Program-made: the position numbers and the translations under genes | Shown: one piece after another, positions 1 to 64,000 of the stretch | How positions within the stretch are numbered: the stretch's first letter is position 1 | How the letters are laid out: each line of letters starts with the position of its first letter | Assembly (NCBI GenBank): GCA_007449985.2 | Contig: VIIQ02000230.1 | Coordinates: 1 to 64,000, forward strand | Direction: 5' to 3' | From: Desmodesmus armatus | Lineage: Eukaryota; Chlorophyta; Chlorophyceae; Sphaeropleales; Scenedesmaceae | Length of the DNA: 64,000 nucleotides | Notes under the pieces: generated by a model | Seen by the model: only the letters and a program-made list of their open reading frames with translations | Databases searched by the model: none | What the model was told of the DNA's origin: nothing

Positions 1-36
<36 letters not shown>

Positions 37-1012
37 TGGCAACAGTGCAAGTGTGAAGTTGTCATTGACAGCAGCCGCCAGCTGCCACAGGCATTGCAGA
101 CCACCACCTGCATGCATCAACATGCAGCATGACAAGTCAGCATCACCCGGACTGTCCTATCAGACACATGTGGACGCCATGTTGAATGAGACTGTTTGCC
201 ACAGATCACTGCTCAACTGCTGCTGCTAATGCTGAACCAGTACTCAGCAAGCACAGTCTCCCCTTCTCCATGCTGCTGCTGACTGCTGCTGCTGCTGCGC
301 TGCTGACTGCTGCTGCTGCAAGTGGCCTGATGCCGTTGGTGCTGTTGCAGGGCAGGCAGGCGTGCATGTGTTCAACCAGTGTCCAAGCCTCCTGGCCACT
401 GCAGCTGCCCAGAAACTCCAGCTGTTCAAACGCACGCCACCTGAATATTATCCCTCGTTTCAGGTGTGCGTCGTTGGCTTACCCAGTCGATCAAGTGTAG
501 AGAGTACCGCTTTACAGTGAAAGTATCTACTTGTAACACCCCCCCCCCCAAATCATCAATATCAGAACACGTTCGCACTTGACAATTCCTTCCAGACCAC
601 TTTGTGCCCCGTCACTACAGGTCCCAGCCAAGGATGGGAACGACAGTGACTGGGCTTGGAATGATGTGGAAGTCAAGTGGGGTGAGTGAGTTTTGATAAA
701 AGTGTGTGATTGTGCAGCTCTTACAATGCGGGGCGAGTTATTGAGGGGCACACTTTTTGACAATTATATATAACAATGCACAGGTGTTGACAGATATGGC
801 TACAGCCTTGCCAACATGCATACATAACCAACAGCAGTACATATGCTTGGTCACGCACCGTGACCAAGCAACATGTACTGCTGTTGGAGACGTACTCATG
901 TTGGCACGGCTGTAGCCACTGCTGCTGCCCGATTGCGGCAGCACTCCCGCGCCTCCCTTCTGCTGCTGCTGCTGCTGCTGCTTACGCCTGCTGCAGCTGC
1001 TTACCCTGCTGC

Positions 1013-1056
<44 letters not shown>

Positions 1057-1315
1057 ATGAAAGCAGGTGCTACTGTGGGTAGTCTCCGCAACAGCACTTA
1101 ACGGAGTAATGCAGTAGATACGGCCAGCTGCAGCCCTGGCCGCCGCCGCTGCTGCTGCTGCTACTGCTGCTGCTGCTGCTGGCCAAGATGGCCTCCCCTT
1201 GCACCCCTAAAGAACCTCCCCTTGCTCGTCGACTGCACCATCATCACCCCTGCCACTTCAAATGCCCTCCCCATGCACTTCCACAGTCACCCTCACCTCA
1301 CCCCCACCCACCCAC
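1..1315. other. Left edge: triplet repeats, unresolved coding remnants
   Basis: The window opens inside a CAG run (1-36) and has long CTG runs at 961-985 and 1014-1056. The VPS39-like gene to the right should continue leftward on the minus strand, because only its first 134 codons are found, but I could not place its next exon here. On the plus strand 608-674 looks exon-like (see separate entry). Open frames across the CTG runs are poly-Leu/Ala/Cys readings of the repeat and are not genes. Confidence 0.5.
609..674 (+). CDS. Possible isolated exon, plus strand
   Basis: After a CAG acceptor (ending 608) the sequence reads VPAKDGNDSDWAWNDVEVKW and stops at a good donor, G|GTGAGT. The Asp/Trp-rich composition is protein-like and unlike its surroundings. 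No flanking exon could be joined with confidence, and the plus orientation conflicts with the VPS39-like gene having to continue through this region. It could be the tail of a gene starting left of the window, a gene remnant, or chance. Confidence 0.25.
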
Positions 1316-2467
1316 CTTCTTGCGCCCTGCTGTTGCCAGCAGCTGTCGTTGTTCGTCCCATGCGAATGCTGCACTGCGTGCTGTGCGGCTGGCTGCTGAC
1401 ACCTGGATGCAACCAGGCAGCGAGTGGAGCTGAACACCAGCATCTGCAGCAGGAGGGGGGCGGGAGGGGGGGGGGACACACATGACACAGGAACGCCACA
1501 AAAGGTGACTTGGGACGTATTTGGTTTGTTGCAGTCCATGTGTGTCCAACAGGACTCTGGGTGCTACTGCTGTGGGGAAGGGGAGGGAGGTGGGCAGCAC
1601 AGCATACCACTCTTCCTGACTAGGATTGTCCCCCTGTTGTATTTGGCTGCTGGCACCTGTCTTGCAACCCGGCACCGAGTGAAGCTGCACACCATCATCT
1701 GCAGACCGGGCCGCAGGCGGGGGGGGGGGGGGACGGGTGGAAAAAAAGGGCCAAGGGCGCGCAAGGGCGGGGCCTGGAGACCGCCCGGGGGGGGGGGGGG
1801 GGGCACTTGCGCAACACCAGACACCATGAAGGAGAAGGGGGTGGGTACAGTTGACTGCTGGGCGCAGTGCTGGGAGCTGGTTGAGCTTGCATGGCCGCCT
1901 TTGTGTACTGCTGTAAATGCTGCCACAAGCACAGCAGCTGAAATGTCTGCTGACTGGCTTTGCCTTGACAGCATGGGTGATTGTCAAGCCATGCACTGCC
2001 TGTACAATGCAAGGAAAGCCCTTGCTCGGTGTAGTTGCTGCTTATACTCATGTCAAAGGACTGCCTGTGACTGTTTAATAAGTGCCTCGTGCTTCTGCTG
2101 CAGCACAAGTTCACTTGTGCGCACACATTGCGGCCAACACTAGGCTGCATGCATGTCTACTCCAGAACCAACCCCCAAAGCCCCTGTGCTCACCAGAGAG
2201 GCTGAGCAGAAATGGTTGCGACTCTAGTGCTTGTAGCTGCTGCGCTCCGCGTTTCGTGAAACCCTTCTGCGCCCTTGTGACCTGCCAGGTGCTGACTGTT
2301 GGTGCTGAGCCCTGCTGATCTGCTGCAGCCTGCTCCTGGAAGAACAGCAAGCTGCCATCGTTCAGACTCGTGATGATGGTATCATTCCATATGCAGAGTG
2401 CATCTATCTTGCGTGCGAAATCATCTACGACTACGCTGGGCTCAAAAGCTTCGAAACTGGGGGCCAT
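1316..2467 (-). CDS. VPS39: VPS39/Vam6-like HOPS tethering subunit, N-terminal exons
   Basis: Two exons are clear on the minus strand: 2467-2194 (ATG at 2467) and 1443-1316, joined in phase (TCT G|AT), giving 134 residues. The product starts MAPSFEAFEPSVVVDDF and has the citron-homology (CNH) beta-propeller start typical of VPS39: 'IDALCIWNDTIITSLNDGSL', a 'KGFTKR' stretch, 'PFLLSLSDAGVQLHSLPG', then 'AAFAWDEQRQLL'. These line up in order with plant VPS39 as I know it. In that family the protein is a subunit of the HOPS/CORVET tethering complex at the vacuole/late endosome and binds Rab7. The exon ends in phase 0 at a GTGGGT donor. A complete protein would be about 800-1,000 residues, so most of the gene is left of the window or the locus is truncated. 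A degraded copy of the second exon start lies at 1654-1708. Confidence 0.8.
1654..1708 (-). repeat. Echo of VPS39-like exon 2 5' edge in the preceding intron
   Basis: The minus-strand sequence resembles the real acceptor and exon start at 1401-1452: both read CTGCAG|ATG-TGGTGT-CAGCT-CACTC, then a GGTTGCA core. It keeps the acceptor CAG but diverges after about 45 bases and has no matching donor. It is read here as a tandem duplicate left in the intron. Confidence 0.7.
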
Positions 2468-4213
2468 GCTACTGCCTTTGCCCGAACGTCAGATGTACGG
2501 CATTGTGTTTATATTCAGCTACAACATACTTCGCGTACAATCAAGCTTCCCGGTAGAGTCAACCCGACCAAACCCTGGACTAGATCAAACCGACTCCGTT
2601 GACACTGTAACCTGACATATACCATATCCCTAGATCATCTGCGTGGAAATCATTTCTGAGGTTCACTAATTCATTGTCAGCTTGCTTGTATGAGTCCGAG
2701 TGCGAGGTTGTGGGGCCCATCTGCACATGTGCACACCATGCTACCGAGAGCCTGGCTAGGCCCTAGGGGGGCTGAGGTGATGCCCAGCAGCTCCAACCAG
2801 CAACCACTCAACATTTTAACACAGTGATACTTGCTGACGGCAACTAGCCATGGCCACAGCGCTGCCCAGCCACTCTACTGGAGATGCAACTGTTACAGAG
2901 TCCATTGTCTGCAAACCACTGCAGAAAGCACGATGGCATGCTCAAATCACACGTGATCATATTTTGGGCAAAGAAGTCGTCAGTAAGTAGAGCGATTGGC
3001 AGTGCACGGCATAAACTGCCACACCATCAGCTGGCGCTCAGGCCTGCCTGCCTAAGCATCACCAATCGGTGGGTGTGCAGCGCTATCATAGATACTACCC
3101 CCCTCAAACCACAGCAGCCGGCCAGATGGACTGCCAAACGTGCTTTGCCTTGCATCACTCATCTACTGGCATCCCAATAATAATGGCAGTTCTCAATTGC
3201 CCCCCCCCCCCAGCCCCGCATTTGTTGCGTGAGGCGCCCCTTACCACCACACAAACCAAAATACAACATAGGCTGCGTTTGTCACATGGACACTAGCCGC
3301 AACTACTGTCCACCAACCACCTCCCTCACATGTGAGACATACACAACTACGCACTCCGTGTACGCCCCACACGGCCCAGGCGCTGTGGCATAGCTTGACC
3401 TGATGATGAACGACACACACACACAGCAAGTTATGGCTGCTGCCGTGCGCATCAACCACCCTTTGCAACCCCAGCTTAGCCCCCCCCCCCCCCCCCCCCC
3501 AGCAACCCAGCCTCAGTGAGGGGTGCTCGGGCCCCTTCCCTCCTCGAGGAGCTCACTTGCCACCTGTGCCAGCACCAAGTGGTGTGGCATTGGCAATGTC
3601 CACACAGGGTACCAAAGCAGGCAATGGCCGCCCGGCGGACGGGACCAGGCCCATCGGGCGGCTGCTGCTGATGCTTCTGACCGGCTGACCTGACACCGGT
3701 GATATCGGTTTAGCTGCGGCAGTGCAGCATTCCGGCAGTGGCTTGTCACAGGCTCAAAGCCATGGGCAGCGCATTCACCACCACAAGCAGCGCTGTGATG
3801 CATACACAAACACACATCTGGAGAACCGCACAAGCGGTTGAAACCGCACATTTATAACATAGCATCTGCAGTGCCCAAAAATATCCACATAGTTCACCAT
3901 GTTCCCAACTGTCAATACTGTTGACAACTTGCGCATGCCGTGCACAAGCTGCACATGGCCAGTTCAATGCAGAATGCCGACTCGACCACAGCGGCTTACA
4001 TAAACCATGACATCACCCTTTTGGAGGTCTCACACCGACGAGGGTTCCAGGCCCAGGCAAGTTCAGGACAGCTGATGGGCTCTCAAGTGAAGGGGAAAGT
4101 GTGACAGGCAACATGTCAAAGTGTGACATGTCAAACTGCCAGTGCTGTACCCATTGTCCCTTGCCCATAGCAGTGGATGCACCAACTGCATATGCAGTGG
4201 GCGGTGCTGCCAG

Positions 4214-4250
<37 letters not shown>

Positions 4251-4302
4251 AATCATTGCATTTGCGGCAACTTGAATGTCAACTGCTGCTGCTTTCCAAC
4301 CG
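2468..4302. other. Intergenic: VPS39 5' side and lyase 3' side
   Basis: No gene was found. The first few hundred bases lie upstream of the VPS39-like ATG. From about 2.76 kb the plus strand becomes C/A-rich, as expected if it is antisense to a transcribed 3' untranslated region of the minus-strand lyase gene. A C run sits at 3481-3500. Confidence 0.5.
3996..4000 (-). promoter_or_regulatory. Candidate poly(A) signal TGTAA for the lyase gene
   Basis: TTACA on the plus strand reads TGTAA on the minus strand, the usual polyadenylation signal of chlorophycean algae, about 300 bases after the stop at 4303. The motif is short, so the call rests on position and orientation. Confidence 0.4.
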
Positions 4303-4397
4303 TCAGATTGCAAGTGCTGCCGCCGACAGTGCCGTCAACATAGAAGCCGATGCAGGGGATGCAGCTGCCACCTCTTCCCCCTCAGCCTGCGTTGCAA

Positions 4398-4453
<56 letters not shown>

Positions 4454-4838
4454 GCATCAGCCGTCACTTGAGCTGTCCGCACCGTAGCCTCCTTTGCCGC
4501 CTGCTGCTGCTTGTGTGGTCCTATCAAAGCCTTGAAGGCCGCTGCCTGCGGTGCAACCTGCACTTCCGTACTCTCCGCCTCCTTCTGCTGCTGCTGCTGC
4601 TGCTGCCGCTGCGCGAGTGCCAGCGCCTTGACAACCGCCTGTAGCTCTGCAGCCACATTGGCAGGCTGGGGCGTGACCGCCTGAGCCTCTTGAGGGGTGG
4701 AAAGTGCTACTGCTGCTGCTGCTGGTGCTGCTGCTGGTGCCTGAGGAGTGATTGCCTTCTGGAAAGCAGCTGCCTGTTGAATGACAGCCTGGAGCATTGG
4801 AAGGACGGCAGGAGCTGTGGGGGCAGTAGCAGCAGTAG

Positions 4839-4869
<31 letters not shown>

Positions 4870-5000
4870 GCTGCCCTTGTGCGCAGGAGCCGTAGCAACA
4901 GGCTTGCGGCTGGGGCCGGCTGGGATGGCCTGTGGCTGTGGTGTGGCTGGTGCTGCTGCATGGGTGCGCACTGACTGCTGTGGGGTGTTGGAAGGTCCTG

Positions 5001-5036
<36 letters not shown>

Positions 5037-8000
5037 CAGAGCTTGAGGTTGACTTGAAGATTGGGTCGGTGTCACACACCACATCCTCAGTGACACCTGG
5101 CCGCCACAGCATGCTGGCACTGTTGGCGTGTGAGAGGGTGCCAAGGCCCCCTGCAGACAAACACAGTGGGGTGTGTTAGGCACGGAGAATACATGTGCAG
5201 GTATGTGTGTGGGGGGGGGGCATTGAGGCAGGGTTTGGCATGGTGTGGAAGGCCTGCAGGGTTTGGCAACGCGCTGGCGTGGGAACTTGACACTGCGTCA
5301 CGGCTGTGGCTGCCCTACCCTGTGAGGCATGCATATTGCTGTTCAGCAGGTACGCGTTTGGGCTCTTCTAGGGACACTATCTCTCCAGCTGAGCCCCCCC
5401 CCCCCCCCCCACGCAATACAAAACAAACACACAAATGCCGGCCACAGCCGCTAGGGCCTGGCTCAGTCCCCTCCGCAATGTCATCGTCAATGCCAATCAA
5501 TCAAAATCAATAGAAACTAACTAATAAGAACAAAATAAATAAGAATAAAAAAGAATAAAAAAATGAGAATGAGAAAACAAATAAGAATAAAAACAGGTCT
5601 CGCTGCCATTGAGTCATTGACTCACAGTGGAACTCCACCCAGTCCACCTTGTAGCGCTGCAGCAGCTGGGTGGTCTCAGGCAGTGACATGCCCAACCGAC
5701 CAACGTAGTGGTTGTACCTGAACGGGGGCAGAAGGGAAGAACAGGAGAAGAAGGGGGGGGTGTCAGGTACGTGCTGGTGCATGTAGCAATTTACCGCACC
5801 AACACATGCGCGCGCTGCCGCACTGGACTGTGATATTGATGCAAGACATGGGCTGCCAAACTGCAACTGTGGTGGGTCGTATTTTGTTTTGGAAAGACCA
5901 GCCATGTGCATATACACCGCAGCCACAATTGCCTCCCTCCTCACCCAAGCTCCCAGCCTGTGGGCATGTACGTCACACACAGCTAGCAGACTGAGACTAA
6001 GTCCCACCGGCTGAGACCAAGTCCCACCGGCTACAAGTACCACCAGAGAATTATCCTCACCCGAGCTCCCAGCCTGTCGGCATGTACTTCACGCCCATCA
6101 GGTACTTGAAGCCGTCCTGCAGCTCGCTCGTGATCTTCTTGGTGACGCGGTCGCGAGCATACCACTTTTGCGTCTGGATGTCAAACACCCAGTCCATGCC
6201 CTGCAGGGAAAGGATGGTGGGGAGACCACCCAGTCCACATCAGTTAGGTGCCATGTATATGCTGTGCTGGGGGTGTCACGCCACAAAAATACCTGTCACA
6301 GCTGCTTACAGTCCAAGCCAGCTTGGTCCTGCCTGCAATCTAGTAAAGTGCAATACCGCAAAGCATTGCGTCCACTGTGAGTCACTCCGCCCATCGCAAC
6401 CCCAGTCCCTGTCTCCGCCAAACTCCCAAAACATCACCACCCCTCTTCCCTCTCCTCTGGAACAGGGACTGTAGAGACAATCCTTTACCTGTGGCGCACG
6501 CGGCATGGACGTCTCAAAGAACTTGTAGCCCGCCGCAACAGGCTCTCGGTCTTGTTTGCGTCCCAAGCGTTGATGATGCGCGCATGCAGCTCCATGGCCG
6601 AGGCGAGGGCGTACCCCTCCGCCTTATAGATGTCGGTGTTCTGCTGCCAGGCCATCTCCGCGGCTTGCAGCAGCCCGCCCAGACCGAACTGCGGCACATA
6701 GTCACAAGCAGGTGTCCTCGGCAATCGCACCAATACGCGTACACAGCATACATACGTCAGCCCGTCCTGTTCAGCGGCAAAAAACAACACCCGGGCCCCC
6801 TCCTCAAAAAATGTTCTGCAGCAGAAGGGCTGCTGTCAGGTCAAGCCCAGTTACCGGTATCAAAGTGACTCTGGCACTGTATGTTGTTGAATAAGAAAGC
6901 TCCGATCTCACCTGCGTGTGGTAGATATCGCGCAGTGTCTCCGAACACTCGCCCAGGATGCGGCCCTGCTGCCAGTCCTTCTGCCGACCCCAACGGAAGT
7001 AGCTCTTCACGGTCGCATGGTACAAGTCAACTCCCTGCCGGTACAGCGTCGTGTTATCCGTCAAAACCCCGACCGCCATCCACGCCTCGGCGATACTGGA
7101 GTGCCAATTGCCGTGCACGGTGGGAATGCCCTTGTCCACTGCGTTTTTCGTGATGACTTCCACGTAGAATTGCATCTCGGGATGCACGACGCCCTTGTAC
7201 CATCGCATGAACATGCGCGTCGTGTCCACCCACTCGAGCAGCAGTTCCAACGGCATTTCCGCGCCCTTCAGCATCTCAAGCGACCGAGCCATCGCGGCAA
7301 TGCCCCAGGCCGCCTCCAGGGGCCCGTTCTCAGACTGCAACGTTACGTCAAAAGTACGTTGTTTGTACGCTTGCTTGTGCTTTGTACACGCCGCGGTGGC
7401 TGGGCTTGATGCGCTTTGCATGCATGCTCGAGGGCGAATGCAGTAAAGGCACCCCTGGAAAACCGACACCCCTCACCTGCAGGCCCCACTCCTTGTTGTT
7501 CAGCGCCCAGGAGCTGACGATGTTGAGTATCGACTGCACGTACTGCTCGTCGCCTGTTGCTAGGTACGCCATGGCCTGCTTGTACGTCATTTGTGCGTCC
7601 ATCTCCACAAAAGCCACGTGGCTGCAAATGTTCCAGGGGGCGGCGTCAGGGTAGTGCCTGGGGCAGGAGCCCGCCTTGTTGAAGCCACCATAGCTGTGTT
7701 GGAAGGCGACAAAAGGCAGCAGCAGGCGTGGCAGAGAGCGTGAGAGGCAAACCCCAACTACAACCATCCAATCGGAGCAGCGCATGACTGGATTCCAAAC
7801 AGCAACAGGCTGCGCGGACGTGTCATAAGTACAAGCTGCACACACACATGGTAACTTCAGGTTGCGTCACAAGATGCAGCATGCTTGCATTAGTTGGAAC
7901 TATCCATGCTTGTCTGCCATCAACTATCCATGCTTGTCTGCCTTGGGACGGGGGCGGGGTATCAATGGGCCACCCACCCGACACGCACTGCCTTCATGGG

Positions 8001-11000
8001 GAGTGGGGCACCATAGTCCTTAGGTGTGTCAACTGGCGGGTGCCACACCACACCAGTACTGGCATTGTAGTACACCTGGCAGTGTGGAACACAGCAGGCA
8101 CGTCAGTCAGTGTGTTTTTGCAACACGATAAGGCGCAAATAAGGCTTCTGATACTACCCCCAAATAAGGCTTCTGATACTACCCTACCACGGTGCATGCG
8201 AGCCACTGGCGTGACCTGAGCAGGATCGGCTTGCACTTCTCTTGGAGATAGCTGCGAATGCCCGGCCTAAACCCTAAACCTAAGCCCTGAATCCTAAACC
8301 CTAACTAGAGTGGCACGAAAGGTTGACTTCATTTGACAAGTCAACTGTCATCCTGTCCACTGGCTGGCTGATGCCTGCCAATGACTACAAGTTGTCCTGA
8401 CACTGCGTCTAGTAGACGCAGGACGCCCTCCAAACATCAACTCTGCATTGTCCTTGTTCGACATCTGCTATCGGACAGTGGCTCTCAAAGCTAGGATAGG
8501 GTGCACTAGCCTGGGTGATCAAGGAAACCTAAGAAGAAAGCTGGCAATGTCTGTCAGCCGCACCCTACCTTGGGTGGCACGCCTGTGCCAGTCAGGAGTG
8601 TGTTGAGTGCCGCTGTTTGGGGGGCACGGCTGCCCTTCAGACGCCACTGCAAGCAGCAGGTAGGAGACAAGACAGGCAGCTGAGGCACATAGCAGTCACG
8701 ACCATTCAACAAGAGTCTGTGTTGTGTTGACTTACACGTGTGTTGACTTACAACAATACCAGTTTAAAGGTTCAGAGATTCATTGCTGTTACATGAGCAG
8801 TGTAGTATACAAAACCACATGCAGCACGACATAGGCTCAGCGTGTCAGACTGGCAGCATGCATGCTGGAGTGAAAGCGACAGAAACAGGGCATCAAACAG
8901 CAAGCACGACAGCAAGGTCAACATGCACGCTTGCACCGTTTCTTGTTCAGCCACATCAGGGGGGGGGGGCGTGCAAGAAAGTCCTGGACACCATCACGAG
9001 AAAGTCAAACAGGCCCCAGACACCCACCCACCCCCCCACCCCCACCCCAAAACCTGCGTTTAACGCCCCCAGGTGTCTTAATGTGAATAGTTAAGTATAT
9101 GTACGCATTCGGTGGCCTTCAGATGGTCCTGTACGCTCATTTGTTCATTTGATCTGATCGGTGATCTGCTGCTGTGCCCCGAAACCTTTGCTGCACTGCA
9201 CACAACGTTGTTCATACAGCTCTTATGAGTCTTTAAGTTCATAATATAAGCCTTCGATAAGCTGTCGAGCAAATGAGGCACGTTTTCCTCTGCTGGCCAT
9301 GTGGTGTGGGGTGATGGTCGGCTGTAAGACACGAACTATTTGTTGGCAGGCTACGGAGACACGCGCAATGGATAGATCTTGGTATGCGCTTTTAAAAGAG
9401 CCGCTTCCCACATCATTTGGGCTGCTGACAAGAAAGTTACTGAACCCTGTGCAAGAAAGTCAAACAGGCCCAGACCACCCACCCACCCCCCCTCCCAAAA
9501 AAACCCCAGAATCCTTGTAAATGAGGCCAATATAATGTTTATAGCATATATAACATATACTGAATTTTGCAGGAGCAAGTGTGGGATGGTGCTGTCATCT
9601 TACTGAGTGCCCCCCCCTTGGCCACATTGAAAAGTTTACCTGGCCTAGGGTTTAGGGTTTAAACACTAAACCCTAACCCTAAACCCTAGCCTCCCACCTG
9701 CATGAGTACCAGTTCCGCAGCTCCTGCAAAGCCCCCTGGCTGATAAAGATTCACCACCCTGAAAGGGCGGTCAGGCGTGCCTCTGACCCATCTCAGCAGT
9801 ACTACTGCAGTACTACTATCTGCTTTTTGCTCTTTGGTTCTACTACGGTCGTAGAATCGAGAGCAGAAAGCAACCCTAACACTCATTTGCCCCAGCCCCG
9901 CACCTGCATGAGAGCCAGTTCTGCAGCTCCTGCAAAGCCCCCTGGGTGCTTGAAGCGCGTCGGCCTGCCTGTCTTGTTGCGTGCGTCAGTGCGTATCTTG
10001 GTGGTGCGTGTGCGGATCCACTTGCGCTGCTCCATGGCGGCCGACTTGATCTGAATGATCTGCTGCTTTGTGAGCTCAGGTACCCACTGCTCAACAATGC
10101 TGACGGTCTGCAGGGAAGAGGGAAATGCGGGGCAGAAGTGGCATGGTGCAGGGCGAGTGAGCGCAGGGGAGGGTGCAGGGCAGCTCAGGTACCCACTGCT
10201 CAACAATGCTGACAGTCTGCAGGGTCAGGGGGATGCAAGGCAGCAGCGGCAAGGTACAGGGTGGGTGCAGGGTGAGTGAAGGGTGGATTTTGGGAAAGAG
10301 CAGCAGCAACTGTGTGGGTGTGGCATGGGTCCAGGGATGGCAGGACAGGGTCACACGTGAAAGACTGAAGCTTTCTTTGATGGTCTGTGTGGGTGGTCCG
10401 GCCCTTCCTGCAAAACGCAGCACACTGCTGAGTTGCAGGAGAAAGTAGCAGGTAGTGGCTTGACTGCCTGTAGCAGACAGTCAAACAAGGAATTGCTCAG
10501 CAAGCCGCACTTGCAGTTGGCCGCTGCAGCATTTTGCACATAGCCCCCTGGGCCAGCACCCCCCCCACACACACACACACACACAACACACCTGGTTGGC
10601 GCCAAAGGTTGGGATCTTTGCCGTCGCCTTGACCGTACAGGCCCCCCGGCTCTTCTCAAAGTACCACTGCAGCGGCTCACTGAGTGAACCATTCACCTCC
10701 AAATCCCAACGCTCACAATCTACCTTGGCAGGCGGGGGCGGCAACAAAGCGGAGGGAACCTTGCGGGGCGCAAACATGAGGCAGCACTGCTGGTGTGCGT
10801 CGACGTCTGCTGCTGTTGCGACCGGCATCTGACCACACTGCAGGATCTGTTGGGCGCTGCTGCAGGAGGGGTTGTTTGCGTCCTCGGCATCTGCGGCGAT
10901 GTCTGACAGGGGCTCTGGGGCATGCCCAGCGTCTGAATCGATTGCAGGTTGGGTGTCTGGCTCTGGATTTGTCTCAGCCTTGATTTCTATCTCAATATCA

Positions 11001-12018
11001 ACCTGCGCCTCTGAATCTGCCTCTTCAACCCCTGCCTCTGCACTTTCCTCTGCTTCGGGCTCGGGGTCATCTTCTATGACTTCTTCATCTTCATCTTCTG
11101 CTGCTCCCTCTGTGTCCCTCAGTGGTGCCTCTGGGTCTACCTCTCCTTCTGCTGCGGTCCCTGTTTCTGCCTCTACTGTGGCCACTGCTTCCGCATCTGG
11201 GGTTGATGCAGCATCTGCTTCTGCCTCTGTCTGGTCCTGTGCTTGAGCCTTTGACTCGTTCTGCAAGGCATCAGCAGAGCCTGCGGGAGCCTCCTCCAAC
11301 TGCTTGGACCGCTCTCCTGACCGCACATGCTCCTCAGGGGGTGCGTCAGTCTGTTGAGCAACTGGCACTACCTGCTGCAGCATGGCTTGCTCTGACTTTG
11401 CCTTCGCCTTTGCGCTCTTGGCCTGCTGGGGTTTCAGCCAGCGGGGCTTACGGGGCGGAGGCGCTGTCACTTCCTGGCCTTTCTGCGAAGACCACTCCTC
11501 GCCTTCCTCCTGCAGGTTTTCAGGATCGTGCCTTGGGAGGCCTTCGCTCTCCCACCGCTCTCCCACTTCTGGCTCGGGCTGGTGATCGGGTGTCTGTGCG
11601 TGGTGTCGGTCTGTGTCGTCCATGTGAGACCTACTGCTGCTGCGGTCGTCACGCTGCCAATCGTCCAGCGCTTCTGGTTCCTGCCAATCTGGCGTCCCTT
11701 CTTTGAACTCGTCGAACATTTCGTCCTCGGGCCGACGCGGTCGTGGCTGCTGGCGGAGGGGCTCGTCTCGCTCTACAAACCTGTCTGCGGGGCTGTTTTT
11801 GGCGAGAGTTTTGTCCTTCGGAAGCTTCGGCTGCTTCACGCCCCCCGCGTCGAAGAAGTCGAACCGTTCCTCGGGCTCTTCGGGCTGTGCCGGCTGCGGT
11901 TTTGGGGCCCAACGTGGCTGCTTCACGTCTGTTGACGGTTGCTGGGTTTTCTTTGTGTCTGTGGCTGGTGCTGAGGTACCCGGTAGCAGCTTCTTCAGGG
12001 GGTCGTTCTGCTGCTGCT

Positions 12019-12060
<42 letters not shown>

Positions 12061-12916
12061 CTGGTGCTGCGTCCTTGGCGTTGCCTCCTGCCAGGTCCTT
12101 CAGGGGGTCTGAAAGTCCCTGCTGCCCCTGCTGCGGCTGCTGGGTACTGCTGCTGTCCTCACGCCTTTGCTGCTGCTGCTGCTGCTGCGTATCCAAGGCT
12201 GGCAGAAGGTGTTCCAGAGGGTCCTTACCAGGCAGGGCTTGGTCACTTGAGCTAAGGGGTCGCGCATTTGATCTTTATCTCCTGGGGCTAACTGCCCCAG
12301 AGGGTCTGAAGAGCCCCCGGGTTGTGGCGCAAGCAGCAGCCCATGCATGGGATCCCTATTCTGCTGCTGCTGGTCTGTATGTTCAGGCTGATATAGCCAA
12401 GGGGTCTGGCCGTTGTGCTGCTGCTGGTGATCCTCATAACCGTCCCTGCTGCCCTCATCCCCCCAGGGGCTACTGCCGCTGCCGCTGCCATAGTTGTCAT
12501 AGGGTTTTGGCGGGTGCTGGGGCTCATAAACAGCTGCGTCCTGCTGCCGCCGCTGCTGCTCCTTGCGCCGCCGCGCCTCTGCCGTTCGGCGCTGCTCCTG
12601 CCGCAGCTTGAGTCGCTGCTGCAGATCGTGGCGCCGCTTCTCCCACGCGTTCCAGTCTGGGTCGCTGTCGTCTGTATACTGCGGCTTTTTGGGCTGCGGC
12701 TTGGGTTCAGGCTCAGGCTTGAGCTGCGGTTCTGATTCAGGCTCGGGCTTTAGCTGGGGGTGGGGGTGGGGGTGAGAATCGTGAGGACCGTCGGGGGCCT
12801 GTTGCTGCTCCCGATCGTGCTCTGGGTGTGGGCCGGATGGTCCTTTGTCAGGATCATGTGGCTGTGGGGTGGGCTGTTGGGAGCTGTAGTCAGAGTCTGG
12901 CTGAGGACCGCTGTCG

Positions 12917-12963
<47 letters not shown>

Positions 12964-13605
12964 GGGGTGCCTGGGCCCTGGCTCACCTCCCTGCTTCAGC
13001 TTTGGCTCCCCAAGGCGCCTGTTGGTGGGGTCGTCGACGTAAGGCAGCTCACGTGGGGAGCCTGTGCTTTCCATCCCCCTCTCAGCATCCCTGTCAGAGC
13101 CCCCGGCAGGCATACTTCCACTGTGCTCCTCATGCAGGGTGACCCTGGGGGGCTGCTGCTCAAAGGCCGGCGAGTCCTCCTGCCTCTCCTTGTGCTGCTG
13201 CTCCTTGGGCGGTTGAGGGTGCTTGGGGGGCTGCAGGTGTGGGGGCAGGGCATAGGGCTGGCGGTGAGGCAGCGGCAGCAGCGGGGAGGCTGGGGGTGTT
13301 GGCCCTGCTGCTTCTCTGGTGCTTCGAGCTGCTGCTTTGGCAACTCATGGTGCTTGTGCTGAGGCTGGGGCTTCTGTGTGCGCTGTGGTGTGTTGTCAGG
13401 CTGTGGCAGTGGAGTTGCCTGTGGCTCCTTGTGCTGCTGCTGCTGCTGCTGCTGCTGTGTTTGGGGGGTTGTGCTGTTGGGTGGTCTGCCTGATTCCACC
13501 TGGGCAGCTGTGGCAGGGAACCCCCAGGCTCAAACAGCCACTCGGGGGTATCATGCTGCTCCTGCTGCTCCAGTCCTTCCTGTGCATGCTGCTGCTGCTG
13601 CTCCA

Positions 13606-13643
<38 letters not shown>

Positions 13644-14193
13644 GGCTGATGATGATGATGGGGGGGCTGCACGTCCTCACGCTCCTGCTGCTGCTCCTGC
13701 TGTTCCTCCTCTTCCTCCCTTTTGTAGTGTGGAGGGGTGTCGGGTATGTCTAGGTTGTGCGGGGGCAGCTGCGGATGACTGAGGCCAGTGCTGGCATCGT
13801 CATTCACAGAGTTGTCAGACTCAGTTCTGTCCGGTGCAGGGGCACCTGACGCTCTAGCGCCTGGTGCTGCTGCTTTTGTTGGTGAGGGCCCAGGTGGACT
13901 TCATCACTGTGCTGGTGAGGGTGCGGGTGTGCTTCCTCCTTTGGCACATGCTGCTGCTTTGGCGCCTTTTTGATTGTGATTGTGGAGGACCGGTGGGGTT
14001 TTGTGACATGCTGCTCGACTCCGAAGAAACCGGAAACCTGCTGCAGCTGCCTGCTGTGCTGATGGCTACTAGCTGAAGGCTCCTGTGAGTGCTGTTCTAG
14101 ACCTGATGCTGTGCTGGTGTGCAGGACAGCCAGCAGAAGCAGCAGCACTACAGAGAAGCAGCATGGTGCTGCTGGTGCCTTGCCGGACGTCAT
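4303..14193 (-). CDS. Secreted alginate-lyase-like protein with giant low-complexity N-terminal region
   Basis: Exons on the minus strand: 14193-10592, 10107-9904, 8646-8569 (probable), 7835-7789 (tentative), 7693-7477, 7334-6912, 6688-6489, 6200-6061, 5717-5626 and 5150-4303. With one extra base at each of five frame breaks (near 13860, 13523, 13294, 12236 and 6532) all phases close, giving about 1,951 residues. The start has a signal peptide (MTSGKAPAAPCCFSVVLLLL...). Next come about 1,200 Gln/Pro/His/Glu-rich residues with DPL-x-x-L repeats and an acidic stretch. The lyase part shows 'FKHPGGFAGAAELALMQ', 'CSHVAFVEMDAQM', 'VHGNWHSSIAEAWMAVGVL' and 'GYNHYVGRLG', matching the alginate_lyase (PF05426, PL5-like) family; the Asn and His of GNWHSS are the likely catalytic pair by family analogy. 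A Ser/Gln/Ala tail follows. Likely role: cleavage or binding of acidic cell-wall polysaccharide outside the cell. The 5' part could be a separate gene, but it has no stop before its last donor. Confidence 0.72.
8267..8305. repeat. Telomere-like CCCTAAA patch in an intron
   Basis: Several imperfect CCTAAAC/CCCTAAA units lie in a row inside an intron of the lyase gene. They match the Arabidopsis-type TTTAGGG telomere repeat with some degenerate units. Confidence 0.8.
9643..9691. repeat. Inverted telomere-like repeat
   Basis: Two TAGGGTTTAGGGTTT-type units are followed directly by CTAAACCCTAACCCTAAACCCTA, making a near-palindrome of telomere motifs. It ends next to the donor of a duplicated exon edge at 9692. 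Confidence 0.85.
9690..9741 (-). repeat. Echo of lyase exon 2 3' edge with donor
   Basis: The minus strand reads PGGFAGAAELVLMQ followed by a GTGGGA donor, a close copy of the real exon end PGGFAGAAELALMQ|GTGCGG at 9904-9950. The two differ at a few positions. The copy lies downstream of the original within the same intron. Confidence 0.85.
10182..10222 (-). repeat. Echo of lyase exon 2 5' edge with acceptor
   Basis: The minus strand carries the acceptor CTGCAG and then the codons for TVSIVEQWVPEL, almost identical to the real exon start at 10107-10076. Only the first dozen codons are copied. The copy lies upstream of the original, in the preceding intron. Confidence 0.85.
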
Positions 14194-14751
14194 AGAGCCA
14201 GCCTACACCTGGTGTGCTTTATGATACTACCTCATCATTGAGGTTTGTTTGCGATTGCTCCCTCGGGAGATGGGGCTTGCTTTGGAATTCCGAGGCACTG
14301 TGTGTCAGCCGAGGACAGCTCTTGCCTACACGACACTTCGTTTGTGTTTTGAACAAGTTGTTTGAAAATCTTTGATTGCTTGATGTGACGAGAGGGCCAA
14401 CGACACGACGCTGTGATGCTGCACTTCACAACAGGCAGTACACACTTCTGTGGCGAAGAATTCAAAAGATAAAAAGGCGCATTGCTATTTTAGGTTGAAA
14501 CGTTTTGTTTGGCTGTTGAAAGGAGGCACATCACGACAGGTTTCTGCAACCACCCTCGGATGTTCATGTCGGTGTCCATGTGCTTCTGCCTGAACACACA
14601 AACGCTTTGCTTTGACTAATGCTCAAAAGGCAACTCATATTGCCATATCAACTGTGCCTGGTGTCGGATACCACTTGACTCTGCTGCTGTTGTGCTGTGA
14701 CTTCCGATTGCTACATAGAAGCTGTGCAGATCGGATTTCGTTCAATCAGAT
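14194..14751. promoter_or_regulatory. Shared divergent promoter region
   Basis: These 558 bases separate the lyase start codon (minus) from the SLX9-like start codon (plus). No coding sequence is visible, so they must hold both promoters and 5' untranslated regions. I see no decisive TATA box. Confidence 0.5.
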
Positions 14752-14977
14752 ATGGTTAAGAAGCGCGTAGGAGGCGCGCACCGCTACAAGGCAGTTCAGA
14801 AGGCAGCAGGCCAGGATGCCCAACAGCAGCAGCAGCAGCAGCAGCAGCAGGAAGGCCCCAAGCCTCCCACCCACCTTCAACGGAAGATCACAAAGTCCGT
14901 GAAGTTTTACGAGAAGGTTTTGGCTTCGAGTGCACCCAAAGCTCCCCAGGTGAGCACAAGCAGCTGCCCATGTGACT

Positions 14978-15009
<32 letters not shown>

Positions 15010-16267
15010 CTGCTTCCTGAAAGGTTGACTGGTTCCTTCCACAGTGTTGGCTCTGCACCATACACAAAAGCGGACTACGCTGCCGTGCAGCAGCGGCCAG
15101 GACATGCTCGAAACACACAGCATCATGTCTTACAGGGACCACAAGGATGCAGGCCCACTAGCAATGCTGCTGAAGACACTGGACATGTGTAACCCCACCC
15201 GCACTTATCCAGATCCCGCCCCTGCCCTCCTTCTCTCACCTCCTTCTCTAGCACATCATAAGCAGACATAAGCAGACAAACAAGCAGGGCACCTGGAGGT
15301 CAGGTCTCTGACCCTGACTTGGTCTCTAGCACAGTGGAAAGAAGACAGCAAATTCCGTCCTAGACCAACGAACCACCATCCTTACAACTGCTCCTGCTGC
15401 TGCACACATGCCTGATGCTGCATGCTGTTACATTCATTGTGCTCTGTGCAGGGCGTGCAGAAGAAAAAGAAGAAGCAGCGGTCGTCCAAAACCCTAGCCA
15501 GCCTCGACAGCCTAGCAGCAGAGCTGAGCAACATACCAGCAGCAGCAGCAGGCAGCAGCAAAGGCGGCAGCAGCAGCAGCATAGCGGAGCAGCAGCAGGC
15601 GCTGGTGCTGCGAGGGAAGGGCACCAAAAGCAGCATCAAGCGCAGCAAGGCGCGGCTAGCAGTGGGTGTGGTGGAGTCAAGTAGGCTGCAGAAGGTGCTG
15701 CAGCACCCTGCATACAAGACTGACCCCATACAGGTGGGTGTCAGCACTGCTGGCATGCTGATCATGATGATGATCATGTAGCCTCCTTGCAATGCTGGCT
15801 AGCGTTTCCTAGAGTTGTCACATAAGATCATGGATGCATAGATGGATGAATGGATGGTGTGATGTAGTGTGAGAGCATGGCTGTGTGCTGTGGCAGTGCT
15901 GGAGTGTGCTCGTTTGGGCCACTGTCATCTGCAGCAGGGGTCGCCCACTGCAGTGAAGCAGCTGATACGGCCCCACTGGGGTATGGTACAGATGTGTGAG
16001 TGTGAGATCGTGGCTGTGTGCTGTGTGCTGTGTGATGCATGTTGTGTGCCTTCAAACCTCAATTTGCTCTTGTGTCTGCTTCTATGTCGCTGTTGTGTGG
16101 TGTGTGTGCAGGCCGTCATGAATCATCTTATGAACACATTGCCAGCAGCACCAGAGCAGCAGCAGCAGCAGCGGAAGCAGGGGGCCCCGGCACAGCAGCA
16201 AAAGCGCAAGAAGAAAAAGAAGCAGCAGAGTGAAGGCGGTGGTGGTGCGGCAGATATGCAGGACTGA
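14752..16267 (+). CDS. SLX9: SLX9-like ribosome biogenesis protein
   Basis: Three exons, 14752-14949, 15452-15733 and 16112-16267, join in phase 0 with GTGAGC/GTGGGT donors and CAG acceptors, giving 211 residues. The ATG at 14752 starts MVKKRVGGAHRYKAVQKAAG. Features in order: a basic N-terminus, a poly-Gln run, 'ITKSVKFYEKVLAS', a KKKKKQR cluster, a 'GTKSSIKRSKARLAVG' basic stretch, and near the end 'LQKVLQHPAYKTDPIQAV' followed by MNHLMNTLP. The last motif (Leu-rich helix, HP, DP, then an H-L pair) is the signature of the SLX9/FAM207 family. In yeast Slx9 is a nucleolar factor for early 40S pre-rRNA processing and export. The Lys-rich C-terminus fits nucleolar targeting. Length is normal for the family apart from the Gln/Ala/Ser insertions. 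Confidence 0.82.
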
Positions 16268-17302
16268 GGCACGCTTCAACCCTCCAGGCTATTGTAGCTG
16301 TTGGGCTTATGTATGTGTCAGCTCGATTGTGGCAGCTGTGACAGAGACAGCTACACATAGACGCATGCTGTGCTGTGCTGTGCTGAGCTCCCTCCCACAC
16401 ATTGCACGGCGTGCGCAAGGCCTGAGTGTGTAAGGCCTGAGTGTTGGTAAGACACACTGTGATATGTGTGTATGCTGCTCGTGCCTGTGTAGCGTACAAA
16501 GTGTTACGGAAAACAGAGAGCCCAGCTGTGTGTTTCTGATTATCCTGGTGCAGCAGCAGCAGCAGCCCTGAGCTTGGCAATGTTGTTGCCCTCCACACAA
16601 GGGCCTTGCTGGCACAGCCTAGCCGCCAGTAGCGCAGGGCGTGTAACCTCACAATGATCGTGTTGCGCACCGTTTATGCCCTTCATATTTCAGCGTCAGT
16701 GCCATTTCCCCCAGGGCCCGTAGCACAACAGGCCTTGCAGAGTAACACAGACGTTGCAGTGGGGTCACTGCCAAACTAGTGGCCTTGCTTCATGCCAGAG
16801 GTTTGCCACGTGTGGCAAATAAGCAGGGCAAGTTCCCTTGATGGGCTTGTCCTTCGTAACGTCCTACGCAACAACACGTAAACTCCACTTCACTTGTGCT
16901 TGCTGCATGGGTGGCTGGTCAATTTTGCACTGTCCATGAACAAGCGCGGTGCCTACCAGCCTGCCAGGAGCACAGCCTGGCAGCAGCTGTGTTGTATGTT
17001 GCAGGCCTGGCAAAGCAGCGGCCAAACCAGTAGCCAAAACAGCAAAATCCAGAGGAACCAATCCTTGCAAATGGTTGCATGGGGGATGCAGATGCCAACT
17101 GCACACCTGTGAACCAGCTTTGACTTTGCGTTGACCAAGCCAAACGCAAACAATCAAACGTCAAGCACCGCGGCAGTGAAATTATACGCCGTGCAACAGG
17201 CGTAAAGCTCTGCTGCGCTTCCCTGCTTCAGCACACTTGATCGCTGTCTTGCAGGCAGCAGCAGCAATCCAGGACCAGCTGTGATTGCAAATTCGCCACA
17301 AA
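16268..17302. other. SLX9 3' side and TPR gene 5' side
   Basis: No coding sequence is supported. The first part should be the SLX9-like 3' untranslated region, with a TGTAA at 16429. The remainder is the promoter and 5' untranslated region of the TPR gene. Confidence 0.5.
16429..16433 (+). promoter_or_regulatory. Candidate poly(A) signal TGTAA for SLX9-like gene
   Basis: TGTAA lies about 160 bases after the stop codon in the sense strand, fitting chlorophycean polyadenylation. Confidence 0.45.
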
Positions 17303-18281
17303 ATGGCAACATCAGCACCAACTGGTGTGCCTGCAGTAGAGCTCCAGGCAGCAGTCACCACGCCCGAGACTTTGGAGGCTGCTCCTGCACAGCAGGCTAT
17401 GGCAGAGAGCGTTGCGTATGCAGCACCAGTGCCCGTTTATAACGCACCCGCACCAGTTAAGCGTGCGGCAGCAGCGCCTGCCAAGGAGAAGTCTGGCATG
17501 TCAGTGGGAGTGATTGCAGGAGCAGCTGTCGCAGCTGTGACTCTGATTGCCGCGGGAGTCAGCATTGTCAAGTCTGGAGGCAAGAAGGGCGAGAAGTCGC
17601 CGCAGAAGGCAGCTAGCCGCTCTGCCTCGAGCAGCAAGGCAGCCTCCAAGCCCAGCACCAGGAGCACAACAGCAAGGTACCGACTGCTGCTTTCAATTCT
17701 GGGCCCATGCCTCAATCCACACGCGTAACATGTCACTTGATGTAACTAGAAACATGTTCAGAAGGGTTTTCTGGCACAGCATGATGTGCACCCAGTTGAT
17801 TTTGCACTATCGCATTGCTGCATTGCTGGTGGCCCAGTCAAGAAAGCCAGCTGCAGCCTGCAGCGCAATCACACCACACATGCCATTGTGGACTTGACGA
17901 ATCACAAAATTGCATTTCTCATTCATAATATCAATTGACGCATGAGAGCCTGCTTGTGAATGCTTGCTATCACCAGCCAGCCAAAGACATTGCCACAGGC
18001 ACCATCCCATGCTGCATGCTGAGGCCCTGCTCCCCCCATTTCCCGCCCTTTTTCCTGCAGGTCTGCCAGCACATCCGGCACCAGGTCCAGCACAGCAGCC
18101 CCCCGCAGCAGCAGCACCGCTGGCCGCCGCAGCAGCAGCGGCAGCGGCAGCACCAGCAGGCCCAGCAGCAGGACAGCAGCACCAGCACGCAGCAGCACTG
18201 CAGCAGCAGCCTCAGGAGCAGCAGCACCAGCACCAGCTCGCAAGCCTGCTGTGCGCAAGCCAGCAGCCGCTGCCGCAAATG

Positions 18282-18319
<38 letters not shown>

Positions 18320-18622
18320 CCACCTGCTAAGGCCCCTGCTGCAGCAGAGAAGCCTACCCCTGCCCCAGTTGCAGCAGCAGCACCAGCACCAGCAGCCGCT
18401 GCTGCTCCTGCTGCTGCAGCAGCAGTGCCAGCAGCCAAGCCTGCCGAGCCAGAGTCACCCCCAGCAGCAGCAGCAGCACCAGCAGCAACACCAGCAGCAG
18501 CGGAGTCTGCTCCCGCCTCTCCCATGACACCAGCAGTAGAGGAGGCTGCAGGCAGTGAGGCTGCACCCACACGACCCATGCTGGAGCAGGTGGCAGCAGC
18601 AGCAGCAGCACCTGCCGAGGAG

Positions 18623-18658
<36 letters not shown>

Positions 18659-18757
18659 CAGGAGGCGCCAGCACCAGCAGCAGCCCAGGAGCCAGCAGCA
18701 GCAGCAGCAGTGGAGGAGCCAGCAGCAGCTGAAAGCACCCCAGTTGTTGAGGAGCCC

Positions 18758-18796
<39 letters not shown>

Positions 18797-20392
18797 CCCA
18801 TCGAGGAGCCAGCAGCAGCATCCGCTGAGGAGCCAGCAGCAGCAGCAGAGGTTCAGGCCAATGGTACAGAGGGTGCTGAGGGTCAGGCAAATGGTGCAGA
18901 GGGTGCAGCAGCAGAGGGTGGTGAGGAGGGTGGTGAGGAGGGAGACCTGATTGAGCTGGCAGAGGGTGAGACCCTCCCCGTTGTCGATGAGGATGGCAAC
19001 ACGTTGGGCACACTCCACCACGATGGCCGCGTGTTGAACGAGGCAGGGGAGGTGATTGGGGGGCTGGACGAGGACGGCAATGTGATGCTGTACGAGCAGG
19101 CAGCACCTGAGGGTGAGTGAAAGGTTGTTTGGGTGGGCGGTGTGGGGTGTGTGTGTGTGTGTGGGGGGGGGATACGGGGGGTTGGGGGGGGGGGGGTGAA
19201 GGGGGGTGTTGCTTGGGGGGAAGCAGAATAGGCTTGCAAAGGTTTTTTTGGGGAGGGAGAGTGGTTGAGGCCGGGAGGTGATTGGGGGGCTGGACGAGGA
19301 CGGCAATGTGATGCTGTACGAGCAGGCAGCACCCGAGGGTGAGTGAGGGGGGGATTGGTTGTTATTATTGTGTGTGTGTGGGGGGGGGGGGGAGACAGGC
19401 TTGCTTAGGTGGTCGGGGGGGGGGGGGGGGCTCATATGTTTGTGATCCTCAGGGGATATGGGAGGGGCCTGGTTGGTGTTCATCACGTGTCCTGTGCTGC
19501 TGTTGGCCCTGCACCTGCCTGACTACTTTTGTGGCTACCAGCATCCCCGCCGTGTGTGCTTTTTGACACCTGCCCTTTCTCCGTCTTTTTCCGTCTGTCC
19601 CCCTCCAGAGATGATCATCCTGTCTCCCGCTGAGGAGGAGGCTGAGCAACTGATGAGACAGGCAGCCATGGCGTGGAACAACCAGCACAACAGGTGATGA
19701 CGCAGGACACCACTGACACCAGCTTTGTGCCTTTGCACCCTTGCACCCTTGCCTTGCACCTCTACACGCTTGCCTTGCTGCGTGCTGTGCACAGCAGTTA
19801 GTATGTCCCCCCAGGCAGGAGTAGCAGCAGCCTTGCCTTGCACACTTGCCATGCAGCCAACACATGTGCATCATTGAACAGCTTGCGCACGCTGTGATCG
19901 CTTGGCATCGCGTCAGCCAGGCCTTTTCAATCACAATGTTGTGATCGTACTGACACTGTTCCTGCCGTTGCTGCTGTCACCACCATCCACCAGGGAGCTG
20001 GCTGAGAAGATGCAGCGCAGGGCACTGGAGGCAGTCACCAAGGAGGTGAGGGGGTTGACTAAACCAAGGGGGGGGGGGGTTGTTACAAGTGGACACTTTC
20101 AACGCTGGGCGGTACTCTCCAATTTGAGTCAAAGTAACACAGAAGTCATCAGGGTTTGCAAGTCTCTAAGGAGGTAGGGACAAGTAAGTGAGATGTTTTG
20201 GAGCGAGGGAAGCAGTGGGGTTGGGATTGAGATGGGGGAGAAGCCTGTCAGGTAGTAAGGAGGTGTGTCGTCAAGGACGTGAGTGGGCAGAAATGTTGAT
20301 GTGTTTGGGGTAAGCAGTAGCTGCCTCAGGATTGCGAGGAGTTTATGCAGGTAGGGAACCAGGAACCCCTGAGGGTTTCTTCAAGCCTGACC

Positions 20393-20423
<31 letters not shown>

Positions 20424-23400
20424 AGGAGGGTGCTGCCCGTCCTGAGATTGTTGCTGAGGTTGCATCCAGCCTGGCCGACATGCTCTACGCCACCAACAAG
20501 ATGGAGGGAGCCAAGGACGCACTGCAGGTGGGCACTGTGCTGTGCCGTGCTGTGCCGTGCTGTACTGTGCTCTGCTGTCCTAATGCTTATGCCAACACCA
20601 GCTACGTTGCAATCGGCCTCAGCCAAAAGGGATGCAGTCAGTGCAAGCAGGGAAGGAAGTCCCGTGCAACAAGTCGGTGCGACTTGCTTTGAGGTCATCA
20701 AACTGCCGTCAGTGCTCGTCAGGCCACACATGCCTCTCATTGAACGCCTTGCAGTGGGTGAAAGCTTTGCAAACGCCTGCTGGCTGCTGTGCTGTGCCGT
20801 GCTGTGCTGTGCTGTGCCCTGCAGGTTGCCCTTGATGCTGCTGAGAAGGGTGACCAGCACGCCCTGTACATCAAGCTCAGCAACAACATGGGCGCAGTGC
20901 TGCGCAAGCAGGACCTGCACCAAGAGGTGAGACAGTCGTGGATTCAGGGGGGGGGGTACCCAGTACGTTTTGCCCTTGCATATGCTGCAGCTTGGGCCTC
21001 TGTGCGTGTTGTTGCACTCATCTATCAATTTTTTCTGTATGGAACTCCACATGTTGATCCAGTGCGCATCATACTGTGTCAAGGGCTTCGCCTGTAAGTA
21101 TTGGAACAGTAATAGCAATATTTCAAGTGTTCATGCTTGCTGTCTGTATCTCCTGCCCCTTTCAGAGCAAGGAGCTGCACACTAAGGCCCTGGCTATGGC
21201 GCTTGACAAGTTTGGTGTTGCGCACGCCACCACCACGCTGGCTCGCGGCAACCTGGTTGACGCCCTCGACCTGTTGGTGAGCGTGAGGAGGCACGCACAC
21301 TGCTCAACGACAGCGTCAACGCAATCAAGGAGGTGAGCAAGGCCGGGGGGGGGGGGGCGCTGCTGTGGGGACTGTGCTTGCTTCGACAAGAAGTGTCAGT
21401 GGTCTGGCACCACCTGCGTCACCATTCGCGTGACGATTTTTTGTTGTCTTGCCGCCGTCTTGACGGCGTTGGACCTGCAACCATCCTGGGCATGTGGGCA
21501 GCGTAGTAACAGTGTTCATGCTGTGTTGACTCACTGCACCCGCTATGTTTCATCGCCCCGCAGTTTGCTGCCCAGAAGGAGGCTGAGGAGGAGGGCAAGG
21601 CAAACGGCACCGACCAGCCAGCAGCAGCAGCAGATGACGCAACCCCCAATGGTGGTGTGGATGCAGAGGGCAAGCCCGTGAGCAGCGAGACCATGGCTTC
21701 CATGCTGGCGGTTGACAGCAAGAGGGCGTGCACAGCAGCCATTCGGGCGCAGGTGAGCAGCAGCAGGGTCTCCTGCCTGGGTGAATTCTTCAGTCTGTTG
21801 TTGAAAGCTGCATTGGTGATATCCTTCAAAAGTATCAGAAAGCTGCGCGCACATGCATGGCTAGGTATATGCCAGCAGACAGGGCATCTGAGGGGTGTCC
21901 CGATTGTGTGTTGTGTGTCTGTACAGATTGAGCTGGCTCGCCTTGAGATGAAGGACAAGAGCTTCCCCCGTGCTGTGGAGGTGTTGGAGGGGGCACTGGA
22001 GGGGGCAAAGTCAAAGTTTGGAGAGGAGACGGCAGAGGCATGTGAGTGGGTTGACTTTCACTGTTTGTGAATTTTGTCAGGTAAAATAGCATGCAAAAGG
22101 TGCCCTTCAAATGTTGTGAAGTGAAATAGAGGTGCTGTGGAGGTGTTGGAGGGGGCACTGGAGGGGGCACGCACCAAGCTCGGGGAGGAGACGGCAGAGG
22201 CATGTGAGTCATGAGCGGTTGGAAGTGTACCGTTTGTGATTACTTTAGCAAAGTGACATGCAAGAAGGGGGGAGAAGTGTGGTTGCCATGGGCAACACAT
22301 GCTCCAAGTTTTTATCTCCAAGTTGTTGTGAGGTGTGACACGTGCAGGAGGGGTGAGATGGGTGGTGACATGAGGCGCATATGCCATGTGTCAACATCAG
22401 TGCTGGCATTGTAGGCATTGGCTACAGCGCACACGGCACAGATACCTTTGTTGTGATAGGCATGGGCAAAACAACAAGCAGCCGCAGTGCTGTTTCACTG
22501 ACGCTCTCACTCACTCACCCACTCACTCACCCCCTCACTCACTCACCCCCTCCCTCACCCTCTCACTCATTGCCGCAGCCTCTGTGATGGCAGCGCTGGC
22601 CACGTGTCACCGCCAGGCGGGCGACTGAAAATCGGGACGTGCTGCACCCCCCTCTCCCTCACCCAGTCATTCACTCACTCGCTTACTCACTCACTCACTC
22701 CCTGCATGCATTCTAGACACTGCATAACTCACTCACTCACTCTTTCACTCACTCTCTCACTCATTGCTGCAGCCTCCGTGATGGCAGCGCTGGCCACGTG
22801 CCACCGCCAAGCGGGTGACCTTGACACGTCAGCGCAGCTGTTCAACCGTCTGTATGAGATTAACGAGGCTCAGAGTGAGGGGGGAGCAGCCAACCAGAGC
22901 GGCGTGATGCTGGCACGAACACTGGCAGACATTTACCAGGAGGCAGAGAACAACAGGTGGGCGTGTAGACACATGGAGTGTGTGTTTTTGGGGGGGGGGT
23001 GTTAAAAAAATGGGGAGGGGGGGGGGAGTGAAGTGGGATGTGATGGTGGGTGGGTGGGTGGCAAAGTGGGCGTGAGAGGGAGGGGGGGGGAGCAAAGTTG
23101 ATGTGATTGAGGGGGGGGGGAGGAGCGGCGTCATGCTGGCACGAATACTGGCAAACATATACCAGGAGGCAGAGAACAACAGGTGGGGGGGGGGGGGGAG
23201 GGAGGGGGTGAGCAGAGTGTGCGTGTGTGTGTGTGTGGGGGGGGGGGGGGCGGAGCAAAGTGGGTGTGATGGGGCTGGGGGGGGGGGGGGATAGCAAAGT
23301 GGGTGTGGGGGGAGGGCGGAAAGCAAACTGGGTGTGCTGGGGGGGGGGGGTGTTCGAGAGAGGGGTGCGAACAGTACATAGTGTGTGTGTGGCGATGAGA

Positions 23401-25755
23401 GTACATGGCAGCTTACATAGTCACTGGTTGGAAGAAGGTACAGCTTGTGTTGGGCATCTTCCAATGAGGCTGCTTGTCTGCTGCTGCTGCTGCTGCTGTT
23501 GGTGCTGCAGTGAGGCCCTCAAGTGGGCTGAGACGTCCCTTGACCTTATGCAGCAGGTTGCTGAGCTGCCCCGCCTGCACCCTGCACTGGAGCCACACAT
23601 CAACCTCGTCATTGAGCTCAAGCAGAAGACAGGTGCGCTTGTGTCTTTGTGTGTCGACAGAGTACTTGGATACATGCAAGCTGTGTGTGTGTTGGAGGGG
23701 GGGGGCTGGTCGGCTTGTGCGCTGATCGTGTCATCAGGGGGGATGTGCACGGCAGCACTGGAGCCACACATCAACCTAGTCATTGAGCTCAAGCAGAAGA
23801 CAGGTGGGCGGGAATGTGTGTTTGGCATTGAAGATGCATGTGTAGCTAGCATACTGAGAAGATGCAAGTCACATGCAAGCAATCTATGAGGCACATCAAC
23901 CTAGGTTGAGAGCTTAGGCAGAAGACAGGTGGGTGGGGATGTGGAGGGGGGTGGGGGTGTTGAGAGGGGCAAGGTGGGAGTGTGGTTGGCATGTGTGCTG
24001 TCTAGTCGAAGGGGGGGGGGAGGAGGCTAGCAAAGACAGGGAAGTGGCAAAGCAGACATGTTGGCCTGGTGGGGGTCGGCAGGGGCGGGGTCGGCAGGGG
24101 CGGGGGTCGGCAGGGGCCAGGGACGGCAAGCCACACATACACCTGGCCTAGAGCCCAAACAGAAGACAGGTGGGCGCTGACGTGTTGACACATGAGTTGC
24201 ATCCAGCAGGCGCATGTCATGATGACGTTATGGCTATGGGATATGCATCGAAGCATAAGAGTGTTATTTTTTGCCAGCTACAGACTGACGTTGCTACAGA
24301 GGGTGGTGTTGATGTAAGCGCGGACCATTGGCCTGTGAGCAAGGGTGAAGTTGGCTTGGATACTTCCACCAGTTGGAATGTCAACAGACTGGCGGAGAGG
24401 GGGGTGGGCATGTGCGCTGATTGGGTCATCAGGGGGGCGGTGCAGGGGCGCAAAGGCAGCAAAGCGGCAATGCAGGAGTGTTTGTGGTTATGGGGGTACT
24501 GTGTGTAAGACACTTGGAAGAGCAGGGGGTTGCAGGCCGAAGAGCGTCATACGTCCATGTGTTTGTGTCGACAGATGGAGTACTTGGGTACATGCAAGCT
24601 CACTAAGACTGTGTGTGTGAGGAGGGGGGGGGGTGGGGAATGTCACACATTGACCTGGTCCTACAGCTCACGCAATGGAAAAGGTTGTGTGAGCACTGGG
24701 TTGCGTCACACCTACGATTCTTAGTGACTTTTTCTGTGGGTCCCCAGGGAGAGGGCCTTGCAGAGACAGGCCTAAAACGAGGACTCCAACCCGAAATGGT
24801 CACTGCAATGACTAGGTGCTGCTGCTGCTGCTGCTGCTGGTGTGTCTGTTCCTGCTATCTTTTCAGGTGATGAGGCAGGTGCAGATGAGATGCGCAAGGA
24901 GCTGCTCAAGGCCAAGGCAAAACTGGTGGCAGCCATGCAGAGGCAGGCCGGTGAGTAAACAAAACAGACGGTACAGTACAATAATTGGGGACAGGGTCCC
25001 AACCTCAGCACTAGCCAGCGAGCCTCGGGCTCATGACCAACCAACAACCATCACCCTGCACTCACACTATCTTTGAACCAACTCAGTCAGGGGCAGTAAT
25101 GCAGAGGCAGGCCGGTGGGTAAACACCCCACTTCCAACAGCCCCTTCTCTAAGCTCTCGTTGCCACCCTGATGGCAGTGTCAGCAGCTGTGTATGTGTGT
25201 GAAATATGAATTGTTGTGTGTTTGGTTACAAGTTGTAGGCTGATTGAGCTTGATGCCGGCTGGAAGCCAGGAACCTTGCCTGCGCTTGCTGTCATGTGCT
25301 GCCCTGTGCACAAGTCAACCCTCATGACGCTGTGTGCATGTGTTAGTCTGCAGCCATGCTGCTCATTGCAACAACAACACCCTTCAACACAGGCACAGGG
25401 CAGCGCTTGAGGTCCAGGTCATGGGTTGAAAGTGCATGGATGCAGTGCTCCCAATGTCATGTCGCGAACATGTGATGAATGTTATGTCCCTTCCCCCAAG
25501 CCCCTCGCTCCCTTGCGCGTTGCAGGGCGTTGCCGTGCCAAATACTATGATTGTTACCGTAATTGTAACTGTTACGTTGCTGCTGCTGGCTCTGCAGGTG
25601 CCGCTGGTGGTCGTGGTGCTGGTGGGCGCGGCGCAGCAGCAGCAGCAGCAGCAGCAGCCGCAGCAGCTGCAGGTGGCCGTGCCAACGGAGCAGCAGGCAG
25701 GGGTGCTGGTGCTGCCAGCAAGCCTGGGGGCAAGAAGAGCAAGAGCAGGAAGTAA
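17303..25755 (+). CDS. Membrane-anchored, Ala-rich tetratricopeptide repeat protein
   Basis: Thirteen exons, all in phase: 17303-17676, 18061-19112, 19609-19693, 19994-20045, 20426-20527, 20825-20926, 21166-21332, 21564-21752, 21927-22041, 22773-22956, 23511-23632, 24867-24950 and 25598-25755, about 928 residues. ATG context is CACAAAATGGC. Residues about 66-88 (SVGVIAGAAVAAVTLIAAGV) form one membrane segment; a basic Ser-rich stretch and a long Ala/Pro/Glu linker follow, then an acidic module with DEDGNTLG / DEDGNVML repeats. The C-terminal half is helical TPR-like ('LSNNMGAVLRKQDLHQE', 'ATCHRQAGDLDTSAQLFNRL') and ends in a Gly/Ala/Arg/Lys tail. Exons 5 and 6 are exactly 34 codons each, the length of one TPR. 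The exon 7 end is uncertain: a donor at 21277 also closes in phase, but the bases up to 21332 read as TPR-like protein (EEARTLLNDSVNAIKE) if one base is added. TPR domains bind partner proteins; partner and compartment cannot be told. Confidence 0.78.
19272..19349 (+). repeat. Echo of TPR exon 2 3' edge
   Basis: A nearly exact copy of 19043-19125 (coding GEVIGGLDEDGNVMLYEQAA and the GTGAGT donor) lies about 230 bases downstream in the following intron. It keeps the reading frame and the donor and differs at very few bases, so it is young. Confidence 0.92.
22131..22208 (+). repeat. Echo of TPR exon 9 3' edge
   Basis: This copies 21973-22050: AVEVLEGALEGA followed by GEETAEA and a GTGAGT donor. 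The middle reads RTKLG instead of KSKFG. It lies about 160 bases downstream, in the following intron. Confidence 0.9.
22563..22628 (+). repeat. Echo of TPR exon 10 5' edge
   Basis: This copies the acceptor and first codons of exon 10 (22758-22821): CTCATTGC-GCAG then SVMAALATCHRQAGD. The copy meets a TGA right after the duplicated part, so it cannot replace the real exon. It lies upstream, in the preceding intron. Confidence 0.92.
23124..23190 (+). repeat. Echo of TPR exon 10 3' edge
   Basis: This copies 22900-22962: GVMLARTLADIYQEAENNR and a GTGGG donor, here reading LARILANIYQEAENNR. It lies about 225 bases downstream in the following intron, between long G runs. Confidence 0.92.
23757..24675 (+). 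repeat. Array of decaying echoes of TPR exon 11 3' edge
   Basis: The exon end at 23583-23632 (LEPHINLVIELKQKT plus donor) recurs at 23757-23808 (almost perfect), 23889-23933, 24130-24174 and, weakest, 24643-24675. Flanking intron words also recur: 'GTCGACAGA(TGGA)GTACTTGG' at 23653 and 24567, and 'GCTGAT-G-GTCATCAGGGGGG' at 23720 and 24416. The 1.2-kb intron therefore appears built largely from one repeated unit of increasing decay. Confidence 0.85.
24968..25037 (-). repeat. Dispersed ~75-bp repeat, copy 1
   Basis: On the minus strand it reads CATGAGCCCGAGGCT, CGCTGGCTAGTGCTGAGG, TTGGGACCCTGTCCCC, then a TACTGTAC tail. It matches the copies at 47591-47660 and 55596-55680, which lie on the plus strand in introns of other genes. 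Confidence 0.8.
25099..25124 (+). repeat. Echo of TPR exon 12 3' edge
   Basis: ATGCAGAGGCAGGCCGGTG-GTAAACA repeats the exon 12 end and donor at 24937-24957, about 160 bases downstream in the following intron. The copy is short. Confidence 0.75.
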
Positions 25756-27285
25756 AAATCGAGCAGCAGGGACGGAGCCGGCATGATACTGCCAGGAGTG
25801 CTTTTTGTTTCGTGCACACCTCGGATCGTAGCGACGGATTGTGGCGGCTTGACTCAAGCTCAGTGGCATACACTGTGTCCCACAGATTGTGTCAGCCGGT
25901 GTGAAACGGGGCCGCAGCAGTTTTTGTGAAGGTCTTGGGGGTCTGCTGCTGCTGAAATGTTGGGAGTTGGCCTGTGAAAAGCGCTAGGAAAGCAGGATGT
26001 AGTTGGTTTTGGTGTGTTGGCCCTTGTGAGGCTTGGTGGCAGCGTGGTTTGTGGAAGCAGCCGCAGAAGCAGAAGCAGCAGCATGCAAGTGGTGGTATAG
26101 ACTTTTGGTAAGCTTGACACCAGGCATGGACTCCTGTCAGCACAACACCAGCACCTTGTGGGTTGCTGCTGTCACAGATGAAGGCAGGTGTGAGTCAAAG
26201 GATGACTCATCAATGTTTCAAGTTTGAATAGTCGGTTGAGCCAGTCTCAGTGGCCTGGTACTTGCCGGTTGCAGCAGGGCAGTGCAGTCACAGGTGTTAC
26301 GGAGGCTTGACTGGGCAGTTGAGGTTGCACCGGTGAGGCAGGGCATGGAAGAGCGCTAGGCTTGATTCTGCTTGATGGGGTAAAGGGTTATGTGGAAGTC
26401 GGCCACACTGTAGAAGTCCTTGTCAGTTGAGGCAGTGGCCTGCGATGCAAGGGGCCGGGGTGCTGCACGAGCTAGTTGCCTGTGTCGCTACTGGGCCCTG
26501 GGCACATTGTGGGTAGCCTGGGTTTTCTGCCGACCAGATGGTTTTTGTCAGCGGTGAGGAAAGATGAAGTAGATATGTCATCTGCTGTAGTAGATATGTC
26601 ATCTGCTGTGTGTTGAGCTAAATGGTGGAATTGTTGGGATGGCCATACGGCCGGGGTATGTTAGAGCCACCCACATGGACTGCACATGGCTGTGACTGCA
26701 GCAGGGCAGCGGGTGGCTGGCGTGTTGCCATGTTCAGCATCACTGATGAGCACTTGAAGGAGATAGAGCTGTAACCATCATCATGTTGGCTGTTGAGTTA
26801 CGACTGTGAATTTTACACTGACTGTCCAAGTTGGATCAAGGCTGTGTTTGGGACCCCTGCTTTTTCACAAGTTGCGAGCCTGACATGCTGGCTGTGTGAA
26901 CAAACAGCATGGCGTAAAACTGAGAGGCCCTTGCGTTCTGTAGTTGAGGGACTACTCCGCATCACCATCGCTGTTCTATGCACCAAACCAGCTTGCCTAT
27001 GAAAGCTTCCCCAAAAGGTCGCAGTGCAAACTGTACGCCAGTGAGCCAGGCCCTTTCAGTAATAGAAAGTGGTCCCTTTGTATGTCAGTGCCAAAGTCAA
27101 GCCAAACACACAACCTTACAGCAGCAAAGCTGCATCACGTGGCTCAAGCCAGGCTTGCAGGTGAATCCCTGCCTCACATACAAACTTGAGGGAAAGCGGT
27201 GCGCCCAGATGCACACCAAACCCTGTCGACCTTCAAGATAGATCAATGCGCACTTCAAGATACATTGATGCGCACAGCCAACAAC
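25756..27285. other. Convergent 3' regions
   Basis: No gene was found. The plus strand is G/T-rich until about 26.9 kb and C/A-rich after it. This fits the 3' untranslated regions of the plus-strand TPR gene and of the minus-strand gene to the right meeting there. A 19-base tandem duplication (GTAGATATGTCATCTGCTG) lies near 26570-26610. Confidence 0.5.
27116..27120 (-). promoter_or_regulatory. Candidate poly(A) signal TGTAA (minus strand)
   Basis: TTACA on the plus strand is TGTAA in the sense of the gene ending at 27286, about 165 bases past the stop. Confidence 0.4.
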
Positions 27286-28836
27286 TCACTGCATGGCCTT
27301 TGGCCGCACTGGCTTCGGCAGCAACACAGGCACCTTTGCATCACCACCTGCAGCAGCAGCACCCCCCTTACCCCCACCACCCCCCTCACCCTTCCCACTG
27401 CGCCTAGCCGCCGCAGCAGCAGCACCAGCCGCTGCTGTTGCCCCTTGATCCTGATTGAACACCCCAGCTATCCGCACTTTCGCCTCGATCCTAGCAGACT
27501 CATCCAACGATGGATCTGCATCTATTGCATCCATCACATCTGACAAGCCACCACTGCTGCCACTGCTGCCGCCATTGCTGCCACTGCTGCCGCTGTCCCC
27601 ACCAGCCTCTGCTGCCTCTAGCCAGTCCTGCACACCCATTCCAGACCAGCTCTCACCCTCCCCACCCCCGCTGCTGCTGCCACCGTCTGCGCTATCAGCA
27701 TTATCGCCGTCTTCTGCCTGTTCTAGCAGTCGGGCAAACTCGGCTTCATTTGCCTGCAGCAGCCGCATCAGCTGCGGGTCCTTGCTGATCCAGTCGTCGT
27801 CAAGGGATGACTCATCGTTGTCGAGGGATGACTCATCGTCATCTTCGTCAAAGTCACCGAAGATTGACTCATCCAGGTCGATGATGTCATCGTCGGAATC
27901 TGCAGATGGCAGTGACGTGCACAGCAGCCGCGGCAGGTGGTGACATGTGATGATGGTCAAGGGATGGGGGGAGAGGGGGGGGGGGGTGAGGGGCGGAATC
28001 CCCCGGGGGGGGGGGGGGGGGGATGGGTGTGAGTGCTGGACACAAGGCGATAGTGCCCATGGTGGCCATAAGGAGGGGGGGCTGCGTCATTCAACATGCA
28101 TTGATAGTATGCAATTGCAAAACGAAGACACAAGCTGCCATGCTGAAACATCAGCCACTACTCGTGCGCCTGCAGGCATCAATCCTTCAAGTAGGGTGAC
28201 CTAGGGACTGCTGCAGGTCCCAGCCTGACCCAATCAAAGGCTGAACTAGTATTGGCAAGACAAGTCCCATACAGATACCAGGGGCATACAGCAAACCCAG
28301 TGCACCAAGTACACCAGCGGGTGTGTACATGAGTCAAGTTTTTTTTTTTTGGTTGACATGAGTCAAGTTGACTAAAAACCATCCCTCTGTCACCTTCACC
28401 ACACCCCTGCTGCTGTAGCAACAAACCCCATACAGTAAGCAGCAGTAAGCAGCAGTAAGCAGCAGTCACCAGCGGCAAACACCAAACCCAAGTACACCAA
28501 GAGCACCGGGGGGGGGGGGGGGTCGGGGGGTACATGACTCAAGTTGACTAACAACCATCCCATGACTCAAGTTGACTAACCACCACTCCTCCCTCACCTT
28601 CAGCATCCCCCTGCTGCTCCCGCAGCTCCTCCTGTCTCACAGCCAGCAGCGCAGACTCCATGCTCGTCACTTTCCTGCCGCTGACTGTTAGCTTCTCTGT
28701 TATTTTCCGCGCCTCCTCAGCTTCCCACGCAAGCAGGTCTGCAGTCCTCACAACCTCATCGTAACCATCATCCTGCTGCTGCTGCTGCTGTAAAGGGGAG
28801 CCCCCAGCTGCTGCTCTTGTAGCATCGCTGCTGCCG

Positions 28837-28871
<35 letters not shown>

Positions 28872-30267
28872 GCTGCTGCCGGCTTGGAACTGCTGCATCG
28901 CTTTCTTCGCAGCAGCAAGCTCAGCCGCAAAAGCGTCCAACGCCCTCACCGCCTCCTCTTCCTCCTGCACACTGCTGCTGCTGCTGCCATTGCTGCTGGC
29001 GCCGTTGCTGCTGCTGCCATTGCTGCCATTCGCGGACACGCCCCAAACCCAAACCCTGCCCCTGCTGCCCGAAAACCCTCAAAGTCCTGCAGCCCATCAG
29101 CACTGAGTGCTGCTAGGGGGTCAGCCATGGGGTCATTGTCGACAAGGCTGCTAAGGCCAAGGCCATCTGGTGCTGCTGCTAACTCTGCAGCCATTTCGAT
29201 AAGTTCCTGCAGCAGTTGGTCTGCCTCTGGTTCCAACTCAAACGGCTGCAGCTGCAGCTGTGCTGGCACCGCATCTGCAGATGCCGCCGCTTCAGCATCA
29301 GCCAGGGTGGGTGACGCTTCTGCTGCTGGTGAGAATTGTGTGCTGCTTGACGGAGTGGCAGCAGTGGCGGCGGCCGCAGCGGCAGCGCCTCCTGCAGCAG
29401 CAGCTGCTGCTGAGCCTTTCATGCGCTGCAGCAGCTGCTGCTTGCGCTTTTGCAACACACGCTCCTTGCTGCCGCCACCGCTGCTGCTGCTCGTGGTGGG
29501 TGCTGCAAGGGAGGTATGCTGCTCATCAGTGCTGGGGTAGCCCCCGCCTCCTGCTGAGCAGCAGGTGCTGGTGCAGGTGTTGGTGCTGACTGTGCATTTG
29601 CTGACGCGCCCTGCTGCTCTATCTGCTGTTGTGGCGGAACTTGCTGCACTGTGCGCTGACGTGCTGCGCCGCCTCCCTTGCTGCGTTTTTGTCCCTGCTG
29701 CCCTTGCTGCTCCTGCTGCTTGAACTGCTGCACACTGCCGCGCGCCCGCTGCACCCAATTGAACTCTCCTGGCTTGGAGGTGCGCCCTGCAGCAACACAT
29801 TTGGCACACTTCTAAGACTGCTATTCGTGTGTTTGAATCTATTTACGAAAGCTGCTGTGCAGCCCATGCTGCCTGACTTTATTTATTTATTTAATACATG
29901 AGCTGCACCGATTGCAGCACCAACCAGGCTAGCTGCTTCTCGGCACAACAGCAAAAGAACAACCAAATGCAGAACACACAGCAAATAAAAGTGCAATTGC
30001 TCCCACTAAGCAGCAGGAGAGATGAGTGTACAGACCATGTGTGGCAGCAGTGTGCAGCAGCACCCACAACAGCAGCAGCAGCAGTGTGTGGCCCATGTTC
30101 AGCTTACCAGGCTGTTCAGGCTGCTCCTCCACGTCTCGGTACTCAAAGTACAGTCCCTCATTCTTTTGTTGGCCTTTTTTGCCCTTTGCGCGGCATTTGA
30201 CGACGCGATTTGGCTGCGACACTGTCAGGCAGGCTGGCGCAGCACAAGTGGGCAACCGGCGAAGCAT
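27286..30267 (-). CDS. Unknown, probably plastid-targeted low-complexity acidic protein
   Basis: Three exons: 30267-30108, 29786-28598 and 27899-27286, about 654 residues. Exon 2 needs two single-base additions, in the C/G runs at 29541-29545 and 29041-29044, for frame and phase to close; with both, the arithmetic is exact. The N-terminus MLRRLPTCAAPACLTVSQPN is Arg/Ser/Ala-rich without acidic residues, like a chloroplast (or mitochondrial) transit peptide. A conserved-looking stretch 'NEGLYFEYRDVEEQPEQPG' follows, then 'PGEFNWVQRARGSVQQFKQQ', poly-Gln/Ala/Ser regions, helical segments ('LDAFAAELAAAKKAMQQF', 'LLAWEAEEARKITEKL'), an acidic patch (DESIFGDFDEDDDESSLD) and a Gly/Ala/Lys C-terminus. 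I do not recognise the family. The structured N-terminal 70 residues are the best handle for a homology search. Confidence 0.65.
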
Positions 30268-30347
30268 TATGTATTCTGTTTAGCTTGGACAGAACAGGAT
30301 TGATCTTCACGATCAAATGTAGAGTGGGGTTGCCGACTGCAGTGGGG

Positions 30348-30474
30348 ATGCTGCTGCTCTTCTGCTGCTGTGGTTGTGTGAGAGCTGGAGCCCAAGATGA
30401 CACTGCGGTTGCTGGTGATAGTGGTACGACAACTTCGCCTCCTGGACTGACGGTGAATGGTTGTGCTGCTGCAG
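30348..30474 (+). CDS. Possible first exon of a secreted protein
   Basis: An ATG at 30348 opens MLLLFCCCGCVRAGAQDDT, a convincing signal peptide with a plausible AGA cleavage site, followed by a Thr/Ser/Gly-rich stretch and a GTAATA donor (GCA G|GT). It diverges from the gene starting at 30267. No following exon was found, so it may be a remnant or chance. Confidence 0.25.
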
Positions 30475-31453
30475 GTAATACAAAAGCTTGGAAGGGACGG
30501 AACTCAGAGGAGCGTGCACGTCATACGGGTGGCGGCCCCCTAGATGCATTTAGATTAGTTAATATCAGTTTACTGACCCTGAAGACATGTGTTGTTGCCC
30601 TGCCCTGTCTTCCCCTACCCATTCAACTTCCGGACCTGCATTCTCTAGACATGCACCCCAATACTTCTTTTTTAGTGGTGTACAAGGTGGTGATGAATAG
30701 CAGGCAAAAGCTTGAGCAGTTGAGAGCACCTTTCAATCATGACGTAATGTGACTGCAGCTGTCTGTCATGTTCATGTGAATGGAGCAACTATGCACATCA
30801 GCTTCTTGCATGTCCAGCTTACACACCTTCCATGAAAAAAGCAATGGCAAGGCCTTCACCTCGACAGACAAGTTACACCCAAGGTACAGCCATGCACATC
30901 ACTACAAACGCTATAGCAGGTATACACTGGATAGCAAGGCAGCTATTGGGAATCACTGCACAGCAGCAAGACCCAGCCAACACACCACCCGCAGCTGTGT
31001 GGGTCCCTGCTTGACCCCTGCTTGTGCACGTGCCAGGTGCGCAACAGAACCAACGCAGCAAAGCTGCTGTCCCACCACGTTTGTTGCCAGCTGCGTAAAA
31101 GAAACAGCCGCCTCCAAGCTTCATAACACAGTGTCTTAGTACTGCTCGCCCAATTCCCTCTGCCGATACAAGGCCACAGTCACCCCACACCCGCCAGAAA
31201 AACTGGCCAACTGTCCTCAATTCATGCGTTGTCAACACCCGAACACATAGCATCCGCACACGATGTTATCGCAGGCCAGCTGGCATGGCAAAACAAAACA
31301 AGCCATTGTCGCACTGCACGGTACACATCACCAGCAATCGCATCCCCCCAATCGTCAACCACTGCCACTGGACTGCACCCACCTCCGCAACCCTTCATGC
31401 ATTGCAATGGGCCCTCACACCCTCACCAACATCATGAATGATTCTGCAAAATG

Positions 31454-31499
31454 CATTGATGTGTGGCGAATGTGTCTGCGTGTAACATTTTCTTCCCCA
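31454..31499 (+). repeat. 46-bp direct repeat, left copy
   Basis: CATTGATGTGTGGCGAATGT, continuing through GTGTAACATTTTCTTCCCCA, occurs here and again at 32625-32670 with no mismatch over 46 bases. The pair brackets 1.1 kb containing a LINE-like coding fragment. Confidence 0.9.
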
Positions 31500-32027
31500 A
31501 AAAAAAACTTTCACCAGCCGCACCATCCCTCCTTGGGAGACTCAAATGCACGCCAAGCATGCATCAGAACAGGGACATTACTCGGGCGGCTGTGCACGAC
31601 AGGACGGGGCATCCTGCCTCAATTTTGATCCAACAGTAACATCAACATGCTCGCCATGAGCCTGTTGAACACCCCCAGGGTGCTGATTATGGCCCTGCAG
31701 CTTCTAAGACGCGAGAGCTGACATCTTTGCTGCAGCAAGGAAACCAGCTGCAGCCTAACGCACATGCAGCGCCTTATGAGCACAACGCTCTTGCATGCAC
31801 AGCAGCAGCAGCAGCAGGCCTCACCCATCAGCTCGAGGAGGCGTGTGTTGCGCTGACTGTACTGACAGAGTCTCCCTCGTATCACTCCACGCCCAGCTCA
31901 GTGTACTTCCACAAAAACACCCCTCTCCCAGATGAACACCCCCGACACACGCCACCAGAAAAGGCCTTTCCAATTTCCCATTTTTAGCGTGCCACATTCC
32001 CCTTGAGTAGCGCGTAACCTTGCCCAG

Positions 32028-32399
32028 TTGCGTATTGGTTCAGCCCACCTTGAAATAGAACAGGGCCGTAAGCGAAGGGTCTCTGTGCCCCGTGCTGACC
32101 GCCTGTGTCGATTGTGTTGTGGAGAGGATGCTACCCTGGCCCACCGCCAAGCTGTACTGGCAAGGACAGGTACTAGTCGTAATGTGGAAGACTTGAAGCA
32201 CTTCCTGTTGGAGTGCCCTGTTTACGATGATTTGCGCGCCGCTTGCCCGGCCTTCCCCCTGTCTGATGCTGTGGTACTGGACGACCCTGAATGTGTGCGA
32301 TCAGTGTTTCAACATGGAGAGCAGTCTGCGTTGGCATACACTCTGTACAAGATGAAAGTGCGCCGGGCGCGCCTTCTTGGGCTGACTTTGGGTATCTGA
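32028..32399 (+). mobile_element. LINE retrotransposon fragment, C-terminal zinc-binding part
   Basis: The 123-residue frame contains CRLC, then after a spacer 'LKHFLLECPVYDDLR', the C-x2-C ... H-x4-C zinc-binding pattern found at the C-terminus of non-LTR retrotransposon reverse transcriptases (zf-RVT type), and ends at a TGA at 32397. The upstream polymerase motifs are absent from the 1.5 kb to the left, so this is a 5'-truncated copy as is usual for LINE insertions. The 46-bp repeat that follows may be part of its 3' untranslated region or a target-site feature. Confidence 0.65.
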
Positions 32400-32624
32400 C
32401 CTGACAAGGGGTATTTCTTGGTGTTGCTGCCTGCTGGATCCTAGCTGTTTGCTTCCCACTTCTGTTCAAGGTTGTCGTGTTGCCTCAGGATGTCAACGAA
32501 GTCTCCTTTGCTGTCTTGCTTTGAATCAGGCTACTATCTGGTGTAGGTGGTGCAAACCACTGACGGGGATCGGGGTTTTTCCCCACCTTAGTGTTTCAAC
32601 CGGTTCAACCCTGGCAGGCGATGC

Positions 32625-32670
32625 CATTGATGTGTGGCGAATGTGTCTGCGTGTAACATTTTCTTCCCCA
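32625..32670 (+). repeat. 46-bp direct repeat, right copy
   Basis: This is the exact match of 31454-31499. It lies about 225 bases beyond the LINE-like stop codon and includes a TGTAA polyadenylation-type motif. Confidence 0.9.
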
Positions 32671-35600
32671 ATAACACAGCTGGGTGAAACCACCCCATCG
32701 CCACCAACAACCCACTGCAACGGGTCAAATCAAAACAGCATGCATGCAAAAAAAAAGAACATGCCGTACGCCTGGCAACACCCAGTTGCGCTGAAGATGC
32801 TGCATCATATGTCTCACAGGTGCTTTCAAGGTCATGTCCACGCTCGCTGACACTTTCTCCATGACACTGCTTAGACACACACGCTCTTCAGCTGATACAG
32901 ACACGCCCAGCGGATGCAACATAACACACAGCCGAGTGCTAGTGATCACGCCCCGCTTTCATATCACCATCCATATTGCCCTCTGCTGACTGCAGCGGCA
33001 TCTGTTTCCACGCACACACAGCAACCCTTGCAGAGCAACCAATACTGGGGCAACCCACGTCATGGTGAGCACATGCACGCGCAGCCCTCCTTGCCTTGCC
33101 AGCCCTTGCGCATGCACGGCTGGCCATTATGCGACCACACCAGCAGCTGCTGCAACTGCAGGAAGCATGCATGTTCCACGGCTGCAATATGCAGCTGCCA
33201 ACAGCACTTGAGCCCACGATCCACTCTCCCATAAAAACACCCGCGGCATGCCATCAGAAACAGCCTCAGTCAAGGCTTGGCTGCTGCCAGCAGCCAAGCC
33301 AGTCAGAACCTTATCTGCTCTCAACAAGCACCTCGATGATATGAGCGCATACCTGTCACTTCACCCCAGCCCAGAGAAACAGCGGCCCATACGTGCGTCC
33401 AAACCCATTGAAAGCGCCGGGGAGGCCATGATTGTGGCACTGAGACGCAAGTGCAGCCTGCAACATGCCGCCTAGCGCCCAAGGCAACTCGCAGACTGGG
33501 TGGCGACACTTGACCCCAACAAAACTCGCTTCACACCCAAGGCTGCCAACCGTGCCTCTGCAGCGCAGAAGACTGCGCACGCACACTATCACTCTCCGGT
33601 TGTCATCCAAATTCGGCCAAGACACATACGGCAGTCCATGCATGACTCACACACAATTGGCAATGCTGACATCCCCTGCAGCAGCAAAGCAGCCGAGACT
33701 ACAGCCCATCTTCAAACCGACCAGCGGCACCGTCGCTGCACCTGGCAGACAATCTCTCCCACAGTCGAAGCCTTGAGGGTGTGCCAACGGCATAGGGCAA
33801 GTTAGCCCCTATTCAAACCATGCTGACCAGGGGGGACAGGAGTATGATGCAAAGAGGCAAGACAGGCAAACCCACAGCTCTCACACTATCACACTGGCCA
33901 CATTTGACACTTGCGACAGCGGCACAGTGGCTGCAGGTAGCGTGCCCTCCAGCGGGACTTGCAGTACATTCAAGAAGCTTCAACGTAACCCAAAACAAGA
34001 ACCACAAGCGACCATTGCGCCACCACCCCCTCCTTCATGAGGCACGATATGTGCCATGCCGCCGCAGGGAGTGAAGCACACCTCTGCATATCTAGGCTCA
34101 GATTTTCCTAATCGTCGAAAAAAAACAGCACGTGCTCCACACAAAAGGCGACATGCGGGCACAACAGCTAGGGCAGGCCTGTACGCTTGGGCAGGCCTGC
34201 AAAGATAAGGAGGCCTGTTCGGAGCCCCCTGATACGGCTGGCAGCTCGGATGCAAGCACATATAGTTAAAGAGCGGTATTATCGCACAGTCAGTCACACA
34301 AGCAGCGAAACAGGCAGCAGTCACATGCACACACAGCGGCGCCTTTTGCACATCACTGCAAACACCAGGCTCAGAGACAGCTCAGTGTATCTTCAGTCCT
34401 CACATGACACAAAAACAAAAACAAAGAACGTAGCCGGCCGTCCATGAAATGTGGTCGCAAGCACTCCACCCCAACACAACCACTTGTGCTCAAATGCTGT
34501 AAGCACTCGCCCCACACAGGAGTGGACAGCATTCATGCTTCAACCTGCATGGGCCCCATGTGCCTTGCTCAGTCTCAAGCTGGTAGCAGGCCATAGAACC
34601 AAGCAAAACAAGCCCTGAAGAACACAAAAACATACTTATGTTGGACACCACAACTCACCACAATATGTCAGCACCAGCATCCATCCCGGCAGGGAGACAC
34701 AGACCACCGCACCATGGCCACACTGGGTGCATACGAAAACAGCCTGGACTCCCAGAATTGACAACACAAAAAAACAACACCCGCAACCACAGGGGTGTTA
34801 AACACATGAGTTACACCGTCCCGTCCCGTCCCACCACCAGATCAAACAAAAGAAACGTGTGGGAAGAGCGGGAAGGCCAGTGGCAGGATGGTAGGCAAAT
34901 CTGAGGTTGCTGGGCTACGACAAACAGGAAGGTCAACCGGTCAAACTCACCACGCCAGCACCAGCACGCCAAACTGCATGCTGCTGCGGTTGTGGCAAGT
35001 CAGAAAACCGTTGACCCAGCCTCAAAAAGTGTGTGTTCCTGCAGCATGCTGCACTTATGGCCGCCACGCATCCTGCTGTTCAAACCACAACCACATTCAC
35101 AGCGCGCAGCAGCACACACCCTGCAAGGCGCTGTTGCACCCTGCAGTCTGCCACAAACAGGCTATGCGATTATACTGTCTTACACACCCTGGAGTTAAAC
35201 CCACACACCCGACCCCCAAAGAAACAGAGAACCAAGCTGATAACGCAAGCCAAGCAAGCTGCCACTTTCGCACCACGAGCAAAAACACAGCTGCGTGGGG
35301 CACTGTGACACAGCTGCTCCAAGTTCGATGCGTCAGTGAGGGCAGCCCACACGTCAGCCGCATGCTAGCTAGACAGCTGTGCTGCTGCCACAGCTGGCCA
35401 ACAATACCTCAATACACAATGCAGTACTACCCCAGTACATGGCTGGGCAGGTATTGAAAGTAAACAGAACCTCACAAACAGTTATGTGAAGCCACGACTG
35501 CTAACAGCAGCACCTGCAACAGGCGCGATATCCCAGCCTTAGTACCCGTATTAGGGCAATACACTGTTGCCAGCTTTGCCCAGCGCCACCCAACACCACG

Positions 35601-37758
35601 CACCTTCCAATCGTTGCGCAGGCCAGCTGCATTGTTGGCTGCGCACAACACAAATGTAGGCTTTGTGTGGTGCAGTTCGATGCGCACAAACCCATTTCCT
35701 GTTCAGTCCAGCGATCTGTTCCAGCCAGCAATGTGGCCTGGAACCCAGCAATGCTTTGTGCAGCACACACCAAAACCGCAACAGAAAGGCGGCAGGGCGC
35801 GCCACACATGATTCAAGGTGGACTGCAACACCAACCTCACAAAAGCCCATAAACTGCAACGAGGAAGTTGTGCCATCGTAACCACCTTTTCAACGTCGCC
35901 GCTGTTGAAGGTACAGGAGCTACACCATCAACGGAGGGCCCCAGCACAACCACTGCCCCATACCAATGGAGCCACGCGCAGGTGACACCAGCAGCCGACA
36001 AGGGTGGATCAGCACATCTAAAGCAACAGCTTCACAAAGCATGACACTTCATGCAAGGCTGCATGAAGCAAGCTAACAGGGTGCTTCCTGCAAGGCATGT
36101 GACACGACTGCACAGTAAAAACAGCTGTACTTGCAAATGTACAGAGGGCGTGTCATGCTGTTGTCTGCCCCGCAAACACAGGCACAGCACGCCATTCCAG
36201 CCCCATCTAGGCGGAACCCATGCTGGGGCACAGCCAAACAAGGCACCCCTGAGATTCTCAAGTGCACACTTTCAAGGTTAGTAGCCACAGGGACCCCACC
36301 CTGCAACCTGGGCTGTCACCCAGTGGCATGGTATCGCAGCTGGACCCCAGCCCTCCCAGACTGCAGACAGGCTGCAAGAGCGTGTCCAGGCAGGATACAC
36401 AGAGCGCCCCTGTGGCCATGTCGGCCCCTGTGGCTTAGTACACTAGCAGCTGAATCACCTCAACGGCTGGAGCTGTGCAAAAAGCAACCGACAGACCCAG
36501 GCGCCACCTCCAAACAGTGGCTGAGCCGAGCCAAAAATCCAAGTGATTGCACAGCTGCTGTATGTCGGGGACACGGCCAGCAGCTGCTACAGCACTACAA
36601 ACTGTACAAACTGCACCACTACATTGGCGCAGCGCGCTGAGGCACGGCCGCTGTCAGGGGACCCACAGCTCTCCAAGCTGACCAACTTCTTGCCTAATTG
36701 GCTGCAGGAGGCAGCCAGCCGGCAAGGAGGCTAGTTGGAGCAGCTAGCAAACATCAAAAAACACAGCCAGGTGGCATGCAAGCTCTTCAACACAGTCAGC
36801 CGCCATCCAAGAACAGAAAACAGTGAGCCGCCATCTTCAGGACAGAAAGCCACCATCAAAGGACAAGCACAGCAGCCAGCGACAAAGCACTGCGCCTGGA
36901 TGCGCAGGCAGTGAGCCGGACGTCAAGAGTGGGGCACCTGGTGAGGGTACCAGGCAGCAGCAGCTGCAGCTGCACAGTGTCTATAGCCGCACACCCACCA
37001 CCCACACCTCAGCGCCAGGGGATGCAACAACAGTCATTGCTGCAAGCATCTGCTGCAGCCCCCTTGGTTGGGTGTGCCTGCCACACACACCGCCATGGAA
37101 TTGCCAGAGGCACAGCCGCAGCAGGAAGCGCAGCAGCAGCCCCGTTTATTGCTAGATAACAGTCATAGAATGCCCCTAGGCTCAATGCCAGGGGGCTGCG
37201 CAACATGCGCAATATGGACCAGGGCTGGAAGGACAGCGGCCGCGCAACGCTGATTTGCTTGACGAGCTGGCTTGCAAAAAAAGCATACGGTGCCCCAGGC
37301 TGCATCCTACAGTTAAACCAACGAGACACATTCCGTGACACATGCATGACAGCACTGCATGTGGAGCACACCACGCTCTATACAATGCAGCAGGTGTGTC
37401 CACGACTCACAAGCTGGACGGGGAATCTAGACAGGCTCTGAATGGAGCCTGTCTTTGATTGCAGGCCGAACAGAAAAGCGTGCGCAGGTACACGGCAGCA
37501 AATGCTACAAAAGCAACAAGCCATCAGCTGCTGCTGCCATGGTGTGTGCCGAGCAGCACCATCTGCAATAAGCTCCACAACACACCCATGGTGCCGATCG
37601 CAACCGGCGGCTCATAACATGCAAAAAGCCCTACACAAGCAGATCATGCACCACCACAGCAATTTGTGTGAGTGTGCCGCCCATCAAACCCCTACCAGGG
37701 CCAAAACGTAGTACCCCATGCGCACTAGTACCCCATGCGCACGGACAAAGAGCGATCC

Positions 37759-37763
37759 TTACA
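37759..37763 (-). promoter_or_regulatory. Candidate poly(A) signal TGTAA (minus strand)
   Basis: TTACA on the plus strand, about 400 bases past the stop at 38162 of the minus-strand gene. Confidence 0.35.
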
Positions 37764-37921
37764 GGCTGCAGGAGCAGCCGGGTGGGGGACAACCAGGCCC
37801 ATAGGGAAAATCACCGGCAGTGCAGGACAGGAGGCAAAAACAGGCCTGGGAATTGCTATGTGCTGTGCTGTGTTTTCAAACCCCCCGCTCTCCCTCTCTC
37901 TCCGTCCCCAGCTCTCCACAC

Positions 37922-38005
37922 ACAATCGCGTACTGTTGTCACACACTGCGCAAAAAGATCACAAAACAATCGCATACTGTTGTCGTACACTGCGCAAAAA
38001 GATCA
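37922..38005. repeat. Two-copy 44-bp tandem repeat
   Basis: ACAATCGC-TACTGTTGTC followed by ACACTGCGCAAAAAGATCA occurs twice head to tail with few differences. It lies between a gene 3' region and the gene-poor block. Confidence 0.85.
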
Positions 38006-38161
38006 ATGTCCGCCTGCCCACACACGAGACCCACACCCCATCTTCAGCACTCACATATAGCACAGCAACAGCACAGCACAGCACAGCGAGCTGCGCACCA
38101 GGGAAACCGCCTGTCAACCGCCAGGACCATGGAGCCTGCTGCCTGCATGCTGTCCTGCAGA

Positions 38162-38881
38162 TCAGTAGCCCTGCCCCAGCATCTCCAACAGCTCCCGCTG
38201 CAGGACCATCTGCATGCGCTGCATCTGCTGCATCTGGAGCACCTTGGCAGCTGCAAGACGGGCTGCCTCGTTACTTGCCTGTGCTGAGGCGTTGAAAGGC
38301 ATGCTCTGCTCAGCACAAGCCATGCCTGCTGTGGGACAGTAGCCTGGTGCGCTGGCAGGTGCGGCCCACACTGCACCTGCTGTGTTGCAGCAAGGATCTG
38401 CTGCTGTGTTTGCAGGTGCAGAGCGAGCCCTTGCAATTGCTGCAAGGCGCTGGTCACGTAGCTGCAGCAGCTGCTGCAGCCTCAAGTCGATGGCAGCAAG
38501 GAGGGCCTCCTCGGGGTCCATGTGCACCCCGTGCTGCTCTGCGCCAGTCTGCATCAGGTCTGAACACTGCTGGTGCTGGTAAGGCGACTGCTCAGCTGGC
38601 TGGCAGCCCCATGTACATGTAGAGTCCGTGATCGAGCAAGAGCTCTCGCTGCAGCTGGACGATGTCGGAGAGCTGCACAACGTGAGCTCTTCATCCTCCT
38701 CAATGGTAGGTAACATCGAGGAACCAGATCTGCTAGGGAGCCGGCTGTTGGACGTGCTACCAGTGCAACCCACAGCGTCCTGGCTCCATGCGACGCCTGC
38801 AGCGGACAGCAGTGCATCCGAACGGCTTTGATTTGTGAACATCTTTCCATTGGTGTCAGTACGGCGGAAAGGCACCAGCAT
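38162..38881 (-). CDS. Unknown Ser/Gln/Ala-rich protein, 239 residues
   Basis: A single open exon starts MLVPFRRTDTNGKMFTNQSR with an in-frame TGA directly before the ATG, which fixes the start unless an upstream exon is spliced in. The first half is Ser/Cys/Thr-rich with an acidic 'TIEEDEELTLC' patch. The second half holds a Leu/Arg/Gln-rich helix ('DLRLQQLLQLRDQRLAAIAR') and ends in 'KVLQMQQMQRMQMVLQ', both suited to coiled-coil pairing. No signal peptide or membrane segment is seen. I do not recognise a family. Just upstream a minus-strand ATG (TGTGCCGGGAAC...) runs to a GTGAGT donor near 38951, so a 5' exon is possible. Confidence 0.55.
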   Translation of the reverse strand: MLVPFRRTDTNGKMFTNQSRSDALLSAAGVAWSQDAVGCTGSTSNSRLPSRSGSSMLPTIEEDEELTLCSSPTSSSCSESSCSITDSTCTWGCQPAEQSPYQHQQCSDLMQTGAEQHGVHMDPEEALLAAIDLRLQQLLQLRDQRLAAIARARSAPANTAADPCCNTAGAVWAAPASAPGYCPTAGMACAEQSMPFNASAQASNEAARLAAAKVLQMQQMQRMQMVLQRELLEMLGQGY

Positions 38882-40558
38882 TCAGGGGTGGTCCTTTCGC
38901 AATAAGCGCTTCGAGGCACCACCGCTCCCGTCCCCACAATCCGGCACTCACCTGGCACAGACAAGAACTCCAGAGCATCTCTTGTGTTCCCGGCACACAT
39001 TGTGGGCCTGTAAACGCCTGAGATAGCTGCGTGATTAGATGTCTTAGTAGGATGGAAGTTTGGACTGGCTAAGGTGGAGGTCAATACAATGCAGCTTATA
39101 GATCGGAACGACGATAGTAGATTGAAGACTGGCTATAGTGGTGCAGAAGCCTGACGATCTACCGAAACATGCTCTGTAAGCTTTGTCTGTTATGACCTGC
39201 CAAAGTGACAAATGCATGAACATCCTCAGTGGCACGGGACAGGCCACCAGCTGCTCCGTAACCAAACTGCAACTGTTGTGAAGGCATGTGTGGTAGTAGT
39301 CCGAGCTCTGGAAACCCCAAGTCATCCCCCCGACAACCTTATATGATCCAGCCCGTTGGTGTCACAGCTACACTCAACCTCACGTTTTATGTGTGGAGTA
39401 TAGTCGTAGCTGTTGTTGCAAAAATTTTCAACAAGAATTGGCGGAGTGCCTGAGGAGTCGGTGCACTGCGCTGGTGTCAACTTGCTGGTACTGCTGCTGC
39501 TCCTGCTCCTGCTGCTGCTGCTGCTGCTGTCCTGTTACCAATTGCAGCTGCAGTGGCTTGGTAGATTTCTACACTGGAGGATCAGACGATTTTGCCACAC
39601 TAGATCGTAAGAGCTGCAGACCACACCACACTGCACCGCACCACACCACACCACACGGTGATGCTGCCAGTCCTGCTTGCCAAGGTGTTGGTCAGCATCA
39701 CACCACCTGGAACACTTCGTAGACACCAAGGCTGCTTTATGGTTTGGTCAGAGGCCAGGCTTTGTTCCGAACAGGCCAGACACAAGGCACAGAAGCAAGC
39801 CTTGCCTGCTATCTAGCCGTTGTGGTTGGAATGCAGGCACACAGGACATCCACACTCATGCTGCTTGCTCTGCTTCAGGTAGGGCTTGGCTTGGCAACGT
39901 CACCACATTCGCCACAGCTATCTTACTTGAGCAACCTGTTGAATCACTGAAACACCTGCTGCAGTGAGGACTCAGTGAGAAACAGGGCAAGCGACACCCT
40001 CAACTGCTGCTTGGGCTGCACGTGTGTCAATCTTTGCATGTACCTAGGTATGCGTAGTAAGCATGGTAATGCGCCACTGTGCAGTTTGATTACATCAGGG
40101 TCTGCTGCATTTCCCGTGGGAAGTTTCTTGCAAGTGTCCTGCCAGGCTGGCGGGTTAATACGTTAGGGTCATCAAAGTGGCGCCTTTTGAGACTGAAGAA
40201 CTCCGTTGCTATTCATCACACTTCACGCTGTAACAAAACCCACCAAGCAGCCCTTTGCAGGAAGGGCAGGTTCGCACACCTAATCGGTCAACGGAAAGCA
40301 GCACATTATACTGGCCGGGCATGCTCTGACGTCTGAATGGATATATTACACTAAGGCATTTGCCTCAACTCATGATTCGGAATGCTTGCTGCTTCATCCA
40401 TGTTAACACTGTCGTACGCCTCAGTACAACTTTTGACTGGGTATGAAACGGACAAGTCATAGCGTAGCTGCTCTCTGTTTGTCCGCGGCGTTTACTTTCA
40501 AAGTTCAAAAGCACTGTGCTTGGTGCGCATTGCCTGCTGTGTTGCTGAAACGTTCGAA
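38882..40558. other. Divergent intergenic region
   Basis: This separates the minus-strand 239-residue gene from family member A. Open frames here are Cys/Ser or His/Thr low-complexity readings without splice context. It should hold the promoters of both neighbours. Confidence 0.45.
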
Positions 40559-41433
40559 ATGGGGGCCAGCGCAGCCCTCAGCCTTCAAATGGTTTCAGTT
40601 TTGTTTCTTGTTTGCATAGCCTTTAGTGCTGCAGCAGCGGACACGAGCAGGCAGCCCACAGCGGACGACTTCAGACAGCTTGACACCAGCTTTGGCAGAC
40701 TGCTTGCCAACGCCCTCAGCACCAGTGCAGGATCAGAGGGCGTCTGGAGCGAATCAGAAGCAAAAACGATGCAGATGCATCCAGCGTCAGCTCAATCAGC
40801 ATCTGATGAGGGTGAGGAAGAGGACGACAAGAAGGCACCCATCGATGTGTACTGGTAGGTGCATGCACAATCAATACACGCGGGAAGCCCCAGCTCCAAT
40901 ACCAGTAGGTAGTATGTAAGGTAATGTGTAACGTTTTGTGGTTTGCTTGCATCAGGCGTGAGACCAACACTAAGAAGCCCACACTGGGGGAGTGGTTCCA
41001 GAAGATGGTGGGTGACATGCAAAAAGAGATTGATGCCCAGGACAGTGACTTTGAGGGACCAAAGTACGTGTACCCCAGGACAGGCAAGGACTACCACGAA
41101 GACCAGTACGGTGAGAGGCAGTACTAGTGTGACCCTGCCTCTGCTGCCATCATCGCTGTTGTGGGTGCTCCTGATGGAGTTTGCTGGTGCTCAGCGTGCT
41201 ATTGTGCATGCTGCTTGACAGCAGCAGCCATGGCTGGGGGCAAAGTACAACACATCGAGTGACTGTATGATGCAAATGCAGATTTTACCAAGGCTGATAC
41301 TGTAGCCCCCTGCAGCAGACATGCTGTGTTTCCAATATTATTGCATTCAGCTGTGCACACATCATGTATGCAGGTGACCTGCATAGAGGGTTTGCTGAGA
41401 GGCACACACCAATGTTACCCTTCACTCACATTG

Positions 41434-41497
<64 letters not shown>

Positions 41498-41525
41498 CCC
41501 GCCCGCCCGCCCGCCCGCCCGCCCG

Positions 41526-41565
<40 letters not shown>

Positions 41566-44500
41566 CCCGCCCGCCCGCCCGCCTGCCTGCCTGCCTGCCT
41601 GCCCGCCTTCCCGCCCGCCCGCCTGCCTGCCTGCCTTCCTGCTCGCCTGCCTGCCTGCCTGCCCTGTGGTCCATCCTGCATACACCATGATCACCCACAC
41701 AGGCCGCGACGACGACTACCACCACCCACACAGGTCACACTATGACAGCGACAAGTACGGCTATGACTCATCGGATGGCTACGATCGCGATCACAAGTAC
41801 AGTCACGAGCACTACGGGCACCGCGATGAGGAGCAGTACGGCTATGAGAGGGATGGCTACCAGCGCAAGCGCCCCTACTACACCTTCCCTGGCAAGACTG
41901 AGGATGTGTGTCTGCAGGAGGTGGCCAACAGTGACTGCACAAAGGACCAATTGGGTCTGACAACCTCCTTGAGGACCTACACGTGAGTGTGGAGTGGGGG
42001 GAGGGGCGGACGCACCAGCAAGCAAGTTGTACTGTTTTGAAACGGTGGACAGTACGCTCAACATTAGGTTGAGCCTGGCTCTCTGTTGATAAAATGGGTC
42101 AGCTAGGACTCTTCATGCATCTTGTTTGCGTGCAAAGGGCCAGTGGCATCTTTTTTGGGGGTTTTACCAGGGGGATCCTATACCTGACAGAGGGCTCGTG
42201 TTGGAGCAGATGTCCCCAATATCTGTGCTTGAGCAGCCTGATCAACTGGAACTTCAAAGCAAAATCACAACAAGAGGCAGGGCAGCAGGGCCACACTGCC
42301 TTCCGTCATGTACAGTCAAAGCCTTGAGGCAGCAGCATCAAAACACCCCCAGGCTGGCGTCCTGCATGTGCTGACGCAAGCTCTACCGTCCTGCCTCCCA
42401 TGCCTGCGCAGCTCATCCCTCGGCTGTTGCCACACACCCTACGGCCATCAATACTATGGAGAGCCCCACTACCCCGGAGACTCCGATTACTATGCAGTCC
42501 TGCATCGTATGGTCAGCCAGACCAAGCAGAAGCATGCCGCTCTTGCCAGCGCAGCCGACCAAAGCCACTACCAGGCCCCAGCCACCCTGGCATCCTACCA
42601 CGACCCCAGTGTGTTCTCCCCCCGCAACGGGAATGCGGAGTGTGAGTGGGATGTGAGGAAGCATGCCCCCGTTGCTCTGGACCCCACCACCAAAAGATCG
42701 GCACTGCCTACGCTATTTGGTGAGTGCGAGCGCTACCCCATATGATCCGTGCTGGGGCCACATCACGAGGTTATGCAAAACTCCCCGGGCAGCACAGGCC
42801 TTGAACACATTTTGAGAAGGGAAATGCTGGGCTCAGAGCCTTCTGTTGATGCCACCTTTGGTTATGCTGTGCACTCTTCACGTTTGCAATGTTTCTGCCG
42901 ACCTGCCTGCCTCCTGCTGTACCCCCTTTCCTCATGCAGCCGCTTCAATGGCAGCATGGAGCACTGTGGCAGCCCCCTGTGCGAGGGACTCACACTCACC
43001 ATCCAAGCTGGCGTCTACTCAACCTACGCAGTCAGCAAGTACCCCCCACCAGCAAAGACCGACCCTATCAAATGCGTGGCACAAAATCCAGGGAACCTAG
43101 TGCCGACGCCAGTAGATCCACGCGTGCCAGTAGACCCACCAAGAGCTGCCCCTCAGGAGCCACAGCCCCCCACTGCCACACCACAGCAGCCAGCTGCCAA
43201 GCAGCCTGAGCAAGGTGCACCCGCCCCACCTCAGCCCACCACCGTCTCAACCCCTCAGCCAGAATTCCAGCCTGCAGCTCCTGTCCAACCCCAGCCCACT
43301 GTCAAGGTGATCGAAGTGCCTGTGCCTGTGCCTACCCCGGTCCCTGTGCCTACCCCCGTCTACATCTACGTGCCAACCCCCGCCCAGGCCCCACAGCAGC
43401 CCCTGGCAGCAGCACCACTGCCTGCTGCTGCTACACCCCAGCAGCCGGCTGCGACACTCCCTCAGCAGAGTGCACCTCTCCAGCCTCAGCCGTCAACTGC
43501 TCCCCTCCTGCAGCAGCCGGCAGCAACACAGCCCCAGCAGAGCGCACCAGCTCAGCCCCAACCTACAACAGGTCCTCTTGCCCAGCCAACCGCACCAGGC
43601 GCCGTGCTACCACCTGCAGCCCCTACCCAGCCCCAGACCGCAGCACAGGCCGGCTCTCCACAGCAGCCGCTGGCAGCAGTGCCGGTGCAGCAGCAGCAGC
43701 CCGTGGCAGCAGTGCCAGAGCAGCAGCCACGGATTGAGGCACCGCTGCCTGCAACGACACCCCAGCAGCAGATGCCTGCTGCTGCTGCTCCTGCCCTACA
43801 GCAGCCAGCAGCAGTCCAGACCCCTCAGCAGCCTGTGGCAGCCATGCCGGTGCAGCAGCAGCAGCCTGTGGCAGCCATGCCGGTGCAGCAGCAGCAGCCT
43901 GTGGCAGCCATGCCGGTGCAGCAGCAGCAGCCTGTGGCAGCAATGCTGGTGCAGCAGCAGCAGCCTGTGGCAGCAATGCCGGTGCAGCAGCAGCAGCCTG
44001 TGGCAGCAATGCCGGTGCAGCAGCAGCAGCCTGTGGCAGCAATGCCGGTGCAGCAGCAGCAGCCTGTGGCAGCAGTGCCGGTGCAGCAGCCTCAAGCTCA
44101 GGCACCCACACCTGCAGCAGCCCAGCCTCAGCTGCCTACTGCACCCACACAGCCGCAGCCTGCTGCACAGCCCGCCGCCCCTGTCGTAGCACAGCCTGCG
44201 CCCGCAGCAGCTGCACCTGCACCCGCCGCACAGTCTCAGCCTCTGCCCCAGCAGCAGCAGCAGCAGCCCCTGCCCCAGCAGCAGCAGCAGGCAGTGCCAG
44301 TGAGGCCTTTTAAGGCAGATTACCGCGGCTCTTCAAGGACTGCACATGGCCTCAGGTCGGCTGGCGCAAGAGGTGTGGGTGTGGCCGCAGTAGACGATCA
44401 CCCTTACTTCTTTGAGGATGAGCAGTACGGGCGCTACGAGCACCATGAGCACAGGCACAGCGACCGGTATGAGTCTCGTTTTGAAGATATCATGACCAGT

Positions 44501-44740
44501 ACAGAGCCTTCAGGCTTCTGGGGAGGCGAGGCAATCATCTACGCAGGTGTGGTTACGTCCGTGACCGGCGGCAAGGGCGTCGAGTATCACCAGGGCATGG
44601 TCGAGCACGTCGCTTGGTTCGACCCCAACGCCGTACTTTTGTCGAAGGCCACATACGATGGCCTGTCCTACGATGTGCCGCACATCAAGCCCAATGGCTA
44701 CAAGATCGTCTTCACGAAGCACGAAGACTATTACTACTAG
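40559..44740 (+). CDS. Secreted cysteine-patterned protein, family member A
   Basis: Five exons: 40559-40854, 40956-41110, 41703-41982, 42412-42719 and 42940-44740, about 946 residues. Exon 4 needs one extra A in the run at 42692-42695; the paralogues confirm the frame (-IGTAYAI- against IGIASAT in B). Order of parts: signal peptide (ending FSAAAADTS), helix 'FRQLDTSFGRLLANAL', 'TKKPTLGEWFQKMVGDMQKE', a Tyr/His/Asp-rich linker, C-x8-C (CLQEVANSDC), 'SLGCC', 'ECEW', 'RFNGSMEHCGSPLCEGLTLT', a Pro/Gln/Ala spacer of about 400 residues with eight 11-residue repeats, and a C-terminal domain 'GGEAIIYAGVVTSVTGG ... YDVPHIKPNGYKIVF'. No known family recognised. The Pro-rich spacer and secretion signal suggest a cell-wall or matrix protein. 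Confidence 0.75.
41432..41664 (+). repeat. CCTG/CCCG tetranucleotide tract in intron 2 of member A
   Basis: About 230 bases of CCTG units interrupted by blocks of CCCG end just before the acceptor of exon 3. It forms a long pyrimidine-rich strand upstream of the splice site. All six frames are open only because the unit lacks stops. Confidence 0.95.
43832..44095 (+). repeat. Eight 33-bp coding repeats
   Basis: Eight tandem copies of PVAAMPVQQQQ (33 bp each), with Leu replacing Pro in copy 4 and a changed last copy, lie in the spacer of member A. Near-identity at the DNA level indicates recent expansion. Confidence 0.93.
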
Positions 44741-46813
44741 GTACGGCGATGCGCTTTCGAACTAGGTCGTGCCGCCAAATCCAGTTGCAGCACAGCGCTC
44801 GCCCGAATGTATGGACTTTCCGTGATGTGCACGGGAAATGGAGGTCGTTGTGAGTTGGGTTGGAGTCGTCATAACGGGTTACCTGCAGTACTGGCCCGCT
44901 GGGCGCAGCCAAGGGTCCAGACCAAAACCAGCCTGGGGTGGTGACTGCCTCACTAATGCAGTGAGGTGCCTGGCTGGCTGCTGGCTGGGTGGACACAAAC
45001 TGAGTGGACAGCTCTCTAAGTTTGACTTGTTACTGAGTGAGCGGCAGTCTGCCGCCAAACACATTGTCTGAAAGTGTGAGGTTGGAAGGCTGCGGTGGTT
45101 GTTGACTGCAGGGTTGCTGCAGCACCTTGCCCATTGCGTACTGTTTGCAAGGGATTGAAACTGCAGCTCTTGCACATCCGCCACTGGTCCTATACCAGCT
45201 AGCTGTACTATCTGAGTTTGGTGCATCAACGGTTGTAGTACAACTGGACATACGTGCTGTTCGTTTTCTGAATTGTCCGGGGCAGGCGCAGTGCATAGTG
45301 CATGTGTGTCCCCCGTGATGTGGGCTGAAGGGGTCTGAGTGTGGCCCTTTTCATATCGGCTGGGCTGTCTCATTGTCGACGCTAATTGCCGCGATGTAGA
45401 CAGCCCTTCAATGTCTCTTGCGCAGCATGCATGTCATTATGTTTACCTTTCACTGAAAGGCGGCCATGTGGAAGGTGGTGTTGGCCAATTAGGTCAGGGA
45501 CCACACTGCAGGCTACTGCTGCGCTGTGTCATGCTGTGCACTGTGCACAGGGCCAGCACGCAGGGGGTGGTGGTGTTTTGGTTGCAGCGACCTCCTTCTC
45601 AACCAAGAAATTGACTCAGTACGGATGCATGACTTTGTTTTGACTTGTGGCTATAAAACAAGGCCCACCGGGTGTAGACACAGAGAGGGGGGCTGGACCG
45701 CCGCCCAGCAGCTGGTCAGTGTGTGACGCACCCTCCTGCTTGCCAGGCTGTGCAGAGTACTGCAAGCAGGCATGCATTGTCAATCGCGGCACGTACTGCC
45801 CTCCTTGTGGGGTGTGGCCACACCCACACACATTACGTGCAGTTGGCAACATATGGTTGAAAAGTGTACTGCAGCATAAACGTGATTGCCTACGGTAGGC
45901 CAGGACCACAGATTGCTGCAGCAGCAGTCAAGCTGCGCCTGGGTTGTTTGCTGTCTAAGTAAGGGTGGCGTGAAACGTCTGCGGGCTAAGTAAGGGTGAC
46001 GTGAGACGTTTGACAGCAGAAACTGGCTGTGCTGCACCACTGACGTGCGCTGTTGTTCAGCAGTCATTGCACTGTCAATGAGCACAGGCTGTCGCTGCCT
46101 TGCTGACACTTGTGTGGTAGCATGTATGGAAGGCGGCAGGCCATGGTCAAGGCATGTCAGAGATGTCTGCACTGCACCTGGCGCTGTAGTAACTATGACT
46201 CCAAAGCGCAGAGGGCAACACAGCGTGTCCAGCTGCTGCCAGCACAGTGCAGTACCACGTTAGTGTGAGTGTGAACGCAGGTGAGGCTGTATTGCTGCAG
46301 CACACTGACCAACATCACTGCCATGACAGTGAGCACAATGACCACACGTAAGGATGAGGTTGACTGTTCATCAGTGATGAGTCCGCCAAGGCTGTATACA
46401 GCATGTTGGGCGACAAGCTACTGGAGTCGTTTCATTCCATGACGGTATAAATGTTTCCTGACTCTTGTACATGTACTATAGGCACATGCATATGGTGGGG
46501 CCGTGGCCACCAGTGCATAGAGGCCAGCCTGGAGCCTGCCTGGATGCAGCTTGGAATGCGCTGCCATGTCGTGCACCGAGTAAAAACGACAACATATACG
46601 CCAATCAAAAGCGGTACATGACAAGGCGATCTGTCTCGTTTGTGCCTCGGCAGCAGTACTGGACTTTGACTTTGTCATATGTCCCACTGGTGGGATAAGG
46701 AGAATTGCTTCCATTATTAATCTCAAACCATTCAACCTGAAGTACTCGATAATTTGGTGTGAATCGAGTGCGCCAAAGCAAGCATACTTTCATTTCGCTG
46801 TCCTCCTGGCACA
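44741..46813. other. Between members A and B
   Basis: No gene was found. Much of it is G/T-rich on the plus strand, as in the sense strand of introns and 3' untranslated regions here. It probably contains the 3' region of A and, near 46.7 kb where it becomes A/T-richer, the promoter of B. Confidence 0.45.
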
Positions 46814-49727
46814 ATGGGCGTACATACTCGAGCAATGCAGTCTATCATGCTGGGAGTTTGTTTGACCTTAGTAATATGTCATGCGGGTGCAAGCCTGCCA
46901 CAAGCAGAAACTCCTGCTGGGCACACCGCGCCCGTCCCACACCTGTCTGCGCAGAATCTGCGAGCTCTCGGCACTAGCTTCAGTCAAAAGATATCGAAGG
47001 CTTTGAGGCAGAGCCTTGAAGAGCACAAGGCCAGCACCACTTCTGTAGACGTTGATGATGATGATGCTGCACCTTTTGAAGTGCACCAGCATGATGCTGC
47101 ACCTATTGAAGTGTACCAGCACGAAACCAACAAGCCCACTTTGGGCAACTGGTTCCAAGACCTCCTTAAAGACATGGAGAAGCAGTTTGAGGCTGAAAAT
47201 GAGCCTTACCATCGGGACCACAGCAAGGAGCCCAGCAGCTATGAGGACGATGACGACAGCCCCTATGCTCGGCATGGAAGGGACCAGCAGTACCCCAGAC
47301 ATGAACAGCACCAGCAGGACCACTACAAGCAGTACCCCAGACATGAACAGCACCAGCAAGACCACTACAGGCAGGAGGGTCCTGAGCATGATGGCCCTTG
47401 GCACAAGCAGTACGACATGGAGCAGTACGAGCGCTACTACCAGCAGTACCAGGAGCAGTACAGCGGTAGTGACAGCAAGGCGGAGGAGTCCTGTCTGCAG
47501 GAGGTGGCTCGCAAGAACTGCTTGGCAGCCGACAGCAACACCACAACCGCCAATGACGACACGCTGCGCTTCACGTAGGTCTCCCTCCTTCAGCCCTTTG
47601 GCTTGCTGGCTAGTGCTGTGGCTGGGACCTTGTCCCCCATGCCTGTACTGTAGCGTGCTGTGTGATCAGCAGTGCAGGGGGTCTGCACGTGCGGTCTGTG
47701 TGTTTGCTTGGAGTGGTTTGGGTGGGCTGGGGGTGCGTGCTGCACACAGGCAGGTACCATAGTAACTTCCTGTGAGGCGCCCACCAATGGATCATCCGGT
47801 ATCTGGCCGGCATTCTGGGATCTGACTGGGTGACCCATCTTCTAGCCGCAGGCATGAGATGCAGCAGCACAGTGGCAGCAGCAGGCAGGTAACTATGTGC
47901 ATGCTATGCATGGATGTATCAACAGTACACCATGCGCGCACCAGCAGCAAAGCAGCTCTGCATTAGTCAACAGCCTGCACCTGACGTAGCAGCTGCCCCA
48001 GCTCGCTGCAGACGCTCTTTGCGGTGACCCTGAAGGGTTCAAATCAAAGTTACAGGCCCATATGGGTGAGCAAGCGTAGTGCATGTTTTGCAACATTTCC
48101 GTGTGATGCTTTGCAGCAAAAGGCCAGCTGACCCCTCCCATACGCACCCAAACAAACACACTCACTCATTGTGACGTATCTGCCACCACCTCTCCAATCT
48201 ATCTCTCCCTCTTCACAGGTCCTCTTTGGGGTGCTGCTTCAGCTCCGACGAGCAAGACAGGTACTACGAAGAATCCAGCTACTCTGGCGAGCCAGACTAC
48301 CCCGCCTATGCTTCCCTCATGGCTCAACGGGCCCACAAGCGCGCCAGGGCTATCACTGCTGCTTCCAGCAGCAAGGGCTCTGCAGCCTCTGTCACTACCG
48401 CATCTGCCAAGGTAGCCTACTATGACACTCCCACTGTGTTCTTTCCCCGTGGCGGCAACAGCGAGTGTGTGTGGAGCTTGGCCTACCACGAGCCTGTGCA
48501 GGTGGACGCAACCACAACACAGATCGGCATTGCCAGCGCTACATGGTGAGAGGGGTGGCAAGGGGTTGGGGTTTAGGGCACAAGGGTGCATAGGGTTTAG
48601 GGTTTAGAAACCCGGCGCCGGCGTCAAGTTGACCAAAGGGTCGAGGCGGCCAGTCTTGAGGCGATGCAGTTGGCGCTGCAAGCCCAATCCAGCACTATGA
48701 GGGCCAGGGCAGCTACTGTATCCCTAAGCATGTAGCTGTCTATGCTGACGCGTGGTGTGGCCCACACACCCGGATGCTGGCTGCTGTTGACAGTGCTGCC
48801 CTAGGCGCAACACCTATGAAGCCAAGCACCTGCCTGCCTGCCTACCTGAAGTACTGTCTGCCTGCAGGACTGCATGTCTGCCCTCCTTCCTGCCTGCCTG
48901 CCTGCCTGCCAACCTGCCTGCACGCCTGACTGACTGGCTGACTGGCTTGCTGCCTGCCTTCCTGCCCCCCTGCTGCCTCCAGCAACTTCAACGGCTCCAT
49001 GGAACACTGCCACGGCCTCCCGCTGGGCAATGGAGCCATCTTCACCGTACAAGGAGACATCTACCGCACGACCATCGCAGTCAGCAAGTATGCCCCACCC
49101 ACCTTGAACGTCTCAGCAGACTGTGCGGCAGACCCCACTCGCAGGGCCAACACACAGCGCGCCAGCGCCAAAGTCGCCCAGCCAGTGCAGCCCACACCAG
49201 CAGCTAGCGCTCAGAAGGCATCAACCAACCCACCTGAAGCCGCAGCACAGCAGCAATTGGCCCAGCCAGCAGACGGCAAGCAGCCTGCGCAGATCCCTGC
49301 AGGGCAGCAGCCAAGCGCTGGCAGTCCCCTGCCCGCCGTCCAAAAGCCCGCTAAGCTGGAGCGGGGTCCCGCCCGGACTGCCTCGGCGAACGGCGTGAAG
49401 ACAGCAGCTGGGTACGGCATGGAGGGACGGTACAAGGAAAACGGCATGGATGGACCCTACAAGGAAGTCTCCTACTCGTGGGAGCAGAACAGGCCGAGCG
49501 GCATGTATGGAGGCGAGGCGATCATCATCACAGGAGTGATCACGTCTTTCAGCGGCTTGTCAGAGAAATTCGACTACCAGCACGGTATGGTGGAGTACGT
49601 CGCTGCCTATAACGGAAGGCCGTTGACTAATGCGCAGTACGAAGCCCTGCCGTATGACGTGCCTCACATCAAGCCAGGGGGTTATAAGCTGGTGCTCGTG
49701 GGAGACGCAGACGAGAGCTCCTACTGA
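46814..49727 (+). CDS. Secreted cysteine-patterned protein, family member B
   Basis: Three exons, 46814-47574, 48219-48545 and 48983-49727, all in phase, 610 residues. The parts equivalent to exons 1-3 of A are one uninterrupted exon. The signal peptide (MQSIMLGVCLTLVICHAGAS) is followed by 'LRALGTSFSQKISKAL', an acidic stretch, 'NKPTLGNWFQDLLKDMEKQF', a Tyr/His/Gln linker with a duplicated 14-residue unit (QYPRHEQHQQDHYK), C-x8-C (CLQEVARKNC), 'SLGCC', 'ECVW', 'NFNGSMEHC', a short Pro/Gln/Ala spacer of about 110 residues and the C-terminal domain 'GGEAIIITGVITSFSG ... YDVPHIKPGGYKLVL'. It lacks the LC cysteine present in A and C. Introns before SLGCC and before FNGSMEHC keep the same phase 2 as in A and C. 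Confidence 0.82.
47591..47660 (+). repeat. Dispersed ~75-bp repeat, copy 2
   Basis: GGCTTGCTGGCTAGTGCTG, GCTGGGACCTTGTCCCCCAT and CTGTACTG match copies at 24968-25037 (reverse) and 55596-55680. It lies directly after the exon 1 donor of member B. Confidence 0.75.
48565..48608 (+). repeat. Telomere-like TTTAGGG patch in member B intron
   Basis: GGGGTTTAGGG and, 16 bases on, ATAGGGTTTAGGGTTTAG lie just after the exon 2 donor of member B. Confidence 0.8.
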
Positions 49728-52700
49728 GTGCAGTACAGCTCGCAGTAGCAGCTACACACCGTGGCTGTAGGTTCTCCTTCAGGTTTGACTTTGGCGTGAC
49801 TTGACGTGCCTTGACCCGCAGCAGCAGAAAATTGGTTGGTGGGTTACTGAGTCTGATCCCTTGCCATGGGGTGTGCTGCCCTTCTTTGTGGTGGAGTTGA
49901 AAGCATAGTTTCTGACATTTTTGTCTGACAGGCGGACGCAGCATAGGTGGTGAGCATGCTGCAAGCTGCTGGGACATGTCAAGGAGACTGTTGCCAGCTG
50001 CCTCTTTGCTGACCCGGCACCGCACCTCGCTCAAGGTGGTGTGGCGCAATGCTCCTTTCGAGTGGCTTGATGATGTTGTGCTTTCTCTATTGATACCATG
50101 GGTGTGTCGGCCAGCCGCCTGCGTGTGTTCAGGCCCTATCATGATGCTCCTTGCTAGAGGGGCTGGGATGAATGTTTTTTCGCTGCCATGTGGCAAGCGT
50201 GTTTTGACCTGGTCATAGTGTTATCGCGTCAGTACCTTCATTCAGTACCTTATGCAGCTGAGCTGGCAATCAGCCTGGCACTTACATGTGTGAGCGTCAG
50301 GCATGGTGACAGGGGAGAAGGGGTGCATGACAGCGGCATGGGCTCATGTCTGGGTTGACTCAACCCTGGCTGATTGGTAGCTGCCGCAAATACATGCATG
50401 CACCAAGATACCAGCAGTGCATGAGCAGTGTGCCACTGCCGTGAGGTAGTGTTGGATGTAGCAGCAGCTCGTGATCAGCAGTCACCGTGTTGCAGCAGCA
50501 GCCTCTCTGTAGGTAGTGTGGATGCATGGGCCGGCTTGCGCTTTGCAAGTTGTTGCAGGGCCTGCTGATACGACAGATGTGGTCACACATGACGTGCCAC
50601 AAACAGACATTATCAAGACACAGACAGCGCCCAGATGGTGTGCGTTCTGCTTGCCTCTACAACAGCTTGTAGCAGGTAGCATGGTGCATACTGCTGCCCT
50701 GGGGGTTACGCAATCAATGTGTTGGTTTGAGGCTGACATTCACAGGCTGCTCTGCAAGCTGACGCTGCTGCTGATGCCTGCTGAGTGTGTCTTTAATGAC
50801 GCGCAGGTGTGTATGTGTGTTGCTGAGTGAGGATGCATATCAGGCCACCTGCTGGAAAGGCCTATGGTGTTTGCTGGATCTGCTGGGCTGCTGTCTTACT
50901 CCGCCACTCAGCCACACTGTGACACGTGAGTGTGCGGGGAGAGACTTGAGACTGTCAAAACGGTTTTGACAGTGCGTCTGCACCAAGTGGTTGTCGTGCC
51001 CAGTGTCATCACAAGATGATGCGCACTGCTGCTAGGTGCTCCGTTGTGTCTCTTTTGGTACTAGTGTATGTGTTCAACACATGCAAGTTGGTGATTGTGT
51101 CATACACTCTGGCTGCCTCCCACCTCAGGTGTGGGGGCAGGTCAGGTGCCGGCCAGGCTGCAACCTGCCATCTGACGCTGTTGAGACACAGAGTGCTGTT
51201 GGTGACATGTTTGGTTCACGAGCATGGGGGGGGGGGGGCAATCCCCAACTGAGTTCGTGTAAGCGTTGCTCAACCCTGGCTTACTCAAAACTACTGGGTG
51301 GATGAATGGGGACAATGGGGGTTGAAAGGGTGAGGAGGGGTGTGGAGGGGGGTGTGCAGCACAGTGCCACTTGTTTGTGGTCATGCTGGGGGTATGTGCG
51401 TGTGGGGGCAAGGTTGCAGCAGGTTGACTTAGCATGGCTTCCGGCATGGTGTCTTCACAGCAGGAACGGTGTTGCTCTGCCGGCTGTATGGCTGCCTGCG
51501 GGGCGAGCTGGTCCCACGCTGCTCACAGCATCATGATAGTGGTTGCAGAGTGTGTGGTTTGAGTGGCGGCACTTGTCATTAGGGTTTAGTCTAGTCCAAG
51601 GTGGCTGTATGCATGTATGTGTTGAGTTGTGCGTGTAGGGCGAATGGGTGCTCGGGCCAGCTGGTCAAGCAGGGGTGTCACTGTGCATTGGTCATCGTTT
51701 GTGGGGGGGCCTGCATGTGTGTGTGGGCTGCAGCAGGCTACCAAGCAGCCTTGAAGTAGGTAGGGTGTTGCCGGTTGGAAGGGGCAACTTTCCTGGCCCG
51801 CTGGCTGTGTGCTGCAACGGGGTTAGCATGGCCCTTCCCCAGTAAAGTATTAGCAGCTAATACGAATGCCACCAATGGATGCTGCAGGTGTGGTGACAAG
51901 CTGTCACTCACAGCTGGAGCCCCCTGGGTGTTGTATGACAGTGTTATACGTCAGTGTTATAGTCTAGTGTTATACCTCATGAGGAGCAGGTGTGAGCCCT
52001 ATCGCACCAGTCTTGCCCTCGGGGTTGACGTGTTGATTGGGAGAGCAAGTGTTACCACTCACGTATGTCAAGTCCAGGTACCCCCGGGGTGGTCCACACC
52101 TGGTTCTTGTGTGGCGCCAGTACCACAACATGCACTGCAGGTGGTGTACTTTTCTGTTCAGGGGCAACATGGCTGCCGAAAGGTACCCTGCATGCAGCAT
52201 TGTGTGGCATGCTGCAGGACATGTACCACTGAGCATGAGCACTGAGTGCAGCAACGCCTAGCTAAGGAGGATGACATATAAGCAGGAGCCATTGAGGCGG
52301 ATGGGGTTGGCGCAATAAGCCCTGTGTGGCAGTCTTGGTTGACCAGCATCGACTGACTCCGTAGATTGCAACGGAAGCAAGGTTTTGTGGCCATGATATG
52401 TGGATGCCAGCTGGCCAGCCCGCAGGCTGCGCTTTCAGTCGTTTGGTGTCACAGAACATGTACACGAATGGAGTGCTGCATCCGCTAGGGTTGTAAGTGA
52501 TTCAGATGGCATGTCAACTGTGCTGTGTCACTGTCCCTGTGCTAGGTCACTGTCCCTGTGCTTTGCCACTGTGAGGATGCCCCATGCATGGTCGTTCATG
52601 CCTAAAACCTCAACCCCCTTTCAGCAGATTTGGCCCATGTACACAGGTCTGCTGGCACTGCGCACTGCCTAAACTCGGTATGAAGACAGGATGTCAGCCT

Positions 52701-53125
52701 AATAGATGTGTCTGAGTCTGGATGCAGCCGCTTTGTGCCGATCACACTCGCAGCACCGCCTTTGGGTTCCGATTGCAATCCGGTTCCAATTGGAACCCAA
52801 TTGGAACTTGCAAGTTGACCACACAAGTGGACCCATGCCGTCCCAAAGCTACCTGAGATGCCAGGCGCACCCTAACAAACTCAATGAAACTCTCAAACAC
52901 GCAACCTATATCAAATATGCAGGGTGGCCTGCAGATTGTCACTATTACTGCTGTTTGGACCTCCGCAATTGACTTTCGTGTTGCCCAAGCCGCAAGCAGC
53001 TTACGTCCGAAGCGCATTGGTGTTGAATGAGTTACGGCAACACGTTCATACGCTCTGTTTGTTGCTTTGTCTCTGAAACGTACTGCTGGATGCAGTAAAT
53101 TCAACAGCCACTTTACCCACCCACT
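49728..53125. other. Between members B and C
   Basis: This 3.4-kb stretch has no supportable gene. The plus strand is G/T-rich to about 52.6 kb. Open frames lack splice context or family motifs. A single TTAGGGTTTAG motif lies at 51582. Confidence 0.45.
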
Positions 53126-56100
53126 ATGCGTCTATTACTTCTATTCACGCTTTTGGGCTGCGTCTTTGCAGTACGGCAGACAGCAGAAACTGCCTCAAGT
53201 CTGTCAAATGCAGACCTGCAGCAGCTGGGCACCAGCTTTGCAAAGATGCTCCTCCATGCCAGAACAGAAGCAGCAGCAGCTCACAGCGCAGAATCAGGCA
53301 ATCACAACGATAGAAAACTCTTGAGCAGCGACTGGTCTCTTCCTGGTCTGCAAGACTCCGCCTCTGACGATTTCAAGAGCTGGTACACAGGCAGCTATTT
53401 CAAAACGGCACCTGCAGCCAGCAGCAGCAAGGTGAAGGCAAGCATCATGGCAGATGCTGTGATTGCAAGGACTGTCAGCAAGGGATTCGGGTATCTGGAG
53501 GAAGTGATGGGTATCAACGAGCATCAAGTGCCGGAATACAGGCAGGGGGGAGCACAGTACAGTGGTGGTGACAAGTCGGATTACGGAGAGCAGCGCAAGA
53601 GGCGTGTGTGGCATGATGAGGACCACGAAGAGCAGAAGGAGAGGTATAGGTGAGAGCTCCCTGGGGCATTGCTGAGGTTGTGCTGCATGGTAGTGTGTGC
53701 AGCATGGTAGGGTGTACAGCATGGTGGGTGCAGCACTAGCATTGCAGCACAGTGCAACAGCCACAGGATCACAGTGTGTGCTTTCTTGCACATGGCTATT
53801 TGTACAGCACGTTGCCTGAGTGGACCATGTATAGAAGCATGTGCTGTGTATAAGCAGTTCTGTGACGGCCAGCAGCAGCATAACGGTACAGCTTGCACAG
53901 AGGTCTTACCCCAAGACAGAAATACAGGGCACTGCTTGTTTAATTGCGCCTGTGTTGCCAGCACGCCTAGCAGCAGCAGACCAGTAAGCGAAGCTCGCAT
54001 AATCTTGGGCAGTTGCGAAAGACAGCTAAGCACAGAAAGCAGAGAAGCCTTGCTGCTCCAAATCATGTGCTGTTTACATTGGCTGGCTGTGACTATAAAA
54101 GGAGTAAGGCACATATACGCACCTGCACTTCCCCACCAGGGGCATCATATGCATGGGCTCCCTGGCATTCACCAGCAGCAGAGAGCGGCAGTACACACAC
54201 CATCTTCCTAGCACTAAGCAGCTGCAGCCCTGCCTGCTCAGCCCAACGCTCTAGCTGCATTGCTGCACGTGGTTGAATAAAGATTGGTGGGGTGCCTGAC
54301 TGCACACGTTAGAGAGCAATAGTTTGTGTATCGAGTGTATGCATCTCTGGGGCCGCCACCCAAATGAAGTGCCTCGCTCTGGAAAGATTCACAGCGGCGC
54401 TTTTGCGTTACCTGCAACAGCACCAACTGCTGCACGTTGTTATACACCGCTTCCAGGGAGCACCACGATGAGGAGCCCCACCCACGCAAGGGTGGTGTTC
54501 AGGACGGCTATGGAGATCACAAGAAGGCATACCAGCAGCCTAAGGAAGGCTATGAAAGGAAGCATGAGCAGCCACACGCCGACACCCCTCTGCCCATCTA
54601 CAAGAACGTCCCATCTGAAGACGACTATCACAGCCAGTATCGCACAGGCTCCGGTAAGCTGGGCGGGACATTGTGGGATGTTGAGCTGACCGACCACCTC
54701 CCGCACATGACAGCACAGTTGTGCTGCAGCACAGCGCAAAGCAGCTGCTACACAGTACCGCTGTAAGCTATGGCAGCAGGCGCAGAATCTGCACCCTCCT
54801 CCGTAGGGTTGCATCACTGCTCACTGCAGAGTGCCGCAACACAGCTCAGGTGTCGTTTGCCAATTGTTGGGACGTTTGCCTAGCCTAAGCATGAGGCTTG
54901 GAGAGTACAGGCAAGCTCATAGCAGTGACTGAGCCTGCACAAGTTGACATCCCTGCTGTGCATGACACGTGTGCTCCTCTGCTTGCTGCTAAATTTGTGC
55001 TGCTTCATGGACCCAGGTGACAACCAACGGAACGAGGGCTACGCTGGTGAGGCACCTGCTGGGCAGCAGACACCCGAGTATCAGCAGGGACCCGCTGAAG
55101 GAGATCACAAAGAGGGCGCTGAATACAGGTACGCACAGCATAGCAGCTGGCGCACGTTACGACACCTTACGTCACTGACCGCAGCTTCCGTCAGATCCGT
55201 GAGGCAGCGCATGATGCATTATGAATGTCTGCTGGCCTCTCGGTCTCTCTCTTCTCCAAGTGCGGCCGAAGGTTTTGGCGTGCGTGCGAGTTTGTACACG
55301 CTCCAGGGCCGCATGAACCTGCTGCTTGCCACGGCTGCTGCGTCACAGGGGTGACGGCCCTGCCGAAGACCCACAGCAGCAGCAGCAGCCTCCTGTGTAC
55401 GAGCAGCAGCCAGACCTCACACCTGGTGCCCAGGATCCTTCATACGACACCCCAGACCCCTCGAACGAAGCCCAGGGCCCCTCTTACACTGGCCCAGACT
55501 CCTCGTACGGAGGAGGCCCTGACTCGTCCTACAGGTGATTGCCGTGACACCTGACCTCAGAGACTGGGGTACATCAGTAGGCCCTCTGGACACCCTCATG
55601 AGCCCCTGGCTTGCTGGCTAGCGCCAAGGTTGGGACTCTCCCCCCAATTACTGAACTGTACTGTACTGTGCTGTACTGTACTGTACAGGGCTGAAGTGCC
55701 AGAATACCCGGAGGATGGTTCAGATGAGTATAAGGAGGCATACTACGGCCCCTCAAAGAGTGAGGAGGTGTGCCTGACGGAGGCATCCATGGCGGAGTGC
55801 CGCCTGACTGGAGCACCTGCAGACGAGGGCTCTGCATTCAGCGTGCAGTACACGTGAGCAGGGCGGTCGGGCTGGGGGCGCGGGGGGCGCGGGGGGCGCG
55901 GGGGGGGGGGGGGCATAATGTGGGTAGGGTAGGGTGTTGCAGTCGACCCAAGCAGGTTGATATGACCAGGGGGTTGAAGTTGGTGTTTTCAATGCAAGGA
56001 GGCACTCTGTGGCGGCCCCTCACAGAGGGAGGTGTGCCTGACGGAGGCATCCATGGCGGAGTGTTGCCTAACAGGAGCGTCTGCCAACGAGGGGTCTGCA

Positions 56101-58210
56101 TACAGCATGCAGTACAGGTGAGCAGGGCCGGGGGGGGTGGGAGAGGGTGGGTGGTGGTATGAGGTGGGATTGCGGAGGGGACAGAGTGGCACGGTGGGGT
56201 GGGGGCAGTGTGTGTGCAAGATGTGGGCAGCATGTGCACCGTGCACTGGCCCAGTGCACTGGGCCGGGCCCAGTGCAGTGCACAGGCCGGCTTTGAAACA
56301 TCCCAAGGTACTCTCACTCACGCTAGCATCCGACGTCTGCGTGCCCCCGCTGCCATGCTGCCCTCACACAGGTCTAAGCTGGGCTGCTGCCGCCCCAACG
56401 CTGATGTCATCCTGAGCGGCAAGGCAGGGCTGGCATCAGACACTAAGGGTGCACCCAAGCAGGGGTCCAAAAAGAGCGGCAGAGCAGCCGAGCTTGAGAC
56501 CTATCGCAAGGGCAAGGTGTTCTACCCCCGAAGCTCTCAGACAGCCTGTGTGTGGGACGTCCATTTCCTCAGCACACCAATTGCGGTCTCGCAGCATGTG
56601 TCACAGACCGGCTATGCAACAGCCACATGGTGAGTGGTTCTGGTTGATGCAGCCTCAGCGCTGTGTTCTTGCAAGTCGGCATGCTGGACTTGCGCCCTTT
56701 CCAGCCAAGATGACGCCAGTGTGCATTTCAAGAGAGCGTCACTCAAGTTTACAGCGGCAGCATGGTAAAGATTTTGGGTTGAGGCCCAAGGGCAGAGTGG
56801 CCTTAGGCCGGTCTGGTGGGAGAGGAGCTAGTGTATGGGGTCTGAGAGGAGGGGGGCATCGACGCATGGAGCTGAGCTCAGCACCTGTTCCCTAGACTGA
56901 GTACTACAGTAGTTTGCGGCGAACAATATGCACGGTATGACACCTGAGCGCAACAGGGCATCGAGACTGACATGCTTACACCTGCCTGCCACCTGCCACG
57001 CGGTGCTGCTTCTGCCCCTCCTCTTGCTGCTGCTGCTCCTGCGCTGTGCAGCCACTTTGGTGACGCCATCAACAGCTGCGACAGCTCCCTCTGCGATGGT
57101 CTCACCATCACAGTACAGGCTGATGTATACGAGGCATACGCTGTCAGCGAGCACCCAATATTCCCAGCAGTCCGGGACGCATCCTGCACAGACTTTGCCC
57201 TCAACGTGACCTCTGGCAGCCGCAGCACCTCTAACACACGCGTGGTCGCAACCCCGCCTCGTTCAACCCTGAAGCCCATCCAACGCTCCTTCAGCCCCCC
57301 TTCCTTCGCCCCCCTCTCAACACCAATTGCCCAAGCACCTGCACCCGTCCCAGCCCCAAGGTGGATGCCATCAGTACAGCAGCCAGCACCTGCACCAGCC
57401 CCAGCCCCAATTCCTCAGCTGGTCCCAGCCCCTCAGCCGATGCCTGCACGTACCCCAGCTCTCTTCGAGCCTGCCCCAGCCTCGGCTGCTGAGGAGCCGG
57501 CACCAGCCCCGGCAGCTCCTACTCCTGCTCCGTTAAGCAGGGGGCACTCCAGCATCAAGCTAAAGCCTCTTGTGCCACCACATGCGACTGCGGGCGGCAG
57601 CGGCGGCAGTCAAGGCTCCAGCGTGGAGTCTCCATCGTCACCCCCATCGTCATTCCGTTCAGCGGGCGACTTCAAGAAGTTCCGCGTAAAGACGGAAGGC
57701 CAGGCGCAGGCGGAGGCAGAACTGGTCAACACAGCATCGACCTCATCAGCAAGTGTGGCGGTCGCGGCAGTTGAGTCCGCGGCGTCAGAGGATGTGGAGA
57801 TCGGCACTGCCTCCGTCGAGGCTCAGCCTGCCATGGAGTTCAAAAAGTTTGTGAGCAAGGCCACCATTCCAAAAGAAGCTGCCTCGGAGTTACGGGGAGC
57901 ACCTGCGCCCGTCAGGTCCTCCGCCCCCGACAACCAGGCCACAGCGAGCTTCAGCGCCCCCCAAATCTACGGCGGATATGCCACCATACTATCCGGCCCC
58001 ATCACGTCCGTCACTGGCGTTTCACGTCACAAGTTTGACTTCAACGGCGGCGTGATGCAGTTTGTCGCAAGGTTTGATGGCGTGGAGCTGAGCGTCGACG
58101 ACCTGGCTGCCGTGTCAGAAGATGTGCCGTTTATTCAGGACAAGGCGTATCTGTGGTTGTTTGACAAGGAGGGAGCTTATGCAGCCAAGGCCCAGGGGTG
58201 GAAGCCCTAG
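53126..58210 (+). CDS. Secreted cysteine-patterned protein, family member C
   Basis: Seven exons, 53126-53649, 54457-54653, 55017-55128, 55349-55534, 55689-55853, 56372-56629 and 57052-58210, all phases closing, 866 residues. The signal peptide is MRLLLLFTLLGCVFAV. Then come 'LQQLGTSFAKMLLHAR', a charged linker carried on several small exons (with 'PSYDTPDPSNEA' and 'PDSSYGGGPDSSY' repeats), C-x8-C (CLTEASMAEC), 'KLGCC', 'ACVW', 'HFGDAINSCDSSLCDGLTIT', a Pro/Ala spacer of about 270 residues and a diverged C-terminal domain 'GGYATILSGPITSVTG ... EDVPFIQDKAYLWLF'. It is the most divergent of the three. A nearly complete copy of exon 5 with an open frame lies in the next intron. Confidence 0.8.
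55596..55680 (+). repeat. Dispersed ~75-bp repeat, copy 3
   Basis: CATGAGCCCCTGGCTTGCTG, GCTAGCGCCAAGGTTGGGAC and a CCCCCCAATTACTGAACTG stretch with TACTGTACTG units form the longest copy. It fills most of the intron before exon 5 of member C. Confidence 0.8.
55995..56126 (+). repeat. Copy of member C exon 5 with open frame
   Basis: It reads GGPSQREVCLTEASMAECCLTG-SANEGSAYSMQY, then AG|GTGAGC, against the real GPSKSEEVCLTEASMAECRLTG-PADEGSAFSVQY. The first 32 bases from GTGTGCCTGACG are identical and about 12 of the next 54 differ. There is no stop and the donor keeps the same phase, but no acceptor in the right phase was found. Confidence 0.85.
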
Positions 58211-59570
58211 AGCAGCAGCTGCAGCCCGGGGGGGGGGGGTCAGTCCAGCACAACAACTGGCATGAGTAGGTGGGTTTCCGCAAGGGTTGGGGTTTGCGCA
58301 CCTCTGCAGTGCCATAGGTGGTGGTCATGGCACTTGGAACGTTTGTGTGCTTTGGCGCAAAAACACAGCCGTCTATAGTATAATGTGCGGTCAGCGTGCT
58401 GTTGCTGAAGCACAGCGGTCACACAGGATTCAGCATCAAAACCCATGGGTGTGACAGGCAGCCCCGCCAACTCCATTGATTCTTGGATGGCAGGATGTGT
58501 CTGGTGATCGTAAGCTGCCTAGCTTCAGGCTGACAAAGCGGGGCTCAGCTCTTGCAAGCTTCGTGCTGCGGGTTTGCATGGTGAAGCTCACCATGTCAAC
58601 TTTGAAAGTTTGGCATGCTGTTGTTGTGGTGCGGCCATACTACTTGCATGATGGTCCTTTTACTTGACCAGCCATAAGTCAGGGATGTTGTGGCTACCGT
58701 TTGTTGTGTGCCTGGACACGTTCATGTCACAACACCTGCTGCGGAGTGCAAGTGCAACAGCAGCCAGCTGGTGGTACCAGTGGTGGTTTTGGCAACAGCC
58801 CACATGCACATACAAACTTAGCCCGTAAACATGGGCTGATTTCGGCGGGAACTGGTATGGGCGCTGTAGTTGCACAAGCACCTCCTGCACTCGGTCGGGG
58901 TCATGAGATAGTTCAGCCGTGTACCACTACTATTACTTCTTCTGGTGCAGTGTCCGCTTGCAAACCTGCACTGCCTAAAGCATACATGCATGCAGACACC
59001 ATGATGATATCCATCCATGGTCCTCTCACTGCAGCAATGAGAACAATAACTGTACAACACCCCGCAACCCAGGGCACAGACAGGCCGCTGCAAAGCTCAC
59101 AGGCAGTAATGACAAACACATGCACACTAATTGCAGCGGGGATGAGACCCCACTGCGGCACTTGCTCAAGTTATGCAGGCCAAAAATAGTTGTGACAAGC
59201 TGCCAAGAGGAGGGGAAAGCCCTATCCGCCAGAACAAACTGCACTTGCACTACACTCCAGGTGCGGGCAAACATTGCGCCTGGCTGCATAGCCATTCATC
59301 ATCAGCATACAATGCTGGCAGCAACACTCGGCCAACAAGCCAGAATCTTGCAGTCCGTCACTGCTAGCGCAGAAAACTGAAGTGCACAGCAGCTGTTGCA
59401 CTCCTGCAGATCTACAAGACTGACGATGCTTGCAGAAGCAGTATATGCAGAACCACAAGCAGTGGTTCGCCCGATAGCAGCGGAAGCTTAAACATGCTCT
59501 GAGGCAACAGTGGCCTCTGCACGGGCGACTAGCTGCCCGCCCAAATGTGCAGCACCCCAGCTGCCTCTGC
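58211..59570. other. Convergent 3' regions of member C and the golgin
   Basis: No gene was found. The plus strand changes from G/T-rich to C/A-rich at roughly 58.8-59.0 kb, as expected between two converging transcripts. Confidence 0.5.
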
Positions 59571-60108
59571 TCATCCCGTCAACTGCGCCAATCGCCCAAG
59601 GGCACTCAGCACTTGAGTGGCAGGCGGCGCGGTGGCTGCCAGCACCTTGCGCATCGCTGCAAACTCTGCGGGCGTGGCTTGCAGCACGGCCGCAACCGCC
59701 GGCATCAGCGCATCCCGCTCCGCCGTCTTCCCTGCCATGACAGCTTCTAGGAACTTGAGCACCACATTCCTAAGGTACACAAGGTCCACACCTGCTACAG
59801 CCTCACGTTTGCTGGCGGCTGCAGCCGCCGCCGGTGCTACTGCCGCGTCACTTATGCCGTACAGGCTGCCCCCACCAACCTTATTCTGCTCCTGCCAGCG
59901 GCGAGGGGTGCTGCAGCCGCTGCTGGGCCGGCGTTGCGAGCCATTGGCTGCTGCATAGCTGTTGCTGCTGAACCCTCCGCCGCCGCCGCCCTGTTGCTGC
60001 TGCTGCTGTTGAAGGTTCCAGAGGCCGCTGCTGCTGTGGGAGATGATGCCCGAGCCGCCCCCCACACTAATGAGACCCCCGGACCCTGTGGACCCTGCTG
60101 TTGTCAGG

Positions 60109-60154
<46 letters not shown>

Positions 60155-63100
60155 GGTGTTGGCTGGAGGAGGCCGACCTACTCAGTCTGCATACAATCGG
60201 TGACAAAGTGCACATACAACACCAGGCAACGGCAGGCAGACAGACATCAGCGCAGACGTACGAGGGAAGGTAGTATGGATGCACTGCAACAGCCTAGGGC
60301 AACTTTGGAACTCGTTCGATGTGCACCCCCCCTCCCACACCACCATCACACAACAAGAGGTATGCAAGGCAGGCTGAGAGTGACCACAGCGCTGCTAACC
60401 CTTAACAAAAGGATGCAATTCATTCCTCCCTCCAACCTGGCCGGCCCCAAGCAACCACCGCAGAACACACCTGTGCTGCCCGCCTGCTGCTGTTGCTATG
60501 GCCGCCTGTCGCTCTGCCTCCCTGCACTGCAGCTCCGCCTGCACCAGCAGCTCCCGCAGGTTGTCTGCGTCAGCCTGACACACCTCCAGGGTTGACTGAA
60601 GGTCTGAGATGCGCGCCGCTGCATCCTCATCAGCCTGCAGCAGGAGGATGGGTGGGGTGGGTGGTGCCATGAGGTAGTGTGGGGTAGGGTGGTGCAGTCA
60701 TCCTAAACAGAGGGGCACGGTGGGGTGGACTGAAGGTCTGAGATACGCGCCGCTGCATCCTCATCAGCCTGCAGCAGACAACACAACCAAGCCACACCAT
60801 ATACACATGCATAAGTTGCTGGTGTTGTGCTGCTTTCACTGCGACTGCACTTTACTGAGTCTGCAGTAGACCGAACATGTCAGCTTGAACAGCCAGCGAG
60901 CAGGGCCACTACCCTGTACTGTTGGTGTGCAGTAGGGACGCAAGCATCACATGCACCCCACAGTCAGCTTCTCATGACCAACACATAGCCCAACACCCAA
61001 CATCTCGAAATCCAGGTGTGTGAGCACCCAAGGCATACCAAAGTAAAAACTTCCTGGACCCCCTGCACGCTAGTCATAAATCTCAAAGCCAGCGCACCTG
61101 CAGCGCCTGTTCCTGCACCTCCTGCAGCCTCTGTTCAAGCTGCGCATGCAGCTGCTGCTCCTGCTGCACCAGCCGCTGAGACGCCTCCAGCTCGCTGCGT
61201 GCGTTGCTCACAGCAGCCTGTGGGCAGTATGGGCGCAGCAGCACAGCACAGCGCAGCGCAGCACAGCATGAGAGGCCTCGTCAACACAGCATGAGAGCCA
61301 CAGCAAAACGTCAGCAGGAACGGCATGTGCAGCTGAGAGCGGGCCACAAAGCTCTCCAGCCCCACCTGCATGACCTGGTGACTGAAATTGAAACCTCAGC
61401 AGACCCGTGGTCTCAGACATTCAGGGGCGGGGAGACACCCCACTGCGTGGGGTGTGGGTCGGGGCGGGGTGGTGTGGTGAGGGGGGTGGTGTAACAGCTT
61501 CACAAGACAGTGCCCACTTCCCAACCCACCAACACAGAATATTGCCTGCCATACTCTCCACCTACCTGCATGTACTCCAGCTGCTGCTCCAGCCACTTCA
61601 CAAAGCAGGGGTCAAGGGTACTTGCATGCTGCGTGTGTTTTTCGAACTTAGACCTGATGAGCCTTGAAGAAGGCGGAATTAGTCGTCTGTTCGTTCACTC
61701 CACACGCACAATACAATACGCCTGCTGCCTGGGTCGCTGGTACTTCCCCACATTGTCTGTACAACCCCCAAAAAATGTTAAGGGTTAGGGTGTTACTTGT
61801 CCCAGCTCTCCAGGCCCACCTGCATGTACTCCAGCTGCTGCTCCAGCCCGGCCACCTCCTGCTGTGCTGCTGGCGGCCACAGGGCGCGGTTGTGGCCAGC
61901 AGCAGCGAGGCGCGCAGCAACCTGCACAGCAGCAGCATAACATGTATGCATGCCCACATACTGTACGTTACTTGTCTAGTAGGTTGCAGCACTGTTGGCA
62001 TTCCACAGGAGCAGTTAGCAACTGTGCACGGTGTGTGATGCCCAAGCATCACGCTGAGCTTGTGCTGGTGCAAGTAGTGCCAGTCCTGCTGGAGCAACTG
62101 GCCGCCCAACCAATTCAGCTTTTGGCTCACTGGCTGTTGCTGAGAAAGGGAACTGTTCACCCACTTGATTGTACTGAACCATGCATGTCCTGGCAAAGGT
62201 GCTAAGCACGGATCCACTGTCGCACACTCCCTGGTACAAATTGCTGCCTGGTGCTAATTGCCCAAGGCCCCCCCCCCACCTGCTCCCCAACGGCTGCCTG
62301 TGCTTTCGCTGCCGTCGCTGCCGCCAGCTCTGCTGCGGTGCTTGCTGCCTCAGACTGCGAGGTGACCTCACGCAGCCGCGACTCCAGGCGGGCCACCAGT
62401 GCTGCCAGGCCAGACAGCTGCCCCTCCAGCTCACCCTTGCTGGCCTCAAGGCTGGCCACACGCTGCGCAGGGGGGGGGGGGAGCAGTCAGGCAGTCAGTG
62501 TTGGTTACAACGAGGCCCCGAAAGGCCCAGCCGACCCAGTCAGTCAGTCAGTGTCCGTTACAAAGAGGCCTCAAGGACCCAGCCGACCCAGTCAGTCAGT
62601 CAGTCAGTGTTCGTCGCCGACCCACTCACTCACTCATTGTTCGTCCGACCCCATGCAAGCCCCGAGACCCAATCCATGGGGAAGGAGGGCAGAGGAGTGC
62701 AATTGCCTGACAGGACCCTGTCTTAGCCCCATTGGCGCAGTGGTAGCGCAGTCCCTTCGTAAGGGAAAGGTCGCGTGTTCAACCCACGCATGGGGCATGT
62801 GCAGGGCTCTCATCAGGGATTGGTGCTGGTGAGGAGTGCCCTTCCTGCTCTAGGTGTTGCCAGTGCACGGTGACACAATGCTGTGCATGCAGCATTGCGC
62901 CCCTAGCCCTTCCCCAGCCCAGTAGGCCCTCCCCGCAGCCAGTGCTGCCAGGCCAGACAGCTGACCCTCCAGCTTACCCCTGCTGGCTTCTAGGCTGACC
63001 ACTTGCTGAAGGCGGTGGGGCTGGCGGGTGGCTGTGATAAAGTGGGCGCATCCTGGCTTCATTGCTCTGGTGGTTACTGCAACTACCCCAAGGTTTTTCC

Positions 63101-63401
63101 TGACTGCTGGCCCTCTCTGAACCTTGGTTGTGTAAGCAGCACAGGAGGGGGCCCCTCGAAAGTGAGGCAGGGGAGTGGCGCTTGATTTCACCACATGTGG
63201 TGCTGGATGCCTGCTTACCATCTTGTGCTGCTCCAGCTGGCTCTTCTCCCGCTTGAGCTCGCGCAGCTGCTCACGCAGTGACGCGTTCTCTGCTGCTGCC
63301 GACTCGCCCTCAGCAGCCGCTGCCTCTGCGCTGCGCAGCTGCGACACCACTGCTGCCTCACGACCCTCAACAAGAGCCAGGCGCCTCTCAAGATTGGTCA
63401 C
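59571..63401 (-). CDS. GRIP-domain golgin, 5' end outside or unresolved
   Basis: Six exons read on the minus strand: 63401-63219, 62462-62280, 61921-61820, 61217-61098, 60634-60471 and 60186-59571, all closing in phase (455 residues visible). The first five encode Glu/Gln/Leu/Ala/Arg heptad-like coiled coil ('LREQLRELKREKSQLEQHKM', 'GELEGQLSGLAALVARLESR', 'DNLRELLVQAELQCREAERQ'). The last exon has poly-Gln and Gly/Ser runs and then a GRIP domain: 'VDLVYLRNVVLKFLEAV', 'ALMPAVAAVLQATPAEF'. The Tyr in VYLRNVV is the residue that in known GRIP domains binds ARL1 at the trans-Golgi. By family it is a trans-Golgi tether. The first visible exon starts at an acceptor in phase 0, so more coding sequence lies upstream, probably beyond 64 kb. 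The introns hold several exon-edge copies and a tRNA-like sequence. Confidence 0.82.
60727..60776 (-). repeat. Echo of golgin exon 60634 5' edge
   Basis: The minus strand reads CTGCAG|GCTGATGAGGATGC, then AGCGGCGCG-ATCTCAGACC, the same as the real acceptor and exon start at 60592-60640. One codon differs silently and homology ends at TTCAGTC. It lies in the preceding intron. Confidence 0.9.
61348..61591 (-). repeat. Two echoes of golgin exon 61820 3' edge
   Basis: The real exon end LEQQLEYMQ|GTGGGCCTGGAGAG (61801-61848) recurs at 61563-61591 as LEQQLEYMQ|GTAGGT. At 61348-61376 only VMQ|GTGGGGCTGGAGAG remains. Both lie downstream in the following intron and each keeps a donor. Confidence 0.85.
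62726..62797 (+). tRNA. tRNA-Thr(CGT) or tRNA-derived SINE head
   Basis: A cloverleaf can be folded: acceptor GCCCCAT/ATGGGGC (7 perfect pairs), D stem GCGC/GCGC around AGTGGTA, anticodon arm GTCCC-TTCGTAA-GGGAA (one G-A mismatch at the top, anticodon CGT, T33 present) and T arm GCGTG-TTCAACC-CACGC. Box A (TGGCGCAGTGG) and box B (GTGTTCAACCC) are intact. It sits in a golgin intron on the opposite strand. No T-run terminator follows closely, so it could be a young tRNA-derived element rather than a working tRNA gene. Confidence 0.75.
62938..63011 (-). repeat. Echo of golgin exon 62462 5' edge
   Basis: It reads VVSLEASRGKLEGQLSGLAAL, a close copy of the real RVASLEASKGELEGQLSGLAAL (62395-62470), with several base changes. 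It lies about 480 bases upstream in the preceding intron, on the far side of the tRNA-like sequence. Confidence 0.9.
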
Positions 63402-64000
63402 CTGCAACACCGTGTTGACACATCAAGGCACACACATGTATGAAGCACAAGCTGTCTCGTCAGCTTCCTTGGAAGCGCCTTTCACACTTTCTAGCCCCTC
63501 AACATGAGCCAGTTGGTCACCTGCGCTGCAGTGTTGGCAATAGGAGGCACACACATGTATGAGGCTTAGGGTTTGGGGTTTCAGGCGCTGCGCAGCTGCG
63601 ACACCACTGCTGCCTCACGACCCTCAACAAGAGCCAAGTGCCTCTCAAGATTGGTCACCTGCACCGCAGCGTTGACATATTGAGGCACACACACGTTTAT
63701 AAGGCACATGTTGTCTCGCCAGGTTGCTTGGCAGCGGCTGCACACACTCTCTAGCCTCTTTGAAGTCAGCGTGCCGCAGTTCCCGGCATCCCAGAGTCAC
63801 GCTGCCTGGTTGCTTTGTTCCTCCCGTCACCGCATCGCCCTCCCACCCGCATGTTGCTGGCCACCATATGCTGCACCACACTTGCAGCTGATAGCACCAC
63901 TACACGACAAAAGGTAAGCGAGGACAAAGTAGGCCGCGGCGGCCTCCGCTGCTGTCGCCCAATCAAACCACAAACCAGGTGTTGCCCCTGGTCACCGCAA
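63402..64000. other. Right edge: golgin intron or 5' region
   Basis: Besides the two exon-edge copies I find no exon that joins in phase to the golgin. A telomere-like TTAGGGTTTGGGGTTT lies at 63568. The gene most likely continues past the window. Confidence 0.5.
63508..63702 (-). repeat. Two echoes of golgin exon 63401 5' edge
   Basis: At 63586-63702 the acceptor and codons VTNLERHLALVEGREAAVVS are nearly identical to the real exon start, but the frame meets TGA after QLRSA. The flanking intron (GCACACACA-GT-TA-AA) is also copied. A shorter copy covers 63508-63567, with the acceptor side and intron only. Confidence 0.9.

Follow-up and report, generated by a model that had tools for sequence, protein, structure and literature searches.

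Hellsten 2011 is reportedly listed, together with the potato RdRp gene, as a case of intron gain by tandem duplication. Among the details given for the potato gene, the acceptor and its polypyrimidine tract belong to the duplicated intron-exon stretch, and one intron of the gene contains another tandem duplication, of 83 bp (PMC4974935). Among the results described for Exonize, applied to 20 eukaryote genomes, intronic exon copies and exon-intron matches occurred in more genes than full-exon duplications did (PMC12343006).

We surveyed 304 kb from the 115.8 Mb genome of an alga related to Scenedesmus: the window (the whole 64,000-nucleotide stretch analysed here) and 24 ten-kb stretches outside it. 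Introns in this sample hold short direct copies of the adjoining exon edge together with its splice site, in excess over controls and with a fixed geometry. Exon edges came from a gene finder self-trained without RNA, with a protein homology check for the TPR and PRP8 genes. The product of the lyase gene matches Alginate_lyase (PF05426) in Pfam, and the joined product of the golgin gene contains a GRIP domain (Pfam). Pfam searches returned no family for the first 303 of the 634 residues of member C and no hit for the partial product of the VPS39-like gene, whose name is that of the first-pass annotation.

That annotation had reported exon edges copied, splice site included, into the introns of five genes, and residue-level alignments, in which the adjoining intron repeats the exon edge together with the splice site, confirm this for 15 edges and 17 copies. 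One edge belongs to the VPS39-like gene, three to the lyase gene, six to the TPR gene (one with three copies), one to member C and four to the golgin gene. The matches are 34-231 bp long, at 73-96% identity (given in brackets below).

1390-1734, minus strand: VPS39-like acceptor edge 1390-1477; copy 1644-1734 in the preceding intron (81%)
5938-6097, minus strand: lyase donor edge 6054-6097; copy 5938-5981 in the following intron (89%)
9669-9948, minus strand: lyase donor edge 9872-9948; copy 9669-9742 (83%)
10073-10267, minus strand: lyase acceptor edge 10073-10159; copy 10182-10267 (84%)
19047-19429, plus strand: TPR donor edge 19047-19206; copy 19273-19429 (79%)
21970-22209, plus strand: TPR donor edge 21970-22047; copy 22132-22209 (90%)
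22534-22819, plus strand: TPR acceptor edge 22728-22819; copy 22534-22625 (89%)
22897-23350, plus strand: TPR contiguous tandem duplication across a donor, 22897-23119 and 23123-23350
23584-24185, plus strand: TPR donor edge 23584-23653; copies 23755-23824 (87%), 23892-23943 (80%) and 24129-24185 (about 80%)
24928-25125, plus strand: TPR donor edge 24928-24961; copy 25092-25125 (91%)
55746-56201, plus strand: member C donor edge 55746-55936; copy 56013-56201 (76%)
60589-60777, minus strand: golgin acceptor edge 60589-60643; copy 60723-60777 (96%)
61554-61848, minus strand: golgin donor edge 61806-61848; copy 61554-61594 (93%)
62396-63008, minus strand: golgin acceptor edge 62396-62465; copy 62939-63008 (89%)
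63328-63759, minus strand: golgin acceptor edge 63328-63499; copy 63585-63759 (85%)

At all 15 edges, on both strands, acceptor copies lay upstream and donor copies downstream, so that the side rule of the first-pass annotation holds, provided that the real edge is taken to be the one that reads on into the remainder of the exon, an assignment checked by homology for the TPR gene only. Of 66 uncurated junction pairs from the gene finder, 64 were aligned, the other two lying too close to where a stretch ends; donors fell on the expected rather than the opposite side by 29:9 and acceptors by 19:7. We judged the exceptions to be mostly copies that the gene finder had called exons, or parts of a repeat array in one outside stretch (L028).

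The copies are also direct and close. A self-comparison of the window (E ≤ 0.01) gave 36 direct and 5 inverted matches less than 3 kb apart, the inverted ones all being palindromes. This bias is local, since beyond 3 kb, before low-complexity filtering, inverted matches exceeded direct ones (36 vs. 11). Across the 304 kb, 148 local repeats were direct and 4 inverted, with a median spacing of 250 bp (135 pairs), or 173 bp for the 42 pairs of at least 85% identity. An excess of matches at flanking exons over control introns was likewise found: at a score of at least 18, edge copies were present in the expected intron in 18/470 cases, vs. 0/470 in random introns (P = 6e-6), 3/470 on the wrong side (P = 0.001) and 1/250 for exon middles (P = 0.006). 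Among the 16 right-geometry matches scoring at least 20, two rest on doubtful predicted exons of L028, and a third on a TPR copy that the prediction made into an exon (23756-23803). Chance and low complexity are ruled out by the inverted and random-intron controls.

Outside the window, curated or test-positive copies occurred in 5 of the 24 stretches (L016, L017, L023, L028 and L031), a count without the weaker pairs at junctions of L014, L019 and L024. PRP8 and RPL7 also carry edge copies, and in PRP8 they occupy 6 of 12 introns, two of these by weak copies alone. As worded, the suggestion of a genome-wide habit is not upheld, since the distribution is patchy.

We assign a probability of roughly 0.6 to frequent local direct (tandem-type) duplication at unremarkable places, leaving an exon edge in a lengthened intron. 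The duplicated units would measure roughly 100-270 bp, and in the intron-dense genes of this genome they would often span an exon-intron junction. Where the outer splice sites are kept the transcript would remain correct, and one copy of the edge with its splice site would therefore be left in a longer intron. The intron part of the unit would then diverge, be broken by indels and sometimes gain short mobile elements, and the exon part and splice signal would remain recognisable. Copy-bearing introns are longer, with a median of 484 bp (13 curated) vs. 214 bp over the full set of 417 (P = 1e-4), in keeping with the proposed intron growth.

Further support comes from contiguous or near-contiguous units whose intron part can still be aligned. 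A whole tandem unit leaves a spacer homologous to the outer intron. The clearest such unit in the window is golgin 63328-63759 (spacer z 12.6; identity 97% in the exon part and 79% in the intron part), and the contiguous TPR duplication at 22897-23350 retains 93% and 70%, respectively. The lyase pair at 10073-10267 is tandem by the same token, its spacer being homologous (z 4.2). Strict geometry is no independent clue to mechanism: tandem duplication can bring exon sequence into an intron only across a junction, so the geometry follows.

Nor is targeting of splice sites needed, because random units of like size (107-264 bp) placed in genic DNA include a junction in 53% of placements, or about 69% when units lying wholly in exons are disregarded. 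Among 33 wholly genic pairs of at least 85% identity, 23 had a junction in a copy, 5 were mixed, 3 intronic and 2 exonic. When the matched segments, as opposed to whole units, were shifted at random, however, junctions were enriched (55/98 vs. 34.3 ± 4.2 expected) and exon-intron pairs lacking a junction were scarce (6 vs. 18.7 expected), which counts against duplication at unremarkable places.

The spacers fit less well. We tested 23 curated pairs of our own choosing (24, including 3942/3827, in the synonymous count below). This set leaves out L033, the 3.9-5.7 kb array of L028, L024, other exon-exon repeats and weaker pairs, as well as the VPS39-like pair, D8390 and the second and third TPR copies. 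With z ≥ 3 as the threshold, 7 of the 23 spacers showed homology to the outer intron; the other 16 fell below it. Exon-part identity had a median of 92% in these 16 pairs and 93% in those with a homologous spacer (P = 0.48). In simulated neutral tandem copies with 90-95% exon identity, spacer homology was lost in 0.5-10% (z < 2.5, a cut-off that all 16 spacers satisfy); neutral tandem duplication thus fits 16 of the 23 pairs badly. The proposal of repeated local tandem duplication is accordingly supported in part, by the 148:4 direct bias and the seven homologous spacers, but not by the remaining sixteen.

Where both sides could be aligned (8 pairs, two of them showing no difference), pooled divergence was 9.5% in exon vs. 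29.6% in intron sequence, a ratio of 0.32 against the ~0.65 expected; in the TPR pair at 19047-19429, identity was 98% in the exon part and 64% in the intron part. This gap in rate exceeds what one-sided selection predicts. Candidate causes of the extra preservation are past or present use, homogenisation with the exon, or copying limited to the edge and splice signal.

The first two of these share a broader form, in which the copied edges would be no mere debris: the cell would keep them, either as spare or decoy splice sites or through exon-confined conversion that rewrites them as their surroundings are replaced. We regard this as unlikely. Its functional version, in which the copies would be in use now or until recently and selection would maintain alternative exons or splice sites as the introns diverge, seems unlikely taken singly. 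It would account for exon parts far better kept than intron parts, and for a synonymous share in the 24 curated pairs (47/74 differences) that exceeds the 40% expected if a copy evolves neutrally (P = 3e-5); among all pairs of at least 90% identity the share was 23/36. The curated share falls short of the 79% expected when both copies code (P = 0.002). In uncurated sets, to which the L033 and L028 arrays and repeats between exons contribute, the share drops to 42/87 at ≥85% identity and 169/532 overall. In the TPR pair at 22534-22819 all four codon differences are synonymous.

Splice signals point the same way, at least for donors. Scored over 28 pairs (the curated ones plus the VPS39-like pair, D8390 and two further TPR copies) with matrices trained on predicted sites, some themselves copies, copied donors were as strong as real ones (median 7.1 vs. 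6.7, 18 pairs), and 17 of the 18 ranked among the top 5% of intronic GTs. For acceptors the copies had a lower median than the real sites, though not significantly so (4.6 vs. 5.9, 10 pairs, P = 0.38), with 2 of 10 in the top 5%. Several copies were read as in-frame exons by the gene finder, which also placed a short exon at the VPS39-like copy 1644-1734 and one of 26 bp at the lyase copy 9669-9742. Against use, the 24 curated pairs contain 2 stops and 2 gaps, much as would be expected in intron sequence, and single stops occur in three other copies: the second one in TPR, an additional one in PRP8 and one in L017. The acceptor copies 22534-22625 and 60723-60777 meet stops just beyond the copied part, yet acceptor copies as a group show 16/23 synonymous differences. 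In TPR orthologues, the segments of 21970-22209 and 22534-22819 are each present once.

Homogenisation is improbable in our estimate. Here the exon would repeatedly overwrite the copy, through local gene conversion or with cDNA as the source, and the copy would look young beside flanking intron parts that are old. Conversion from cDNA would limit the tract to exon sequence. Exon-part identity is independent of whether the spacer matches, and by eye several matches stop ~6-12 bp from the junction, both of which agree with overwriting. However, it predicts the neutral 40% of synonymous differences where 64% was found, and two PRP8 copies share two states that are absent from the exon.

Insertion of mobile elements, with the spacer as the element and the copies as a long target-site duplication, is very doubtful. 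High-copy elements do lie in the spacers at 61619-61766 (148 bp, golgin) and 24964-25036 (TPR), but both leave their spacers partly unfilled; the 83-bp element of PRP8 appears to have inserted into a copy unit that already existed. Element ends did not generally coincide with copies, the one closely bounded case being a TPR member of an 80-bp family (23815-23894) between 52-bp copies. In a genome search that skips simple repeats, the spacers of L017 and golgin 60589-60777 had no relatives, and the latter is not homologous to its outer intron. Dispersed or high-copy elements occurred in 3 of 6 copy-bearing stretches vs. 1 of 4 control introns, and with the two relative-free spacers this led us to reject them as a general cause. 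The L023 element adjoins its copy rather than lying inside the spacer; a guess that it is tRNA-derived was dropped when Rfam gave no match. In the 9600-10000 stretch of the window, the element search gave weak partial matches alone. An intergenic 50-bp pair (31454/32625), considered as a target-site duplication, proved to represent both ends of a single LINE-like family. A search of the genome for another copy of the golgin locus, which could have served for dating, found none.

A gene-finder or assembly artefact is hardly credible even with self-trained, RNA-free models that call some copies exons, since the window copies differ from their exons by 4-27% and therefore are not doubled reads of one sequence, the TPR and PRP8 edges were homology-checked, and the random-intron control gave 0/470.

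If local tandem-type duplication is at work and the edge density of 18/470, or that seen in PRP8, holds genome-wide, such duplication across junctions would add visibly to intron length in this alga and furnish strong, ready-made donor sites. The contrast between well-kept exon parts and lost spacers poses a testable question, namely whether the copies are used, rewritten or neutral. Because the gene finder readily takes copies for exons, annotators should be cautious.

Several known systems resemble this one. Introners, as described in part of their literature, are likewise short repeated sequences tied to introns (PMC9860276), but they form dispersed families, whereas the L017 and golgin 60589 edges match their own gene alone, a genome search for these edges giving no other match. 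In AGGT-type intron gain, as here, tandem duplication sets a second splice site nearby; the outcome there is a new intron, whereas here the copies sit inside an intron that continues beyond them, and among the aligned pairs no new intron with its ends in two copies was evident. Exonize, in the procedure as outlined, requires coverage of the query exon, whereas the copies here mostly comprise just part of an exon, at its edge, plus the splice site, and keep to a fixed geometry. Internal (tandem) gene duplication shares with this system the direct, close copies within one gene (148:4), and homology across the whole unit between copies was seen in 7 of the 23 curated pairs. The cases described include local duplications within genes, some with whole introns or activated splice sites (PMC3443670, PMC4974935). 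That literature stresses new introns, whereas in this alga existing introns are lengthened and a spare exon edge is kept. This is a known kind of local duplication, here at high density, and the copies have kept their exon part surprisingly well.

Repeats lying less than 3 kb apart in the window are mostly direct: self-comparison found 36 direct and 5 inverted, all of the latter palindromes. With low complexity masked, 254 kb of the genome held 129 direct and 4 inverted local repeats (167 and 9 with soft masking), and 304 kb held 148 and 4 after filtering. Beyond 3 kb, an unfiltered search of the window found more inverted (36) than direct (11) repeats; the direct bias is therefore local. When aligned in gene orientation, many repeat pairs proved to be an exon edge and splice site with a copy in the neighbouring intron. 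The first-pass annotation had described such copies in the VPS39-like, lyase, TPR, member C and golgin genes, and our alignments bear it out, with 17 copies of 15 edges; real edge and copy were assigned by hand, from continuity with the remaining exon. Some units (e.g. 22897-23350 and 63328-63759) are plainly tandem.

Tandem units in the window
22897-23119 then 23123-23350: TPR gene, tandem unit, near-contiguous
63328-63499 / 63585-63759: golgin gene, tandem pair, match over 175 bp, 98 bp modelled as intron

The window (G+C 57%) has many introns and abundant CAG repeats. Gene models came from a gene finder whose self-training drew on the window plus 19 ten-kb stretches from elsewhere in this genome (115.8 Mb in 831 contigs); at convergence its donor was CAG|GTGAG and its acceptor CTGCAG, and it predicted 357 introns in 254 kb (median 212 bp). 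Its uncurated labels, which cover 64 of 66 pairs, favour copies of acceptor (5') edges in the preceding intron (19 right, 7 wrong) and of donor (3') edges in the following one (29 right, 9 wrong). Three of the earlier gene names, lyase, TPR and golgin, are backed by Pfam matches (Alginate_lyase PF05426, TPR_12 and GRIP); the VPS39-like fragment drew no Pfam match, nor did member C over its first 303 residues (of 634). A protein of Scenedesmus sp. NREL 46B-D3 shares 63% identity with the TPR product, and another, with the label Sobl393, which we take to be T. obliquus, shares 61%; the alga is therefore related to Scenedesmus. Each TPR segment is present once in orthologues, and thus the second copies fall outside the ordinary protein.

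As a control for chance, 45 bases from each edge of 235 internal exons were searched for in both flanking introns and in introns from other genes, matched for length. At a score of at least 18, the 5' edge matched the preceding intron in 6/235 cases and the 3' edge the following intron in 12/235, compared with 3/235 and 0/235 on the respective wrong sides, 0/470 in random introns and 1/250 for exon middles (Fisher P = 0.001 vs. wrong side, 6e-6 vs. random, 0.006 vs. middle). The two wrong-side matches listed at a score of at least 20 came from exons of 48 and 50 bp whose own edges overlap. Of the right-geometry matches at that score, 3/16 fall on exons that are themselves doubtful (L028 has two; the third is a TPR copy), and the test misses copies that the gene finder predicted as exons. 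Scored with the matrices trained by the gene finder, copied donors had a median of 7.1 vs. 6.7 for real ones (n = 18, P = 0.46), 17/18 exceeding the top 5% mark of intronic GTs; copied acceptors had a median of 4.6 vs. 5.9 (n = 10, P = 0.38), with 2/10 in the top 5%. Judged by these scores, copied sites could serve as decoys.

Copies also occur outside the window. Curated or test-positive examples were found in 5 of 24 ten-kb stretches (L016, L017, L023, L028 and L031), a count that leaves out weaker junction pairs in L014, L019 and L024; the habit, proposed earlier as genome-wide, is therefore general but patchy. In the PRP8 gene (L023), 12 joined exons follow the 8xi2 chain with ungapped joins, except for 4 and 19 residues absent from the model. 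Copies lie at seven junctions, in 6 of 12 introns (11 between joined exons and one before the first), or in 4/12 once three weak copies are removed (a 23-bp one, one whose exon part is 11 bases next to a run of C, and one at 76% identity that contains a stop). In RPL7/uL30 (L028), one exon is copied at both edges.

Local tandem duplication across junctions, the mechanism first proposed, is supported by the direct bias and by 7 of 23 curated pairs in which the spacer between edge and copy is homologous to the outer intron (z ≥ 3). As a neutral process it fits the other 16 poorly: their spacers lack homology, yet their exon parts have a median identity of 92% (93% in the seven; P = 0.48). The strict geometry, though observed, is no independent clue, because tandem duplication can place exon sequence in an intron solely by spanning a junction. 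Nor is special targeting needed for the junction bias: units of 107-264 bp placed randomly in genic DNA hit a junction in 53% of cases, intron only in 23% and exon only in 24%, and units confined to exons, which would in most cases harm the protein, were set aside, giving a junction share of about 69%. Among 33 wholly genic pairs at least 85% identical, 23 had a junction in a copy, 5 were mixed, 3 intronic and 2 exonic. Targeting is favoured when matched segments are shifted alone (junction in 55/98 pairs vs. 34.3 ± 4.2 expected), but in our view this null overstates it by disregarding the whole unit. Introns with copies are longer (median 484, for 13 found of 14 listed, vs. 214 for all 417; P = 1e-4), as expected from the intron growth proposed earlier.

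Mobile elements were rejected as a general cause on the evidence of six copy-bearing stretches and four control introns. High-copy elements lie inside spacers at 61619-61766 (a dispersed 148-bp element in a golgin intron; of its 131 candidates, those scored are mostly 91-95% identical) and 24964-25036, and one PRP8 copy unit seems to have been invaded by an element of 83 bp. A genome search that skipped simple repeats found no relatives of the spacers in L017 and at golgin 60589, and 1/4 control introns also holds an element; elements therefore account for some spacers, not for the phenomenon.

Under neutrality, the intron part of a copy is expected to decay at about 1.5 times the rate of the exon part. 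In the 8 pairs with both parts alignable, divergence was 9.5% for exon and 29.6% for intron (equal in 2/8, both on less certain models). In simulations, spacer homology was lost in 0.5-10% of cases at exon identities of 90-95% and in 6-36% at 85-90%, depending on indel rate. Synonymous changes made up 47/74 codon differences in 24 hand-selected and partly dependent pairs (two from one PRP8 exon), where a neutral copy would give 40% (P = 3e-5) and two coding copies 79% (P = 0.002); the share was 16/23 in acceptor and 31/51 in donor copies. Two curated copies contain stops and two contain gaps. Uncurated pairs gave 23/36 at ≥90% identity, 42/87 at ≥85% and 169/532 for the whole set of pairs holding 15 or more exon bases, the larger sets taking in exon-exon repeats and the L028 and L033 arrays. 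On the divergence, spacer and codon data together, neither plain neutrality nor plain coding function seems to describe the copies.

The window holds other repeats and features. An 80-bp family (24 matches, including the query itself) was sampled at 23815-23894 and L023:2940-3023; both members are in sense orientation and start some 0-14 bp downstream of a copied donor, and from these two, viewed in context, the family is possibly introner-like. A high-copy LINE-like element (458 candidates; 39 other copies scored at 98-99%) has its 3' part at 31999-32671; its last 50 bases are matched at 31454-31503, and an A run follows that match. A tRNA-Thr (CGT; 62726-62797, + strand) lies in a predicted golgin intron between exon edge and copy. 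Related genes with Pro/Gln/Ala-rich middles occupy 40769-44740 (with eight near-identical 33-bp repeats at 43826-44090), 46847-49727 and 55007-58210 (member C); the first two match at the DNA level, and visual comparison shows the third to be like them around its C-terminus. An internal telomere-like CCTAAAC repeat (8266-8304) has counterparts at or near several contig ends.

Gao and Lynch in 2009 and Hellsten in 2011 reportedly dealt with internal gene duplication or intron gain by tandem duplication. Both processes are established (PMC3443670, PMC12343006 and PMC4974935). Among the matches listed in the open-licence literature, we found no description of the edge-copy pattern in Scenedesmaceae. 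The kind of event is thus an established one, internal (tandem) duplication within genes; what we regard as new is its high density, the retention of junction copies in lengthened introns, and the preservation of the exon part beyond neutral expectation.
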